From assembly GCA_015179045.1 (NCBI GenBank), contig WHUZ01000098.1:150589-214588 (forward strand): a stretch of DNA of 64,000 bases, in the 5' to 3' direction. This document shows positions 1-64,000 of the stretch, piece after piece. Position numbers and translations under genes: made by a program. A model generated the notes under the pieces. That model had not been told where the DNA came from. It did no database searches and saw only the letters and a program-made list of their open reading frames with translations. How positions within the stretch are numbered: the first letter of the stretch is position 1; every line of letters starts with the position of its first letter. This DNA comes from Kalaharituber pfeilii (Eukaryota > Ascomycota > Pezizomycetes > Pezizales > Pezizaceae).

Positions 1-3000
1 GGTAAGCCAATATATGCAGTGGTGTGTCACCATCGTAGTCGCCACTATTGACATCAGTCCTGCTGTCTGTAAGCAGCAAGTCGACCACATTGTCATGCCC
101 TTTAGCAGCTGCAGCATGCAGTGGTGTCCAGCCATCTGCATTAGCTGTATTGACGTCAATCTTGTCATTGGCTAGCATCCGCTGAACTACCTTTTTTAGT
201 CCCTTGTCAGCTGCTATATGAAGTGGTGTCCAGCCATATTTGTCAGCCAAATTAACATCGATCCTGTCTTTCACTAGCATCACCTCGACCACTTTATCAT
301 GACCCTGTGAAGCTGCCGTCCACAGTGGTGTCCAGCCGTACTCGTCAGCAATATTCACGTCGACCCTGTCATTCCCTAGGAGCAGCTCGACCACTTCACG
401 ATGTCCCTGAGACGCTGCAGTATAGAGTGGTGTCCAGCCATATCCATCTGCTGTATTCACGCTGACTCTGTCATCCGCTAGCAACAGCTCGACGACCTTG
501 CTGTGTCCCTTTTGAGCTGCTACATACAGTGGTGTCCAGCCATTTTTGTTAACCATATTCACATCGACCTTGTCATGTGACAGCAACCGCTCGACCACCT
601 TGTCATGTCCCCGTAGAGCTGCTACATGCAGTGGTGTCCAGCCATATTCGTCGGTTATATTCACACCAACCTTGTCATGTGAGAGCAACATCTCGACCAC
701 TTTATCATACCCTTTGTCAGCAGCAGCATACAGGGGTGTCCAGCCTTCTTTGGTAAACTTATTAACATCGACACTGCAATTCGCCAACAGCAGCTCGACA
801 GCTCTGTAATGTCCATTCCGAGCGGCGATACACAATGGTGTCCAGCCAGCTTTGTCAGTCATATTGATGTTGACCTTTTTGTCTTCTAGCAGCAGCTCTA
901 CGACATTGTCATGTCCATTATATGCTGCTGCCCAGCAAGGAGTGATAGCTCTCATACATGCGCCTTTGACATCATCCGTTGAATTTAGATCGATATCTCC
1001 TCGAACCCGAAGTCGTTGCAAGAGGTCCATATTTCCATTCCATGCTGCCGCTGTTAAACATCTGCTCAGGACGGGCTCTGGCAGAGATGGAATGAATTTT
1101 GGATCATTCAAAATGTACTCTTCGATTAACACGCCTAAATCAAACACCACAGCAGCTATAAAAACTGACCCACTTCCCGATGCTGCATGTATATACCGTT
1201 TCAAGTTAAAATCTAATAGTGCTTGATGCTTTTCGAAATCCCAGAATGTATCAAATATCTGAAAATGGTGTACACTTTTCATGAATCCTGTGTACTGCTC
1301 GTGATGGAAGTATTGGTATAGTTTGCCTTTCACATGATCCTTGGATGCTTTAGAGGCATGGACTCCCCAATAGCAAAAGGCATACCATAAGAAAGGGAAA
1401 TCGGTGACCAAATTCCGGCCATCCCACTGAGATTTCTGGTATGCTTCACCTCGGTCTGTGGTTAGGTACTTCAAGCACACAAGTGTAATAACAGAGTGCG
1501 CTTCAGCAATTAATGAGGTGGGTGAATGTGATGTATGTGCACTTGGAAATAGTAGATCGGGATGTTTCTCAAAGAACTCTTGTGTACTTTGATGGATGAA
1601 GCGGACAACAAACTTATTCCCAATGATACTAGAGTTCAATCAACATTAGCACTGATTTTCATTATTAAACAGTCTTCATAATTACTCACGCCTTATTCTG
1701 TACAGTGTCTCTATGCTCTTCCTCGATCAGCAGACCTCCACAGTTGGAAAGTAAGTATGATTTATTCACTCTGTCATATCTGTCAAAGCCAGAATCTTCA
1801 TGTGTAGCAAGTGCATCCATAAGTGCTTCAGGCTCCAACCGATCCCAGGTAAATGCTACTAGCATGAAGGCTTTCTGAATTGTTTCCCAAAAATCTGCAT
1901 TGTGGACTTTAATGCGTTGAATTGCATCATGATAGGTACTTTCTAGACCTTTAGGAAGATTTCTCAAAGCCTCCCTTAGCTTCTTGAGGCTAGGCGTGTT
2001 GGCAATAGAAGTAAGATGAAGCTGAGCAATTAAGAACCTTTAATTGCAGTAGTGTTAGTAAGAGAAAGTGAGGGAATCGAGAATGAAGATGCTTACATCC
2101 CACATGCCTGCTGTATAATTCTTTCAGTTACCTCATTCCGAAGCTCAGGGTCAGCGTAGACAAGGTTGTAAAGGTTTTGCCCTGTTCTTGACAATCCCTC
2201 AATTCTTGCCTTAAGATACAGCCTGATATCACTGTCTATAGCCCTTATCTCCAGGCTTGAGCAGCCGTTTTCCAGGAAGAATTCATCAGTGCCATGGTCA
2301 GGCCGAGAGGTTGCGAAAAGCTGTATGTTGCCCTCAGAGTTAATGAGATCGAACAAGTGGATCCGTATTAATTCACGTTGATTGGGACATTCATCCAATT
2401 CGTCAACTATAAGGAACACCTTCTCAAAAGTAGAAGCACATTTCTTGATCCTTTCCGTCACATTTTTGAGCGGCAGATTGCATTTTTCTTTGCCCCAGTA
2501 TTCTCTATACAGCTCACTGAGATCAGGCGTAATGTAAGAGTATTTCTCCAGTTGGCGTAGGATACTTCCAAGGAGGTTCGGTAGAGTCTGGGTTTTCTGG
2601 TCACCATAGTTGCAAAATAAAAAAGCAAGCCCAACCGGCTTCTTGCCAGAGATTTGCTGCTTGATGCAGTACTCATCTGTCAAATATTTTATCACAAGAG
2701 ACCTAAAGGAACGTTTGATTAATAAATGAGATGGGAAAGAAAGTCTTCTAGGGTGCTATACGTGAGAGTAGTCTTTCCAGCACCAGCTATAGATTTGAGG
2801 ATGAACAATCAGCTGTTGCTGTCACGTTTTTAAATGGTAGGAGACTTACGCATTCCATAACAAAACAATGCCCTGAACTCTCCTCGTAACCATTTGATAA
2901 ATTTTTCATCCTTCAGAAGCCACATTCCAGTGCCAGGCTCAAGAGTTGCATAAACATTGTTTTGTGCATTCGAAAATATTAATGGCGATAGCCATTCATA

Positions 3001-4410
3001 TGCTTTTTCTCTAGTGTCATCTATTTCATTAAAAGGTGGTGTTTAGCTACTTGGGCGATCGTTTAGTCTCTCAGTCGGACAGCATTTTATCGTACCTTGA
3101 AGCTTATTGTGTATCTGAACTGCAAAGGTTCTAGTTTCTACTGCGACGCTCCTGATGTATGAAAAACTGATATTAGCAGGTCTCGGACTAACATGTATGG
3201 TACAGAGCTTAATTGGAGGCATGTTCACGTTTTTCAGAGAACAAAGGTCTGAATTGAGGGAAATGAAACATACCTCACTTCTGCCACATTGTTGCTAACA
3301 TCGGAAATTCTGGCTTCGGAGTGTAATGCAACTTCCCTAAAATTTTTATGCACACGTTAGAAGAATCTCTGGTAGCGAAGATGTAAACTGAGAACGTGCG
3401 ATGGGGTCTAAGCGCACTCAATTTTTGTCTGGCTTGAGCCAATGGCTACAATCTCTTTTCCAACCTCGGCAAGCATCGCTTCATTCTTAGATAGACCCGC
3501 ACTAAAATGGCTCTATTGTCAGCCACACGTGCACTTGAGGACATGGAAAAAGTCCCTGGTCGAAAACCATGCGACTGCCTTAACAGACCTTAGTAGTCCC
3601 ACACTATTGTCTATCTCTGTCACTCTAGAGAGTACATTCGACGAAGCCTCCCTAGTAGCAGCATTGACAATGGTCAGCATGATTATTAGTGTATAGAATA
3701 CCTACTGGTTTTGCATTGGATTAATTACATGTGCTCAAGTGGCAGCATTCTGTGCAGGATGTTGGTAGTCATCTCAAGTGCGTGTATAAGTTCTTTAAAC
3801 TCATCCTCTTGAAAAGGCCACACACATCGATTGACCAATGTTGAGATAGTGGATGATTTTTCCGTGGTGGAACTAGCGGTGGCGCCAGAAACTTCCGGCC
3901 CACTTCCCAGTTGTGTTGGATTGAAGCCAGTGACAGGAATCAACTGACTTTTAGAATTTTCCTTACCACCCTTCCTCCTGTTGCTTCCAATCAAGCTTTT
4001 AAAATATCTCTCTTTCGTGGATTTTTCGTACTACTAGCATTGGAAGATCCCGCCCAAGAGGTTGTATCAGCAGTGAGGCCACCAGTAGTGGAACCCTCAG
4101 TAGATATAATGGAGGTTGCATCAGAGATGGTGACACTAGCGTTAGCTTGCAATTGACGGTCAACAAGTGTCGAAGTTTGAGCCTCAACGGTGATCACGGG
4201 CTGGTTAAGGAGATTCCGAAGCTTTGGATCTTGAAGAATTGTGTTTAACTGCTCAAGGCTCTGCTCTGCTTCCGCTGAGGTTTGGTTGTGTTCCTTTCTA
4301 TCAGCTACTTGCTGCATATTTAATGTATAAGTTGAGCTGCTTGATAAGTTCTTGGCGGGACGCTGGGGCGTCTTTGACTCTCTGGAGATATTGAACCAGT
4401 TGGGTTGCAA
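1..4410 (-). CDS. NACHT-ankyrin NLR-like protein, partial (C-terminus off the left edge)
   Basis: STAND-type NTPase with ankyrin repeats, a family linked to fungal non-self recognition. On the minus strand: a Ser/Thr/Gln-rich and helical N-terminal part (about 4410-3230, several short exons, model uncertain); a block ending WLLKDEKFIKWL (about 3030-2880); a P-loop MPGAGKTTLTS formed by removing introns 2787-2849 (63 nt) and 2703-2761 (59 nt); Walker B VFLIVDELDEC and the motif FATSRP (2695-2093); a linker with LPKGLESTYHDAIQRI (1967-1686); then from about 1060 to base 1 nine or ten 33-residue ankyrin repeats with GWTPLHxAA cores. Each DNA repeat is 99-102 bp, so recent expansion is possible. 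The NACHT and ankyrin parts read open, so the gene may be functional. The first ATG (4410) is a guess. The SINE at 4624 lies just upstream and could touch the promoter. Confidence 0.88.
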
Positions 4411-4623
4411 CTGGGAACAGACCGAACGCTAGCCCTGCAGTATCCATGCTGATGGGAAAGGATATTCGGCCGGTGTATGCTAAAGTTGCGTGAAGTTGAA
4501 AGGTCCGGAGTTAGAACGTTTGGTTTGTCAGCCACTAGTTGTGGAACGGAACTAATAAGCTTCAGCTCCCTCGAAGCCTTTTGATGAGGTGAACAATTTC
4601 TTTGCCGCAAGCGAGAAAAGGCT

Positions 4624-4881
4624 TTTGCGTTGCAAAGGTGTGGAGGAAACTGCGAAGGTGTGGAGAAGAGGGGAGGGGGGAGAGGGGGAGATATATAGGG
4701 GAGCCTCCCTGATGCAGAAACCAGAAGAACCGCCCGATAGAAGGGGGTGGAACGGGGATGTGTATATAGAACTTTCTTTGTTAAAGCCTGTCTCCGGGCT
4801 TTGAGGGCTTGCCCAGGGACCCTGCCATGGCTTGGCGCTGCAAGCGGGGTTACGTGATTAAAAAAAAAAAAAAAAAAAAAA
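4624..4881 (+). mobile_element. SINE-B retroposon, near full length
   Basis: 258 bp ending in a 24-nt A run and flanked by a perfect 15-bp direct repeat AAGCGAGAAAAGGCT (4609-4623 and 4882-4896), the mark of target-primed insertion. The 3' 80 bp carries tail B (CCCTGCCATGG ... GCGGGG TTACGTGAT). The head is purine-rich with no tRNA A or B box that I can see. Close relatives are at 52150-52373 and, reversed, at 37660-37922. Confidence 0.88.
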
Positions 4882-4896
4882 AAGCGAGAAAAGGCT

Positions 4897-6141
4897 AAGG
4901 ATAGAAAAAGAAACCAAGTCAATGGATACGGGGTTGAGCCTGAAGTGAAGGTGTCAGCTTCAAGAGCCAATTATATAAGCAACTACAAAATAGAATTCTT
5001 GGACTCCCGGATTCTCAGCACATCACGCACCAGCGCCACTACTAGTGCTGTATGCACCTATTATTGCATACAAAGATGGGCGAGAACTTTTGTTTACAAC
5101 GGCAAAGAAAGTGCCCTTGCTATAGTAAAAACTGGTTATAGTGAAGCAAATCGGTCAGATTTCTCGTGTACTAGTACCTGGCGGTTGGTTGCCATGGGAC
5201 TAGTCTAAATTTCGTCATACATACTAGGGGTACGTACTTTATTTGACTGATTCTTACCTAAACCAGCAAGTTTCGGACAATGAGTGCATACGCATAAGAC
5301 GCCTTAAATCTACCACATCATGAGTTTACCCAGTCTACACATGACAGATCTCCAGTATCTACCATCATGAGCCAGCTACAACAGCAGCGAGTTCACACGC
5401 TGTTACTCCACGCCCTACTACACCCATGAGCCAGCAGGATAGCAGCTTGAGCAGGACAAATGACAAGATTGAGAGAGTAGTTGTTTTAATGCAGGGAAAT
5501 CGTAAAGGTGGTACGGAACAAATAGGTAGGTTTCACTACCCCAGGGTTGTAGCAGGGCTGAAGTCTTTTAGCGTGCGGCATAGCCGCAATTGCGATTTTG
5601 CTCCGTCAGGGCAGTTTCAGGGATACGTAGATTTTGCAGCCATATGCATTGGTACAGGAGATGGAGCTTCCTAGCGCAACTTTAACGTAACGCAAAGCTA
5701 ATAAACCACTACTGTAGTGAACAAGACCCTAGCAACGAACTGCTTGGTCTGGGGGGTTGCACAAGAACTGAAATCAAAAAAGAAACAAAGCAATAACCAG
5801 TTCGGAGCTGAGAGCCCCCTCCCCCCCAAAAAAAACATAATGAAAATAATTTTTTTTTACAAAACAATAAACTAAAATAAAATATTTAAAAAAAAATAAA
5901 GAACGAGTTTGATGACGTGGCTACTCATAAAAAACTAAAGTCTCAAAATGCATACATGTCTCAGATTCGAATTTTTTCTCACAGATTTCTAATTACATAC
6001 TGTACTTCTAAATGTATGAACAGCAGCTAAAGTTTACCTCACTAACTTAACCTGACTTAAATTTCTACTTTACTACATCTATTCTAGCATGGAATGTATA
6101 CTCATACGGAGTGTTAATCCCTTATACAGATACTCTTGGTA
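4897..6141. other. No convincing gene; repeat fragment
   Basis: Bases 5070-5165 resemble the body of the MITE at 8435-8751 in opposite orientation: both read KESAL-IVK-GYS in translation, but only as repeat DNA. An 82-codon ORF (5426-5674) has no recognisable domain. 5780-5960 is AT-rich with A and T runs. Confidence 0.4.
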
Positions 6142-7441
6142 TAGTACTAGCTAGGTTCAAAAGTATTCGGACGCCTGACTAATGTATATTCTGCGCTATG
6201 CAGCATATGGCGTGCACTAATCCACTTCTAGGTTCCCCACTTGGCAAAGTTCGCACAAGATAAATGTGCAAACAGGGATATAAGAAAAGTGGGGATGATC
6301 CTTATAATGACTGCTTCGGAGGTGACTGTCAAACAGCTAACAACGTGACCCAACGAGAGGGTAATACGATGCGTAGCGGAAGAATAAGGATAGCGGGGCA
6401 AGCGCTATAGAGGAAAGATAATGGTGCAAACGGCGGCAGCAATGGAGTGGAGGCACGGAGGAAGGCAACGAGGAGAGGAGTTGAGCGACTCTATGGTATT
6501 AAGTGGGTGCGGGTTTCCGCAGACTATATACACAGAAAGCGAGACGACTATACCCAAATGGTTGCCGTAGATATAGGCAACAAACTTGTACAGTTTCGTA
6601 AAGAAAAGGAGAAGTAACACAAGCTGTATGCGAGTTCGAAACAAATCCCAGCTGAATGTGATATCCGAAGTAATTCTGTAAATAAATGAAAGAATTACAA
6701 TATACGAGATAACCATAGCAACCATCCATGTAAACGACATGTGAAACGAAGATAAGAAAGAATTAAGCCAATAAAACAATAACAGAACGTGTATGTCGTG
6801 ATAATAGAAGGCGGGATCAGACTGTCCGTTTTGACAACAGCTGTCAAAATGACATTCCTAACAGCTGCCAAACGAGTCAAGGCAGCTGCCAAAATGACAC
6901 CTAAAACAGCTGCAGAAACGCCCGTCTGAATGGCTGCTGCAATAGTTGCTGAAATGGTTGTTAAAACAGCTGCCAAAATGACGGTAAAAGCAACGGTAAA
7001 AAATAGCTGCAGAGACCATGCTAAAATCAGCGAGCGGTTGGTGAAATGGCTGCTGAAATGGCTGCTAAAATGGCTGTCAAAACGGCTGCCAAAACTACGG
7101 TCAAAATAGCTGCCAAAACGACGGTCGGAGCATCTGCCAGAACGACGGCCAAAACAGCTGCAGAGCGACGGTCAAGACAGGTGCTGGTTCGGAAAATATT
7201 GGAACGCTGCATAACATATTTGCACTATCCCAACAGGCGAATAGCCCACACAATTTATGCAGCGTTCCAATACTCTCCGATATATCTTGTGCGATCATTA
7301 ATCTAACTTTGCTAGTAGCCTCATCCCCAGCTCTGCAAGTGCGTTATCTGGAAGTGGATTAGTGCATGCCATCCATATACTACATAACACAAACTATGCA
7401 TTAGTCAGGAGTCCGAATACTTTTGAAACTGGCTAGTACTA
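6142..7441. mobile_element. Tc1/mariner-like non-autonomous element, 1.3 kb, long terminal inverted repeats
   Basis: The ends are inverted copies of each other: TTCAAAAGTATTCGGAC and CCTGACTAATG on the left match the reverse complement of the right end, and similarity continues over about 100 bp (both arms hold CACTAATCCACTTC and CGCACAAGATA). The outermost TAGTACTAG is self-complementary, so the exact TSD cannot be fixed. No transposase ORF remains; the interior is mostly the minisatellite at 6820-7180. Confidence 0.75.
6820..7180. repeat. Degenerate 15-18 bp minisatellite inside the TIR element
   Basis: About 360 bp of imperfect units of the type CAGCTGCCAAAATGACGG / ATGGCTGCTAAA. It gives spurious Ala/Thr/Lys-rich ORFs on both strands. 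Confidence 0.75.
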
Positions 7442-8434
7442 GTAGCAAAACCTGCGTGAAGACGATGTGACTGCATGTTCCGATGTGGCTCACACAGCGA
7501 TGCATACCAGCATTGCAGATGTATTGGTAGGAGAAAATAAGGATTAGGAATGGTGAACGCTTGGGGAGTTGACATCGAGGCTCCAAATACCGAATAATTA
7601 TTCCATTGAGGGCGACTGGTTTAGGATGCGATATGCTCTTTGGCGGGTACATGGAAACATGGGCCAATGAGCTTACCTCTTAGTGGCCCGGGCTAGTCCG
7701 TAATACAAGGTAACTGCATATTGTGCAATAACATTCATGAGATTTAACATACTGCATGTTATTCGTTTTTCCTCACAGGGGTGCTTTTTTTCTTCTTTTG
7801 AGCCACGTAACCCCGCATGGCAACAGTGGGTGTTTAAAGCCGAACAACACCATGCTAGACAGCAGTAACTTGTGTTTGTGCCGTAACAGTATCATGTTGA
7901 TGATGAGCTGTCCAATGGCGGTTCGGCAAATAGCCACTTGTTGATGGCTCGCGGCTGGATGAAAATTCTTACGACCTGTGCATCCTAGTGGTCATGCCCT
8001 TGCGAAGTGAGGTCTTTCAGCGACGTGGTCAGGCGCTGACTAGTCCTATTGGTGTTTGATCACCAAGCAGATGTAAAGACAAATATACGACAAATTTATG
8101 TTGTACTATTGGTTTGGCTTGCATTTAAGAAGTGGATCAATTTTGTGCAGGAGCAGCCATGACCACAAACCAGCTGGCAATAGCTCTAGTATAACTCGGT
8201 ACTGAATTCATAAAAGAGACAACCACTTATATAGGCAAGTACGTATACTGGTTAGAAGTTTACTGTTACTACATGCAATTAGACCGCTAACTGCGATGTG
8301 AGCTGCCACTGGCACCAGCCGCATGCGGGGTCATGTGACATGAAAAAAAAAAAAAAAAACCCTCCAGTGCAGTAATTTTCATATCTACAAGGCAGTAATG
8401 TTTGCTCCAGAAGAATTCAAGTGAATTCATGGTA
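7442..8434. other. Gene-free stretch with two short LINE-tail remnants
   Basis: No supported gene. About 7785-7835 (minus) reads T-run, CCACGTAACCCCGCATGGC, i.e. a short tail B with a weak repeat GGGTG(C/T)TT on both sides. About 8300-8360 (plus) reads GCATGCGGGGTCATGTGACATG followed by 17 A, another tail B; its TSD is not clear. Confidence 0.45.
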
Positions 8435-8751
8435 CAGGTGACCCTGGCGATAATGAAGCCAAGAATCGGACCTATTTTCTGTACTATAACCACTTTTCAC
8501 TATAACAAGGGCACTTTCCTTGGCTGTGTACACAAAGAATCCGGCCCATCTCTTCACTAGCCTCTCGCCATAGCCCCCAGGGCGGCACGCGAGTAATGAT
8601 ATAAAAAAAAAAAAAAAAATCTTCACTAGCCAGGTTTTCACTAAAAAGAGGTTCATTATAGCCAGCGTCACCTGTATCTCTCTTGTGATGAGTGAACTGT
8701 TGAAGTGAAATCGGTCAGATCCTTGGCCTTCATTATGGCCAGGCTCACCTG
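8435..8751. mobile_element. Mariner-type MITE with TA target duplication
   Basis: Inverted ends CAGGTGACCCTGG and CCAGGCTCACCTG (one mismatch, similarity about 38 bp inward) sit exactly inside TA dinucleotides (8433-8434 and 8752-8753), the Tc1/mariner signature. The body holds no ORF of substance. It was later hit by the micro-retroposon at 8563-8619; without that insert and its duplicated target the MITE is about 248 bp. Confidence 0.82.
8563..8619 (+). mobile_element. Micro-retroposon, LINE tail A (about 40 nt + poly(A))
   Basis: TSD TCTTCACTAGCC at 8551-8562 and 8620-8631. Between them lie only the terminal hairpin CTCGCCATAG...GGCACGCGAG, TAATGATAT and 17 A. The 5' end coincides with the base of the hairpin. 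Confidence 0.9.
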
Positions 8752-8753
8752 TA

Positions 8754-9488
8754 CTTGACACTTTGTTAGCCCCTGTTCGTTTTTTCCTTATCGCAAAACC
8801 TCGCATACAGCTGTTCGCAATAGCAGGGTGGCCCCTGGTCTGGAATTGGCATTGATTGGGTTTTCTATTACCGAACGTCTCGGGCGACTGAGAAGTCTGT
8901 TTACTACATACGTCGCTACAATCAGCCTTCCAATGGTCAACAAATATCAGGCGACGCAGCTTGTTGGATTATAATTTCTGTGCCCTCCTTGGTCATTGTC
9001 ATAGTTGGGGTGGATTTACAAGGCATACGTACTTTAACCTGACTCGATGACACTATTTTACGTGACTTTGAATCGTAGTCTAGGTGCCAAATAATTTGTG
9101 ATTACATAGGATATGAGGCAATAACCTACATCTACTTTCTCCCAGATTAGGTACTCTTTAAACCCTACTTCTGCGCATATATTCGGTTTTGTTCCTCTTT
9201 CTTCCCGACGAACCTCTGTTACGACGAAGACCTCTCAACTTAGAAACCGTCAGCCCTCAGTCTTCTCATTTTTGGTCATTGCTGCACATTCAATGCTTGG
9301 AAACAGCCTACATTGAAGTCCCTCATGTTACTAAGCCCTAGAATTCGCTCGTACTGTCTGCTGCTATATATATCGATAAGCACTTGCGACAGCGCCACAA
9401 ACGTCAAACGTGTGTTACAATAAATACTTATTTTACGTCTTCCTCAAAGATATACAATATACAGTAAAACCAGCCATAAGAACCTATT
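8754..9488. other. No feature recognised
   Basis: Mixed-composition DNA without domain-bearing ORFs or clear repeats. 9360-9480 is AT-rich and could be the promoter of the ORF that follows, if that ORF is real. Confidence 0.3.
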
Positions 9489-9893
9489 ATGGCATTTGAA
9501 GATTCCTCTCCCTCCAACCGGCGGCCACGACACCTTGAGGAACGACGAGGCCAGCAGCAAAGCGAACAGAACCTCAATGTAACGCGATCGGAGACGTGTG
9601 TGGCGATAGAAATGGAGCGGCCTGCAGTGAACGTGGATGTGGTGGAGTCGTGTGTTGCGATAGCAATGGAGCGGCCTGCAGTGGTGGAGACTACGTTGTG
9701 TGTGAAGAGGTGTCTTGTAAGGCCGCCGGTTATAGAGCAGGCGCGGCGCCTGGAGCGGCAGCAACTGGAGCTGCGACAACAGGAGCAGCGATTGGAGCAG
9801 CAGCAACTGGAGCAGCAGCAACTGGAGCAACAGCAACTGGAGGAACAGCAACTGGAGCAACAGCAACTGGAGCAACAGCAACTGGAACTGTGA
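9489..9893 (+). CDS. Gln/Glu/Leu-rich low-complexity ORF, unknown
   Basis: 134-codon ORF from ATG. The N-terminal 90 residues show no domain I know; two near-repeats (CVAIEMERPAV, CVAIAMERPAV) occur about 20 residues apart. The C-terminal 45 residues are tandem LEQQQ units encoded by the repeat CTGGAGCAGCAGCAA. A second frame (9596-9958) is equally open and reads Gly/Ala/Thr-rich because of the same repeat, so ORF length alone is weak evidence. Confidence 0.3.
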   Translation: MAFEDSSPSNRRPRHLEERRGQQQSEQNLNVTRSETCVAIEMERPAVNVDVVESCVAIAMERPAVVETTLCVKRCLVRPPVIEQARRLERQQLELRQQEQRLEQQQLEQQQLEQQQLEEQQLEQQQLEQQQLEL

Positions 9894-9900
9894 CAGCGAC
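9755..9900 (+). repeat. 15-18 bp minisatellite (CTGGAGCAGCAGCAA)
   Basis: About nine imperfect tandem copies inside the ORF above. It keeps two frames open on the plus strand and one on the minus strand. Confidence 0.8.
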
Positions 9901-9958
9901 TGTGCCGACTGGAGCAGCAATGCCAACTGAATCAACTACAACACTAGCTATAGAATGA

Positions 9959-10831
9959 GGAACAGAAGCCCGCATAGTTATCTAGGGGCTAAAGCCCAAT
10001 GTAGATCATAGGGGAGTCCATATAGGGGGACAAACAACCTGTTTGTTTTCTCAATATCGTATAACTCCGCTTGCAGCTGTTCACCATGGCAGGGCACGGA
10101 CAAACTTGGAGTATAGTTATTTTTTGTCTATTTTATGGAAGCGCCTGGCAGATTATGTTATCGTTTTCAGAATCTACTGTACTCGCTTATTCATTCTCAT
10201 ATATATGTGGACAACTCTGGGGCTCATTTACACTGCATTTGAAGACAATGGATTGTCAGCTAGACGGGGTGCTCAGCGTATATACTAAGAGAGGCCATGG
10301 AAGTGATATATTGCAATGGAGTAGTGTCTAGAGAAGCAAAGGACTCGGAGAAGAGGTTGCTATGATGCTTGAAAAAGGAAGTAGAAGGAACTACACATAA
10401 GGACCTGGGAAGAAGCAACTTGTCATAATCTTTAGTTTAGTTGTCAATTATATTAGTTACATGTCCTTTTTTTAGTTTCCCTGTTTCTAAGTTAAATTTA
10501 CTTCGCCTATCATCCCATTCCTTTCATATTACTACTTTATCCACTTGTGCTACGAACCTCAATAGTATGAGAATGGGGTATTGGAGATAATAATGTATGT
10601 AGAAGAGTAGTAGTCTATTTTTGGGTCACGGATATGGTCTACCAGCCTAGGGCAGCGGCGCATAACAGGGTCAAGTTGAGCTTCTACCTAACTATTGCTG
10701 GACGTACATACGCTGGGCATCCAGCGTGCGCTCCAGTCCCTCGGGAACCTCCGCCCAGCCGTTACCACGACGCCCGTCGGGAAATATTAGACTGCGATAC
10801 CGTGGTGGAAAGCTGCGAAAAGTAGGCATAG
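9959..10831. other. Gene-poor stretch with an eroded tail B
   Basis: 10040-10098 (minus) has T-rich DNA, ATAACTCCGCTTGCAGCTG and CCATGGCAGGGC between two copies of GGACAAAC, a decayed tail-B insertion. The 81- and 86-codon ORFs crossing it are shadows. Nothing else recognised. Confidence 0.45.
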
Positions 10832-11313
10832 AATGTACGGCAGTTGTGAAATCACTGTGGAAGCTTTCGTCCTTTTTTTTTTTTTTTTATATCACATGAC
10901 CCCGCGTGCGGCTGCTCGCCAAGGCAGGGCAAGCTTTCGTCCTGAAAAACATTTCCAATGGTGAGATCAAATTTGGGTGTGAAATGGAGCTGGTTGATTG
11001 TTGCGAGAGAGCCAGGGGAGCCCCTTTCAAGCCGCTCCGCGTTCGGAAGCCTACTAGTACACCAGCAGAACTCGCGAACTCGATCAGAGGAACCTCCGAT
11101 CGTCCTTCAGTGTCTGCACAAGCACTAAAGTCTCTATCAAAATGCTACAATCGACAGAGCCTATGCCAGAGCTGCATGAGTACCAGAGATCCCAGCAAAC
11201 AAATATACTCTTCGGTGGAAGTGTTATATCTAAGGCTCCTTCAGTCGGGAACCTGGTCAAAAATAGTTGAGTGGGGAAGACGCCAAGAAAAGTGCAAGGT
11301 CTGGGACTGTTGA
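10832..11313 (+). pseudogene. Unknown ORF interrupted by a micro-retroposon
   Basis: An ATG at 10832 opens MYGSCEITVEAFVL, which is cut at 10874 by the tail-B insertion and resumes at 10944 in KNISNGEIKFGCEMEL, ending at 11313. The insert plus duplicated target is 70 bp, so it shifts the frame. The pre-insertion ORF would be about 137 codons, Cys/Arg/Ser-containing, with no known domain. Whether it was ever a gene is open; the frame continuity across the insertion is the only argument. Confidence 0.3.
10874..10930 (-). mobile_element. Micro-retroposon, LINE tail B (about 42 nt + poly(A))
   Basis: TSD AAGCTTTCGTCCT at 10861-10873 and 10931-10943. The insert is a T run, ATATCACATGACCCCGCG and GCTCGCCAAGGCAGGGC. 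Its 5' end (GCCCTGCC on the minus strand) is the base of the tail-B hairpin. Confidence 0.9.
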
Positions 11314-11840
11314 AGAATATGCAGCGCTGAAGTGAAACATCGTGCACAGTGGTTGGGTGTGCTGAAACATATGCAACCTGAGCTGTGGCCATGATGCAGA
11401 CTGACGTTTCATGATTCTATGGTCTTCTATTTCCTATACCGATTATATCCTCTTCACCGTCTGAATCCGCTGCTATGCGCAACCTCATTCCGCACCAATG
11501 ATTGTTTAGTTGGGTACGAAGGTACTTCCTGAATTTTGCTGCATAAATAGGGCCGCTTTGGGACGCATATGTGGGGTTATTCTGTTAGAATTAATCAACT
11601 GTATCCCACCGCAATTTCACTCGTAATCTGTAGTTTACCACAGGGACTGCTATCCCCCGGCCACCCCCTCGTCAGACCCAGCCACTTCCCCTACTACTTG
11701 GCGGTTTGGTCAGGCACAATCGGATGCAGAAGACAAAGAGCAGAATCCGGCCAAGCAACCTTCCTACCACTAAGAACTAACTCCCCTTCCATCACCCCAA
11801 TTGAGAGGTTCTAGAGAAAGAAGCAGTTCACATTGTAGTA
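11314..11840. other. No feature recognised
   Basis: No domain-bearing ORF or repeat boundary could be supported. Confidence 0.3.
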
Positions 11841-11844
11841 CAAG

Positions 11845-12010
11845 GAATGACTTTAAGAAGAAACTAGGAAATATCCGCAATCAGCTGGAAGCTGCGAACA
11901 GGGATATAGGACAGATTACTAGGATTGACGGCTGTGGAGGAAGGAGACATTCATAGAGGAGGGGAAAATAACTAGCTCAATTGTGGTATATCCAGAGGAC
12001 CAGTAAAGTT
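11845..12010 (+). pseudogene. LINE-A ORF1 C-terminal fragment, decayed
   Basis: Translates as LEAANRDIGQITRI...EEGKITSSIVVY with a stop and a frame slip, matching LEAANQDLGRITGIRWLRK...EEGKKTSSVVVY of the better copy at 17940-18262. No tail or TSD is left. Confidence 0.65.
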
Positions 12011-12334
12011 CACAGAAAGAAAGTGAGATTGGAGGAAACTGGCGATGTCGGGTCACGTTACCTGTGCTCACTAGTGGTGTCCTATCGATACCAGTGGGAC
12101 AGAGCACATTGGTGTGCGTTATTGTGAATTTTGCGTGTTTGGGTTCGATATCCAATTATTGAACTTTGATAAGCATACGCATGCCACCTAACAGTAATCG
12201 AGTTGGCGCCGAGTCATGGGATCGGAACTATGATTTTGATAGAACTGCGGAGTAAGAAAGATTACTTGTCGGCGCCTCGGAGCAGGGACAGATAATTGGG
12301 GCGAACTCATAGTTAGCATACTTCATGACAATAC

Positions 12335-12645
12335 AGTATCATACCCTACCATAGGCTCGTAGCCTGTCTGCGGTCAAAAAAAAAAAAGAAAGAAAAAAAA
12401 GAAAATATCTTGCAATAGATTCACACAACACACTATACAGGGAAGTGCAGAATGCACTATGTCTGTCGTTGCTGAACCGTGGATTTGAACTGGTGCAACC
12501 TGGGAGTATGATCGGCATGGACAAGGCTAGAAACGGTTAGCTTCCTGCACAGAATATATGCATGTCTTTGTCTTTTTTTTGGGGGGGGATATCACGTAAC
12601 CCCGCTTGCAGCTGTGCGCCGTGGCAGGGAAGATTTGTCTTATTC
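12335..12645. mobile_element. Two short tail remnants (family C, plus; tail B, minus)
   Basis: 12340-12410 reads CCATAGGCTCGTAGCCTGTC, GCGGTC, A-rich; the same unit recurs at 25722-25785 with GGGTTACGTGACC and, reversed, in part at 27625-27652 (family C). 12568-12630 (minus) reads T9, G8, ATATCACGTAACCCCGC, GTGGCAGGG with TTTGTCTT on both sides, a tail-B insertion. Confidence 0.6.
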
Positions 12646-12939
12646 ACCAATCCCGTTGGAAAGAGATATTGCCTTGGAGGGGTTGGTGAAGAGGACGGTT
12701 GTGATCATGAGAATATTGGCTGAGGTGTTAGTATTATACTCACTACCAGCATAAGGTTTCACACAGGGGCAACAGTTGGAGTCGTCTGTGTAGAAAGGAG
12801 CTTTGTAGCTGAACAGACTCTCGCACAGTCCTTGCAACGTCATACTTTATGCTAGTAGCGAGTATGTTTGGGAGAGTAGCGGTGCAGAGGCTAAAATGAT
12901 CGGCGAAGAACGAGACTGAAGCCAAGAAGGTATATAAAT

Positions 12940-13080
12940 GAAGGCTAGCCTCTGCACGTTACAGAGATTTCTGATGCACGAAAAAAAGTATATACATCTT
13001 GTGCAACCCCCGTTGTGGGACGAATTACGTTCGACCATGTCAGTAGCCATTTGTGGTGAAAGTCGTGTAATCATGTACTC
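12940..13080 (+). repeat. Dispersed repeat D, copy 1
   Basis: Shares GCTAGCCTCTGCA, ATCTTG(T)GCAACC, TTGTGGGACGAATT and GTAGCCATT..TGGTGA with 16335-16460, and in part with 25500-25620. It may be an old LTR fragment (R/U5-like); I see no TG..CA ends or TSD. Confidence 0.55.
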
Positions 13081-13691
13081 AAGTAATGACGGGTGACGTC
13101 CCCTACTCGAGTACTCATATCTTGATAGTGAGCACTTTTATCTCCTAATCAAAAGAAAATGTGCAGCAAATTGTCGCAAAGCACCACCAGGTTTTTCTGC
13201 CCCGTAAACGCCCAATAAAAGTATTACTCTTTGGCTAGATTGATGCATACTTTGTTTTGGATAGATATGAAGGAGGAAAAAAGAATGTGGAACAAGTCTC
13301 GACTTTGAATGGAGAATATTTCGTGCTGATGCATCAGGTTGCGTATGCAGAGTCAGGTAACAGTAACGTTGTATGTCGTAGGGTTCAAGGATACAGCTCA
13401 TAGATTCTCCCTCAAATCACATATGAACGCGAGCCATGGTTGATACTTTTCCTTTGGGAGCCTGACATTTAAAAGAGGGAAGGAGAGAGTATCCAGCTTT
13501 CTTTTGTTCTCCATGCAAAGACTTTCTACTTTATACGAAGCAGTGCACACTTTTACTGCCCTTGCGAGTCTCCAGTTTTGCTCTCAGGCCATCACGTCAA
13601 GAATTCTCCGCAGCGATAGCGCCACATTTCGGACCTACTCCAACCAAAAGTCATTCAATTGACACCCCTGCAGAGCGACATTGCCTGAAAA

Positions 13692-15626
13692 ATGTCCGCA
13701 CCTCTACGTGATACAGATCTGTTGGATCCCGACGCCTATCTCACCGATGATACGCTTGATACCTTGTGGCAGTGGTATTGGGCAGCAAACAAGGACAAAG
13801 TTGATCCCCAACTCATTTTCGGGAAGCTTGTTAATGCGGTATGCTGTGTACCTCCTTTGTCTTTTGCTCAATCGAAATTAGCATCCACAGCTTACATTGC
13901 TCTTGTGCACCTGCACGTATGTAATATAGACTCGGAAACCATACCGCGCCCACCTTGTGAAACCTTTAACCAGCAGCTCCAGCTTCGGAGACAATCCACA
14001 CCTACCAATTAGGACTGAAGCAGCCCCCTCCCCTTATATGCCACAATATGATGACGATAGTTCCACCATGACAGTTAAAGCCCAAGCTGGCAACTCTAGA
14101 AAAACAACTCGATAATAAACAGAGCGAGATTCAACAACCCGAGAAGTCCTCAAATGCCTTGACGGAAGAGAAACAGGATTTTGAGGCGAAGCTGATGTCT
14201 ACAATTGCAGAGTTGAACGCTAAACTCACAAATGCCGAAAGGGAAGTCAAAAATAAACAATGCAAGATTGACAGACTTTGGCAATCCTCCACTGCAATAC
14301 TAGTAAAGGACAACAAAGACCTTGAGGCGAAGCTGACGTCTACAATTGCAGAGTTGAACGCTAAACTCACAATTGCGGAAAGGGAAGTCAAAAATAAAGA
14401 ATGCGAGATTGACCGACTTCAGCAGTCCTTCAACATTCTAGAAAAGGACAATAGTGATCTCGTGGAGAAGCTGATGTCCACAATTTCAGAGTTGCACACT
14501 GAACTCACAATTGCGGAACAGGAGGTCAAATATAAAGGATACGAGATTGAACGACTACAGCAGTCCTCCAACTTACCGGAAAAGAACAACAGTGATCTCC
14601 AGGAGAAGCTGACATCCACAATTTTAGAGTTCAATGCTAAACTTGCGAAAGCAGAAGGGGAAGTTAAAAATAAACAAGGTGAGATTGGCTGAATTTGGTA
14701 GTCCTCCATTGTAAAACTAGTAAAGGACAACAAAGATCTTCAGGCAAAGCTGACATCTACAATTTCAGAGTTGGCCACTAAACTCACGAATGTGGAAAGG
14801 GAAGTCAAAAGTAAACAATGCGAGATTGACCGACTTCGGCAGTCCTCCAATGTACTAGAAACGGAAAACAAAGATCTCCAGGCGAAGCTGATATCTACAA
14901 TTTCAGAGTTGAAGACTAAACTCGCAAATGCAGAACAGGAAGTCAAAAATAAACAAGGTGAGATTGACTGAATTTGGCAGTGCTCCACTATAATACTAGA
15001 AGATCTCCAAAGCAAAGCTGACGTCTACAATTTCAGAGTTGGCCACTAAACTCACGAATGTGGAAAGGGAAGTCAAAAGTAAACAATGCGAGATTGACCG
15101 ACTTAGGCAGTCCTCCAATGTACTAGAAAAGTACAACAAAGATCTTCAGGCGAAGCTGAAGGAGGTCCAAGAGCAAGCGCAAGCTAATAAATCTCTGGCA
15201 ACAACCCTTGTTGCCATTAAATCTGCCTTTTTCGATAATAAATATATCCAATTAATCTCCGAGAAGAACTATGCTGGGGCAGGACCATCTACCGGAATCG
15301 CAGAGGGCGGCACTCTTAAACTTGAGCGGGACTATGCAAAAGGTACGATAGCAATAAGGTCAAGCAGTGGTGGCAATACATACTTGAGCATTGATGGGTC
15401 CTCAGTGCGTCCAGGAAGGCAGAATCCAGGCGGGACCATTGTGTTCACCAAGACGTGCGGAGCCAATGCATTGTTCCGAATTCGTATGAAGGACCACAAA
15501 AAGATGTATATTGAGTCTGTTGCCTTCCCTGGAAGATTCCTTACAATCAATAAGTGGATAGGGTACAAAGTTCAATTGCAGGGTGTAGATGAAGCGTGGG
15601 AAGAATTTCATTTAGTTGATCTGTAG
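13692..15626 (+). pseudogene. Coiled-coil / beta-trefoil-like protein, copy 1, disrupted
   Basis: ATG at 13692 starts MSAPLRDTDLLDPDAYLTDD...LWQWYWAANKD, a domain I cannot name. A GT-AG intron fits at 13839-13929, as in the paralogue at 22280. Then come a Ser/Pro linker, seven coiled-coil units (14159-15170) and a C-terminal domain of about 140 residues (15190-15626) with three NxYL(S/I)-type strand motifs (NKYIQLIS, NTYLSIDGSS, GRFLTINK), which looks like a beta-trefoil of the ricin-B/fascin type. Damage: one-base frameshift near 14070, stops at 14690 and 14969 (both TGAATTTGG), and a short deletion near 15000. Role unknown; trefoil domains often bind carbohydrate. Confidence 0.75.
14159..15165 (+). 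repeat. Seven tandem 138-141 bp coiled-coil units
   Basis: Each unit encodes about 46-47 residues of the form KLTSTISELNAKLTNAE then EVKNKQCEIDRLRQSS. Starts lie near 14189, 14330, 14468, 14606, 14747, 14885 and 15015. Copy 2 at 22.7 kb has only about two units, so the array grew in copy 1. Units 4 and 6 share the same stop-bearing variant, so at least one duplication came after that mutation. Confidence 0.85.
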
Positions 15627-15870
15627 ACTGCATTTGTCATTGAATGTCTTTACTCAAATTAGGGAGTATCAATCTTTGTTACTTGAAGAAATATTCATTT
15701 GATTTGCTTTTCCTGTCTTTGTCTAAAAAAAATTACCCACATCAAACAAGAATAGTATATGGTTACAGAGACAACATGAGAACGTACGAGGTACTAGACA
15801 ATGGCCAAGTCTCTACAGGTTCACCGACGCGTGGGGTTCCTAAACCCTAGCGATACATCATTGAACACTA

Positions 15871-17485
15871 GAAATATACCTTCAAGTTAAGAAAGGAACG
15901 GCCTTTGTAGCAATCGTGAGTGGAAAGCTAATAAGGCATCTCTTTATGTTCCCTCGAAACACGGTAGGTGGACTATATGTCCTGTACCGGCGGGGGTGTG
16001 TCAGTATCGCTCGCCTGCAGGGCAGTCATAACATGAAAGGGACAGCAGTTTACCAATGGGGGTGAACAGTGCGGGAGAGTTTGGGGTGACAGGCAGCACA
16101 GAGCGCTGTGGAGGATAATTCTGATAGCAAGCGGTTTTGTACCCGCAATTTCGCTCTTGGCACTAACCAATGACCCCCGGATGTACAAGCTCAGCGACGA
16201 CACAAACTACCACAATTGGAGCAACAAGCGAGCTCGAGAGTTCTTAACGAAGCGAACGCAGCAATACGAATTCTGCAGTGAACAACCAGGAATTGAACGA
16301 CTGCACCTAGGGGGAATCATGACTTCTCGAATGAAAGGCTAGCCCCTGCATGTTGCAGAGATTCTACTGCAAGAAAAATATTACACATCTTGCAACCTGT
16401 TGTTGTGGGACGAATTGGTCTCGATCACGTTAGTAGTCATTCATGGTGAGTCATGGAAAATGCCTATTTAGGAGACGATACTGCACTGATCGAGTAACTA
16501 CTCCCATAAATGAGATAGTACTGAGCTCTAATAAGTAAGCGCAACTATTATACTGTAACTCCTTTATACAACCAGGAGTTCTGGAATGTGACACCTACCT
16601 ATACAGTACCTATTTTGAAAGACTAATTTCACCCTAGCTTCGTTCTGTAGTTGTCTTGCATGACATTGACGTTGAAAGACGCTCACCATTTGATGTAGTT
16701 TCTTTTCTTTTTTTTCCCAACACGTAACCCTGCTTACTGCTACTCACTATGACAGGGTAGGAATTTAGCTTCTTGCCGTCATGAATGATGTAGGCCGACG
16801 TGAAGTTTGATATTTAAAGCGCAATGATCTTGTTTGAGTTTACTTTCATTCTGTAATGTCCACTTACCTGATCAGTTATTTTTTTGTGTATTTAGAAAAT
16901 TGCTGCATTGGGTTCAGATGCCTAATTGGGCAACTACCACCATAGAGTATCATTCAAAGTTTCCAATTGGCTAACTGAGGTGCGGAAGTTGCCTATACCT
17001 CTCAAGGCTGTATGTGCAATTTCGTTATCTTCTATGAAGATTTGGCCTTACAGGAAGCTGTGGTTTTAATTCAGGAAGTGCGCCGGATCCCGGTCAGTGA
17101 CGTTATATGCGCACATACTTGATCCGAATGCAGCTCAACGATCATTACAATCAGCTAAAAGTGATTGCTTGAGCGTGGATTTCACTCAAGTGAACCTCCT
17201 AATTAAACTCCTATAGGTGATGCACTGCAAGTACTTGAAACTTCATGTTGGGGACTTTGGATGCAGAGACTGGGAGTATGGTTTACGGAGGAAAGCGAAA
17301 AATTAGAGCTCTCAAACTGGCTATCCAAGGTACCAGGCAGACAAATATCATAGACTTTCTTTCTTGTACAAATACCTCCGCTCCCAGTTAAAGAACACAT
17401 ACTGATTGCCTGTGTTATGAACGCAAAAGAGCACTAGCAACTGAGTAGAATTTTAGTGTCTGGAATATGTGGGTTCATGTACTAG
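15871..17485. other. Repeat remnants, no supported gene
   Basis: 16157-16342 encodes YKLSDDTNYHNWSNKRARE, which resembles the start of a copia Gag; weak. 16335-16460 is dispersed repeat D, copy 2. 16700-16765 (minus) is an eroded tail B (CACGTAACCCTGCTTAC...ATGACAGGGTA). The remainder shows nothing. Confidence 0.4.
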
Positions 17486-17489
17486 TAGG

Positions 17490-17692
17490 GACAGGGGCTG
17501 AGGTGTGCTGGCAACGGAGCGGGAGCTGAAAGATTCCTCAAGACTTCACCCCAAGGGGAGACTTGAGGACTTCGATATTTTGGAATAAAAATTAGATCAA
17601 AAGACTCAGCGGGCTGAGAACTTTCGATCTGTGTAGGTTTCGCTGTGGGGGGCGTTGTGGTTGCGGAGTCCCTTCCAAACGCTCGTCCTGTC
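17490..17692 (-). mobile_element. LINE-A 5' UTR fragment
   Basis: Matches the 5' end of the ORF1-only element (21300-21503) in the same orientation: GGACGAGCGTTTGGAAG, CAACCACAACG, GAAACCTACA and GATCGAAAG blocks in order. It interrupts the copia reading frame at about 17693. No poly(A) or 3' part is present. Confidence 0.7.
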
Positions 17693-17779
17693 GAAGTGGT
17701 TGTTGCGTGCCGCACCATGAGATGGTGTGGCCTGGGTCATCCGGGCACCTGTGAAATCCAAGTTCTGTGAGGATCCGAT

Positions 17780-18262
17780 TTTTTTTTTTTTTTTTTTTAT
17801 ATCAGTACTCGCATGCCGCCCTATGGGCTATGGCGAGGTTTCTATTAAAGGAACAAAAGAAAGAATTAACGGCTAGATACATGTAGTGCCCGCGTTGCTC
17901 ATCAGTGATGCGGGTGAAGCTCAGAACGGAATGGGCCCTTCACTTCCTGCCTCTTTCCCAGTCGTACTGCTCTGCACGGAGCCATCTTCCTCCCAGTCTC
18001 ACCCTATTACTCCTCGATGCCTCATCCAGGTACACCACCACCGAACTTGTCTTTTTTCCCTCCTCAAGTAAAGTGTCTTTTTTCCTCAGCCATCGGATCC
18101 CCGTGATCCTTCCTAGGTCCTGGTTGGCTGCCTCCAACCATCGTCGAACCTTCCCGAGGTCTTTTCTCAGGGCTATCCCGTGTACACAATGCCGATTTTT
18201 GTGGTGTTGGCATTGTGAGTGGTCAGAGGTGGGGATTTGGCTTTGTGTGTGTGGGGGGTTTG
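17780..18262 (-). mobile_element. ORF1-only LINE-A derivative, 5'-truncated, inserted in copia
   Basis: TSD TGTGAGGATCCGAT at 17766-17779 and 18263-18276. The insert has the C-terminal part of LINE ORF1 (HGIALRKDLGKVRRWLE, TGIRWLRKKD, KKTSSVVVYL, VRLGGRWLRAEQYDWERG), a stop at 17940, about 130 bp of 3' UTR and tail A with poly(A). No ORF2 lies between ORF1 and the tail. Confidence 0.88.
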
Positions 18263-18853
18263 TGTGAGGATCCGATGGATGAGTTGATTCCAATTGTGGG
18301 CTGCCTGCTTGAGTCCGTACAGTGCCTTTTTCAGCCTCCACGCTCTGTCACCTGTGGCATGCTGGTCCTTCACATATATTTCCTCATCCAATGGCCCATT
18401 AAGGAATGCAGACTCCACGTCAAACTGTTCCACTACCATCTCTCTTCGCAGAGTTTCACAGATCACCAGCCTCCACGACTCCTCCCGACAGACCGGCGCA
18501 TATGTCTCTGTAAAATCGATTCCTGGCCGTTGGGTGAAGCCGCGAGCGGTTAACCGAGCTTTATACCTCTTGGGGTCATCTGGCGCTTTCTCTTCCTTCT
18601 CCTTCAGTACCCATTTCGTATCTACTGCCTTCTTTCCAGCTGGCATGTCATCTACCCAATCAAATACTTCAAGCTTCTTCAGCTGTTCGAGCTCCCTGTT
18701 TATCGCCAGTTCACATTTTGACGCCTCCGGACTCTCCAGTGCTTCGGTTACAGTGATATGTGCCTCATGCACATACCCTGGGTCTTCATCCAGTCTCACC
18801 CTGGAATCAGTTCCTTTGTTTAATCTTGCAGATCGCCGCTGCTGTGGAAGTTA

Positions 18854-18880
18854 TTTTTTTTTTTTTTTTTTTATTTCATA
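18854..18880 (-). mobile_element. Shortest micro-retroposon: poly(A) plus about 8 nt of tail A
   Basis: T18 followed by ATTTCATA between CTGTGGAAGTTA (18842-18853) and CTGTGGAAATTA (18881-18892; one mismatch). It sits in copia-derived DNA. Confidence 0.7.
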
Positions 18881-19128
18881 CTGTGGAAATTAGTCTTGGC
18901 TCGGCTTCGCCGCCTCCTGAAACAACTGCCTTTCAGCGGCTCGTGCCGCTATGGCATCCGGGAATGTGCTTCCGAGGGTTTCCGTATCTCCCAGAGTGAT
19001 CCAGGAATACAGTACTCGGATGCCACATGGCGCATGCAACGAAATCGCATTGTGACATGTTTTCCATTTTTTTCCCGTGCACGCTGTGCTCCATGCACAT
19101 ATCGCGATTTTATTAATAGGATGTAGAT

Positions 19129-19419
19129 TAGTGAGCGGCACGAGCCGAGCCAGCTCGAGCTCAAACGAGCCAAGATCATGCTAGTGTTTTTCTTGCCAGC
19201 TCGCTAAAATGCTTAGCCAGTGCAAGGTTTCATAAACTGTAAATACCTAATATAGTCATAATTAGAGACTTCGAGCTCATTCTGACCTACCAACAACTTC
19301 GAAATGCACAATTTAGCTGATAGTAGTGAGAAAGATGAAAATTTAGCTTAGTTTAGTTTAGTTTGTCAATATTATATATATAATCAATCTAGGCTCGAGC
19401 TAGCGCGTGCCGCTCACTA
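19129..19419. mobile_element. hAT-type MITE, copy 1
   Basis: 291 bp with terminal inverted repeats TAGTGAGCGGCACGAGC / GC(G/T)CGTGCCGCTCACTA and a perfect 8-bp TSD ATGTAGAT (19121-19128, 19420-19427), the hAT length. The sub-terminal GAGCTCGAG-rich block and AT-rich core match 27072-27446. Confidence 0.92.
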
Positions 19420-19782
19420 ATGTAGATACCTAGTTAATAAATCTAACCCAGCTTTGATGATGCTTTGTACATGTGGAGGTGGTTAGTCTAGTTGCAGAGT
19501 TTGGTGATATATAGTTGAGTTCTAATACCTTAGCAATGAATGTACAGTTATGGCACTGAAGAATTTTAATCTGCGGAGATTGTAGTATTGTACTGTTGTT
19601 TGCCCCATAAATCTGATCACGGGCTCCGTAAATAATTATTTGGTCACTAAGTCTCACAAAGCCATGCATAGCTAGAATATCTCAGTCTCGGAATGAGAAT
19701 ACCTGTAAACACCAAATAGTATGATTATTTCGCTGTTCGAGATATGCACAATTCCTTATACTGTATAGTCTATGTAGCTCTT

Positions 19783-19822
19783 TTTTTTTTTTTTTTTTTT
19801 TTATTTCATTACTCGCATGCCG
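19783..19822 (-). mobile_element. Micro-retroposon, tail A (about 20 nt + poly(A))
   Basis: TSD CTATGTAGCTCTT at 19770-19782 and 19823-19835. The insert is T20, ATTTCATTACTCGCATGCCG. The 5' end falls in the 3' arm of the hairpin. Confidence 0.88.
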
Positions 19823-20034
19823 CTATGTAGCTCTTGCTGACAGCTCTTGCTGACAGCATGTAGGTATGGCTTGATGTGCATACGCATCACAGGTGTGCCA
19901 AGGCCCGAAGAACTAGGTTAGTAGGAAGGGGAGGGCCTTCGGGGAGTGATAGGAATTTTGGAATGGGCGAGGGGTTAGCCCCGGGGATTTACTTCTATTG
20001 TTCCGTACTTGTACTTTGTTTTGATGTAACTAGA

Positions 20035-20096
20035 CCTCCCCATAGCCCATAGGGCGGCACGCGAGTATTGATATAAAAAAAAAAAAAAAAAAAAAG
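20035..20096 (+). mobile_element. Tail A insertion (about 40 nt + poly(A))
   Basis: CCCCATAGCCCATAGGGC, GGCACGCGAGTATTGATAT and 21 A. I find no certain TSD, so the left edge is approximate. Confidence 0.7.
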
Positions 20097-20168
20097 TCCA
20101 TTCACGTGAGAGCAGGCCTGAACACTTAGTATGATAAACATTGTAGTAATACTAAGCATGCAGAGGTA

Positions 20169-21503
20169 TTTTTTTTTTTTTTTTTTTTTATATCATTAAT
20201 CGCATGCCGCCCTAAGGGCTATGGCGATACTGTGCTATATAAATAAGAGAAAAGTTAATAACCACGACAGAAGCTTCCCGCCTAAATACCCCAAGCCTCA
20301 ACCCTGTCCTAATTACATGTCTTTCCCGCTGTTTCCAATTGTCTTGCGGGAGGGAAAGCGGCCAGCAGTCTACCTCACCCCTTTCCCCTTTCGGCATCAT
20401 ACCGGCACGCCCTCAACCATCTTCCTCCGAGCCTGACCCTGTCGACGTCCTGCTGGTCCTCCAGAAAAACTACCACCGAACTCGTCTTCTTTCCTTCCCC
20501 AACCAGTAAGTCCTTCCGTCTCAACCAGCGAACCCCAACAATCTTCCTCAGGTCCTTGTTGTCCTCTCCCAGCCACCGTTGCACCTTCCCCAAATCCCTC
20601 CTCAACGCAACCCCATGTACAACGATGCCGGTCCTGACCTTTGGCTTCGGCGTCGGCTCCCAGTTCCCCGCAGGAGGATGTGTCTTCTTCTTCCCCTTCG
20701 TCTCGCTCCTCGGGGGTGGTGGTGGAGATGGTGGTGCCGCCTGTGGCTTCGGTGATGGTGGCGGCGGTGAAATTGGTTGTGTTGCGCCCGACGCTGCGAT
20801 CTTCTTCGCCTCCTCTTCGCTGAGTCGGCGTTTCTCTTCGTAGGGGTAGTTTGGCGCAGGCATCTTCCCCTTCCTCTTCCGGCTCCCGGAAGCGGGGGTG
20901 TCACGTGGTGCCTCCCGCTGGCGCTTCTTCCTGTCGGCGGGTGGCGATGGTGGTGGAGGTGGTGGCGGTGGCGGTGGCGGTGGTGCTGGTGGTGGTGGCG
21001 GTGGCTCCGGAAGCGTCTCCACTGACGTGATGGGGCTGAACCCCAGTGTCTGTGGCGGCGGTGGTGGTGGTGAAGGTGGTAAAAGTCGGAACCCAAAACC
21101 TTCAAACACGAAGGACATTATCAACCCTTCCCTCGGTGGCGTGTTCGTCCGGTTCTCAAAATGCCAAAAATCTCTGATCACCGAGTAGAACCCTCCCGTG
21201 CCCGCGTTCCTCAACTTTCGCTGCATCGCCGCCCAATCTGCGGCCCATGATCGCGCCATTCTCACTGGTCAGTCAAATTGTCTTGGCGCGTCGATGTGTT
21301 GGCAACGGAGGTGGTGAGCTGATGGATTCTCAGAATTTCTCCCCTCGGGGGAAACTCGCTCTGTCGGGTATTTGAGAATAAAAGTTAGATCAAAGTACTC
21401 GGCTCTCCGAGAGCTTTCGATCTATGTAGGTTTCAGCGGGGGGGACGTTGTGGTTGCTGAGTCGCTTCCAAACGCTCGTCCTGAGGTGGTTGTTGTCGGT
21501 GTT
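20169..21503 (-). mobile_element. Complete ORF1-only LINE-A derivative (HAL1-like)
   Basis: 1,335 bp bounded by a perfect 13-bp TSD GCATGCAGAGGTA (20156-20168, 21504-21516). Order on the minus strand: 5' UTR of about 240 bp also found at 17692-17490 and 38190-38870, ORF1 (21265-20375), about 150 bp of 3' UTR, tail A hairpin, 19-nt poly(A). There is no reverse transcriptase or endonuclease, so it must move in trans. The tail is shared with the ORF2-bearing copies at 49667 and 59143. Confidence 0.9.
20375..21265 (-). CDS. LINE ORF1 (Gag-like) protein, intact
   Basis: 296 codons, uninterrupted. Residues 1-55 are alike at the start to other Tad-type ORF1 proteins as far as I can judge. The middle is extremely Pro-rich with Arg/Lys stretches and two basic patches. 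The C-terminal 90 residues are the conserved part: VVHGVALRRDLGKVQRWLG, IVGVRWLRRKD, KKTSSVVVFLED, VRLGGRWLRACRYD; this is likely an RNA-binding fold. The other fragments at 11845, 17940, 38500 and 39530 match only this C-terminus. An intact frame suggests recent insertion or selection on the protein. Confidence 0.85.
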   Translation of the reverse strand: MRMARSWAADWAAMQRKLRNAGTGGFYSVIRDFWHFENRTNTPPREGLIMSFVFEGFGFRLLPPSPPPPPPQTLGFSPITSVETLPEPPPPPPAPPPPPPPPPPPPSPPADRKKRQREAPRDTPASGSRKRKGKMPAPNYPYEEKRRLSEEEAKKIAASGATQPISPPPPSPKPQAAPPSPPPPPRSETKGKKKTHPPAGNWEPTPKPKVRTGIVVHGVALRRDLGKVQRWLGEDNKDLRKIVGVRWLRRKDLLVGEGKKTSSVVVFLEDQQDVDRVRLGGRWLRACRYDAERGKG

Positions 21504-21608
21504 GCATGCAGAGGTAGGAGTGATGCCCATGCACTCGAGTACTAATACCTTGACAGTGAGCACTTTCTTTCGTTCTCCGTGCAAAGACTTTCTACTTTAT
21601 ACGAAGCA

Positions 21609-22131
21609 ATTTGGCGGTTCAGCCGCAAGCTAATGGGAGGCTCGAGAGCAGCCACCAGAACCCTCAAGAGCACATGATGGGCTCGCCACAGAAGAGAGGG
21701 CAAGCCACTAGTGGGCGCCACCAAGCCACAGCACAGTCCCTCTCTAGTTGGTTTCCCGCTTGGGTGATCCCTTTGTGGTAGTCATGGGCAGGCAGCGAAG
21801 GGATGCTCAGTATATAGAAGGGGAGAGGGAGACGCTGGTCCTCCCTCTCCAAGCCGCGTGAGTTGCGAAATCACCCACCCACCGACCCCGTTACCCCAGC
21901 GACTCGGGCCTCCGCGAGGGAGAGACTGGGGGGTCCTTCGGTTTGCCCTGCTTAGTCAGCGAAACGACTGACTAAGCATGGGCATAGGGGCTACAAACCC
22001 CTTGAGCCGATTTCCGCAACCTAAAGAGCATGGATAGGACGCCTCCTCATTTGTTTTCCTTGTCTTTTTCTGTCATGTATTCCACATAGCAATTCATGTT
22101 TGTTCGAATCGAAGTAGCCGAGGACCATTAG
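21609..22131. mobile_element. 523-bp insertion upstream of copy 2 of the trefoil gene, unclassified
   Basis: Absent at the equivalent point of copy 1 (GAAGCA directly followed by GTGCAC). It holds a TATA-like TATATAGAAG and two perfect 10-bp hairpins: GGAGAGGGAG/CTCCCTCTCC (21822-21850) and GCTTAGTCAG/CTGACTAAGC (21950-21977). No TSD, poly(A) or inverted ends were found. An LTR or a structured non-coding element is possible. Confidence 0.6.
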
Positions 22132-22279
22132 GTGCACTTTTATGTACTGCACACTTGCTAGTCTCCAGTCCTTGCTTTGCCAAGCATTTTTAGTCTAGCG
22201 ATCGCACCATACTTCGGATCCACTTCAACCCAAACTCACTCAACCGACACCCCAACAAAGCGACGTTGCCTCTAAAAAA

Positions 22280-23396
22280 ATGTCCGCACCTGTACGCGAT
22301 ACAGATCTGATTGACCCCGACGTCTATCTCACCGATGCTAGGCTTGATACCTTGTGGCAGTGGTATTGGGCAGCAAACAGAGACAACGTTGATCCCCAAT
22401 TCATTTTCGGAAAGCTTGTTAATGCGGTATGCTCTGGACCCTCCTTTACTCAATCGAAATTAGCATAGACAGCTTATACCGCTCTTGTCCGTCTCGTACA
22501 TTATATAGATTCGGAAGCCTTATCGCGTGCAACTTGTGAATTCTCTAACTGGAGGCTCCACCTTCGGAAACAATCCACACTCACCAAGTACGACTGAAGT
22601 GGCCCCCTCCGCTAATGTGCCACAACATGGCGACTGCAGTTCCACTGTGATGGAGTTGAAGTCCAAGCTGGCAAATCTAGAAACAGAAGTCGCAAATAAA
22701 CAGAGCGAGATTCAACACCTTCAGGAGACCTCAAACGCCTTGAAAAAGGAGAAGCAGGATGTTGAGGAGAAGCTGATTTCTACAACTTCGGAATTGGACT
22801 CTAAACTCGCAAATGCGGAAAGGGAAGTCAAAAATAAACAAGGCGAGATTGACCGACTTCGGCAGTCCTCCAATGAACTAGAAAAGGACAATAATGATCT
22901 CCAGGCGAAGCTGAAGGAAGTCCAATAGCTTCACTCAAAGCAAGTACAAGCTAATAAAACCCTGGCACCAACCCTTGTCGCCATTAAATCTGCCCAGTTC
23001 GATAATAGATATATCCAATTAATCTCCGACAAGAACTACGCTGGAGCAGGAACATCTGTCGCACGTGCAGAGGGCGGCATTCTTCAACTTGAGCGTGACT
23101 GCACACAAGGAACGATAGCAATAAAGTCAAGCAGTGATGCCAATACATATTTGAGCGTTGATGCATCCTCGGTACGTCCAGGAATAAAGAATCCAGGTGG
23201 GATCGTTCGGTGCAGCAAAACGCGAGGAGCCAATGAGGTATTCCGAATCCATATGAAGGACCACGGAAAGATGTCTATTGAGTCCGTGGCATTCCCTGGG
23301 CGATTCCTTACTATTAATAAGGAAAGGGAGTATGCCCTTCAATTGCAGGGGATAGGGGAAGGGTGGGAAGAATTCTATGTAATTGGTCTTCTGTAG
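22280..23396 (+). pseudogene. Coiled-coil / beta-trefoil-like protein, copy 2, one nonsense codon
   Basis: Same architecture as 13692-15626. MSAPVRDTDLIDPDVYLTDA starts at 22280; an intron 22427-22508 (82 nt, GTATGC..ATATAG) joins LVNA to IRKPYRVQLVNSLTG and puts the rest in one frame. Two coiled-coil units follow, then the trefoil-like domain (NRYIQLIS, NTYLSVDASS, GRFLTINK) ending EEFYVIGLL. The only defect is TAG at 22926 in a linker, where copy 1 reads through. Without it the protein would be about 340 residues. It could be an assembly error, a recent nonsense mutation, or C-to-T (RIP-like) damage. Confidence 0.72.
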
Positions 23397-24821
23397 GCGA
23401 GATTTAAAATTGGATGTCTTCACTCAAGTAAGGCAGTATCAATCTCTTGTTACTTGAAGAGGTCTTCATCACGACATTAGTCTCTTATGTGTTTCTATTC
23501 CGTTTTTTGGTTTTGTATTTGTCATCGTAATGTAATCGTCTTTGCATTACTTTGGCAATGCATGGCGGGTCTTTAGTTACCATCTGGATATGAACTAACA
23601 AAGGGAAATTACTTTCGAGAAAATGATCAATAAGCACACTGTATCTCGGATCTTGTCTAGTAGGCCAATCCAACTCGAAATTCTGGAGGCGAGCAGAAGG
23701 CTTTCTCGTGACAAAGTTACTAAAGTTATTACAGGGTGAAGGATACACGCATACCTTTTGCACCCCCTAGCAGAGCATATGAAAATGAACCCATAGGGCG
23801 GCACGCGATTAATGATATAGAAAAAAAATAAAAAAAAAAAAAAATAATGAAAATTAAAACCTGGCAGCTAACTTTCAAACAAGTAAGAGCTGCCGTGCCA
23901 TGACGAACAGCTGCAAGCGGGGTCATGTGATATTTAAAAAAAAAAGAAGGAAAAAAAAAGGGAGATTTGCAGATGAGTATACATATGTAACACATACGAA
24001 GTCATTTATTGACGACAGCAAAGGCTCATAACTAGGTAACAATGAATGTCTTGATAGCTATGTCAACTATACTAATTGGAACCTGTTAAATATGCATTTA
24101 CAGGGTAAGTATTTGCTCAACTCCTACTCCCGCATCACAACCTCCATTCCTGCGGGCGCGGATGTCCCTCCAGTGGGGGGCCCAACTTGAGGTACAGCAC
24201 CAGAGAATGTATTAAATGATCAACTTCCGCACATTAATGAGCGCTCTTGCGTGAGGTCGTGGGCGCCTTAATATATCCTCTATGTGGAGCCTGAAGAAGG
24301 ATGGCAAGTACGGTGACTAGGCTATAGGTAGAAGGTGGGACTATTACTTGAGAGAGCATATCTTATGATACTAACCTATTATACAGTGAGAATGATGTGC
24401 TACTCTAAAGCTGCACCTGACTTGGGTGCATAAGAAACAGAAGGGTTGAATTTGCTGTTTCTGTTATTTTATTTTAAAATATCCGCATCCAATGAGAACA
24501 GTATAAGGCTACAGAGATAATTTAATTCTGGGAATATATTCAGAAGAATATCCCTTCACTGTGGAACCACGTTCTTAGCTCGACAATGTACTGTGTCCAG
24601 TATGTTGAGTTGAGACCAAGTATCTACCAGGGTCACTGATGTGGAGTGTCCTTCCTCCGGCGATACATCATCGGGGACTAGAAGGTCACAAATTACAATC
24701 TCAACACTGACCAGCATGTAATGTAGATAGAGCGGGCCGCATTAGTATGACTTCCTTTATTAGCCTTTATAGTACCCAGGAGATTCTCCTGTCTCCTAAT
24801 GCGTTTGCGAATCTTCGTTTT
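23397..24821. other. Duplicated 3' flank split by about 1 kb of insert; two LINE tails
   Basis: Flank matching copy 1 stops near 23465 and resumes near 24440. Between lie a tail A (23790-23846; CCCATAGGGCGGCACGCG, TSD ATGAAAAT) and a tail B (23893-23961; GCCATGACGAACAGCTGC, AAGCGGGGTCATGTGAT, A-rich). No gene seen. Confidence 0.55.
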
Positions 24822-25192
24822 TGTAACGGGATATTGTATAGCGAGCCGGGTAAATAGCTTCACGCTAAAAGGTGACCTCTGACAAGCATTTCGGGATGTC
24901 GGTACAATACATACGGGTAAAAAGGATGCGACCTGAGTGCGTATTGCAGTCTCAAAAGTGTATATAAGTGGTGTTCATGGCTGTGTGTTCCCCGTTCCTT
25001 TTCTCTTTACGCAACCTCTTGTATTTAGTTTCTACTAAGTAGAGTGGTTACCTGCTGTGCCGACCCGCTGAACTGCTGTACTGCTGTGAACCGCCTTACC
25101 GCTGCGAACTGCTGAACCGTCGCCTGCCGCCTCCTGCCTGCGCTCCGTAGATTGCCGTCATCCACGGGCACTAGACCACGACTGCCGTTACA
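24822..25192 (+). mobile_element. Solo LTR (Gypsy-like), copy 1
   Basis: 371 bp with TGTAACGG...CCGTTACA ends and a perfect 5-bp TSD GTTTT (24817-24821, 25193-25197). It holds a TATA motif (GTGTATATAAGTGG) and a short CTGC-rich 3' part. It is the inverted counterpart of 32674-33097. Confidence 0.92.
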
Positions 25193-25197
25193 GTTTT

Positions 25198-26636
25198 CAT
25201 GATCGATGACTCGCGAGAACAGCTTCTCAAAACTATCTTATTTCAGGAATACCGTGGGAAAAGGAAATTTTGGAGATAGACTATTGCCTTTGGCATGAAG
25301 AGGTTCTACAGAGATTGTAAGGACAGAGCCCGATGGCAGAGGACGAAGGCTACTAGGAGAGTTCAATGTCTCTATATCGTGATGATCCACCCTCCTCTCG
25401 AGCCAAGACTAAGGCCTTAAATACTGTGGCTCATACACCAGAAGCTTCCGTCAGCTCGCCCGCCAGAAGCTTCTGTCACCGCTATGCGCCATATGCGCCA
25501 TGCAGCCCTGAAAGAGATGCTACTGAATGAAAAATATCTACACCTTTTGCAACCTCCTGTTGTGGGGTGCATTGCTTTCGACCATGTTAGTAGTCATTCG
25601 TGGTACAACACTTAGAGTCCAGAGCTACAGCTTCCATTCACCGAGTTGAGCTCGACAAGCTCACAGATTGTTGGCGACCTCCATAACACGCCTCACAGTC
25701 TTCCTCGTCATTATGGCATCCCTGCCATAGGCCAGTAGCCTGTATGCCGGGTTACGTGACCCCCCCCAAAAAAAGAAAAAAACTGAAAATCCTAAAGCTC
25801 TAAGCTGGAAGGACTAAACCTACCTGGGGCTATTGTCTCACATGACACTAGCTCATATGACTGTCCAATCGATCGAGGCAGTTTTCCTCCCTCCGTCTTT
25901 GACGGGTTGTGCAACCAGAATAACCTCCGACCCTTCATTGGGTTTCTTAACTTGGCTTCCCCACATACCTTGCGGTTGTCATCTGCCATCTGGACATCTC
26001 TTCTCTGTTTTCTCAATGCCCACTTGGTTCCCTCATGAAAATTTTTTAAATTCATTCAACAAAGGTTTCAATCTCCGTGACTTCTATATATACCATGTCT
26101 TTTGCTATTCTATCCTCCCTTGACTTCCTAGGTCTGGGAATGGCAACCCCTGTGCGACTTCCCGACCTTGGGAGATATACATAAACATGCCTACCGTCTC
26201 TCAGCAACCCTACACATCGTTCTTGTTAATTCATCCATCCATCCTCCCAATTTCCATGTTTGCCCGAGGGGTCATAGGGACTATGGTCAAATTTTCTATC
26301 ATCCTAGGAAAAGGTTACGGAGATTTAGCTGGGGTCTGTGCTTGAACAAATCAGCCAAAATACTATTACTATACTGTTTTGATACCTCCTCGGCTTGATT
26401 CAAATGCGTATTACACGGAGTCTGTGGGAGAAAAAATCAGGGAAATGGTTGACTTGAGTGTATCTCCCATGTAGGATGACATGCATCTCAATATCTTGAT
26501 ATCCGAAAATTATGTGACAAATGCAAAACTACGTATCTGGCACTTGCTATGTATGTAACGAGAGTATAAGGAAAAAAGTCTGTTCTGGTTTTATGTCATT
26601 ATGTATAGTCACCTTAAGGTTTGCATGATTATAACT
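25198..26636. other. No supported gene; family C tail and dispersed repeat D
   Basis: 25500-25620 is repeat D, copy 3. 25722-25785 is a family C tail: CCATAGGCCAGTAGCCTGTA, GCCGGGTTACGTGACC, then A-rich. The 87- to 100-codon ORFs here show no domain. Confidence 0.4.
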
Positions 26637-26651
26637 GAAGGTGCGATGATC

Positions 26652-26709
26652 CTCGCCATAGCCTACAAGGCGGCATGCGAGTAATGGCATAAAAAAAAAA
26701 AAAAAAAAA
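26652..26709 (+). mobile_element. Micro-retroposon, tail A (39 nt + poly(A))
   Basis: Perfect 15-bp TSD GAAGGTGCGATGATC (26637-26651, 26710-26724). The insert starts exactly at CTCGCCATAG, the hairpin base, and ends GTAATGGCAT plus 19 A. Confidence 0.92.
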
Positions 26710-26765
26710 GAAGGTGCGATGATCACCTATGTCGTATGCTTGGCAGTCCATATTTCATGATAGGG

Positions 26766-26925
26766 TAAGAAAGTATTTGGACAGCTGACCTAATGAATTT
26801 GGACTTTTACAACCTACTCTTTACCGGCCAAGCATACGAAGATATGCTAGTTTGTGCTGAATACTGCATGGCGCATCCATCTGCACATATCCCCTGTCCA
26901 AATGCTTAATTTTCTGTCAGTATCT
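26766..26925. mobile_element. Possible Tc1-like MITE
   Basis: Ends AAAGTATTTGGACAG and CTGTCCAAATGCTTAA are imperfect inverted repeats about 150 bp apart. TSD not resolved. Confidence 0.4.
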
Positions 26926-27071
26926 GACCAAGGGTGGGATGGCTTTTCATAGTTTGGAGCTCTATAGATATTTTAATTACAGTTTTATACTGGATTATTG
27001 TCGCTTATTTCATTTACACCTTTCCATTGCAGATACCTCTTTCGAGAGCGAATATCATACTGTACGCTGAT

Positions 27072-27446
27072 TAGTGAGCGGCACGAGCCGAGCCAGCTCG
27101 AGCTCAAACGAGCCAAGATCATGCTAGTGTTTTTCTTGACAGCTCGCTAAAATGCTTAGCCAGTGCAAGGTTTCATAAACTTAAATACCTAATATAGTAA
27201 TAATTAGAGACTTGGAGCTCATTCTGACCTACCAGCAACTTCGAAATGCACAATTTAGCTGATAGTAGTGAGAAAGATGAAAATTTAGTCTAGTTTAGTT
27301 TAGTTTGTCAATATTATGTATATAATCAATCCAGGCTCGAGCTCATGCCACGCCAGCTCGAGCCAGCTCAAGCCGAGCTCACTTACTCACGAGCTGGCTC
27401 GAGCTCACCCTCCAGCTCGGCTCGAGCTAGCTCGTGCCGCTCACTA
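27072..27446. mobile_element. hAT-type MITE, copy 2
   Basis: 375 bp with TAGTGAGCGGCACGAGC ends and a perfect 8-bp TSD ACGCTGAT (27064-27071, 27447-27454). It is longer than copy 1 because the right GAGCTCGAG-rich block is expanded. Confidence 0.92.
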
Positions 27447-27599
27447 ACGCTGATCTACATTCTGGTGCAATAATTACGCGGTGCCTCTCGGTCGATCAAG
27501 GCAAAAACTCTAACTTCCTTCATCACAATCAACCAATATAAAGCCAAGCGCTTTGGATGCCAGCGTCGCCAGATTAATGGACCAAAATATTTAACGTTT

Positions 27600-27652
27600 T
27601 TTCTTTCTTTCTCTTTTGTTTTTTTGGTCAAGTAACCCAGTATACAGGCGGG
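27600..27652 (-). mobile_element. Micro-retroposon, family C tail
   Basis: 15-bp TSD AAAATATTTAACGTT (27585-27599, 27653-27667) around a T-rich run, GGTCAAGTAACCCAGTATAC and AGGCGGG. Confidence 0.82.
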
Positions 27653-28031
27653 AAAATATTTAACGTTGACTTGCTGTCATGAAAGTATTTTCTTGACCAC
27701 CTTTGTGTATTGTGAACCGCAAAAACTCTGCTCTCTCTTAATCCCTCATACATGAAGAAACAACAGGGAACTTGTTGAAAGTTCCCTGTAACAATGATTG
27801 CAAAATCCAACCAACTAGCATATAGAACCGAATTACCCTCACAATTAGCCCGTTTCCAATCTTCAGCATGTCCGAGTCCACCTTTCCAATACGATCTCCA
27901 TCTGCCTTTTCACGCTGATACCCTAAGACACCAGTACCAGAATCCACCACTCAGAGAAGCCTTTCCATCTAATATTCCAATGCGAGATAACCATCTAATC
28001 CTGTCGGGCTGCACGCTCTTGACCATCAAAT

Positions 28032-28971
28032 CTAGATGGTACAAGACCCAGCACAATGCCAACCCTTACTACACTCACTATCCTCATTACACCTGACATA
28101 CTCAAAACTCTGACTATAGCTCTTTGTGGTATAACACCACTCCTTGCCCTCAAAGCCCGGTACACCTGAGGAGCACCCCGCCCAACACCATCCCTTGTAG
28201 CATCCACCTCTATCAGTCCCACAGGCAATGGCACATTTAGCCCGGCAAACGAACAAGCCTAATTGTTGGCCTTTGCCGTGGAATTGCCTCTCACAGTCAA
28301 CCACGCAGGGGCCTAGACCATCGGGACAGAAGCGATCATCCTGGCGACGGTCAAGGGCGCTAGTACTGGCGCTGGTTAAGTTGCTTCTTGCGTCGAGGCG
28401 TTGTTGGATAAAGGATGAACAGCGAGAGTGTATTTCTGGGTCACTGGGCACAGAATTATTAGATGTATTATCGACAGTGAGAAACTACAAGTATAAACAA
28501 AATTCGAGTTGCTTATTATAAGGAATAAACCATTAAGGTTACATACCTGGAATTCAATGCATTCATTTGTATGATTTCTGCATCCACGGGTTGCGACTTC
28601 AACCATTCATCGAACTCGTTGAGGAAAGGCGCACAGACATGTTGTGCACTCCTGCGGAACCGTGTGTATATTGGAACCATGCTTCAGTGCCATCCAACTC
28701 AATGAAAGGCGGATTGTCGTGGGAAAGAAAAAACTCACCATGTATTGCGCGCCCCAGCATGGACGCACAATCCCTCCTGCGACGACCAAATCCATGCTTC
28801 GGGGTCCGGCTCGCCTAGTTCTGCAGCCTGTTGCAGGCAAACACTGTCATACGCTGGCCCGGATGGATAGCTCATGGGGCTCAATTTGTCATGAAGTGTT
28901 GAGTTTGCAGCAAATGTTGGACGAGTGCTAAATGTGAGAAGGGCGAAGAGTGAAAGTACCAGTGGATTCAT
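28032..28971 (-). CDS. Secreted cysteine-rich protein, three exons
   Basis: The ATG at 28971 is followed by MNPLVLSLFALLTFSTRPTF, a good signal peptide with cleavage likely after TFA; an in-frame ATG at 29043 would bury it. Exons 28971-28739, 28651-28547 and 28443-28032 join in frame over introns 28652-28738 (GTGAGT..CAG, 87 nt) and 28444-28546 (GTATGT..CAG, 103 nt), giving 249 residues. The mature part has about 18 cysteines; exon 3 holds the series CPDGLGPCVVDC, CRAKCAIAC, CYKGWCWAGC and CNEDSECSKGWHCAGSC. No known domain recognised. It could be an effector-like or cell-wall protein. The full splice model is my inference. Confidence 0.75.
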
Positions 28972-29043
28972 CTTGGCTCGTTTAACTATCCTACGAGAAG
29001 GGTTGTATAGATACGAAGAAATTGGGCCTAAGGAGGGATTCAA

Positions 29044-31294
29044 GTCCGAATTGCAACGTTTGCTTTGAATTTGGCCTTTGGGAGATGGTATTCAGCGGGA
29101 TTTAAGTAGCTTTCGTAGGCCATTACATTGGGCCAACTGTTATCAGAACGACAAAGCATCCTGCGCCTCGCGGATGATACATCACTCTATTAGGTTCTAC
29201 AAGTCGTTTCCCCCACCAACGCATCTCCACCATATCGTTCGCAGTTAAACCTGAAGTGTAGGTGGGATTTGTCGGTCGACGGACCACATTACTGTATTGG
29301 GAATATACCGAAAAGCAAGAAATGGCAGGCTTCATCATAGGCCCATACCTTCAAGAAAACCCTGCAAGGATATACAAATATAAAACATAGGCATGACTAT
29401 GCATCTTCGTGTTGATTCGAAGGTCGAACGTCGACCTCGTTTTGTAAACTCTTGATATCATAGGCCCAGATCTTCAAGACAAGCCTGCAAGGACATACTA
29501 TCTGGGACAAAACATGGGCATAACTATGGCATCCTTCGTTGTGGATTCGGGGATACACATCGACCTCGTATTGTGAACCCTTGAAGGCAGATCCCCGATG
29601 CAGTGGGCTATGTGAAGCCTGAGAATGAGGGGGTGGAGAGCTTATTCCTTTATCCCTCTTGTACATGTCTCAGCGGGGAGTTTATATCCGTATATTATTT
29701 GTACGTACCTCGTCATTGCCCAAAACGGTATACGAGCGAAGACACACACGAAAAACAAGAAAAAAGAAAAGGAAAGAAAAAAAAGCCCTTGACGGTGCCA
29801 TCGTATGGACGATGGGGACGATATGTAGTGAAAGTTTAGATACGAACGTACATTGGCACACTTGTGAACCTCAATTGATACTCTAGTCCAGTTTACATAG
29901 CTAGCTATTCTCAAGGCGCTGGAATTCTGTCTTTTGTGTAACGTATTTGCTGTTTCGTACATTACTCGTGGTCTTGAAGGCCTTCTGGCAGTAGGATTAT
30001 AAAGCTGACTTTAGTCGTGCTGCACAAGTGTGATGCAGGCGGAGCTCCGTACTTTGTCTATACCGGCCCTACAGACTAATGCCAATATTCGGGAGAAAAT
30101 CCGAGAAACCTGAAGTGATTGTAAACTCTCGGTTTTCAGACTCCATTCTAACCAACTTAAGAGGTACTGTAGTTTTAGATGAGAATAGGCCTGGCCTCGA
30201 GCTCATTTCCAGAATCAAAGCACTGTCTTTTACTTTGCATCATGCTAAAGATCTTTTTTTTTTTTTTTTTTTTTTTTTTTGTTGTTTTCGAAAAAAGGAA
30301 GGAAATAACCCAGGGAAAAAATACTATGTGAACTACCTCTCGCTTGCCCTTTTTGACTCATTACTCCTCCTTCATCGCTCCACCTGCTCCATTAACTCCA
30401 ACAGTGCGTCGAAAGTGTTCATGCAGTGAGCGCCTGCAGCTGGAGTAACTCGTTTGCGGAGTTGCTCCGGAACAAGTCCCGATGCTCGCCTATTGCTCTA
30501 GCACTCTGCAGCTGGCGAGAATGCTAGCATAGCATTAGTAAGCGGCGAGCGTGGGTGCGAGCATAGCATGAGGACTACTACTTCCTGGTACTGGCCTGGT
30601 TCTCGTTTTCCGGAGGGAGATGTTGAGATGTGGTTATAACGGTTGTGGCCCTTGCCGATCACCGTCCTAATCAGGAAGTCTGTTTGCACATCATGTCTGA
30701 TGTTACCGTACATGTACCTCGTATGCACAGTGCAGAGTACGAGGAAACCTTTTTTCCCCTGCTTTGAAACTCCGCGTTAAGTATTTCGGAACATCAACTA
30801 AAACTATTACATCTAATCTATTCTAGAGTACCTTTAGATACAGTGACAACAAAGCAAAAAATGTCTTCCGGATATCGTTCGACTATGCAGCATAAGAAAA
30901 CATAAGAGCATCGTGAGACATGCAGCAGAGCAAACAGTTTCAATGTCACTCAAAACTAATAAACAATCATCAAGGTAGCGGAGGGGAAAAAAAAAAAAGG
31001 AACAATAGTAGGCCACTTGAATCAACATCTGAGATTCCAAATGTTTCTCACAATTCAAATAGCAGCATTTCTGGTTGAGCTATTGTTTCTTGAAGAAGGG
31101 ACCGCTCCGCTGCATGTCTCACGACCCCCCAAATTGCAGGATACCTTTCCTGATATTGCATAGTACCAACAACATCCGAAGGCTTTTGGCTTGTGAATGG
31201 ACTACTAGTAGGTACGGTAGTAGAACCCGGCCGCTCAAAATATGCAAAGGGTGAATCATAGGATGCTAAGTTATGAAGTACCACTACTCTTCTA
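29044..31294. other. No supported gene
   Basis: ORFs up to 116 codons, all without domains. A 30-nt T run at 30252-30281 has no recognisable LINE tail next to it. 29440-29600 holds two near-copies of a block with CATAGGCC...CTTCAAGA...CCTGCAAGGA(C/T)ATAC (about 29335 and 29460). Nothing else seen. Confidence 0.35.
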
Positions 31295-32150
31295 CTGTGG
31301 TTCACCACTTTCCCGGACACCCCACTTTCCCGGACACATTTACCACCAAAACTGCGCAACTTTCGCACTCAATATCTCAACAACCACAACAGCATTTGTG
31401 AATGCACTTTGTGTAGCTATTACACACAGTGTAATTCTTGTTATCTAGCACTTTTTCTTCATCAAAAATTGTGGTTGCAAAGGGATTATGGCTTGTCGCA
31501 TTTTTGTTGAAAGGCTTGGCATTTATTTGTATGGGATCTCCATACAAATGTCACCACCCCCGAATTCTGCATTCTACACCTGCAATCAATTCATGAAAAA
31601 AACTCAGACACTCACATTCAATAGCATCACTCAGTCGGAAACTATGAACAATGTAGTTAGGTAATAACTGTAGTGGTTGTGAAATTATTCACAATATTCA
31701 TATTTCCCATAGAAACCATTTGTATGAGAACAACGCCCAAAAGTAGATAGTTGTACACTAACTCTACAATTCAACAAATGAAAGTAAACTAAATGCAGCA
31801 CCTTACTATACCTCTTCAGGTGATTCTTGACATATACTATCATAGCTATTGTAATTAGCGTTGAAGAGTAGGACTACATTCGAGTCTGATGAACATTTTG
31901 TATGGAGATCCCATACAAATAAATGCCAAGCCTTTCAACGTAAATGCGACAAGTCATAATCCCTTTGCACCCCCAATTTTTGATGAAGAAAAAGTGCTAG
32001 ATAGCAAGAATTACACTTTGTCTAATAGCTACACAAAGTGCATTCACAAATGCTGTTGTGGTTGTTGAGATATTGAGTGCGAAAGTTGCGCAGTTTTGGT
32101 GGTAAATGTGTCCGGGAAAGTGGGGTGTCCGGGAAAGTGGTGAACTACAG
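31295..32150. mobile_element. Foldback/MITE element with about 255-bp terminal inverted repeats
   Basis: The left arm 31295-31555 and right arm 31893-32150 are inverted copies sharing CACTTTCCCGGACAC (twice per arm), AACTGCGCAACTTTCGCACT and TATTTGTATGGGATCTCCAT. The 340-bp centre has no ORF. The TSD is not resolved. Each half is a decayed copy of the other, so it is not a recent palindrome. Confidence 0.85.
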
Positions 32151-32590
32151 AAGTGAGCATGTTAAGCATGTTGAGCACGTTGAGTACTCATATGAGATGG
32201 AGGGCATATTGGGCACATTGAGCATGTTGAGTACGCGCACATGAGATGTACAACACATGAGATGTACAACACATCGGGCACGTTGAGTACGCTTGTGAGA
32301 TGTAGGCACATTGAGCATAGTAAGCATGTTGAGTGTGCGCACATGAGATGTAGGACATATTGGGCACATTAAGCATGTTGAGCATGTTGAGCGCGCATAT
32401 GAAATGAAGGGCATTATGAGCACGTTGAGCACGTTCCGACGCCGGCGGTAGGATTACTTGTGTTGTGGGCACAATGGAGGACTTGAGCACGTCGCGACGC
32501 CGGCAGCAGGATTACTTGCGTTGTGGGCGCAATGGAGGACATTTTGAGCACGTTGAGCACGTCGTGGCGCCAGCAGCAGGATTACTTGCG
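32151..32590. repeat. GTTGAGCAC minisatellite
   Basis: Degenerate 9-bp units (GTTGAGCAC / GTTGAGTAC / ATTGAGCAT) broken by CACATGAGATGTA blocks, then two 70-bp units with GACGCCGGC(A/G)G(C/T)AGGATTACTTG. It gives His/Met/Cys-rich spurious ORFs on the minus strand. The same motif (GCTCAACATGCTCAACATG) appears at 44733-44765. Confidence 0.8.
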
Positions 32591-32673
32591 TTATGAGCGC
32601 TGAGGGCGTAAACGGGCGCAAACTACCTTTTGTAGTGCCATGGGCAAAAAACCGATTTCATGGGGCGCGAGAG

Positions 32674-33097
32674 TGTAACGGCGGACGTGGTCTGGGGCCC
32701 GTGGATGACGGCGATCTACGGAGCGCAGGCAGGAGGCGGCAGGCGGCAGTTCAGCAGTTCGCGGCAGCAAGGCGGTTCAACGGTTCACAGCGGTACAGCA
32801 GTTCAGCGGATCGGCACAGCAGGTAACCACTCTACTTAGTAGAAACTAAATACAAGAGGTTGCGTAAAGAGAAAAAGGAAAGGAGAACACACAGCCATGA
32901 ACACCACTTATATACACTTTTGAGACTGCAATACGCACTCAGGTCACATCCCTTTTACCCATATATATTGTACCGACATCCTGAAATGCTTGTCAGAGTT
33001 CATCTTTTAGCGTGAAGCTATCATCCCGAAATGCTTGTCAGAGGTCATCTTTTAGCGTGAAAATATTTACCCGGCTCGCTATAAATATCCCGTTACA
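32674..33097 (-). mobile_element. Solo LTR (Gypsy-like), copy 2
   Basis: 424 bp, TGTAACGG...CCGTTACA, 5-bp TSD GAGAG (32669-32673, 33098-33102). Relative to 24822-25192 it is inverted and has an internal duplication (CCCGAAATGCTTGTCAGA occurs twice in similar form). It lies at the 3' end of the pseudogene 33079-34812 and supplies its stop codon. Confidence 0.92.
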
Positions 33098-34812
33098 GAG
33101 AGTGGCAAAGGCATAACGAAGTCATAAGGCCAGAAATGCGCAGGGCGCGACCGTCGTGAGACGATGAGGTCAGAAATGCATGGGGCGCTCGGGGCGCTCA
33201 GGGCGCAAACTGTGCGTTGTGACGCTGGGTGCCGCGTTGTGGCGCGACCCACTTTTTGCTGATGCTTACGGGTCAACTCAGGTGGATATCCCCAGCATCT
33301 CTGGGTAGGCCCGTGACACAATCCTTCATCTGGCACCACAAGCTCACCCCTTGGATATAGTTTATTGTCGACCTGTCTGCTCTCTTTCCGAGGTTTCGAA
33401 GCAATTTTTGTTGCAACCTTCCCTTTATTCTCTTTTTTTTCCTTTGTGTTACTTTGTTCTACTTTGATATTGCTGTTGACCAAAGTCTTAGCCTTTCTCG
33501 CCATAATTACATAGTCTTCAGAAGAGTCCTCATCGGAAGAATCCAGACCCAGTATAGTGCTAGCTAGTTGCTTAGTCCGCTGAGTGTCCTCATCAGAACT
33601 GTCTTCTGAGCTATCTAATAAGTCTTCCCTGAATTCTAATACCGATGATTCCGTGGACTCTGAACCATCTGAGTTACCGGATTCTCCAGCACTCCCACTT
33701 TCACTAGAAGACATATCTGCTATCTTATCCTTTTTTGCCTTCACAGATATTTCTGGCTCCCAATCATCAGATACACCTTTTGCTTTCAATCTTTTTATCA
33801 AAGCTACAAAAGATTCATCCTTTCCAGTATCTGGGTAAACATCTGGATATCTTGCCCAACTCTCTGTGGTTTGTGGTCTTTCTTCTTTGCCAACTAGTCG
33901 TGGATATACCCCTAATGCACTCTCTAGATCACAGCTCAACATGAAAAACTTCAAGCGAGCTACTCCACTGAGTGCGCGGCGTGCTGCAGGGCCTTGAGTT
34001 ATTGAGACAACATAATTCGCAATAAGAAAGTATATGGTCTTGCACAAATGGTTATGAAAGTAGCTAGTTCCATCAGTGGTTCCCTCCCAATCACCTCGCC
34101 TCCAGTAATTGTCTTAAATCATGAATACAATAGAACACCAGATGCCGCGGACCTCTTGTGGATCTAGGGTTAGTGCCTTTTCAACTGTTTCCAGGGAAAC
34201 TTGACTAAGTTTCTTGCGCCTAAGAGATTTACTAATTGTCAGTCAGTAGAGAGCAGTTACCATGGGCTATTGATCTCACCATTCTTCATTCAATTGCTTC
34301 ATGTACATACGCCCTTCTGGCATTCTCAAGAATAAATGTGCCAATTCAACATGCACTCGTGAAATGCGCTCTTGGAGCTCAGTCACGCACTGTTTGAGAT
34401 AACTCAAGGCGGTAACATCAACAACCAAATTGGCCTTGGTAGGCATAATATGTTTCAATATGGCCTTCAACTCTTTTTCTGGAAGATGGCGGAAGCGGAA
34501 GAACAAAAAGCCAATCAACCGTGTGCTTTGATATTCTATTCTGCTGTCAATTATGAGGCCTTCACTGTGGCAACCAAGCGTGCTGGGAGGTAGGTAGTGA
34601 CATCGGCAATTCCGAATTCCATTTTCTTAGATTTCACAGGAGTAACCTGCTGTACTTTCTTAATTGGCCCCGAGTCCCCTTCCAAGGCACGCACGTTATG
34701 TTTTACTCCAGCTCCCTTTCGCCTAACTGGCGTGGGGGTCGTACCTCTGCTTTCTGGCCTTTCTTAGATTTCTTTGAACGACTTTGAGTACTGGGAGCTT
34801 CCTTAGGAGGCA
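33079..34812 (-). pseudogene. Acidic Ser/Asp-rich protein of unknown family, several breaks
   Basis: Starts MPPKEAPSTQSRSKKSKK (34812) and, with two one-base shifts (near 34750 and 34565), continues VRRKGAGVKHNV, FGIADVTTYLPARLV, EYQSTRLIGFLFFRFRHL, ILKHIMPTKANLVV, LFLRMPEGRMYMKQLNEEW. An intron at about 34275-34210 (GTGAGA..TTAG) joins to RKKLSQVSLETVEKALTLD; a TAA interrupts near 34115; then YFHNHLCKTIYFLIANYV and an acidic region rich in SSEDSSDED. The C-terminus is lost: the last residues and stop come from the solo LTR. I do not recognise the family. Confidence 0.6.
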
Positions 34813-35901
34813 TTGGCGGTCAACTGACTATTGCACAGCAGGGATAGTTTGGCTAAAGCGGATGCTTGCAGGTTACCAGGGGTGTGATGGAGGGTTGTTG
34901 TGATGTAGTACAGAACGAGACTAGGACAGATGTTTATGATTGCACTGTGGTTGCTATCGCGACCGCGCTCGCTCACACCTAAAATAAAAAGCGCGCTGGG
35001 AAGTTCCAGACGCTCCTAGCGTCGCAACGTGAAAAAAATAATAATACGTAAATCACGTGCACGCCGTAGCGGCTGGGCACGAGACTATTGCTGCCCCCTG
35101 CTCTAAGCTTCTCTAAGCAATAAAATAGCAATAAGGATGCTGGAGGGCAGGCGGACTATAGTCTTGTTGGAAGCCTTTTAGGACACAGTATACCTAAGTG
35201 GGCTGCGGGGAGCGGTGAGGGTTGATGATGGAGCTGTCCCACAGTCCCACTGGAAGAGAGATTGGAGGTACCAGGGGAGGATTCCGACATGCTAACTGCA
35301 CCCACGCACTCCACGAGCCATCCAGGGCAGGGGAGGTAACGGCGGTGGAGTTGAGAGGTAGCTCTGCTGTGGAGGGGGGCTCACTGCTAGAGGGGATAAG
35401 GGCACCGTTGGCGTATTGCCGCACATGCTCTGGGATACTGCTCCTTTCTGCAGGCAGCTGCATGCAGCTGCGGGGGCCGCGATGCGTCGAGAGACGGGGG
35501 AGTAGGTGTGGCAGTAATCTCGGGCGAGTGGCGTGCTGTCTGGTCCGACCAAAGATGCAGATAGTGGAGGGATGCGGGGCGAGGGGGCTCCGAGAATGCG
35601 GTGGAGTCTGCGGTAGCTCAGCAACGCCAAGATTCCGTGCCAATCCTACGCCTCTCTGCAGCTTAGCTCACACTACATAAGTACTTACATGATGTAATAA
35701 GCCTACCCACGATGACTTGACTCCGGAAGAAAGTATGCAAGAGGCTGTTTATAACAATGATGCCCAGCAGGTTTCTGCGAAACAGGTGGTTTCAGAAGCA
35801 TATTATATCAGAATTCGGCATAGATATAGTATCTATAAAGATAAACAAGGAAACTGGAGTACTGGGCGTATAAGGCCAGAATAGAAGCTAAGGAATGCAG
35901 G

Positions 35902-35932
<31 letters not shown>

Positions 35933-36096
35933 ACGTTATAAACCAGGATAACACGTGGAGCTCGGCCGTTTCAATAGGGCCGTCCGCGCGCTTGTGCGTA
36001 TGTCTTGTCTCCGATGTATCAAAATTACATTGTTCGGCCTGATATCAAGTACTAATATCAAGTGGGTTAGAATATAACCGTCATCTTGCAACCAGT
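34813..36096. other. No supported gene
   Basis: Overlapping ORFs on both strands at 35194-35680 arise from GC-rich DNA and show no domain. A 29-nt A run at about 35900-35929 lacks a LINE tail. Confidence 0.35.
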
Positions 36097-36194
36097 TTAG
36101 CCTGTCTCCGGGCTATGAGGGCTTGCCCAGGGACCCTGCCATGGCCAAGTGCTACAAGCGGGGTTATGTGATTAAAAAAAAAAAAAAAAAAAAA
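36097..36194 (+). mobile_element. Short tail B retroposon (about 77 nt + poly(A))
   Basis: 14-bp TSD ATCTTGCAACCAGT (36083-36096, 36195-36208). The insert starts at TTAGCCTGTCTCCGGGC, i.e. only the LINE-derived 3' third of SINE-B. Confidence 0.92.
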
Positions 36195-36545
36195 ATCTTG
36201 CAACCAGTGGCACCAACCTGTTTCTCGTACAACGGCAAAGGCAGAAAATAATACTGTAGTCTGGGCACGAGAACAGCACCAACCCTATCACCCTGCCGTA
36301 ATAACGTTGCATTTTTATCTTTGCAATAGTTCTTCCGTTCGTCTAACTTGTTGTTTTCTGTTTGCACCCTGCTATAGGCTATTGCCTGAGTTAGGCTATG
36401 TGGTCACTTGGCAGCCCTATGATGTATTTCGAGTGGATATCCCTTCTGATAATGAACACCTTGACATTATTCCCCGTTCTTATAGCCGACGTCCGCGTCA
36501 GACTATCAGTTTCTGCTATAGGCTATGTATTTGTAAATGTCGGAT

Positions 36546-36607
36546 TTTTTTTTTTTTTTTTTTTTTTATTTCATTAATCGTATGCCGCCCTATGGGCTAT
36601 GACGATG
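36546..36607 (-). mobile_element. Micro-retroposon, tail A, variant stem ATCGT/ACGAT
   Basis: TSD TTGTAAATGTCGGAT (36531-36545, 36608-36622). The hairpin stem differs from the usual CTCGC/GCGAG but still pairs. 5' end at the hairpin base. Confidence 0.9.
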
Positions 36608-36698
36608 TTGTAAATGTCGGATGCCGGCATCACCATGGTTTCGTTAAATGTCCATATAGATGAGAATCCCTGTGAAAAAGGAAGGTATAGAGAAGCCA

Positions 36699-36914
36699 TC
36701 AAACTCTTGAGTCAATTATTTTTCTTACTTCATTGTAGGGGAATTTCTTTACTCTCTCAATCACTAGAGGAGCTTGCGGTTCATTAAACGTGTCCCATAT
36801 ATCAGATTTCAGCACTATAAGCTTTCCGGTGAACTCTACATTATACCATAGCTGTGCATTCAATGACGCTGTAAACATTCTATAGCAGCTCGTCGTCGTC
36901 ATTATCAGCATCAC
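36699..36914 (-). CDS. Hypothetical ORF fragment
   Basis: 71 codons (MFTASLNAQLWYNVEFTGKL, DTFNEPQAPLVIERVKKF). Composition looks protein-like, but no domain, intron or partner exon was found. It could be an exon of a decayed gene. Confidence 0.2.
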   Translation of the reverse strand: MMLIMTTTSCYRMFTASLNAQLWYNVEFTGKLIVLKSDIWDTFNEPQAPLVIERVKKFPYNEVRKIIDSRV

Positions 36915-37065
36915 TTCTAGGTTCGTGGTCTACTTGTGCTTCCAGTTTGTCCTTAAAAGCGTGAGGAGTAAACTGTATGTGACCTCATGCAGGTACAATC
37001 TTGTAAAATTGTTTCCCGGATCCCTCATAAGCAATGGCAACTGATATATTAGATGAAAGGTACTA

Positions 37066-37235
37066 TTTTTTTTTTTATTTTTTTTTTTTTATATCATTTA
37101 TCGCTTGCCGCCCTATGGGCTATGGCGATGTCTTAGCTACAAATAAAAGTGTGAGAGTATGAAATGACAAGAAAGAAATGCTGACATAACACAATCTCAC
37201 TCTCCGAGCATCTCCATCAACTTCTTCAGCGGGCT
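37066..37235 (-). mobile_element. LINE-A 3' UTR insertion, 170 bp
   Basis: TSD AAGGTACTA (37057-37065, 37236-37244). Tail A hairpin and poly(A) plus about 105 bp of upstream sequence. Confidence 0.78.
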
Positions 37236-37659
37236 AAGGTACTAGCTGCTTAAGAAAAAAGACTTATTACCAGACTGTACTGTCAGGTTGTGGCAGCCGA
37301 CTATTTCTCGGTTATCCGACTTCAAAGTTGCGAGACTTCTCAACCTAAAAGTACTCAGTACTTAACATCAGTTGACCTTATTAAAGCGAGAGGGGTATGC
37401 GATGGCTGCTTCATCACGGTGAAGATATAGAGACACCATTGAGTCTATTGATCTAAAAGTCGCAAGAACAGCAGATTTATATATATGAGAAAGCATAGCA
37501 TACCGTGACTTGAGAACCATAACTGAATAGGGAGGTATGTCATATCAAGAAGGTGAGAAAATCACGGGAGTGCGTGGCTTGCAAAGTAAACGCCGTGGCA
37601 GTGCTATCTAGTAACGAGACTAAATGCATATGAGTGGAACGAAGAGATGAAATGAAAAA

Positions 37660-37922
37660 AAATTTTTTTTTTTTTTAAAAAATCACATAACCCCGCTTAC
37701 AGCGCCAAGCCATGGCAGGGTCCCTGGGCAAGCCCTCGAAGCCCGGAGACAGGCTTAACAAACAAAGGAAATTCTATCTACTTCTACCACCTGATTCAGA
37801 AACCTCCGGACGGACCTTCCGGTTTCTGCCTCAGGGAGGCCCCACTATATATGCCCCCCTCTCCCCCCTCCCCTCTTCCCCACACTTCCGCATCCCGGCA
37901 AGCAAACTTCCCCGCCGGCAAA
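37660..37922 (-). mobile_element. SINE-B retroposon, near full length
   Basis: TSD ATGAAATGAAAAA (37647-37659, 37923-37935). Contains every block of the 4624 copy reversed: tail B, CCTGTCTCCGGGC block, GGCCCCACTATATA and the pyrimidine-rich head. Confidence 0.88.
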
Positions 37923-38189
37923 ATGAAATGAAAAAGATTGCAGCAAAAACGGGTGGCAACGGATGTAATGTTGTGACAGACCTGACAAATCTAGCTGTGT
38001 AGCTCTGGTTATGGATTCAATCCATTCTTCGGAGGCTGTACTCGTTTAAGTTGATTTATGATTGACAACTTTTCATACTCCTTCCCTATTCCCATAAGCC
38101 CCGCCTATGAATACCCATAAAATTTAACAAAAGTAAAAGGCGTAAACTAAAAAGCAAGTTACCCTGGTTGCACTATATCTAATCAGATG

Positions 38190-38213
38190 GTCGACAACAA
38201 TGACCTCGGGACG

Positions 38214-38257
<44 letters not shown>

Positions 38258-39770
38258 TCATTAATCGCGTGCCGCCCTACGGGCTATGGCGATGGTGTGC
38301 TAGATACATAGGAAAAAAGGTTAAAGTCACGCCTCCCGAAACAGCCCGCCTAAAACCACCAAGCCTACGCCCCCAAGCCTATCCACCCCTTACACTTCTA
38401 CGTACATGTATTGCCCGCGGACTCTCCAATAGCGCGGGTGGAGCCCGATATGGACCCTACAACCTCCCCCTCCCCGGCTCATAACGGACCGCGTCAAGCC
38501 ATCTCCCGCTCAGCCTGACTTTCCCCTCCTCCTTCATTTCCTTCCCCAGGTACACAACCACCGAACTCGTCTTTTTCCCCTCCTCCACCAGAATCGACCT
38601 CGGGACGAGCGTTTGGAAGCGACTCCACAACCACAACGTCCCTCCCAGCGAAACCTACATAGATGGAAAGCTCTCAGCATGCTGACTCTTTGATCCAATT
38701 TTTATCCTCCCAAACCACAACCCACAAGTTTCACCCTCGGGGTGAAATTTCGAGGAAACCCTCCCCTCACCACCTCGTTGACACACACCAACTCCGCGCC
38801 AAGAACCAATAGAATGCCGTCCCCCCTCCTCCTCCCCCACGACGAGAACCCTCTACGCCCCCCCGGTAAGAGAATGGACGGATGTTATGGTAGACCTAAA
38901 AAGACAGGGCAATGACTGGGATGATATCCTTAAATTGCTCTGGAGACACTTGACAGAGGAGGTCCGCGGCGCGACCCGCGATCCGACGCCAGGATAGACC
39001 ATAGAGATCCGGTGGGACCAAGAAGGGTACCCGTCCAGCCTAGGCACCTCACCACCCGTCACACTGGGGCTCAGCCCCATCACCAACATAGCCATGCCTC
39101 CGGTGCAGCGTACCACGGAAGAGCTGGGATTCAGCACCATCACCACCTGCTCGAAAGAGCCATCCGCGGAGCAGACTCTCGGAATCACGCCGGCGCCCAC
39201 CCCGGGGACCGCAAACATCAGCATAACAAAGAGCAGGAAGCGCAAAGGCAAGACGCCGTCCCCCCAGCACCCATATGCCTTCAAGCGCCAGTGGAGCGAC
39301 GAGGAGGCAAAGAAGATTGCCTCAACACCCCCAGTCGCCCAGGCAGGCAGCACGCCCACCACCACCAACCCCACACCGAAACCACTGACACTAGCACCCT
39401 AGCCCACTCCCCGTCCCCGCCCCCGCAGCTAACCCTCCAAGACCCAAAGCCAAATCCCAGGCCCCGACCAGCCCCGACGACACCACTCCGAAACACGGCA
39501 TCACCGTCCACGGCATAGCCCTGAGGAAAGACTTGAAGAACGTCCGAAGATGATTGGAGGCGTCTAACAAAGACTTAGGAAGACCACAGGGATCAGATGG
39601 CTGCGGAAGAAGACAACCCTAGTGGAGGAAGGCAAGTTGACAAGTTCCGTGGTGGTCTACCTGGAGACACCAACACAAATCAGGAAAGTTAGCCTCGGAG
39701 GAAGGTGGTTGAGGTTCCAGCATGTACGAGTGGGATAGAGGAAGGAAATAGGAAGGTACCCGTACAAGCT
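38190..39770 (+). mobile_element. LINE-A ORF1-type copy, decayed, with a nested insertion
   Basis: 5' end GTCGACAACAA then the 5' UTR blocks of the 20169-21503 element, interrupted by 38217-38595. ORF1 pieces follow: SRKRKGK and YAFKRQWSDEEAKKIAS (39230-39330), a Pro/Thr-rich run, and VHGIALRKDLKNVRR (39510 on) through KLTSSVVVYLE, with stops and shifts. No tail A or poly(A) is visible at the 3' side, so the end is lost. Confidence 0.75.
38217..38595 (-). mobile_element. ORF1-only LINE-A derivative, 5'-truncated, nested
   Basis: 15-bp TSD GACCTCGGGACGAGC (38202-38216, 38596-38610), 37-nt poly(A), tail A, 3' UTR and the last 45 codons of ORF1 (EEGKKTSSVVVYLGKE, VRLSGRWLDAVRYEPGRG). It jumped into the 5' UTR of another copy of its own family. 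Confidence 0.9.
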
Positions 39771-40420
39771 AACTTAGGAGGACACTACCTGCAGCACCAG
39801 CGAAAGCGGCGGGCATCATATAGTTAATTTATTTATTTTCTTTATTTCCTTATGTAACTTAACAGGAGTAATGATATGTATGGTCATGAAATTCGGGAAT
39901 AACGTTTTGAATCACCTGTGATCGAAACAGTAGGTAAAGGGTCTTCAGAGGGTACCAGTAACTTTTAACGGTAAATCCTGGCTGTTCAAACCTCATGGTG
40001 GGGAAGGGGCTTCCATGGAGAGGGTACAAGTCGGTCCTGTAAGCACCGGAAGAAGCGAAGCGTCGAAATTTGTGCTGGCGTCAGACTCAGGTAAATGCAA
40101 TCGCGTGTATTTGAGGCATTGCTCTTGGCTCGTGACAAGCGACCTAATCCTTTCATACTATGATCGCAACGCATCCCTCCAAAGGAGCGACATAGTCCTA
40201 GAATCCCTGACCTCTGGGCAGCGCCACCGTCACGGCCGATCAATGCTAAGCAGGTTCGCACCACAACAAACACTGAATTTGCAAGTGGCTGCGAGCGCAT
40301 CAGCTGTGCAACAACACAGGTGCGTATACCGTACGAGTATATCAACACACTCCACACATTCCTCCAAATAGTAAAGCACGCACGTGAGCCCCTTTAACCC
40401 CACGTGCACGCCACGTGACG
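39771..40420. other. Intergenic region upstream of the F-box gene
   Basis: Two opposing ORFs of about 120 codons (39986-40371) share the same DNA and show no domain. CACGTG and CCACGTGACG lie within 40 bp of the F-box ATG and could be E-box-type sites. Confidence 0.35.
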
Positions 40421-42266
40421 ATGGCCACCATCGAGCTCCCGCGCGGCCACGTCCTGTCGCTGCCGCCCGAACTTCTTTCCATGATCATCTCGCACCTCCG
40501 CGCCCGCGAGCTGCCACATTTCGGCTACGCGCGGGTCGCCCCCTACGCCGCTGTCTGCCGCCAATGGCAGCCGATCGTCGAGCGTTTCTCGTTCCGGGAG
40601 GTCAAGAAAATGCCCAGCACCGACCTCGACACGTTCGCCGACGTCTTCCGCTACCAGCACCGGCGCGACGCGCTGCAGGTGCTGTCCATGGTCACCATCC
40701 TCCCGGATTACAGCAAACGCGCGCGCCGCAGGCTTGAGCGCGCAGAGGACAAGGCTGCCAACAACCAGGCGTTGACGGACGCCGTGCGCCGCCTCTTTGA
40801 GATCCTCGCCGCGTGGGACGAAGGGCGCGAGCTGGGCGCCGCCAACCTGTCCCGACTCGACCTCCACCTTGACGGCGCCGCTGCGCCAATGGACAGCTAC
40901 AACGAGCCCGAGGGCGGCCCTTTCGATCAGGAGGCCCGCACCTTGGGCGGGCTCCGGTACAGGCACTCGTACCTGCGCCTCGTGGGCCTCGGCGAGAACC
41001 CGCTGCCAAGGGTGCCCCGAATCACCTCCCTGTCAGTGGGTTTCAGGTGGAAGCGACGCGTGGAGGCGGCGTCGGCTGTCGCGATCACAAAGTGCCTCCC
41101 ACGGCTGCAGAAGCTCTACCTGGACCTGAGTGACAATGAGTGGCGCTATCCGGCGATGAGGCACCACAGACGTTACAGTATGTTTCTCTCCATCCGAGTC
41201 CGTCCCTGCTGCCCGGCACGCTGACCAGTGCCACCCGAACGGCCCGTTAGAGTTCGCACAGGCGCTGAATGCCCTACGCCTATCCGGCCCTGCCCTCACA
41301 ATCTTCGCACTTGATTTACTCATGGCGAATACCTTCACCGCCCTACGTGCGTTGGTTCGTTCCTCTCCAACCACCGACCACCTCTGCCTGGCCCTGAATG
41401 CCGTATCACAGCTTCCTACCCTCAAAGTCTTCCGCGTTGGCCTTGACAGTGACTTTGTTCCCTCCCCGTCTCTCTTCTGGCCTGACGACGATGTCACCGC
41501 CATCAAACCTGACTCACCCTTCTGGCCCTCCCTCGAAGTTATGATTATCCATACTAACAGCTGCACGCCCACCGGCGGCTGGTACTGCGAACCCCGCCCC
41601 ATCGGCCCCCTGCCCAGGCCCTCTAGAGCCGACTCGGAGACCTCCCACACTTACTCGGACGCCTCCGGTGCCGACTCGGGGTCCTCCGACGCCGACCCGA
41701 ACTCCTCCGATGCCGACCCAGACTCCTCCGACGCCGACCCAGAGGATTCCCCAGTCCGCCCCGACTCCGATGCAGACTCCGGCAACGACTCAGAGGATTC
41801 CCCAGTCCGCCCCGACTCCGATGCAGACTCCGGCAGCGACTCAGAGGACCCCCTTGACTCATCTTACCCAGTCCCGAACCCCGTGGATGGAGAGCTCTTC
41901 TTCAACGGCCAGTGGCATGACACCGAATTCCGCAGCGTGCTGTCCCCCGTCACATTCAACCCCCTCGCCCTCTCCTTCGCCCGCGCCGTCACTCGCATGC
42001 CGAAACTGCAACGCTTCCAGTTCCAGTTCTCAGATCTCGCCCAGGAGCAAGGCAAGGTGAATGCTGAATGGGATCGCGCTGGCAATCCGTCCTGGGAATA
42101 CACTATTACTGGGCGAGATAACGAAGATAAGCACCGATGGACGTTTGCATTGCGGAATAACGTGCGATGGGAAGTGCCGGACGAGCTGATGGAGATATTG
42201 CGCGAGGGTGTTGGGGAGGAGGGCATAGTGAAGGTGGATTGTGTAACTTGTGGCCCACCACTCTGA
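40421..42266 (+). CDS. F-box protein with acidic repeat region, two exons
   Basis: ATG at 40421 (MATIELPRGHVLSLPPELL). Residues 12-50 (LSLPPELLSMIISHL...VCRQWQPI) fit an F-box, the Skp1-binding module of SCF ubiquitin ligases. One GT-AG intron, 41178-41250 (73 nt), joins RRY to KFAQALNALRLSG and gives 590 residues. LRR-like spacing (LQKLYLDLSDN) precedes the intron. An Asp/Ser-rich region (about 41630-41870) consists of tandem SSDADP and EDSPVRPDSDADSG units from a DNA repeat of about 51 bp. The gene is much more GC-rich than its surroundings. Fully open, so probably functional; substrate unknown. Confidence 0.85.
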
Positions 42267-43884
42267 TGTGCGGTTTTGATTGGGGGGGGTTTGTTCAGCA
42301 TTTTATTTTGGCGTAAAATACCATTGTCATTAACAACGCCGTGCGCTGGGGCCCCATCTATTGAGGGACTGCCTAGACGTTGATCTTGGAAACATGTCTC
42401 CAAGCATAACTTGTACTACGTATACCTAACACATGAAAAAATGATAACCATGATAACCACATTATTACTACGACATATCAAGTGGGCATGAGCAAGATCA
42501 GCGTTTTATCGATCGATGATAATGAAAAATTGGTCCTCCATTATCATAACGTGAATGAGAAATGGCCATGAGTTGGTTAGTCCTATCGCGGTAGTGTTGC
42601 AGTCTATGCAGTCAGCCACTCGATTTCATTGGCCACAGGTTAGCACATCCAAAGTGCACAACACGTAGACTGGCGGTGGCACACGGTTTTTCCCAACAGT
42701 CCTTTATAGTAGAGTACAGCTTACCGCTGATTTCTATCTAGACCCGCTTTGCTTAGTTTTCTCGAATAATAGAAAAAGTAGGCTTCATATAAGTAATCCA
42801 TTTTGGGGCCCACCTTTTTCTAATAGTATTTCCCGGTGTCTGGCTTACTAGTGGCAATGATACGTGAGTCATTAAGCTAGACTATGGAATTTATGGATCC
42901 AGACGCGAGACTGATAACTTCTACCGTCGAGGTTTCATTGAAAATCTCCTTATCAGCGTCTGTAATATAAAATATATAATCACAAGTGGCGTTGTTGTTT
43001 TTTTTCGAAGACCCTCTTGCAAGGTTTATAATCCCCACTCCCCAGCTATAACCAGCCTATGTTATCCAACTAACCATTTCCACCAGATACCTTGCGAACC
43101 CACGGGCAGGGGCGTAAGTTGGATCGCGATAAAAGTGAGAACTGTGCCCCCTTGATCTATCAGGTTCTAATTGGAAATCCTACCAGCGGCTACTAGCTGA
43201 CTCGCTAGTTTTACATAGCCTGGCTTTTCCGCTGGTATTTCTCCGAAAACCGTAAAAAAATTTGCTGCAATGAGGCGTAGTACGTACACGCAAGTTTGCT
43301 ATCCGGCACTGGGGAGGGAGGCAGGAGAGTGTATCCTATTTACTTGTTGTCGCCCCAGTACTGCGTATCGTTATCTCTAGATATGTTTATCATGTCCTTT
43401 TGTGGCGTTGGGTGCTGCGCTGGGCTGTAACGTTTTCGTTATGCCTCTGGAAAGATGTGCGGCCCTGAGATTTATATTCATCTCGCGTACCATTTATCCA
43501 TGTATAGATATAAACCTGAGTCTTCTTGCGACTCGTCGTTCGACAAACCTGAAATTGCTATTATAATTTATATATATTTCTCTTTCTTTTTCTATGTCCT
43601 AGAAGCCCCTCCCCCCCCACCAAAAACTATTTTCCCCCATGGCGGTAATACAACCGCAGATACTTGTAGAAAAAACCGTAGGAAAACGCCAAACTAAGTT
43701 AGGAAACCGTAGCAAATTTATTTATTTATTTTTTTTTTTTTTTCCACCCTACGATTTCCTATGACCCCGTAGTAACGTATTTTTTTAAATCGTTTTCTGT
43801 AATAATGAAAAAAAAAGCATCAATGAAAAAAAGCATCAATGAAAAAAAGCTTCGCCGCGAATTTTCGCAAGACCACCCGGCGCA

Positions 43885-43915
<31 letters not shown>

Positions 43916-44216
43916 TCTGTATTAAACTAGCTAGCAGTATGTACATTATATTGCTGAATCTCTACTCTTCTTGATATAAAAAAATACTCCATATAAGAAT
44001 ATCTGCCTGCCGCCCGACGATGTACTTATATCGAAAGTGTACTGTATGTAAGTTTGTGGTCCATCCCTCCTGTATTAGAACTTCATGTACGTACAACCTC
44101 TCCACGCATTATACTTCTATTACTGCCCTAACTGGATCAAGCAGCCAGCCCCGACACTATCCTGTACGAATTTTTTTTTTTTCCCCGTATGTCTCCCCAT
44201 CGTCGTTCGTCCTCTT
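42267..44216. other. No supported gene
   Basis: AT-rich intergenic DNA. 43700-43760 has a T run followed by CCACCCTACGATTTCC; 43800-43860 repeats GCATCAATGAAAAAAA three times; 43890-43915 is a 26-nt A run. None shows tail A or B. Confidence 0.35.
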
Positions 44217-44266
44217 CATAGGGCGGCATGCGAGTAATGATAGTAAAAAAAAAAAAAAAAAAAAAA
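44217..44266 (+). mobile_element. Micro-retroposon, tail A (28 nt + poly(A))
   Basis: TSD GTTCGTCCTCTT (44205-44216, 44267-44278). The insert starts at CATAGGGCGGCATGCGAG, i.e. at the hairpin loop. Confidence 0.9.
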
Positions 44267-44929
44267 GTTCGTCCTCTTGGGCTTCTCCAGCGCACAGCAC
44301 ATGAAGATTAAGTATTCCGCACTACACTCCTCTCCGCAGGAACAACAAACTCTTCCGTCCGCAGATCCTCCTCCACATGTCCCCGCCGTCCAGTTCGCAG
44401 CCAGGTGCAGTTAGTGAGGCCCTCATATAGCTACCCCACTTTACGAACTTTCTCTCCCAAAGCCATTTTTTTCCCTCCATTCGTTGCTTTTACCGACTAA
44501 CTCTGGTCGTAGACCGCACTCCCTGGCCTATCCATCGTACCTTACGCCCAACATGCGTCCTGATCACCCATCCTTGATCCCAGCGATCTCTCGGCCCCAC
44601 ATCCCTGCAACGGCCCCTCAGCAAGTGTTTCAACTCTCCATATTTCATTCCCAATCCGGCTCTCCTTTTCTCAGTAAAATCCCAATTATCCGGTGCCGAA
44701 CCTGGAGGTTATTCCCACCATTGCCAGTTTAACGTGCTCAACATGCTCAACATGCTCAATATGCCCAATCACATGACTCCCCGCGGACAATCAAATCGGC
44801 AAAACCCAACAGTCCAACATTCGTATGTCGTATTCCCTATTCATTTATACACCCCAAGGCGCAATTGCGCTGCGCACCCCCCCCCACCGCATGAACTATG
44901 CTTAAGAACACTAGCCCATATAAGCAACC

Positions 44930-46983
44930 TCACTGCTGTAATTCTGCCACCGAATGTCGGGCCCCAGGCAACTCATGATACACCCGTGGGACATCCTCGT
45001 GCGGAAACTCCACCGGCTCAAAATTGACCGGCACGATATCCTGTGCCGGATTGTAAAACCCTGGCAGAGGCTGCACTTGGCGGGAAGCAAGCTCCTGGGG
45101 TACCACAGCCTCGAGTTCGGGCTTCCCACGGTACTCGGTTCCATCGGATTCCGCCCTGGCGCGCCTCTTGCTGCGCCGCCGGAGGTAAACAACCAAGAGG
45201 ATGAGTACTCCCAAAGCGATGAGACCCCCAAGGATGCTGCCTACGATCACGCCCACAGAGGGCACGGGATCCGGAGAGGGTTCGGGGACTTCAGTGGGCG
45301 TGCTGGTTGTAGTTGTCTGAGGTGCCAGGATTTCCTTGAGTGTAGGGTCAACGTGGGCTTGAGGCAATGTGAGGGTTGTTCCACCATTCTCGCTGCGGAG
45401 AGCCAGGTAAGTTAGTTCCAAAACACTTGGCCGCAATACAACCAAATAACAAGAATACTGGGGGCACGTACTCTCCTCCAACCACGTCATATACCACTTT
45501 CGGGACCTTATAGGGCACTTGATCATTACTAAACTCATATCTAGTCGTCCACTCTATTGCCTGCAAGTCAAACAACCTGACACCGTTATGCGGGTTACAC
45601 TGCTCCTCCGGGGCATCCCAGTCACGGCCCTGATATACCACCATATACCGGTTCTGCATGACAGCGCAGCGGTGCAAGTCTAGCTTCGTTGACCGCCCCA
45701 CAACGTCCATGCCGCCCATTGACACGGGGCCGATCCACGTGAACGATGGCAGGGACAGGATCCACATATCCCCGTGCACCGTTGGCCCGGTCTGTCCCCC
45801 GTACATGTAGATGTTGTGGCTCGAGTTGTCGCGCGCGCTGGCCGCCACGGCGCAGTGCCCGGTCCGCCCAGAATCACTGGGTGTGCTGTTGCCGTTGCTG
45901 GCGGGGGAGGTTTCCTGCGTGAACCACGTACTCGAGGCGATGTCGTAGACATTGATGGTATGGAGAGATGGCTGCGGTGCAGTGGTACATGCCATGGGTC
46001 AATGATCAATCTTGTATAATGCTAGTGGAGGAAGCTCTTTGGCCCACCTTGTCGTGAATAGTACTCTCCGACACCTCGCCCCCAATCAAAACCAACATGC
46101 CCTCCTTGCCCACTCCCCCAGGTATACCAACTCACCGCGCTCCAGTCCAGGCACTACCTCGCTGTTCACTGTGTTGACAATCTCGCCCACAGGCTTCTCT
46201 TTTCCGTGCATATCGAACCTGACCAGTGCCATTACTGGCACGCTCATATTCTTAGTCCCACCATAAACCCAGCCCACCTCGCCATCCTGATCCACCGCAA
46301 CCAACCCATCCTGAGGTGTCTCCTTCCCGAGTCCACTTTCCCAAGGCGGGCCCCACGCATGGCGGCTGAGGTCGAACCGCTGCACCTTGGTGTCTCCATC
46401 CGGCGGCCGCTCCTCCTCGGGTAGAATGTGCCCGGTGTCGTTGAAAAAGGTACCTCCTGACGTACCCGATCCGAACTGGTATAGCCCGTTAGCGTTGGCG
46501 AACAGCTGGGCCCGAGAGAGTATCGGCACATGCCGGTCCACGCGGAGCGCTTTGGTGATGTTATTTTGGGAGAGGTCGAGCGAGCGGGAGAAGTCCAGGA
46601 TGCGCAGGTGGCCATCTGTGGTGAAAGCTCTGTTGGCAACACGAAATTACATGTAGGCTTCGGGGGAAAGGGGAGGAAGGGAGGCCCATACTTCTGTAAG
46701 GGAGGCCCACACCTCCCATGAGCGGGCTGTGGTTGGACTGCAAGCGATTTTTCTCATCTACCAGGGCAATGTCGCCGCCCATCACGTACATCTTATGGCG
46801 ATGCACTGCGACTATATACGCAGACGTGTTGACACCACGAGGATTAGCACCTGCCGGCGAACGGACTATAACGATATTACAACGGTCATGGTACTCACTG
46901 CTGTGCCCCCATAGCCAACACAAATCCTTCTCCCAGTCGATGACGGTGGGCGAAATCAATTCATCATCCTGTAAATTGGACAT
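44930..46983 (-). CDS. Kelch-repeat single-pass membrane protein, one frameshift
   Basis: Exons 46983-46713, 46627-46048, 45971-45472 and 45392-44930 with GT-AG introns of 85, 76 and 79 nt. Kelch-type blades: YIVAVHRHKMYVMGGD, LYQFGSGTSGG, VGKEGMLVLIGGE, NIYMYGGQTG, MVVYQGRDW. One transmembrane helix follows (VGVIVGSILGGLIALGVLIL), then RRRSKRR and a tail of about 75 residues. The exons total 1,814 nt, one short of a multiple of 3: at 46116-46120 a G5 run needs one more G to link RGELVYL to GVGKEGML. This is a real frameshift or a homopolymer error. The N-terminus is uncertain; AVFLLYCTHSLSLRAAAVAE just upstream of the 46983 ATG looks like a signal peptide without a visible start. Likely a surface receptor-like protein. 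Confidence 0.78.
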
Positions 46984-49050
46984 CTCGGCGACAGCGGCTG
47001 CCCTCAGCGAAAGCGAGTGCGTACAGTAAAGCAGAAATACAGCAGATGAAGCTCTAGGAAATGCGGTTGACCGGAACGATTGTGTAGCAGTTGCTAGCTG
47101 GCTGCGGTCGCAGGGTCGGTATTACAAGGGGACTGATGCAGCTAGAAAGCGATCCGGTGCATATGTTCGTTTTCGGAAAAGTCTCGCAGCGTAGGGTTTG
47201 CAGAATTTTAAAGCACAAAGGAAAAGAAGAATGATACTGCGAAGTGGGTTGCGTTGGGCTGGGGAATTTCAAAAAATCAAAGGAACGGTTGTCATGCAGG
47301 TGGTGATCGCCACTGGACATCGAATCAAAAAAATTAATGAAGGCAGAGCTCGCATTCAGATGGGAACGCCAACCGGGCAGAACAGTGCTGATCCCATGTC
47401 GGCCAGGTGCCAACTGTATTTCGACGATTGGCGGATGCAGAGGGTGTGGCAATTAGGTCTAAATTGACAACTGTTCCCATTTCCCTGTTTGTAGCCCTTG
47501 TCAATTCTGGACGTTCCTAAGGTTCCCTATTTCATGTCACGTACCTGAAACTTCATGGTTCTGGTTGTTGAACAGACATCGGGGTTGTGCCTGTCGAGAT
47601 ACGCAAACTTCAAAGAACGCCAAGATACCCAAATTCCCATACAATATTTAGTCTCGTAACCAGTACAAAATTGTCATTTTGAGGTCAAATATCAGTGTCA
47701 GGAAATAAATAGCTCCACACAGAACCCACAACACAACGCAAAAAGTATTAAAAATATGAAATTAGATGGACTCAATATGTATTATCATAGCGAAATTCAA
47801 TAGCCCCAAAAACATTCACCTTGTATAGAACTACACTATTATTATGCAAGAGAGATTTAGGTAAAAAATGCTAGAATTTGCTACTGATTTATTCATATTG
47901 GTCCATATAAGCCGATTTTGTTGGTGCAAAATTTGAAATCAGGGCCAAAAGCCGTGTTAAGCCAGCTGTAGGCAACTATCTAGGCTTTTCACGCAATATT
48001 TATATTCTATAGGTGGAAATTGTGCCCAGGAGCGAACTCAGCTTGCTGAGGAGTGTATGGGTTGGTTACAAGCTGCCCAGTGTTTTTCGTCCCAATTCGG
48101 TCATATCGCCAAGAAATTCGGTCAAAATGCCAAGACCTGCCATCGGCTCAGACCTACTGTCGGCTATTATAGTACTATAGTTACAGGAATCGCGGCCACT
48201 CGTCGTAAGTACTGCTGGTTACGCCTCGCGCCGGATGGAACCCAGTCGCATTTGACATAGCTTGCGCCTAAGCTAAAGGGCTGAAGTGCCAAGTAGTCCA
48301 GCAACCTGAGCTCAACTTAACAATTATGACAGGTCTCTCTCGCCAGCATTAAATTTGATAGATTGTAATAATCCAACCTGGACCCCTCGCCCAAGACCCC
48401 CCAGCCCCGGTCCTATACTGGCAATCAACATACTACATGCCAGTACTCGTACACGTGCAGCTGACCTTGACCCCCTCGCAACTCGTCATACTCCTTCTAG
48501 CACTCCGGTATATATATATCCCTGCACCTGTAAGCTCGCTTAAGCAACATGGCCGCCAGCATCCCGGTCATCACTTAACAACCTGAACCCGAGAACCTGC
48601 CAGAATCTGCTAGAAGAACCCGGATCCCCAGAACCTGCCGGAAAGCCGTAGAACCAGCCGGAAAGCCCTAGAACCTGCTGGAAGACTCCGGAATCCACCA
48701 GCGACAGGTATCACCGAGCTCATTCCCGGATATTCCTGACGCTTCTACCTGCTTCCAGTCATTTCCTTGGCCTTCCATGTACTTCCAGTCGTTTCCTTGG
48801 TTTTCCATGTACTTCCAGTCGTTTCCTCGGTTTTCCATGTACTTCGTTTGTTTGTTTGCTCGTTTGCTTGTTTGCTTGGATTTGCCACCGAGGGCTTTCT
48901 ATAAAGAGGCCCTCCCCCCTCCTCTCTCTTGCCTCTCCACGCAACAACTTGTATTCTACCCAAGTTGTGTATTTAGCTTTCAAATATATCTACCTCTCGG
49001 TATCACATAGCTCCGACCGCCTCTGCCTCTGCCTCTGCCTCTGGAGGACA
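46984..49050. other. No supported gene; 30-bp tandem repeat
   Basis: 48762-48850 holds three copies of a 30-bp unit (TCGTTTCCTTGG TTTTCCATGTACTTCCAG type) followed by a GTTTGCTT run. 48890-49050 is pyrimidine-rich with four GCCTCT units. 47640-48010 is AT-rich. No domain-bearing ORF. Confidence 0.4.
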
Positions 49051-49055
49051 AGCTT

Positions 49056-49152
49056 TGGGGGATTTATGTAGTTGGTTAGTTTAAGACGTCCTTTATATGC
49101 TTCCCCCCAAGCATCAAGGGTTCGAATAGCGATAAACAGGTTTTTTTTTTTT
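49056..49152 (+). ncRNA. tRNA-like sequence, probably a pseudo-tRNA
   Basis: ATGTAGTTGGTTAG resembles a D-arm/A box, GGGTTCGAAT a T-arm/B box, spaced 51 nt apart, and a 12-nt T run (Pol III terminator) follows. The acceptor arms pair poorly and the anticodon arm is unclear, so it is not a functional tRNA as it stands. It could be the head of a tRNA-derived SINE. Confidence 0.25.
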
Positions 49153-49666
49153 AAAAAAAAAAAAAAAATGTAACTGCAGCTCCCGTAGACCTTCCGGTGA
49201 TATGTTTCGTGCTCCCAGCTATGGAACGACAGCTGCCATTATTGGACAACACGCTCCCAGGTCTCTCTAAGGGGTAGAAGATGAGTAAATTAATGAAATA
49301 ATAAGTAGGCGTATGAAATGAGTCCTTCGTCAATCCTCCAACTCTACCGATCCATCCATTCCAGCATTGCCATGAGGTTGTCCGTACTAGAGGCTTACGG
49401 GCTACATCAGTTTGACTTGATGTTCTTAGTTTGTCAATTGTGTTACTATTCGCTTTCAATTGTAGCAGCTTTGGTCTTCACTATAGTTACATGCGAGTAC
49501 CGTAATGTTTAGATGTTCTGGTTCCCTCAGGAAGTCGGTCCGCTCCGAGCGGACTATTCTGCGGGAGAACTGTATGGACTTCCTCACCGCTTGTGAGCTC
49601 CGTTTGTCGGCGCGAGAGTCAGCGATGCCATGGCTCAGAAATTGGGGAGTGAGCTTGTAATTCATA

Positions 49667-50399
49667 TTTTTTTTTTTTTTTTTTTTTTTTTCTTTTTTTT
49701 TTCATTAATCGCGTGCCGCCCTATGGGCTATGGCGATGTTTAGATACATGGAGTAGATAAATAAAATTAAACACCCCCCCATCTATTCTTCTCGTGCCCA
49801 TTCCAGAATCTCCCGTACGTTTATTCCTTTATCGATCTGTCTTATTCCTTCCGCCCCCCCGCATTTCCTAGCCCACGCCTTGCAGTCTTTCCGAACATGT
49901 TCCCAGTTTTCCGGGGCTTCCCCGCACCATCGGCATTCCGGCGACTCGGCTCTTCCTACGTGGTGTCTCCATTCTTTCAATCCCTTGTTTCCTAGCACCC
50001 CCGCCAGCGTCGAGAGATACCACCTCCGGCCTGCAATTTGTAAGGGTCGGTAGTTCAGGTCTGCTTGATTTCTCTCCGTGGCTCGCAGTGCCTTATAGTC
50101 TTGTCTCAGACCCGCTTCTGTTACGGTTTCGTCTTCGTATTGTAATGCTGTGCCGACTTTGGCCGCCCGGTCCGCCTCCGTATTCCCTTTCACCCCCTTG
50201 TGGCTTTTAACCCATATCACCGCCAGGTCTAGGTCCCCTCTCGCTACCCGATTCTCCCATCTCTTCCTGACCAAGGCGGATGCGCCGTCCACCGTCGGGT
50301 TTCCCCTTCCTATTCTCCAAAGTCTTGCTATTGCCGTTTGTGAGTCGGTGACGATCAGCAGCTCGCCTTGTTGTTCCATCGCTTCGCTTATTGCTATCG
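49667..50399 (-). mobile_element. LINE-A, 5'-truncated copy with the ORF2 3' end
   Basis: TSD TTGTAATTCATA (49655-49666, 50400-50411). The 733-bp insert holds the RNase H end of ORF2, a short 3' UTR, tail A (stem ATCGC/GCGAT) and a long poly(A) broken by one C. It shows that tail A belongs to a LINE with ORF2. Confidence 0.92.
49783..50379 (-). pseudogene. LINE-A ORF2 C-terminus: RNase H and zinc knuckle
   Basis: 198 open codons. LLIVTDSQTAIARL and WVKSHKGVKGNTEADRAAK are RNase H motifs with the catalytic D and the NTEAD block; the first motif strand is cut off. A zinc-knuckle-like CRWCGEAPENWEHVRKDC follows. This matches the C-terminus of Tad-type LINE polyproteins, which have an RNase H domain. 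5'-truncated, so not functional. Confidence 0.88.
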
Positions 50400-50581
50400 T
50401 TGTAATTCATAGGGAATCCCCTACGTACATGGTTTACCACTAATTACATTTGTTTCTTCTGTACTAACAAGTGCATTGCTGCTTCCTCCACAGACTTGTC
50501 CTGGATTGAGGCAATATGGATGATATTATATGGAGCATGACATTGAGTAGAGCATTTCTGGCGGTTTTAAGCACTGGCATC

Positions 50582-50623
50582 TTTTTTTTTTTTTTTTTTT
50601 AATATCATTAATCGCTGGCCGTC
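50582..50623 (-). mobile_element. Micro-retroposon, tail A (about 23 nt + poly(A))
   Basis: TSD GCACTGGCATC (50571-50581, 50624-50634). The insert is T19, AATATCATTAATCGCTGGCC, GTC. Confidence 0.88.
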
Positions 50624-50804
50624 GCACTGGCATCGCCGGGTATGAGATTGTCACTCGCAAGTGTATGATAAGCGGTGAGAGTTATGAGCGGCCTCATGTA
50701 AAGCCATTTCAAGCATATCCTGTTTAGGTGACAAATCTGTTGTACGACGGATTCCTGACAGGATCCCATGTATTTAAATTTAGTTATTTTTCCCTTTAAT
50801 AAAC

Positions 50805-50841
50805 CCTCGCCATAGCCCATAGGGCGGCACGCGAGTACTGA

Positions 50842-50880
<39 letters not shown>
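50805..50880 (+). mobile_element. Tail A insertion with a poly(A) of about 38 nt
   Basis: CCTCGCCATAGCCCATAGGG, CGGCACGCGAGTACTGAC, A38. No clear TSD. Confidence 0.75.
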
Positions 50881-50884
<4 letters not shown>

Positions 50885-50935
50885 GGACCAGAAGATATAT
50901 GTAGAGAAAAAAGAAATGACAACCCCGGCCAAACT

Positions 50936-51890
50936 TCAGAAAATAGCTCGTAACTTTCCGGCAGCCCCTGCATGATTACATCGTCGACAAAACAAGTAAT
51001 AATTCCATCCATTTAGCTGGTTTGCGTGTGTGGGACCGTTTTCTCCAAGCTTGAAAGATTTCAAACACCACTTGCACCTATATGTATATGTTTCCCTGGT
51101 GCCCAAGATACGATCGGCTCCGAGTACCGCTAGTTCTCTTCCGTTTTCCTCCACACTCACCCCGATTTCTGTGTCCATGTAGTTACAGCCTGGGCACTTT
51201 ATACTCATCACTCCTTTATACGAGCAGTGGTCACAACGTCTGTACAAAGCATGATTGGAGTTCCCTACTGTAGAGAACTGTAAGCTCTTTGAGGTGGCAG
51301 TTTTCTCATTACCTTCATTCAAGTTTGTGCTCCATGGGGGTGTAGCAGTTCCCCGTGACAATGTGACCAGAGCCCTGGCAAAATCTGCACAATGTAGAAG
51401 TAGAGCCCCAAACTCAGTCCTTTCTCTGAGAATATCCAGTGACCATGAAGCATATTGGGCAAAGTACCTCAACAGTCTTTGAGGATCGGAGTGTTGAAGC
51501 GGTCTGCAAGCACGTAGACCTTGCTGTGTCTAAGTAGTGCTGAAGCAGTGTCGGGAAGTGGACTGTATAACAATTAGCACATATCTCGCACTAGGTACAA
51601 CATGCGCTCACGTCGCATAATCCTTCGTATAAGCCCACTCCAGGAACGCCTTGATTGTTGGCTCATCTACCTCACTCAATTCTATAACACCCTTCAGGCC
51701 CTCCTTCATGTCGTTATTCACATGCTTATCCAGCTCTGGAGACAAGGATGCTAGCAATTTCTTATGCACGTAAAATTCAGGCTTCTCTTGTGGTGAATCG
51801 CCCCCAGCATTGCTATTATCCTTACCATTCGGGTCTTTCAGTACAATCTTAAAGAAGGAGGATCGCAGGTATTCGAGAGTTGGGCTATGA
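50936..51890 (-). pseudogene. BTB/POZ-domain protein with a CxxC-rich C-terminus, apparent frameshift
   Basis: Exon 51890-51612 encodes FYVHKKLLASLSPELDKHV, MKEGLKGVIELSEVDEP and FLEWAYTKDYA, a BTB core; intron 51563-51611 (49 nt, GTGAGC..ACAG) joins to ALLRHSKVYVLADRFNTPIL. A TGA at 51471-51469 follows at once, while the next frame continues LLRYFAQYASWSLDIL...FGALLLHCADFARALV, then four CxxC pairs (CDHC, CPGC, CKWC, CRRC) to 50936. A one-base slip near 51478 would link them. BTB proteins often act as Cullin-3 adaptors. The start lies upstream of 51890, probably in another exon. Confidence 0.65.
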
Positions 51891-52149
51891 CATGCTTTTT
51901 AGTTGAGTCCACATCGGGACTGCAGTTCATATTTATAGCTATGGGTCATACGCACTCCATAATATGTATTACACAGTTTGCTGCTGCTAGACAATATATG
52001 TGGGCCTTGAAGGGCAGCGGTGCGAGGCTTGTAATGCGTGTGTGTACGTACTGGGATGGACGTGCGACAGAGAAGTGGGATCAGCAATGTAGCGCTGTGA
52101 GGTCGTCGTACCCTTTTCTTCTCTTTGCAGTAGGTGAGCAGAGCGGGTA

Positions 52150-52373
52150 GGCTAGAAGAGGGGAGGGGGAGAGGTGGAGAGATATAGGGGAGCCTCCCTG
52201 ATGCAGAAACCAGAGGAACCGTCCGGAAGTTTCTGGAGGCAGGTTTTTAGAAGGGGCGGAACGGGGATGTGTATATAGAAATTTCTTTGTTAAGCCTGTC
52301 TCCGGGCTTTGAGGGCTTGCCCAGGGACCCTGCCATGGCTTGGCGCTGCAAGCGGATGTTAAAAAAAAAAAAA
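52150..52373 (+). mobile_element. SINE-B retroposon
   Basis: 224 bp, 10-bp TSD AGAGCGGGTA (52140-52149, 52374-52383). Contains TATAGGGGAGCCTCCCTGA, the CCTGTCTCCGGGC block and tail B, but the last part before poly(A) is shortened (GCGGATGTT). Confidence 0.88.
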
Positions 52374-52383
52374 AGAGCGGGTA

Positions 52384-53215
52384 TCATAGGTTGTGTCTAG
52401 TCGAGATTGTAACGTGCCCGAAGTGGTAACGATCTGCCCCCCTGTAACGATCCACTCTCTTGGCACTCCTTGTCATATATTCCTTGCTCTACTGCTTATT
52501 TTGGATATATTGCAACTATGGAAATTGCATAGCATTATACCAATTTGACATCGCTGAATCAGAATTTGCCATCATAATAAGGAAAAAATCAAAATTCCAA
52601 TATTTACTACCAAATTCATCATTATTCACCTAATTTGAGTTTTCTTTATATATAGCATAGCTCAATATCCTCGAAATCAGGAAAATAATATAGAAAACTA
52701 GTGATACTCATCTATGTAGTACTAGTCTTTTTATTAAAAGTCAGTAATTGTATATAGAGATGATATAGGATGCAGTGCACCTTCAAATATATAGAAGTAG
52801 TTTATATTCTCATGCTAATCTCTATACCTTAATCTGATCTTTAGTGTCCCTAGACTCCTCAAGTGATTCAGGAATACCGGGACTTGAAGTAGTAGTAGTT
52901 GAAGTACTAGAGGTGGTAACAGTAACTCCTTCTGAGGTGCCAGGTATGACAGAAGAGACCTGTGGCTCAAATCTGCTGCTGGAACCTTCTTCTACCCACC
53001 CCCCCTTCTAGTATTCAGACCCTGCTATCTCATGAACTAAAGATCTTTCCCAGTCCCAGCCTTGCATGTGAGTTCCTCCATAGTGTCCTTTTGTAGATTA
53101 CTCAGCTGTAGCCATCTCTCTCTATTTTCGTTCTTCTTTTGCCTTACTTTTGGAAATTTGAAAATAACCAAATATTATGCTTATCAAAAACTCGGATGGT
53201 CTTTTCGGAATGTCT
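52384..53215. other. No supported gene
   Basis: AT-rich DNA, GTAACGAT-containing near 52420-52460. No domain-bearing ORF or repeat boundary. Confidence 0.35.
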
Positions 53216-53242
53216 CTGTCCAGTCACTTTCGGACTGGACAG
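53216..53242. repeat. Perfect 10-bp hairpin
   Basis: CTGTCCAGTC (53216-53225), a 7-nt spacer, GACTGGACAG (53233-53242). It lies 30 bp left of the mariner MITE. No T run follows, so it is not a typical terminator. Confidence 0.6.
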
Positions 53243-53272
53243 AAGCTAGGCTAAGTGACGCTAAGCTATATA

Positions 53273-53584
53273 CAGTGTGTAGGCAAAAGTCTTTGGCATT
53301 ATGCAGTACAAGGGAAAGCAAGACGTGCATTTGAGCGGACCCCCCTTGCATCTCTTTTTTCAGTACTGTTCGAAAAATCACTGAAAAATGAATGAGGTAG
53401 CTGAAGGATTGCAAAAAATATTAGAGCACATGAATGGGCATCATAGAATCTAAATCCTGTCCCAGAATTCAAAAAGGGGTGCTTTTGGTTGGGTTGTTGT
53501 GTTTTCTCAGGGGGAGTCCTCTTGGATGCATGCCGTGATTCCAAGGCCTGGTAAAACGCTTTTCCTTATATTGCCTACGCACTG
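53273..53584. mobile_element. Mariner-type MITE with TA target duplication
   Basis: 312 bp. Ends CAGTGTGTAGGCAA and TTGCCTACGCACTG (one mismatch) sit inside TA (53271-53272, 53585-53586). No transposase. Confidence 0.82.
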
Positions 53585-53959
53585 TATCTAAAGCGGCCGT
53601 TAGTCTACTAGTACATACAAACTGCTATAGCCTGCTGGCGCTGGGCTCAAGGAAGTCGCAGGTCACGAGGTTATACAGTAAGCGAATACTGGGAATGAGG
53701 GTAATTAGTTTAAAGAGTCTGCTACTCTCTAAGTTAATTTGAACTTACCATCTTTAAGACCCTTAATAGCCTCCTGATTTTTTGCTTCTTAATCTTTTGC
53801 TCTGGCTGGGTTCTATAGAACTCTGAGAATAATTGTTGTTGCGTTGCTGTGCCCTACAATGCCCCGCAACCATAGTATGTAGAACATAGTATGTATACCC
53901 ATAAATACAATTATCGCTTCCTGGGGCAGCAGGAGGCAGAATGTGCATGTTGTTTTTGT

Positions 53960-53997
53960 GGCACGCGAGTAATGAAATAAAAAAAAAAAAAAAAAAA
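53960..53997 (+). mobile_element. Micro-retroposon, tail A (19 nt + poly(A))
   Basis: TSD ATGTTGTTTTTGT (53947-53959, 53998-54010). Insert GGCACGCGAGTAATGAAAT plus A19: only the 3' arm of the hairpin. Confidence 0.9.
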
Positions 53998-54010
53998 ATG
54001 TTGTTTTTGT

Positions 54011-55312
54011 TCACGTGCACCGAACTCGATGTTTATAGTACAGTAGTACAATACAGGTAATAGAGTAGGGGGATGGAGGCCCCACGAAAAGGCATAAGCC
54101 TGCATCACATATCCAATGTTTTGCAGCGGATAAAGATTGATGGAACTCTTTTTTTCCCTTCCCAAGAGGCTAAGCCAGTGGGTCAGGCACTGGTTATTTT
54201 GCGTTCCTATATAACCACTGCTCTGATTCGTCGAAGTTACCAGTCCCTTTTCAACAATCTTATTGGACTGGTCTACTGGGCATGATCTTCTTTATTGGGC
54301 CAATCTGTCTCGTCTGGGTAGGACTTGTGATAGGAATTGAAGTAAATAAACCTAGGTACCTACCACCACCTATGCTGTTCTCAATTCATTACAGTTATAC
54401 ATTAGCTCCCAACGACAAGCTAAACTTCTCCATCCGAGTTCGGGAGTAGTAAGCCTTCCTCTGGGTGAGCTTCTCGGTTGCCTTGCCATAGCCCTTAGGG
54501 CGGCATGCTAGTACTGACAAAAAAAAAAAAAAAAAAAAAAAATCTAATCATACGGAGTCGCGGCATTCCAATTCGTCGTTTCTAATTCGAAAGGATGTTG
54601 AACAATGGTCTGCCCCAGCAGGGTGTGAGAATTGAACCTGGGCCCCCAATCTTTTATACTTCGCCATGGCCACTTGCTGTAACCTTTGGGACCAGTGACA
54701 ACAGACGAATGACTCCGGGTCAGTTCAGATAAGTAGACACCGCCATATACTCGTACGTGCCGCCCCTCAGACTACTGTCAGACAGCCCTCTCCTATGCAC
54801 GCCACTCAGCAGCTGCTTCGCCAACCTCTCTCATTGCCTCTTCTACAGCCTCTCTCATTGCCTCTTCTACAGCAGCTTTCACTTTTAACTCATTCATCCT
54901 GTTGGGCTATGACAACGAGCGGTTACCATATGTCAGAGAACGCTATGTACATACATCGTTTCACCTCCACCTTAAATACGAGTCGAGCTCACGCTCCAGC
55001 TCGGCTCGAGCTAGCTCGTGCCGCTCAGTACTAAATTGGCTTCTCTGTCGACTGTACGCCGCATTCATATTGCCACCTCATAATTGTATAGGTTTCAGTT
55101 CCCACTGACCTTTCATATTCTTTGCTCCCGCAATATTTTCGAACCGACCAGAGCAAATGAAATTTACGTTACTCAAAATTTATGAGCCAAAGCACAGTCA
55201 TACAAGTGAAATTTCTCACTGGTGATATTGGCAGGGCATAGAGAGAAGATCCGTTGTGCGGAGTAGATGTATGTTGCCGAATAGAGTATGTAGGCTGGGA
55301 GGACTGTAAGTG

Positions 55313-55315
<3 letters not shown>
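54011..55315. other. No supported gene; tail A and MITE fragments
   Basis: 54483-54541 is a tail A (GCCATAGCCCTTAGGGCGGC, A23) without a clear TSD. 54830-54880 repeats CTCTCATTGCCTCTTCTACAG. 54978-55029 is the right end of a hAT MITE (CTCGAGCTAGCTCGTGCCGC). Confidence 0.55.
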
Positions 55316-55343
<28 letters not shown>

Positions 55344-55388
55344 GGTATCACATAACCCTGCTGCAGCTGTTCGCCATGTCAGGGCAAG
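55316..55388 (-). mobile_element. Micro-retroposon, tail B
   Basis: TSD TGTAAGTGGGT (55305-55315, 55389-55399). T28, GGTATCACATAACCCTGC, GTTCGCCATGTCAGGGC. 5' end at the hairpin base. Confidence 0.88.
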
Positions 55389-55559
55389 TGTAAGTGGGTG
55401 AGACTATGTGATAATAACTACAAGTGGACATTGGCGTGAGTGCACCGTGGATAGGCTGCACCCGGTGGGCTGCAGGTGTTCTCCAAGGCAACCAGGGCGG
55501 AACCAGGTGGACCGCGGCTGAACCATCCAGTCCGCGCCTTGCCAGTTGCCCATAGCTTA

Positions 55560-55648
55560 AGCCTGTCTCCGGCTTGCCCAGGGACCCTGCCATGGCTTGG
55601 CGCTGCAAGCGGGGTTACGTGATTTATAAAAAAAAAAAAAAAAAAAAA
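55560..55648 (+). mobile_element. Short tail B retroposon
   Basis: Imperfect TSD GTTGCCCATAGCTT / GTTGCTCATAGCCTT. The insert begins at AAGCCTGTCTCC, as at 36097, and lacks 10 bp of the stem-loop region (CGGCTTGCCC). Confidence 0.82.
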
Positions 55649-55663
55649 GTTGCTCATAGCCTT

Positions 55664-56175
55664 CAGACCATGACAATGACACTGCGACCGTAGAAAATCC
55701 AGGATGACAATTCCGTAGTAAAATTGTTTCCACAATTTTTACGTATTTTCTACGGTTCTTACGTATGCGACTGGAGCAAACTATTTTGAACCTCACTATT
55801 CAGTTTTCTTTCGTTTGACATTAATCTCATTGAATTAGGATATGCTCTCCAGACTGCAATGCTTGTTGGAACGCCGATTTTGACATCTTACAAATTTTGA
55901 AAGTTTGGCATTAGTTTTGTAACCAGTTAACAGACTTCCCGCTTCCAAACGAGCGAGTAAACACTAGTGTATGAAGAACAGTAGTCTAATTGCATTGTAT
56001 GGGACAGCCTATATGAATTCTCTGGCTACCAATTATCGCCTTGGCATAGGCACAAAGTACTCACATTCAGTGCTTAAGGTGCTAACCGCCCTTTGTGAGT
56101 ACACTTGACTTCTCCGCCTGTGATTACTTCGGAGCGTAGGAAGTTACCCATATTTTTTGTACTACAGTGGGGATC
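55664..56175. other. No feature recognised
   Basis: Includes an imperfect repeat around TTTTTACGTATTTTCTACGG / TTCTTACGTATGCG. No ORF with a domain. Confidence 0.3.
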
Positions 56176-56226
56176 TTTTTCTTTTTATTTCATTACTTGC
56201 ATGCCGCCTTATAGGCTATGGCGAGG
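56176..56226 (-). mobile_element. Micro-retroposon, tail A (40 nt, interrupted poly(A))
   Basis: TSD TACAGTGGGGATC (56163-56175, 56227-56239). 5' end at the hairpin base. Confidence 0.92.
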
Positions 56227-56612
56227 TACAGTGGGGATCGCTGGAGCTCACCCTTTTAGAAGGGAGCCTACTTTAACAACCAACCCGGAACCACTACTCA
56301 AGAGCTTCCAGCTCCGGTCCTGTACTGGCAATCGACTTACGATATGCCCAGACTTGTACTTGTGCAGCTGGTTTTGACGCCCCAACAAGTTATCGCACTC
56401 CTCCTCACTTGCTACTACCTGTCCCACTACCTGTGACATGGACCACCTGTGTAATGCGACTGCCAGCATCCCAGCTGCTGCACAGGGGCCACCACGAACA
56501 AAGGATGAACTGGAAGGCCCTAGAACCCAAACAGTGATATTGATAACTCCACTGACCCCTGCCCTGTGCCACGGCCAAGCGCCCTACAGCCTCCACACAC
56601 CAAGCCACGATC

Positions 56613-56778
56613 CCTTAAGATGCGACGGTTTTGACAAGTGATACGAGATGTGAAAGAGTTGACGGGGATCTAAATCTGTTTCTGACTTAATTTCACTTCA
56701 TTTTCATTATGTACCTAGCCTCGCCATAGCCCATAGGGCGGCACGCGAGTAATGATATAAAGGAAAAAAAAAAAAAAA
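56613..56778 (+). mobile_element. LINE-A 3' UTR insertion, 166 bp
   Basis: TSD AAGCCACGATC / AAGCCACGACC (56602-56612, 56779-56789). Tail A and poly(A) preceded by about 105 bp of 3' UTR. Confidence 0.8.
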
Positions 56779-57029
56779 AAGCCACGACCGCCGGCAACCC
56801 ATGACCGCTGGCAAACCACAACCAATAGCCTGCAAGCTCATAGAACCGGCTAGCTATAGGTAGCTAGCAAGCTGCCAGTATATGGTTGGGGACATCTGTA
56901 CGCGGAGTATGATAGGGGCGACATTTGGTTCGATGACTAAGCACTCCATTTACCTGGGTACATGCACGTTCTGCCCCATAGTATGCAGCAAGTTTGAAGG
57001 TATTCTTCCCACCTCCACCGCTCCATCGT

Positions 57030-57135
57030 TCTCCCACAGCTCTACCGCTTCTACCACTCTACTACTCCTACTGCTCACACTGTTGCTACTGCTGCTACTG
57101 CTCGCACTACTGTTACTGCTCCTACCGCCCGATCA
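57030..57135 (+). repeat. CTACTGCT minisatellite
   Basis: Imperfect CTACT, CTGCT and CACTGT units encoding a Leu-rich run in one frame. No evidence that it is part of a gene. Confidence 0.6.
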
Positions 57136-57205
57136 CTCTGTCACACTCTACATATCCTAGCCTAGCTGTGCTACTTGTTAATTTGCATATATCTATAGCA
57201 TCAGT

Positions 57206-57243
57206 GACCTCGCCATAGCCCATAGGGCGGCACGCGAGTAATG

Positions 57244-57278
<35 letters not shown>
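57206..57278 (+). mobile_element. Micro-retroposon, tail A (43 nt + poly(A))
   Basis: TSD AGCATCAGT (57197-57205, 57279-57287). GACCTCGCCATAGCCC...GGCACGCGAGTAATGAAATT then about 30 A. Confidence 0.9.
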
Positions 57279-57280
<2 letters not shown>

Positions 57281-57486
57281 CATCAGTCGCACACAACATA
57301 AAACCAAGTAGTAAAGGGGTATTGATAAGGGATGTACTAGTACTCAGTACCTGTACATATTCTATTCCATTTTTAGTTAGCTGCTCTTCTTTTTTAGCTA
57401 GACTACTATATACTATACTATATTGGGTGATTACTAAAGGACGACATTTATGACCCGTCTTCATATAAACTCCTGATCTTTAACTC

Positions 57487-57489
<3 letters not shown>

Positions 57490-57519
<30 letters not shown>

Positions 57520-57541
57520 TTCATTACTCGCGCGCCGCCCT
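57490..57541 (-). mobile_element. Micro-retroposon, tail A (about 24 nt + poly(A))
   Basis: TSD CTTTAACTCTAT (57478-57489, 57542-57553). T28, ATTTCATTACTCGCGCGCCG, CCCT. Confidence 0.9.
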
Positions 57542-57553
57542 CTTTAACTCTAT

Positions 57554-58436
57554 GAAACACTATAACAAAGAATCAAATAAATAGATATCGCTTCGTAACT
57601 TTATTTTTCATTGTCTGATCTATCATATTACAACACGAAACTAATTTTATCTATTTATTTTAGTTGCGCTTTAGAGCGTTGAAGTTGAGGTGCAATATAC
57701 TCCGCGTACAGATGTCCCCAACCATAGCCCGCCTGCCAGTATAGCCCGCCTACTAGTAGAGCTCGCCTGCCAGCATAGCCCACCTGCCAGTATAGCCTGC
57801 CTGCCCACTCAAGTAGTGCTGTAGTGGAAACTCTGCCTTCGCCACCCTGCCCTTGCTAGTGCCCTCGTCGCTGCTTCTACCTTTGTATTATGTTTCTTGG
57901 CTAAATGAGCCAATTATGTATATAAAAGCCCCATCTGGCCCTCATGTAAATAGTTCTTTCTCTCCTTGTCTGTTGTCTTGTCTTCTTAATAGACCCATAT
58001 GGTTCCTCGCAGTCCATATGTTCTTGTTATTCTGGTCAATCCCTAGATTTAATTCAGTATCTGATCTTCTCTGCCTTTTTTTTTTTTTTTTTTGTCACGT
58101 GACCCCGCGCGCAGCTGCTCGCCAAGGCAGGGCTTCTCTGCCTTTTCACCATGGCCTGCCATCGCAACTAGAACTGCTGAACCGGAACCGTCGAACCGCT
58201 ACCTACCTGCGAGCCTCTCCTGTCAAACCTCTCCTGTGAAGCCTCTCCTGTCAGCCTCTCCTGTCAAGTTTGACAAGCCTCTGCCGTTCAGCGCTTGCAA
58301 AACTACTGTTACCCTCAACCGGTCGTATCCCTTGGCAGCACCTGCCCGCCGCCCCTCGGCCCGACGGACCCGGGGAGCCCAAGTAGCCCCGAGGGACCGA
58401 CAAGGTACAGAAAGTTCCCCGGGAAAACGACATCCC
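57554..58436. other. No supported gene; one tail B insertion
   Basis: 58080-58132 (minus) is a micro-retroposon with tail B: TSD CTTCTCTGCCTTTT (58066-58079, 58133-58146), insert T-run, GTCACGTGACCCCGCG, CTCGCCAAGGCAGGG. 57715-57800 repeats AGCCCGCCTGCCAGTAT four times. Confidence 0.75.
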
Positions 58437-59045
58437 ACTGCTGGGGCTTGATAATAAGGGAAAAGAAGAAGGCACAAGCACGGCTCAAAAAAGGCATGGG
58501 CCAAAGAAAAAATCAATAAGGCGCTGGGCAAGGACTGGCGAGCACAAGAGCAAGAGGCTACTGCAGCACTGCTGGAGCAAGGGGCTGCTGCAGCACTGCT
58601 GGAACTTGAGAATAAGGGAAGGAAGAAAGGCAAGACACGGCTCAGAAAAGGCTTTTTTTTTTTAATATCATTACTCGCGTGCCGCCCTATGGGCTATGGC
58701 GAGGTTTTTATTAAAGACGAAAATGAAATAATGTCATTAGATACATGCGGGACCCGCGGTACTGCTACATGGTGCGGGAGGTGTCCATAAAAATGAGAGT
58801 GGATTTCCCCGGAAATTCTTGTGTGTGGGGATTAAGGAAAGTCAAGTGTGCCCGGTGCCGAGCCTGCCTTCAGAAAAGGCATGGGTCAAAGAAAAAATCA
58901 ACAAGGTGCTGGCTAGGACTGGCGAGCACAAGAGCGAGAGGCTGCTGCAGCCCTGCTGGAGCTTGATAATAAGGGAAAAGAAGAAGACACAAGCACGGCT
59001 CGAAAAAGGCATGGGCCAAAGAAAAAATCAACAAGGCGCTCGGGT
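58437..59045 (+). repeat. Direct repeat of about 110 bp, split by a LINE insertion
   Basis: Units share GAAAAGAAGAAGGCACAAGC, AAAAAAGGCATGGG(C/T)CAAAG, ATCAA(C/T)AAGGCGCT and GGCGAGCACAAGAGC, read at 58445-58560, 58610-58650 plus 58870-58935, and 58965-59045. They code Lys/Gln/Glu-rich peptide in part. Possibly the remains of a coiled-coil gene. Confidence 0.65.
58653..58869 (-). mobile_element. LINE-A 3' UTR insertion, 217 bp
   Basis: TSD TCAGAAAAGGC (58642-58652, 58870-58880). Tail A (stem CTCGC/GCGAG), then 3' UTR with GTATCTAATGAC. Confidence 0.88.
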
Positions 59046-59061
59046 AGTAATGACTTAAGCC

Positions 59062-59862
59062 AATTTTTTTTTTTTTTTTTTTTTTTAACTCATTACTCGC
59101 ACGCCGCCCCAAGGACTATGGCGCGGTTTAGTTACATAGGGATTTTTTTTTTTTTTTTATTTCATTAATCGTATGCCGCCCTATGGGCTATGACGATGTT
59201 TAAGTACATAGAATAGGAAAGAAGAAAATTTATGTAGAAACCCTTACTCCTTCCCTGCCCACTCGAGAATCTCGGCCAAGTTCTTTCCCTTGTCTAACTG
59301 TCTTATACCTTCCGCTCCCCCCCATTTTTTTTTCCAAACGGTGCAATCTTTCCGTAAGTGTTCCAGTTACATAGGGAATAATCAAATCATAACATAACAA
59401 TGTCAACTAATTAACTCAATCTGATGACGGAAATGTTAAAGGTCCCTATTGTCCCACCAATTCTAAAATTTCTACCAGATCGTCCTTGTCCTTGTTTTTG
59501 GGTGGCTCGATTAGGTCTTTTCTCCCCCCTGGCCATTTCTTCTTCCAACTCCTGCATCTAGTGAGCACATGGGTGGTGGATTCCTCCTCCTTGCCGCAAG
59601 GCACCCTGGGCTATCTGCTTTGTCAATCACGTATCATCACCCGCTTAATCCCTTTCCTCCCAGAATGCCCTCCAGTGTCGCTACTCTCCGTCCTAGTCGT
59701 ATTAGTGGTCTATAACTAAGTCCTAGTTGGTTCCTGTCCGCGGCTCTCCAAGTTCTGCTCAGCTGCCTTATTCCTGCCTTGGTAATCGTCTCGTCCTGGT
59801 ATTGGAAGTGAATGCCTATTTTGGCGGCTATGTCTGCTTCTGTGTTTCCTTTCACCCCTTTG
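59062..59862 (-). mobile_element. LINE-A ORF2 3' end, outer copy
   Basis: T run, variant tail A, 3' UTR, then RNase H-end codons: KGNTEADIAAKIG, YQDETITKAGIRQ, LGLSYRPLIRLGRR (59855-59637), homologous to the 49783-50379 ORF. It was split by the nested copy at 59143-59364. The 5' side ends in an A run; no TSD found. Confidence 0.82.
59143..59364 (-). mobile_element. LINE-A 3' end nested in another LINE-A
   Basis: TSD AGTTACATAGGGA (59130-59142, 59365-59377). Tail A with stem ATCGT/ACGAT, 3' UTR, and the last codons of ORF2. Confidence 0.92.
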
Positions 59863-61010
59863 TAAAAAAAAAATGTGAGGTGCTAGGATGAGAGGCACTG
59901 CTGGAACATGAGGTACTATTTTCGGTTGTACTTCTTGCAGTACGTTGCTCTAAGCATGCAAGAGCTTGTTCATTGGCAGTGCGAAATCTTTTGAGGGTAA
60001 GTGAGCGAGATGTAGGTGTAGCTGGTAAATGGTCAGGTATGTCCTGCAAGACTTGACGATTTTCAAACTACCGAATGAGCTGAACAGTTTTGCAAGCTTG
60101 AAGATATGCAAAGCACTCTACTTCTTTACTAGCAAGATTGGTATGAAATTGCTCTAGTTCAACAGATAATTTCACTAGAACCTGATAATATTGATTTGAG
60201 CCAAGTGTAGTTGATTTAGCTATTGTTTGAGATGGACCTACCATTTGAGTTAATGCTGTAGGCTCACTTAATACACTAGTATTTAACAGCCATCGAGAAT
60301 GAATTAAATCAATTAGCACTGGGCGTCTGTGATTCAAATAAAGGTTGAAGCTTATGGTAACATGGAAGGCCATATTGCTAGGTAATACTACATATGCAAT
60401 TGGCTTGAAATGCAGGATCGGTTGATACTTTTGCCCATTCTATGCATAAAAGATTGAGAGCACAAACAGAGACGTTATGCACTAAAGCACTAAATATCTT
60501 TTGATTAATACCAACAGGAATTTTTGTTCTACTACTACCTTCTGCCTCATTGACTTTTCATGCCAATAACTTAACATGAGCTGTAAATACTTTAACTGCT
60601 GACTCCAACCTGAGCTGGGCATTGAGCCCTTTCTTAAGTAGATAATAATAAGTTTCTATATATTGAGTTGAAAGACAGCTAAGATTAGGATAAGTAGTTG
60701 TATAAGTATAGCAGAATTGTACTTCTTTGAGAATTTAATATGTATGTGGTATTTCTTTTCTGGATTGAAAAGTTGATCTAGGAGTTCTGTCCATGCTTTG
60801 CTTACAGCTTTCACTATTGATGCTATGATATATTTCCAAATATAGTTATCCAAGATATTATGAACTATCTTATTATAGTCGCCTGAGTTAGTAAGATATG
60901 CTTTGATGTTCTCAGCTGCATGCTACTCACACAGTTGATATAGTACTAAGCCATCACTGAATTTTAGCTGAAAAGAAGCCAGAAGCCTAGCTGCTCAATC
61001 AGCTAAGATA
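59863..61010 (-). pseudogene. AT-rich decayed ORF cluster, unknown
   Basis: Minus-strand ORFs 60373-60068 (FHVTISFNLYLNHRRPVLID, LVKLSVELEQFHTNLASKEV), 60049-59852 and 60853-60656 (YIWKYIIASIVKAVSKAW, EKKYHIHIKFSKKYNSA) look protein-like and collinear, but stops and gaps separate them. Possibly a transposase or plasmid-type gene. I cannot name the family. Confidence 0.4.
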
Positions 61011-61722
61011 ACTTGAGGTCTAGTAGTAACCCCCTCTACCCCTACCCCCCTCCCCCCTCCGACTGCTTTCTTCAGCATCTGCAGCTAGACTCTCTCCATC
61101 TCCTTTCTCCACTCCTTCTGCCCCCTCCATCCAATCTCACTCCCCCACATCGCCACCGCCCTCACCATGCCTGTATAGGCCTGCCGCCAGCTACATGGTG
61201 ACATCCCCCAGTCCTGGTTTCCTAGTCCCGATAGTGCCCCCGCCAGTCTCCTTGCCCTGCTCAGCCTATTTCGGCAATGCGCACTGAAGGTCAGCTTCTC
61301 GTCGACAATGACTCTCAGCCACTTCAGCATCTCCCCCTCCTTCTTCCACCTTTTCCCCACTCCGAAAGTTATCATCTCCCACTTCGACTCCTTTAGTGGG
61401 ATTTGATCCTCTTCTGCCACCTCCACCATCGCCATCGTCACCTTCTCCCTGAGCCGCGCCATATCCCAGTAGCCATGCCAGTCCAGGATTGTTGCCGCCA
61501 GGTCATCGACGTACGATGGAACCTCCACCTCTGCCCCGGTTGCTACCCCCCTCAACCTCCTCTCCATCTTTTCTATGGTGGGTGCCATGAAGATCAGGAA
61601 AACGACCGGCGAGAGCAGTGATCCCTGCGGGACCCCCACATTCGACTTGCCCCTCCCCCTCTCCTTGCCGTTCCACCACATCCCAAGTTCCCTCCCCCCC
61701 ATAAACTCCTTTTTATTTATTT
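61011..61722 (-). pseudogene. LINE reverse transcriptase fragment
   Basis: 61702-61085 encodes VGVPQGSLLSPVVFLIFM, VPSYVDDLAATIL (catalytic YVDD) and LKWLRVIVDEKLTFSAH, the palm motifs of a Tad/jockey-type RT, then WGSEIGWRGQKEWRKEMERV. A TAG replaces the expected Gln of the following VQLQ motif. Endonuclease and RNase H parts are absent. It stops at the LINE-B insert on its 5' side. Which of families A or B it belongs to is not decided. Confidence 0.85.
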
Positions 61723-62221
61723 TTTTCCTTTCACGTGACCCCGCATGCGGCTGTTCGCCATGGCAGGGCCCCTGGGTCTAAACCCTTAAAGCCCGGAGGC
61801 AGGCTTGTCTAGCTACTTCTTCCGCCGCCTCCTCTACAAATGGAAATCTCAATCCCTCCCCGCCCCACCTCCCCGAGGCAATTAGAATAGCTACATCTTG
61901 CTTCCGCCGCCACCTTCATACAAACGAAAATTCACCCCCTCCCCTTACACCTTCAAAGACCTGAAGAACTCCCTCAAGAGCTCCCTCTTCCTCAATTTTT
62001 GCTGTCTGTCGAGGGTCACGCGCTCCTCCAGCGCTTTCTCTTGCTTCGCTCTCTCCTCCTCCTCTTTCTTCTTTTGCTCCTCCGCTTTTTTCGCTATCCT
62101 CCTAGCCTCCGCCAGCCTTTCCCTTTCCATTTCCTTCTCTCTGTTTCCCGCTCCACCTGCCTCCTCTTCTTCTCTGCCCGGTCTTCATCCTCCGTCGTGG
62201 CCAGACCCATGTGCGCGTGTA
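61723..62221 (-). mobile_element. LINE-B 3' end, copy 1
   Basis: T-rich tract, tail B (CACGTGACCCCGCATGCG, GCCATGGCAGGGC), CTTAAAGCCCGGAGGCAGGC, about 170 bp of 3' UTR, then an ORF end (62130-61945): a Lys/Glu-rich helix MERERLAEARRIAKKAEEQK finishing LLREFFRSLKV. The same C-terminus closes copy 2. Confidence 0.78.
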
Positions 62222-62885
62222 TACTTTTTTTTTTCCTTTTTTTGTCACGTGACCCCGCTTGCAGCTGTTCGCCATGGCAGGGCCCCTGGGTCTAACCCCT
62301 CAAAGCCTGGAGGCAGGCTTATCTAACTAACCCTTCCGCCGCCACCTCTACAAACGAAAGCTCGCCCCCACCCCGCCCCACCTTCTCGGGGCAATAAAAA
62401 TAGCTACACTTTGCCTCCGCCGCCACCTTCGAACAAACGAAAATTCGTCCCCTCCCCTCTCAGACCTTCAGAGACCTGAAAAACTCCTCTAACACATCCA
62501 CCACCTCCCCATTCTCTTGCTTTTCCACTCACTTCTTCACATCCACGTCCTCCCACTTTTCCCACCCTTCCGGGTAGACTACCCCGTCGCACCTAAATGC
62601 TAGGTGGTCCGCCGTCTGTCTCTGACCACACTCACATTTACCCACACTCACATTTACCCACACTCACATTTACCCACACTCACATTTACCCACACTCACA
62701 TTTACCCACACTCACATTTACCCACACTCACATTTACCCACACTCACATTTACCCACACTCACATTTACCCACACTCACATTTACCCACACTCACATTTA
62801 CTCCCTTCATCCGCCTTCCATATTCTGATCTTCCACTCCTTTCCCATCCCCTTCCCCGTCCTCAATCTAGTGAAGGTAGTGGCTG
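62222..62885 (-). mobile_element. LINE-B 3' end, copy 2, with internal minisatellite
   Basis: Tail B, 3' UTR like copy 1, then ORF2 end ENGEVVDVLEEFFRSLKV and upstream GQRQTADHLAFRC and WKIRIWKADEGSKCECG, the C-terminal zinc-knuckle region of a LINE polyprotein. The knuckle is interrupted by the 16-bp array at 62625-62800; one stop lies near 62525. Boundaries approximate, no TSD found. Confidence 0.75.
62625..62800 (-). repeat. 16-bp minisatellite, 11 units
   Basis: CCCACACTCACATTTA repeated 11 times (first unit ACCACACT...). On the minus strand one unit reads AAATGTGAGTGTGG, coding KCECG, so the array expanded from the LINE-B zinc-knuckle codons. 16 is not a multiple of 3, so it destroys the frame. 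Confidence 0.92.
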
Positions 62886-63250
62886 CCCCTCTGCCCTAGT
62901 CTCGTAACCAGACCCTGACTAAGCGGAGTTTCATGCATGTGTGTTACTCCCGCTTGAGAGGGTCTGGGAGAAAATCGCCCGGTTTTGATAGGCGCCTCCG
63001 CTCCGCCAAGTTGGTTGATTCCGCAACTAGTTTTGGGACTTCCGCAACTAGTCTCGTAACCATTCCGCAACACAGTTTTTGATGTTTTGAGCTACCCGAA
63101 ATAAACCTCGGAAATTGTAAACACTCCCACAAGACTAAAACCCTCCATACCTATGTCTCAAGCACCTATCCCATGGTATTTCAACCCAACTTGTAAAGTT
63201 TTACTTCACAACAGCACCAGGAATAATAAAAGCTAGGCCCATAGGATCCA
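62886..63250. other. No supported gene
   Basis: TAGTCTCGTAACCA occurs twice (62899, 63049), with a related CTCGTAACCAG at 47652. Otherwise nothing recognised. Confidence 0.35.
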
Positions 63251-64000
63251 ATGCCAGCATCAAGTACAGCCCAGTCACTGAATGAAGATGCTGGAATCAG
63301 CCCATTGTTATTGGAGGAGGCTGATAGGATAACAGAGGTTCTCACCTTTATGTCCCAGAAAGGATTCAGCTTCCATACCTTCTTAAATGCCTTCCTTGAT
63401 AACCCGACATCTCGCATCCGCCGCAAGGCTGTACGTTTTACTGGAAAGGGAGGGGGTTTTATCACATTCATCAGTAAGGTGCTCGAAATCCAACTTACCA
63501 AGCCATACAAGACTTCCAAGAAGGCGTAGGGGCACCTTTAGTGGATTGGTTTATCCGGCTATTGTCTAAGGAAGTACAAACATTGAGCAAAGATGCCCAA
63601 TGTAGATTGGCACCAGCAGACTTGACTCCAGATCATGCAACAAGCTTTGATATAGAGGCAATCTACAGATATTACAAACTTGTTGCACCTGTATTACACA
63701 AAGTGGTATCCGCAGTATGTTTGGTCAATCCTCAGACTGGAATGGATATTGAGGGTGAAGAAGATGATCCTAAGCTTGAAGACCCAGAAACTATGAACTC
63801 AAAGCAGGCAGAGAAAATCAGTAAAAAGGAAATTATCTTCACATCTATAAAATGATGTTTGCTCATACAAATCATGCCAATGCGTTTCAGACAATGATTG
63901 GTTATTATTTGGCTGCAACCAACACTTCCAAGAACAGAATATCTGTACTTAGTTATCTGGGCATCAGTATCTCATACAGCTCTTTTTTTTTTTTTTTTTT
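63251..64000 (+). pseudogene. Fungal repeat-family protein (DUF6589-like), partial, frameshifted
   Basis: Three reading frames follow one another: SLNEDAGISPLLLEEADRI...FHTFLNAFLDN (63251-63526), GAPLVDWFIRLLSKEVQTL...SFDIEAIYRYYKLVAP (63528-63851), and MMFAHTNHANAFQTMIGYYL, NRISVLSYLGISISYS (63852 on). One-base slips near 63520 and 63850 link them. The third part resembles, from memory, the N-terminal region of the multicopy fungal DUF6589 proteins; this is uncertain. A T run from 63983 to the window edge is probably another LINE-tail insertion that ends the frame. Confidence 0.5.

What the first reader, a model, noticed from the sequence alone, without database searches (positions are those of the whole stretch)
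8563..57541. Micro-retroposons: two dozen insertions with only 8-45 nt of LINE tail, with clean TSDs
At 8563, 10874, 18854, 19783, 26652, 27600, 36546, 44217, 50582, 53960, 55316, 56176, 57206, 57490 and 58080 the inserted DNA is just poly(A) and a few dozen nt of a LINE 3' end, yet each is bounded by a direct repeat of about 9-15 bp. Ordinary 5'-truncated LINE copies have broad length distributions; here the very short class dominates. Either these are a discrete parasite or the host LINE aborts very early and still completes insertion. The density (about one per 3 kb) would make them a major mutagen in this genome.
Basis: partly seen in the sequence, partly recalled or inferred. Interest (0 to 1): 0.88.

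Follow-up and report, generated by a model that had tools for sequence, protein, structure and literature searches.

The report
Hairpin-only micro-insertions made by LINEs
In a desert-truffle genome, jumping-gene machinery repeatedly pastes in only its own 40-letter RNA hairpin plus a poly(A) tail, with clean duplications at both ends, giving a distinct class of extremely small retroposons.

Summary
The window comes from Kalaharituber pfeilii (78 Mb assembly). All 15 listed sites are short LINE-tail inserts with A tails between direct repeats of 9-15 bp. In 333 kb of sample, 94 of 177 poly(A) tracts have a TSD; 45 of those 94 inserts are 60 nt or shorter. Permuted flanks give none at any length up to 200 nt. 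Eight micro-inserts have paralogous empty sites, one of them gapped at the junction.

The new point is where they begin. The LINE families end in a small hairpin followed by poly(A). 32 of the 45 start at the 5' foot of that hairpin; 12 start inside it or just 3' of it; one is something else. Family A has no 5' end between -4 and -81. In one lineage about 322 of 363 genomic copies lack LINE sequence upstream, and their start is exact to the nucleotide. Micro and long inserts share tail length, TSD length and nick motif. Many LINE lineages make them, so they are not one parasite.

Best reading: the LINE machinery inserts its bare terminal hairpin, probably from RNA that ends at the hairpin foot. 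That RNA end is inferred, not shown.

The parts
8551..8631 (+). Micro-insert, family A: 40 nt + A17 (8563-8619), TSD TCTTCACTAGCC; starts 1 nt before hairpin foot; empty paralogue in L026
10861..10943 (-). Micro-insert, family B: 42 nt + A tail, TSD AGGACGAAAGCTT; starts at hairpin foot
18842..18892 (-). Shortest insert in the window: 8 nt (TATGAAAT, the linker 3' of the hairpin) + A19, imperfect 11/12 TSD (TAAYTTCCACAG)
   Evidence: by reading; not found by the automatic TSD search
19770..19835 (-). Micro-insert, family A: 20 nt + A22, TSD AAGAGCTACATAG; starts inside the hairpin 3' side
26637..26724 (+). Micro-insert, family A: 39 nt + A19, TSD GAAGGTGCGATGATC; starts at hairpin foot
27584..27667 (-). 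Micro-insert, family C-like: 27 nt + interrupted A-rich tail, TSD AACGTTAAATATTTT (15 bp)
36531..36622 (-). Micro-insert, family A (A-U closing pair): 40 nt + A23, TSD ATCCGACATTTACAA; hairpin foot
44205..44278 (+). Micro-insert, family A: 28 nt + A22, TSD GTTCGTCCTCTT; starts in the hairpin near the loop
50571..50634 (-). Micro-insert, family A: 23 nt + A19, TSD GATGCCAGTGC; starts inside the hairpin
53947..54010 (+). Micro-insert, family A: 19 nt + A20, TSD ATGTTGTTTTTGT; starts inside the hairpin
55305..55399 (-). Micro-insert, family B: 45 nt + A29, TSD ACCCACTTACA; starts about 3 nt before hairpin foot
56163..56239 (-). Micro-insert, family A: 40 nt + interrupted A tail, TSD GATCCCCACTGTA; starts 1 nt before hairpin foot
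57197..57287 (+). Micro-insert, family A: 43 nt + A31, TSD AGCATCAGT; starts 3 nt before hairpin foot
57477..57553 (-). Micro-insert, family A: 23 nt + A29, TSD ATAGAGTTAAAGA; starts at the 3' side of the hairpin
58066..58146 (-). Micro-insert, family B: 39 nt + A18, TSD AAAAGGCAGAGAAG; hairpin foot; empty paralogue in L017
36083..36208 (+). 77-nt family-B insert with 14-bp TSD that starts at the foot of a stable hairpin further upstream (TTAGCCTG..GGGCTA)
55544..55660 (+). 71-nt family-B insert, TSD 12/13, starting at the same upstream hairpin; below the TSD score cut-off, so not among the 94 counted
49667..50399 (-). Ordinary 5'-truncated family-A LINE copy (697 nt + A36, TSD TATGAATTACAA) that carries most of the RNase H ORF 49783-50406; the long counterpart

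Best explanation
These are genuine target-primed retroposition events made by the genome's own LINEs (RT plus RNase H; Tad1-like by recall). The inserted cDNA is just the 3'-terminal hairpin of the LINE RNA, 30-odd nt plus a short linker, and the poly(A) tail. Shown: insertion with TSD; empty sites; the same nick motif, TSD length and tail length as long LINE copies; 5' ends focused on the 5' foot of the terminal hairpin; production by many LINE lineages. Inferred: the focus arises because the template RNA itself begins there. LINE RNA is cut or decays back to the foot of the hairpin, which the LINE protein is expected to bind; that stub with its poly(A) is then a complete template. The smaller set of inserts that begin inside the hairpin or just 3' of it would be reverse-transcription stops at or within the stem.
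For: TSDs far beyond chance and empty paralogues for 8 of 44 short inserts tested, one gapped at the junction. 5' ends relative to the hairpin foot: family A 15 within -3..+3, then none until -82; family B 13 within -3..+5, then -36 and -39, which are at the foot of a stable hairpin further upstream, then -92. Micro (n=45) and long (n=42): A-tract median 20 and 21, TSD median 13 and 13, nick context pyrimidine|A (C or T at -1 in 93% and 88%) with C at +4 in 47% and 40%. Hairpin A covaries: 27 double-changed cells against a shuffle mean of 8.1, 0 of 2000 shuffles reaching it (47 of 49 distinct sequences). Nucleotide-exact start: of 363 copies of one B haplotype, 41 have the LINE marker upstream; of the other 322 only 43 have G at -1, although the LINE template has G there. 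An RT that stalls on a hairpin should stop on its 3' side, not after copying all of it (reasoning). Zebrafish LINE proteins bind such a stem-loop (PMC4176376, abstract read).
Against: No RNA data: a free hairpin-poly(A) RNA is not shown. Family A starts vary over several nt, so the end is exact only where counts could be made, in one B haplotype. 5'-exonucleases usually stop several nt before a structure (recall), which fits family B poorly. The 5' ends of longer inserts do not sit at hairpin feet (0 of 23, 1.68 expected; a weak test, since it also failed to score two known upstream-hairpin starts), so the effect is special to the 3'UTR hairpins. One 40-nt insert (L017) ends at an internal LINE-like site and lacks the terminal hairpin. 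Twelve of 45 start inside the hairpin or 3' of it. Family B's outer stem shows no double changes.
Confidence: 0.55

Rival explanations
1. Hairpin-escape abortion: the template is full-length LINE RNA, but the reverse transcriptase, tethered to the hairpin, lets go once it has copied and unwound it, so many events end at the foot. This is comparable to abortive initiation before promoter escape.
For: 5' ends cluster just past the hairpin, while longer inserts show no hairpin preference. Template switching of a fungal LINE RT next to predicted hairpins is reported for MGL (PMC2104539, abstract and one section read).
Against: Exactness at one nucleotide in the B haplotype, and the second, small cluster at an upstream hairpin foot, are not expected from release after unwinding.
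Confidence: 0.2
2. A discrete self-propagating micro-SINE: 42-nt hairpin elements are themselves transcribed (from outside promoters), processed and mobilised by the LINE, independently of new LINE insertions.
For: The TCAYGTGA group is almost purely micro among the first 100 listed B places (5 with LINE upstream against 43 without; Fisher p 2.6e-7 against the TTAYGTGA group); one exact 39-mer has 363 copies and about 322 lack LINE upstream; exact 5' end.
Against: LINE-linked copies exist for that haplotype (41) and for a second lineage (18 exact, beside 75 in all). Many separate haplotypes in both families make micro-copies. 40 nt leaves no room for a standard pol III internal promoter (recall).
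Confidence: 0.15
3. cDNA trimming: longer cDNA is made, but its protruding 3' end is trimmed back to its own folded hairpin before second-strand synthesis.
For: Would also give ends at a hairpin foot, including the upstream hairpin cluster.
Against: No sign of the same at other structures (weak); needs an extra nuclease step; not tested here.
Confidence: 0.08
4. Ordinary 5' truncation by random RT drop-off, or capture of fragments during break repair, with the peak an artefact of detection.
For: Short gaps make TSDs easier to see; 5'-truncated LINE copies are common.
Against: The TSD search reached 7.5 kb upstream where the stretch allowed and found 49 of 94 inserts longer than 60 nt. No family-A 5' end lies between -4 and -81 while 15 lie at the foot. 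Shared nick motif and 13-bp median TSDs.
Confidence: 0.02

Closest known systems
5'-truncated LINE (non-LTR retrotransposon) copies, Tad1-like
   Same: 3'-anchored, poly(A), TSDs of about 13 bp, same nick motif as longer copies of the same LINEs
   Different: A separate class of about 40 nt whose 5' end is set by the terminal hairpin; a review seen in passages gives truncated copies as 100-1,000 bp (PMC3747384), and a mouse study seen in passages treats L1 fragments of 100-400 bp as short (PMC11084082)
Stringent-type LINEs and their SINEs with a 3' stem-loop (zebrafish/eel L2, plant L1, fungal Tad1/SINE pairs)
   Same: LINE 3' end folds into a stem-loop expected to be recognised by the LINE protein (PMC4176376 abstract; PMC5135761 and PMC3747384 passages)
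   Different: Here the stem-loop plus poly(A) alone is inserted, with no pol III-derived body
Template-switch chimeras of the Magnaporthe LINE MGL
   Same: Fungal LINE, events focused next to predicted hairpins, 14-bp direct repeats on one tripartite element (PMC2104539)
   Different: Those join two or three RNAs and carry 230-5461 nt of MGL; here a single stub of about 40 nt
Tailless retropseudogenes / truncated tRNA-SINE retroposons
   Same: Short LINE-mobilised RNAs (mentioned in a passage of PMC3747384)
   Different: They lack poly(A) and come from tRNA-type RNA; ours keep poly(A) and come from LINE 3' ends

Membership tests
5'-truncated LINE insertions (TPRT products) | 3' end of a LINE followed by poly(A), flanked by TSDs | tested here: met
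   families A and B have long copies in the same genome
5'-truncated LINE insertions (TPRT products) | Same endonuclease site and TSD length as longer copies | tested here: met
   pyrimidine|A, +4 C, TSD median 13 in both classes
5'-truncated LINE insertions (TPRT products) | Broad spread of 5' ends | tested here: not met
   focused on the hairpin foot
SINE | Body from a pol III RNA (tRNA, 7SL, 5S) with internal promoter | tested here: not met
   44 of 45 inserts of 60 nt or less are 6-55 nt of a LINE 3' end, one an internal LINE-like end; no Rfam match in the window at gathering thresholds. No promoter scan was made
SINE | Short, non-coding, 3' end shared with a partner LINE, mobilised in trans | tested here: inconclusive
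   3' end shared; trans mobilisation not separable from LINE by-product
Stringent-type LINE (3' hairpin recognition) | Conserved 3'-terminal stem-loop with compensatory change | tested here: met
   family A: (47 of 49 distinct sequences, kept by a filter on the 3' arm). Family B folds similarly but its outer stem shows no double changes in 30 of 36 distinct sequences, so B is unproven
Stringent-type LINE (3' hairpin recognition) | Protein binds the stem-loop and needs it | not testable with these tools
   needs binding and retrotransposition assays
Tad1-like LINE | RT followed by RNase H in one ORF | tested here: met
   family B ORF in L045: RVT_1 and RNase_H. Family A: only the RNase H coding end seen
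Tad1-like LINE | Place in the RT phylogeny | not tested
   no tree built; the clade name is recalled

The most novel reading that the evidence does not exclude
The 3' hairpins of several LINE families in this truffle are released as discrete RNAs with an exact 5' end, and with their poly(A) tail serve as self-sufficient templates. In the TCAYGTGA group they have become exceptionally small self-maintaining retroposons: 42-nt micro-SINEs with hundreds of near-identical copies that outnumber LINE-linked copies about eight to one.
Probability: 0.2. Interest if true: 0.87.

Novelty: new variant of a known kind. Interest (0 to 1): 0.66.

Why it matters
It gives a natural, genome-scale readout of how little a LINE needs to complete an insertion: a terminal hairpin and poly(A), sometimes less. 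It makes the old question of why LINE copies are 5'-truncated (RNA end, RT release or cDNA trimming) testable, because the candidate mechanisms predict different RNA 5' ends and in vitro products at one known nucleotide. Inserts of about 60 bp in total (hairpin plus tail) with a TSD are easily missed by repeat annotation, so the class may be overlooked in other fungi (inference; no other fungal genome was searched).

Tried and rejected
Random artefact or chance repeats: rejected. One homogeneous parasite: rejected for the class as a whole by haplotype sharing, kept open for the TCAYGTGA group. General arrest of RNA decay at any hairpin: of the 41 longer inserts (61-3000 nt, TSD score 11 or more) a longer homologue was found for 23; 0 of 23 start at a hairpin foot, 1.68 expected. 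Inner-stem test of family B failed because I set the pairs wrongly and the script stopped; not repeated. Their listings and the passages I opened held no paper on hairpin-foot or about 40-nt LINE insertions, but several used clumsy terms and only the first rows of long listings were shown, so this is weak evidence of novelty. Passages of PMC7550596, which names K. pfeilii, gave nothing on its LINEs. No related fungal genome could be searched.

Rows dropped before counts: L001-L008 and L029 (contained in other loci or in the window), one tract too near a locus end (178 to 177), duplicated tracts; in the pair counts 2 of 49 family-A and 6 of 36 family-B distinct hairpins. Long-insert TSDs include an expected nine or so chance hits, mostly above 800 nt; the four inserts above 3200 nt are the most doubtful. 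In the empty-site search an L021 match within a tandem repeat of the same locus was not counted.
Full report
WHERE IT IS. The window is G000:C359:150589-214588 of a 78,031,657-base, 360-contig assembly. A kelch-type ORF at 45348-45998 (-) matches at 99% identity (over 78% of the query) a Kalaharituber pfeilii protein on a contig of 214,588 bases, the coordinate at which the window ends. The host is therefore taken to be the Kalahari desert truffle, Pezizomycetes (class name recalled).

CHECK OF THE OBSERVATION. Listing all A/T runs of 9 or more shows that many are preceded by one of two tails. Family A is (C/A)TCGCCATAGCCCATAGGGCGGCAYGCGA(G/T)TAATGATAT(A)n. Family B is (A/G)CCCTGCCATGGCGAACAGCTGCAAGCGGGGT(T/C)ACGTGAT(A)n. 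A rarer family C is like TCCCTGCCATAGGCTGGTAGCCTGTATGCGGGGTTACGTGAAT(A)n. An automatic TSD search recovers 12 of the 15 listed sites. The other three (18854 with an 11/12 repeat; 27600 and 56176 with interrupted tails) were confirmed by reading, the last two also by the tail-blind repeat scan. Insert bodies are 8-45 nt.

STATISTICS. I added 20 stretches of up to ten kilobases anchored on tail A and 20 loci anchored on a LINE reverse transcriptase (one of these, L029, lies in the window and was dropped). The sample is 332,949 bases. After removal of duplicates 177 A tracts remained. With a strict score, 91 have a TSD. Length bins: 0-15 nt 1; 16-33 nt 11; 34-45 nt 27; 46-60 nt 3; 61-100 nt 2; 101-200 nt 6; 201-400 nt 12; 401-800 nt 9; 801-1600 nt 5; above 1600 nt 15. 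With 3' flanks permuted among tracts (20 rounds) the mean is 0 in every bin up to 200 nt and 9.25 in all, mostly above 800 nt. Allowing slightly weaker repeats for inserts of 60 nt or less gives 94, of which 45 are 60 nt or less. Leaving out the RT-anchored loci the figure is 44 of 85, and leaving out also the anchor elements 40 of 72, so the peak is not made by the anchoring.

EMPTY SITES. For the 44 inserts of 100 nt or less with strict TSDs, the two flanks were joined with one TSD and compared with the sample. Eight have an uninterrupted paralogue elsewhere: L020 29-nt insert (L013, 92.6% identity over 296 columns), window 8563 (L026, 85%, small gaps nearby), window 58080 (L017, 80%), L012 23 nt (L028, 84%), L017 42 nt (L026, 79%, with gaps), L017 35 nt (L010, 75%, gapped at the junction and so the weakest), L018 42 nt (L018, 68%) and L016 18 nt (several LINE copies, 66-79%). 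The others found no such paralogue in this small sample.

WHERE THE INSERTS BEGIN. Folding shows that the LINE 3' ends form a small terminal hairpin directly before the unpaired linker and poly(A), and that family B has further stable hairpins upstream; in one of four family-A examples a competing fold is predicted. Relative to the first base of the hairpin, family A 5' ends fall at +3 to -3 (15 inserts), then none until -82. Family B 5' ends fall at +5 to -3 (13), then -36 and -39, the foot of an upstream hairpin, then -92. The +4 and +5 cases can be read as 0 if a few bases shared by target and LINE are given to the insert (my reading). Sorted by hand, 32 of 45 micro-inserts begin at the foot, 11 inside the hairpin, one in the linker 3' of it, and one is an internal LINE-like end. 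Under a uniform model over the foot window plus the next 78 or 88 nt, windows chosen after seeing the data, the concentration has p 5e-17 (A) and 3e-12 (B).

GENOME-WIDE. Tail-A hairpins number 2,699 by an exact pattern and tail-B hairpins 2,847, each against 0 for the reversed pattern. Of the B hairpins, 931 carry the LINE sequence CCAGGGRC directly upstream. In my sample that marker was present in 12 of 14 long B copies outside the RT-anchored loci (counted by eye), so by counts roughly 60% of B hairpins are bare; in the sample itself it is 11 of 25, one of them judged without a TSD. Of 41 sampled A hairpins 11 are micro. Together this suggests on the order of 2,000-2,500 near-intact micro-copies; this is an extrapolation. 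For one B haplotype the 5' end can be read from counts alone: 363 copies of GCCCTGCC..., 41 with LINE upstream, 84 with a further G. Hence only 43 of 322 copies without the LINE marker have the template's G at -1 (13%, below the 25% chance level), while all 17 listed copies in C1-C2 (to 643,596) carry the first G. Their start is therefore exact to the nucleotide.

SAME MACHINERY. Micro (45) and long (42) inserts do not differ notably in A-tract length (median 20 and 21), TSD length (13 and 13) or nick context (C/T before the nick, A favoured after it, C at +4). Family B long copies encode RT and RNase H in one ORF, with homologues some of which also carry endonuclease domains. Family A long copies encode an RNase H end. 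Hairpin A is supported by compensatory changes (C-G/A-T at the closing pair 31/14 of 47, C-G/T-A at the inner pair 33/12; 27 double-changed cells against 8.1). Hairpin B shows no double changes in its outer stem.

ONE PARASITE OR MANY SOURCES. Micro-inserts show 11 A haplotypes and 13 B haplotypes in the sample; 4 and 3 are identical to long copies, and all but one of the others are within 3 differences of one. So many LINE lineages give rise to them. Lineages differ strongly: among the first 100 listed B hairpins, TTAYGTGA tails are 31 with LINE upstream and 21 without, TCAYGTGA tails 5 and 43 (Fisher p 2.6e-7). For the CTTGGCGAGCAG lineage, 18 LINE-linked exact copies stand beside 75 in all. 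In the A lineage with the CCCCCAGG loop, 6 of 8 listed copies have LINE upstream. The near-pure micro group leaves room for a self-propagating micro-SINE.

MECHANISM. An RT moving from the poly(A) meets the 3' side of the hairpin first. Stops caused by structure should therefore lie on that side, and the 12 inserts of 6-29 nt broadly fit this. The main class has copied the whole hairpin and ends at its far foot, which is most simply the 5' end of the template. I favour a hairpin-poly(A) stub made from LINE RNA by cleavage or arrested decay and used in normal target-primed insertion (0.55). RT release after the hairpin, cDNA trimming and an independent micro-SINE are rivals. Against a general decay-arrest model, longer inserts do not start at hairpins (0 of 23), so the terminal hairpin must be special, as expected if the LINE protein binds it. 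Such binding is reported for zebrafish LINEs (PMC4176376, abstract), and fungal Tad1 is named in a passage on LINE families with such 3' ends (PMC5135761, passage cut at its start), but binding is not shown here.

NOVELTY. Short LINE truncations, 3' stem-loops and LINE-derived SINE tails are known. A discrete, hairpin-delimited class of about 40 nt, exact in its 5' end in one lineage, arising from several LINE families in one genome, I did not find in ten searches of the open-access library (listed in Tried and rejected); that is limited evidence. I class it as a new variant of a known kind.

Noticed in passing
L017 (-), about 2673: A 40-nt insert with a 12-bp TSD whose 3' end is an internal LINE 3'UTR-like site (...CCGCGGGCATCATGT + A13) instead of the terminal hairpin; looks like premature polyadenylation of family-A LINE RNA.
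   Followed up: partly
G000:C1 and C13: Tail-A copies are strongly clustered: in C1 (2.99 Mb) 24 of 26 listed hits lie below 0.56 Mb, and in C13 the listed hits begin at 1.19 Mb. Tail-B copies are less so (several beyond 0.56 Mb in C1).
   Followed up: no
window 62626-62801: Eleven perfect tandem copies of a 16-bp unit CCACACTCACATTTAC.
   Followed up: no
window 14184-15159: 138-bp tandem repeats in an open frame (coiled-coil look) with a similar, shorter relative near 22509-23396.
   Followed up: no
window 2-2755 (-): Ankyrin-repeat ORF with a NACHT-like ORF upstream at 2093-2755 (by eye, not tested).
   Followed up: no
window 17940-18850 (-): Copia-type RT fragment (RVT_2) abutting LINE ORF1-like sequence in a neighbouring frame (the ORF1 likeness is by eye).
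   Followed up: no
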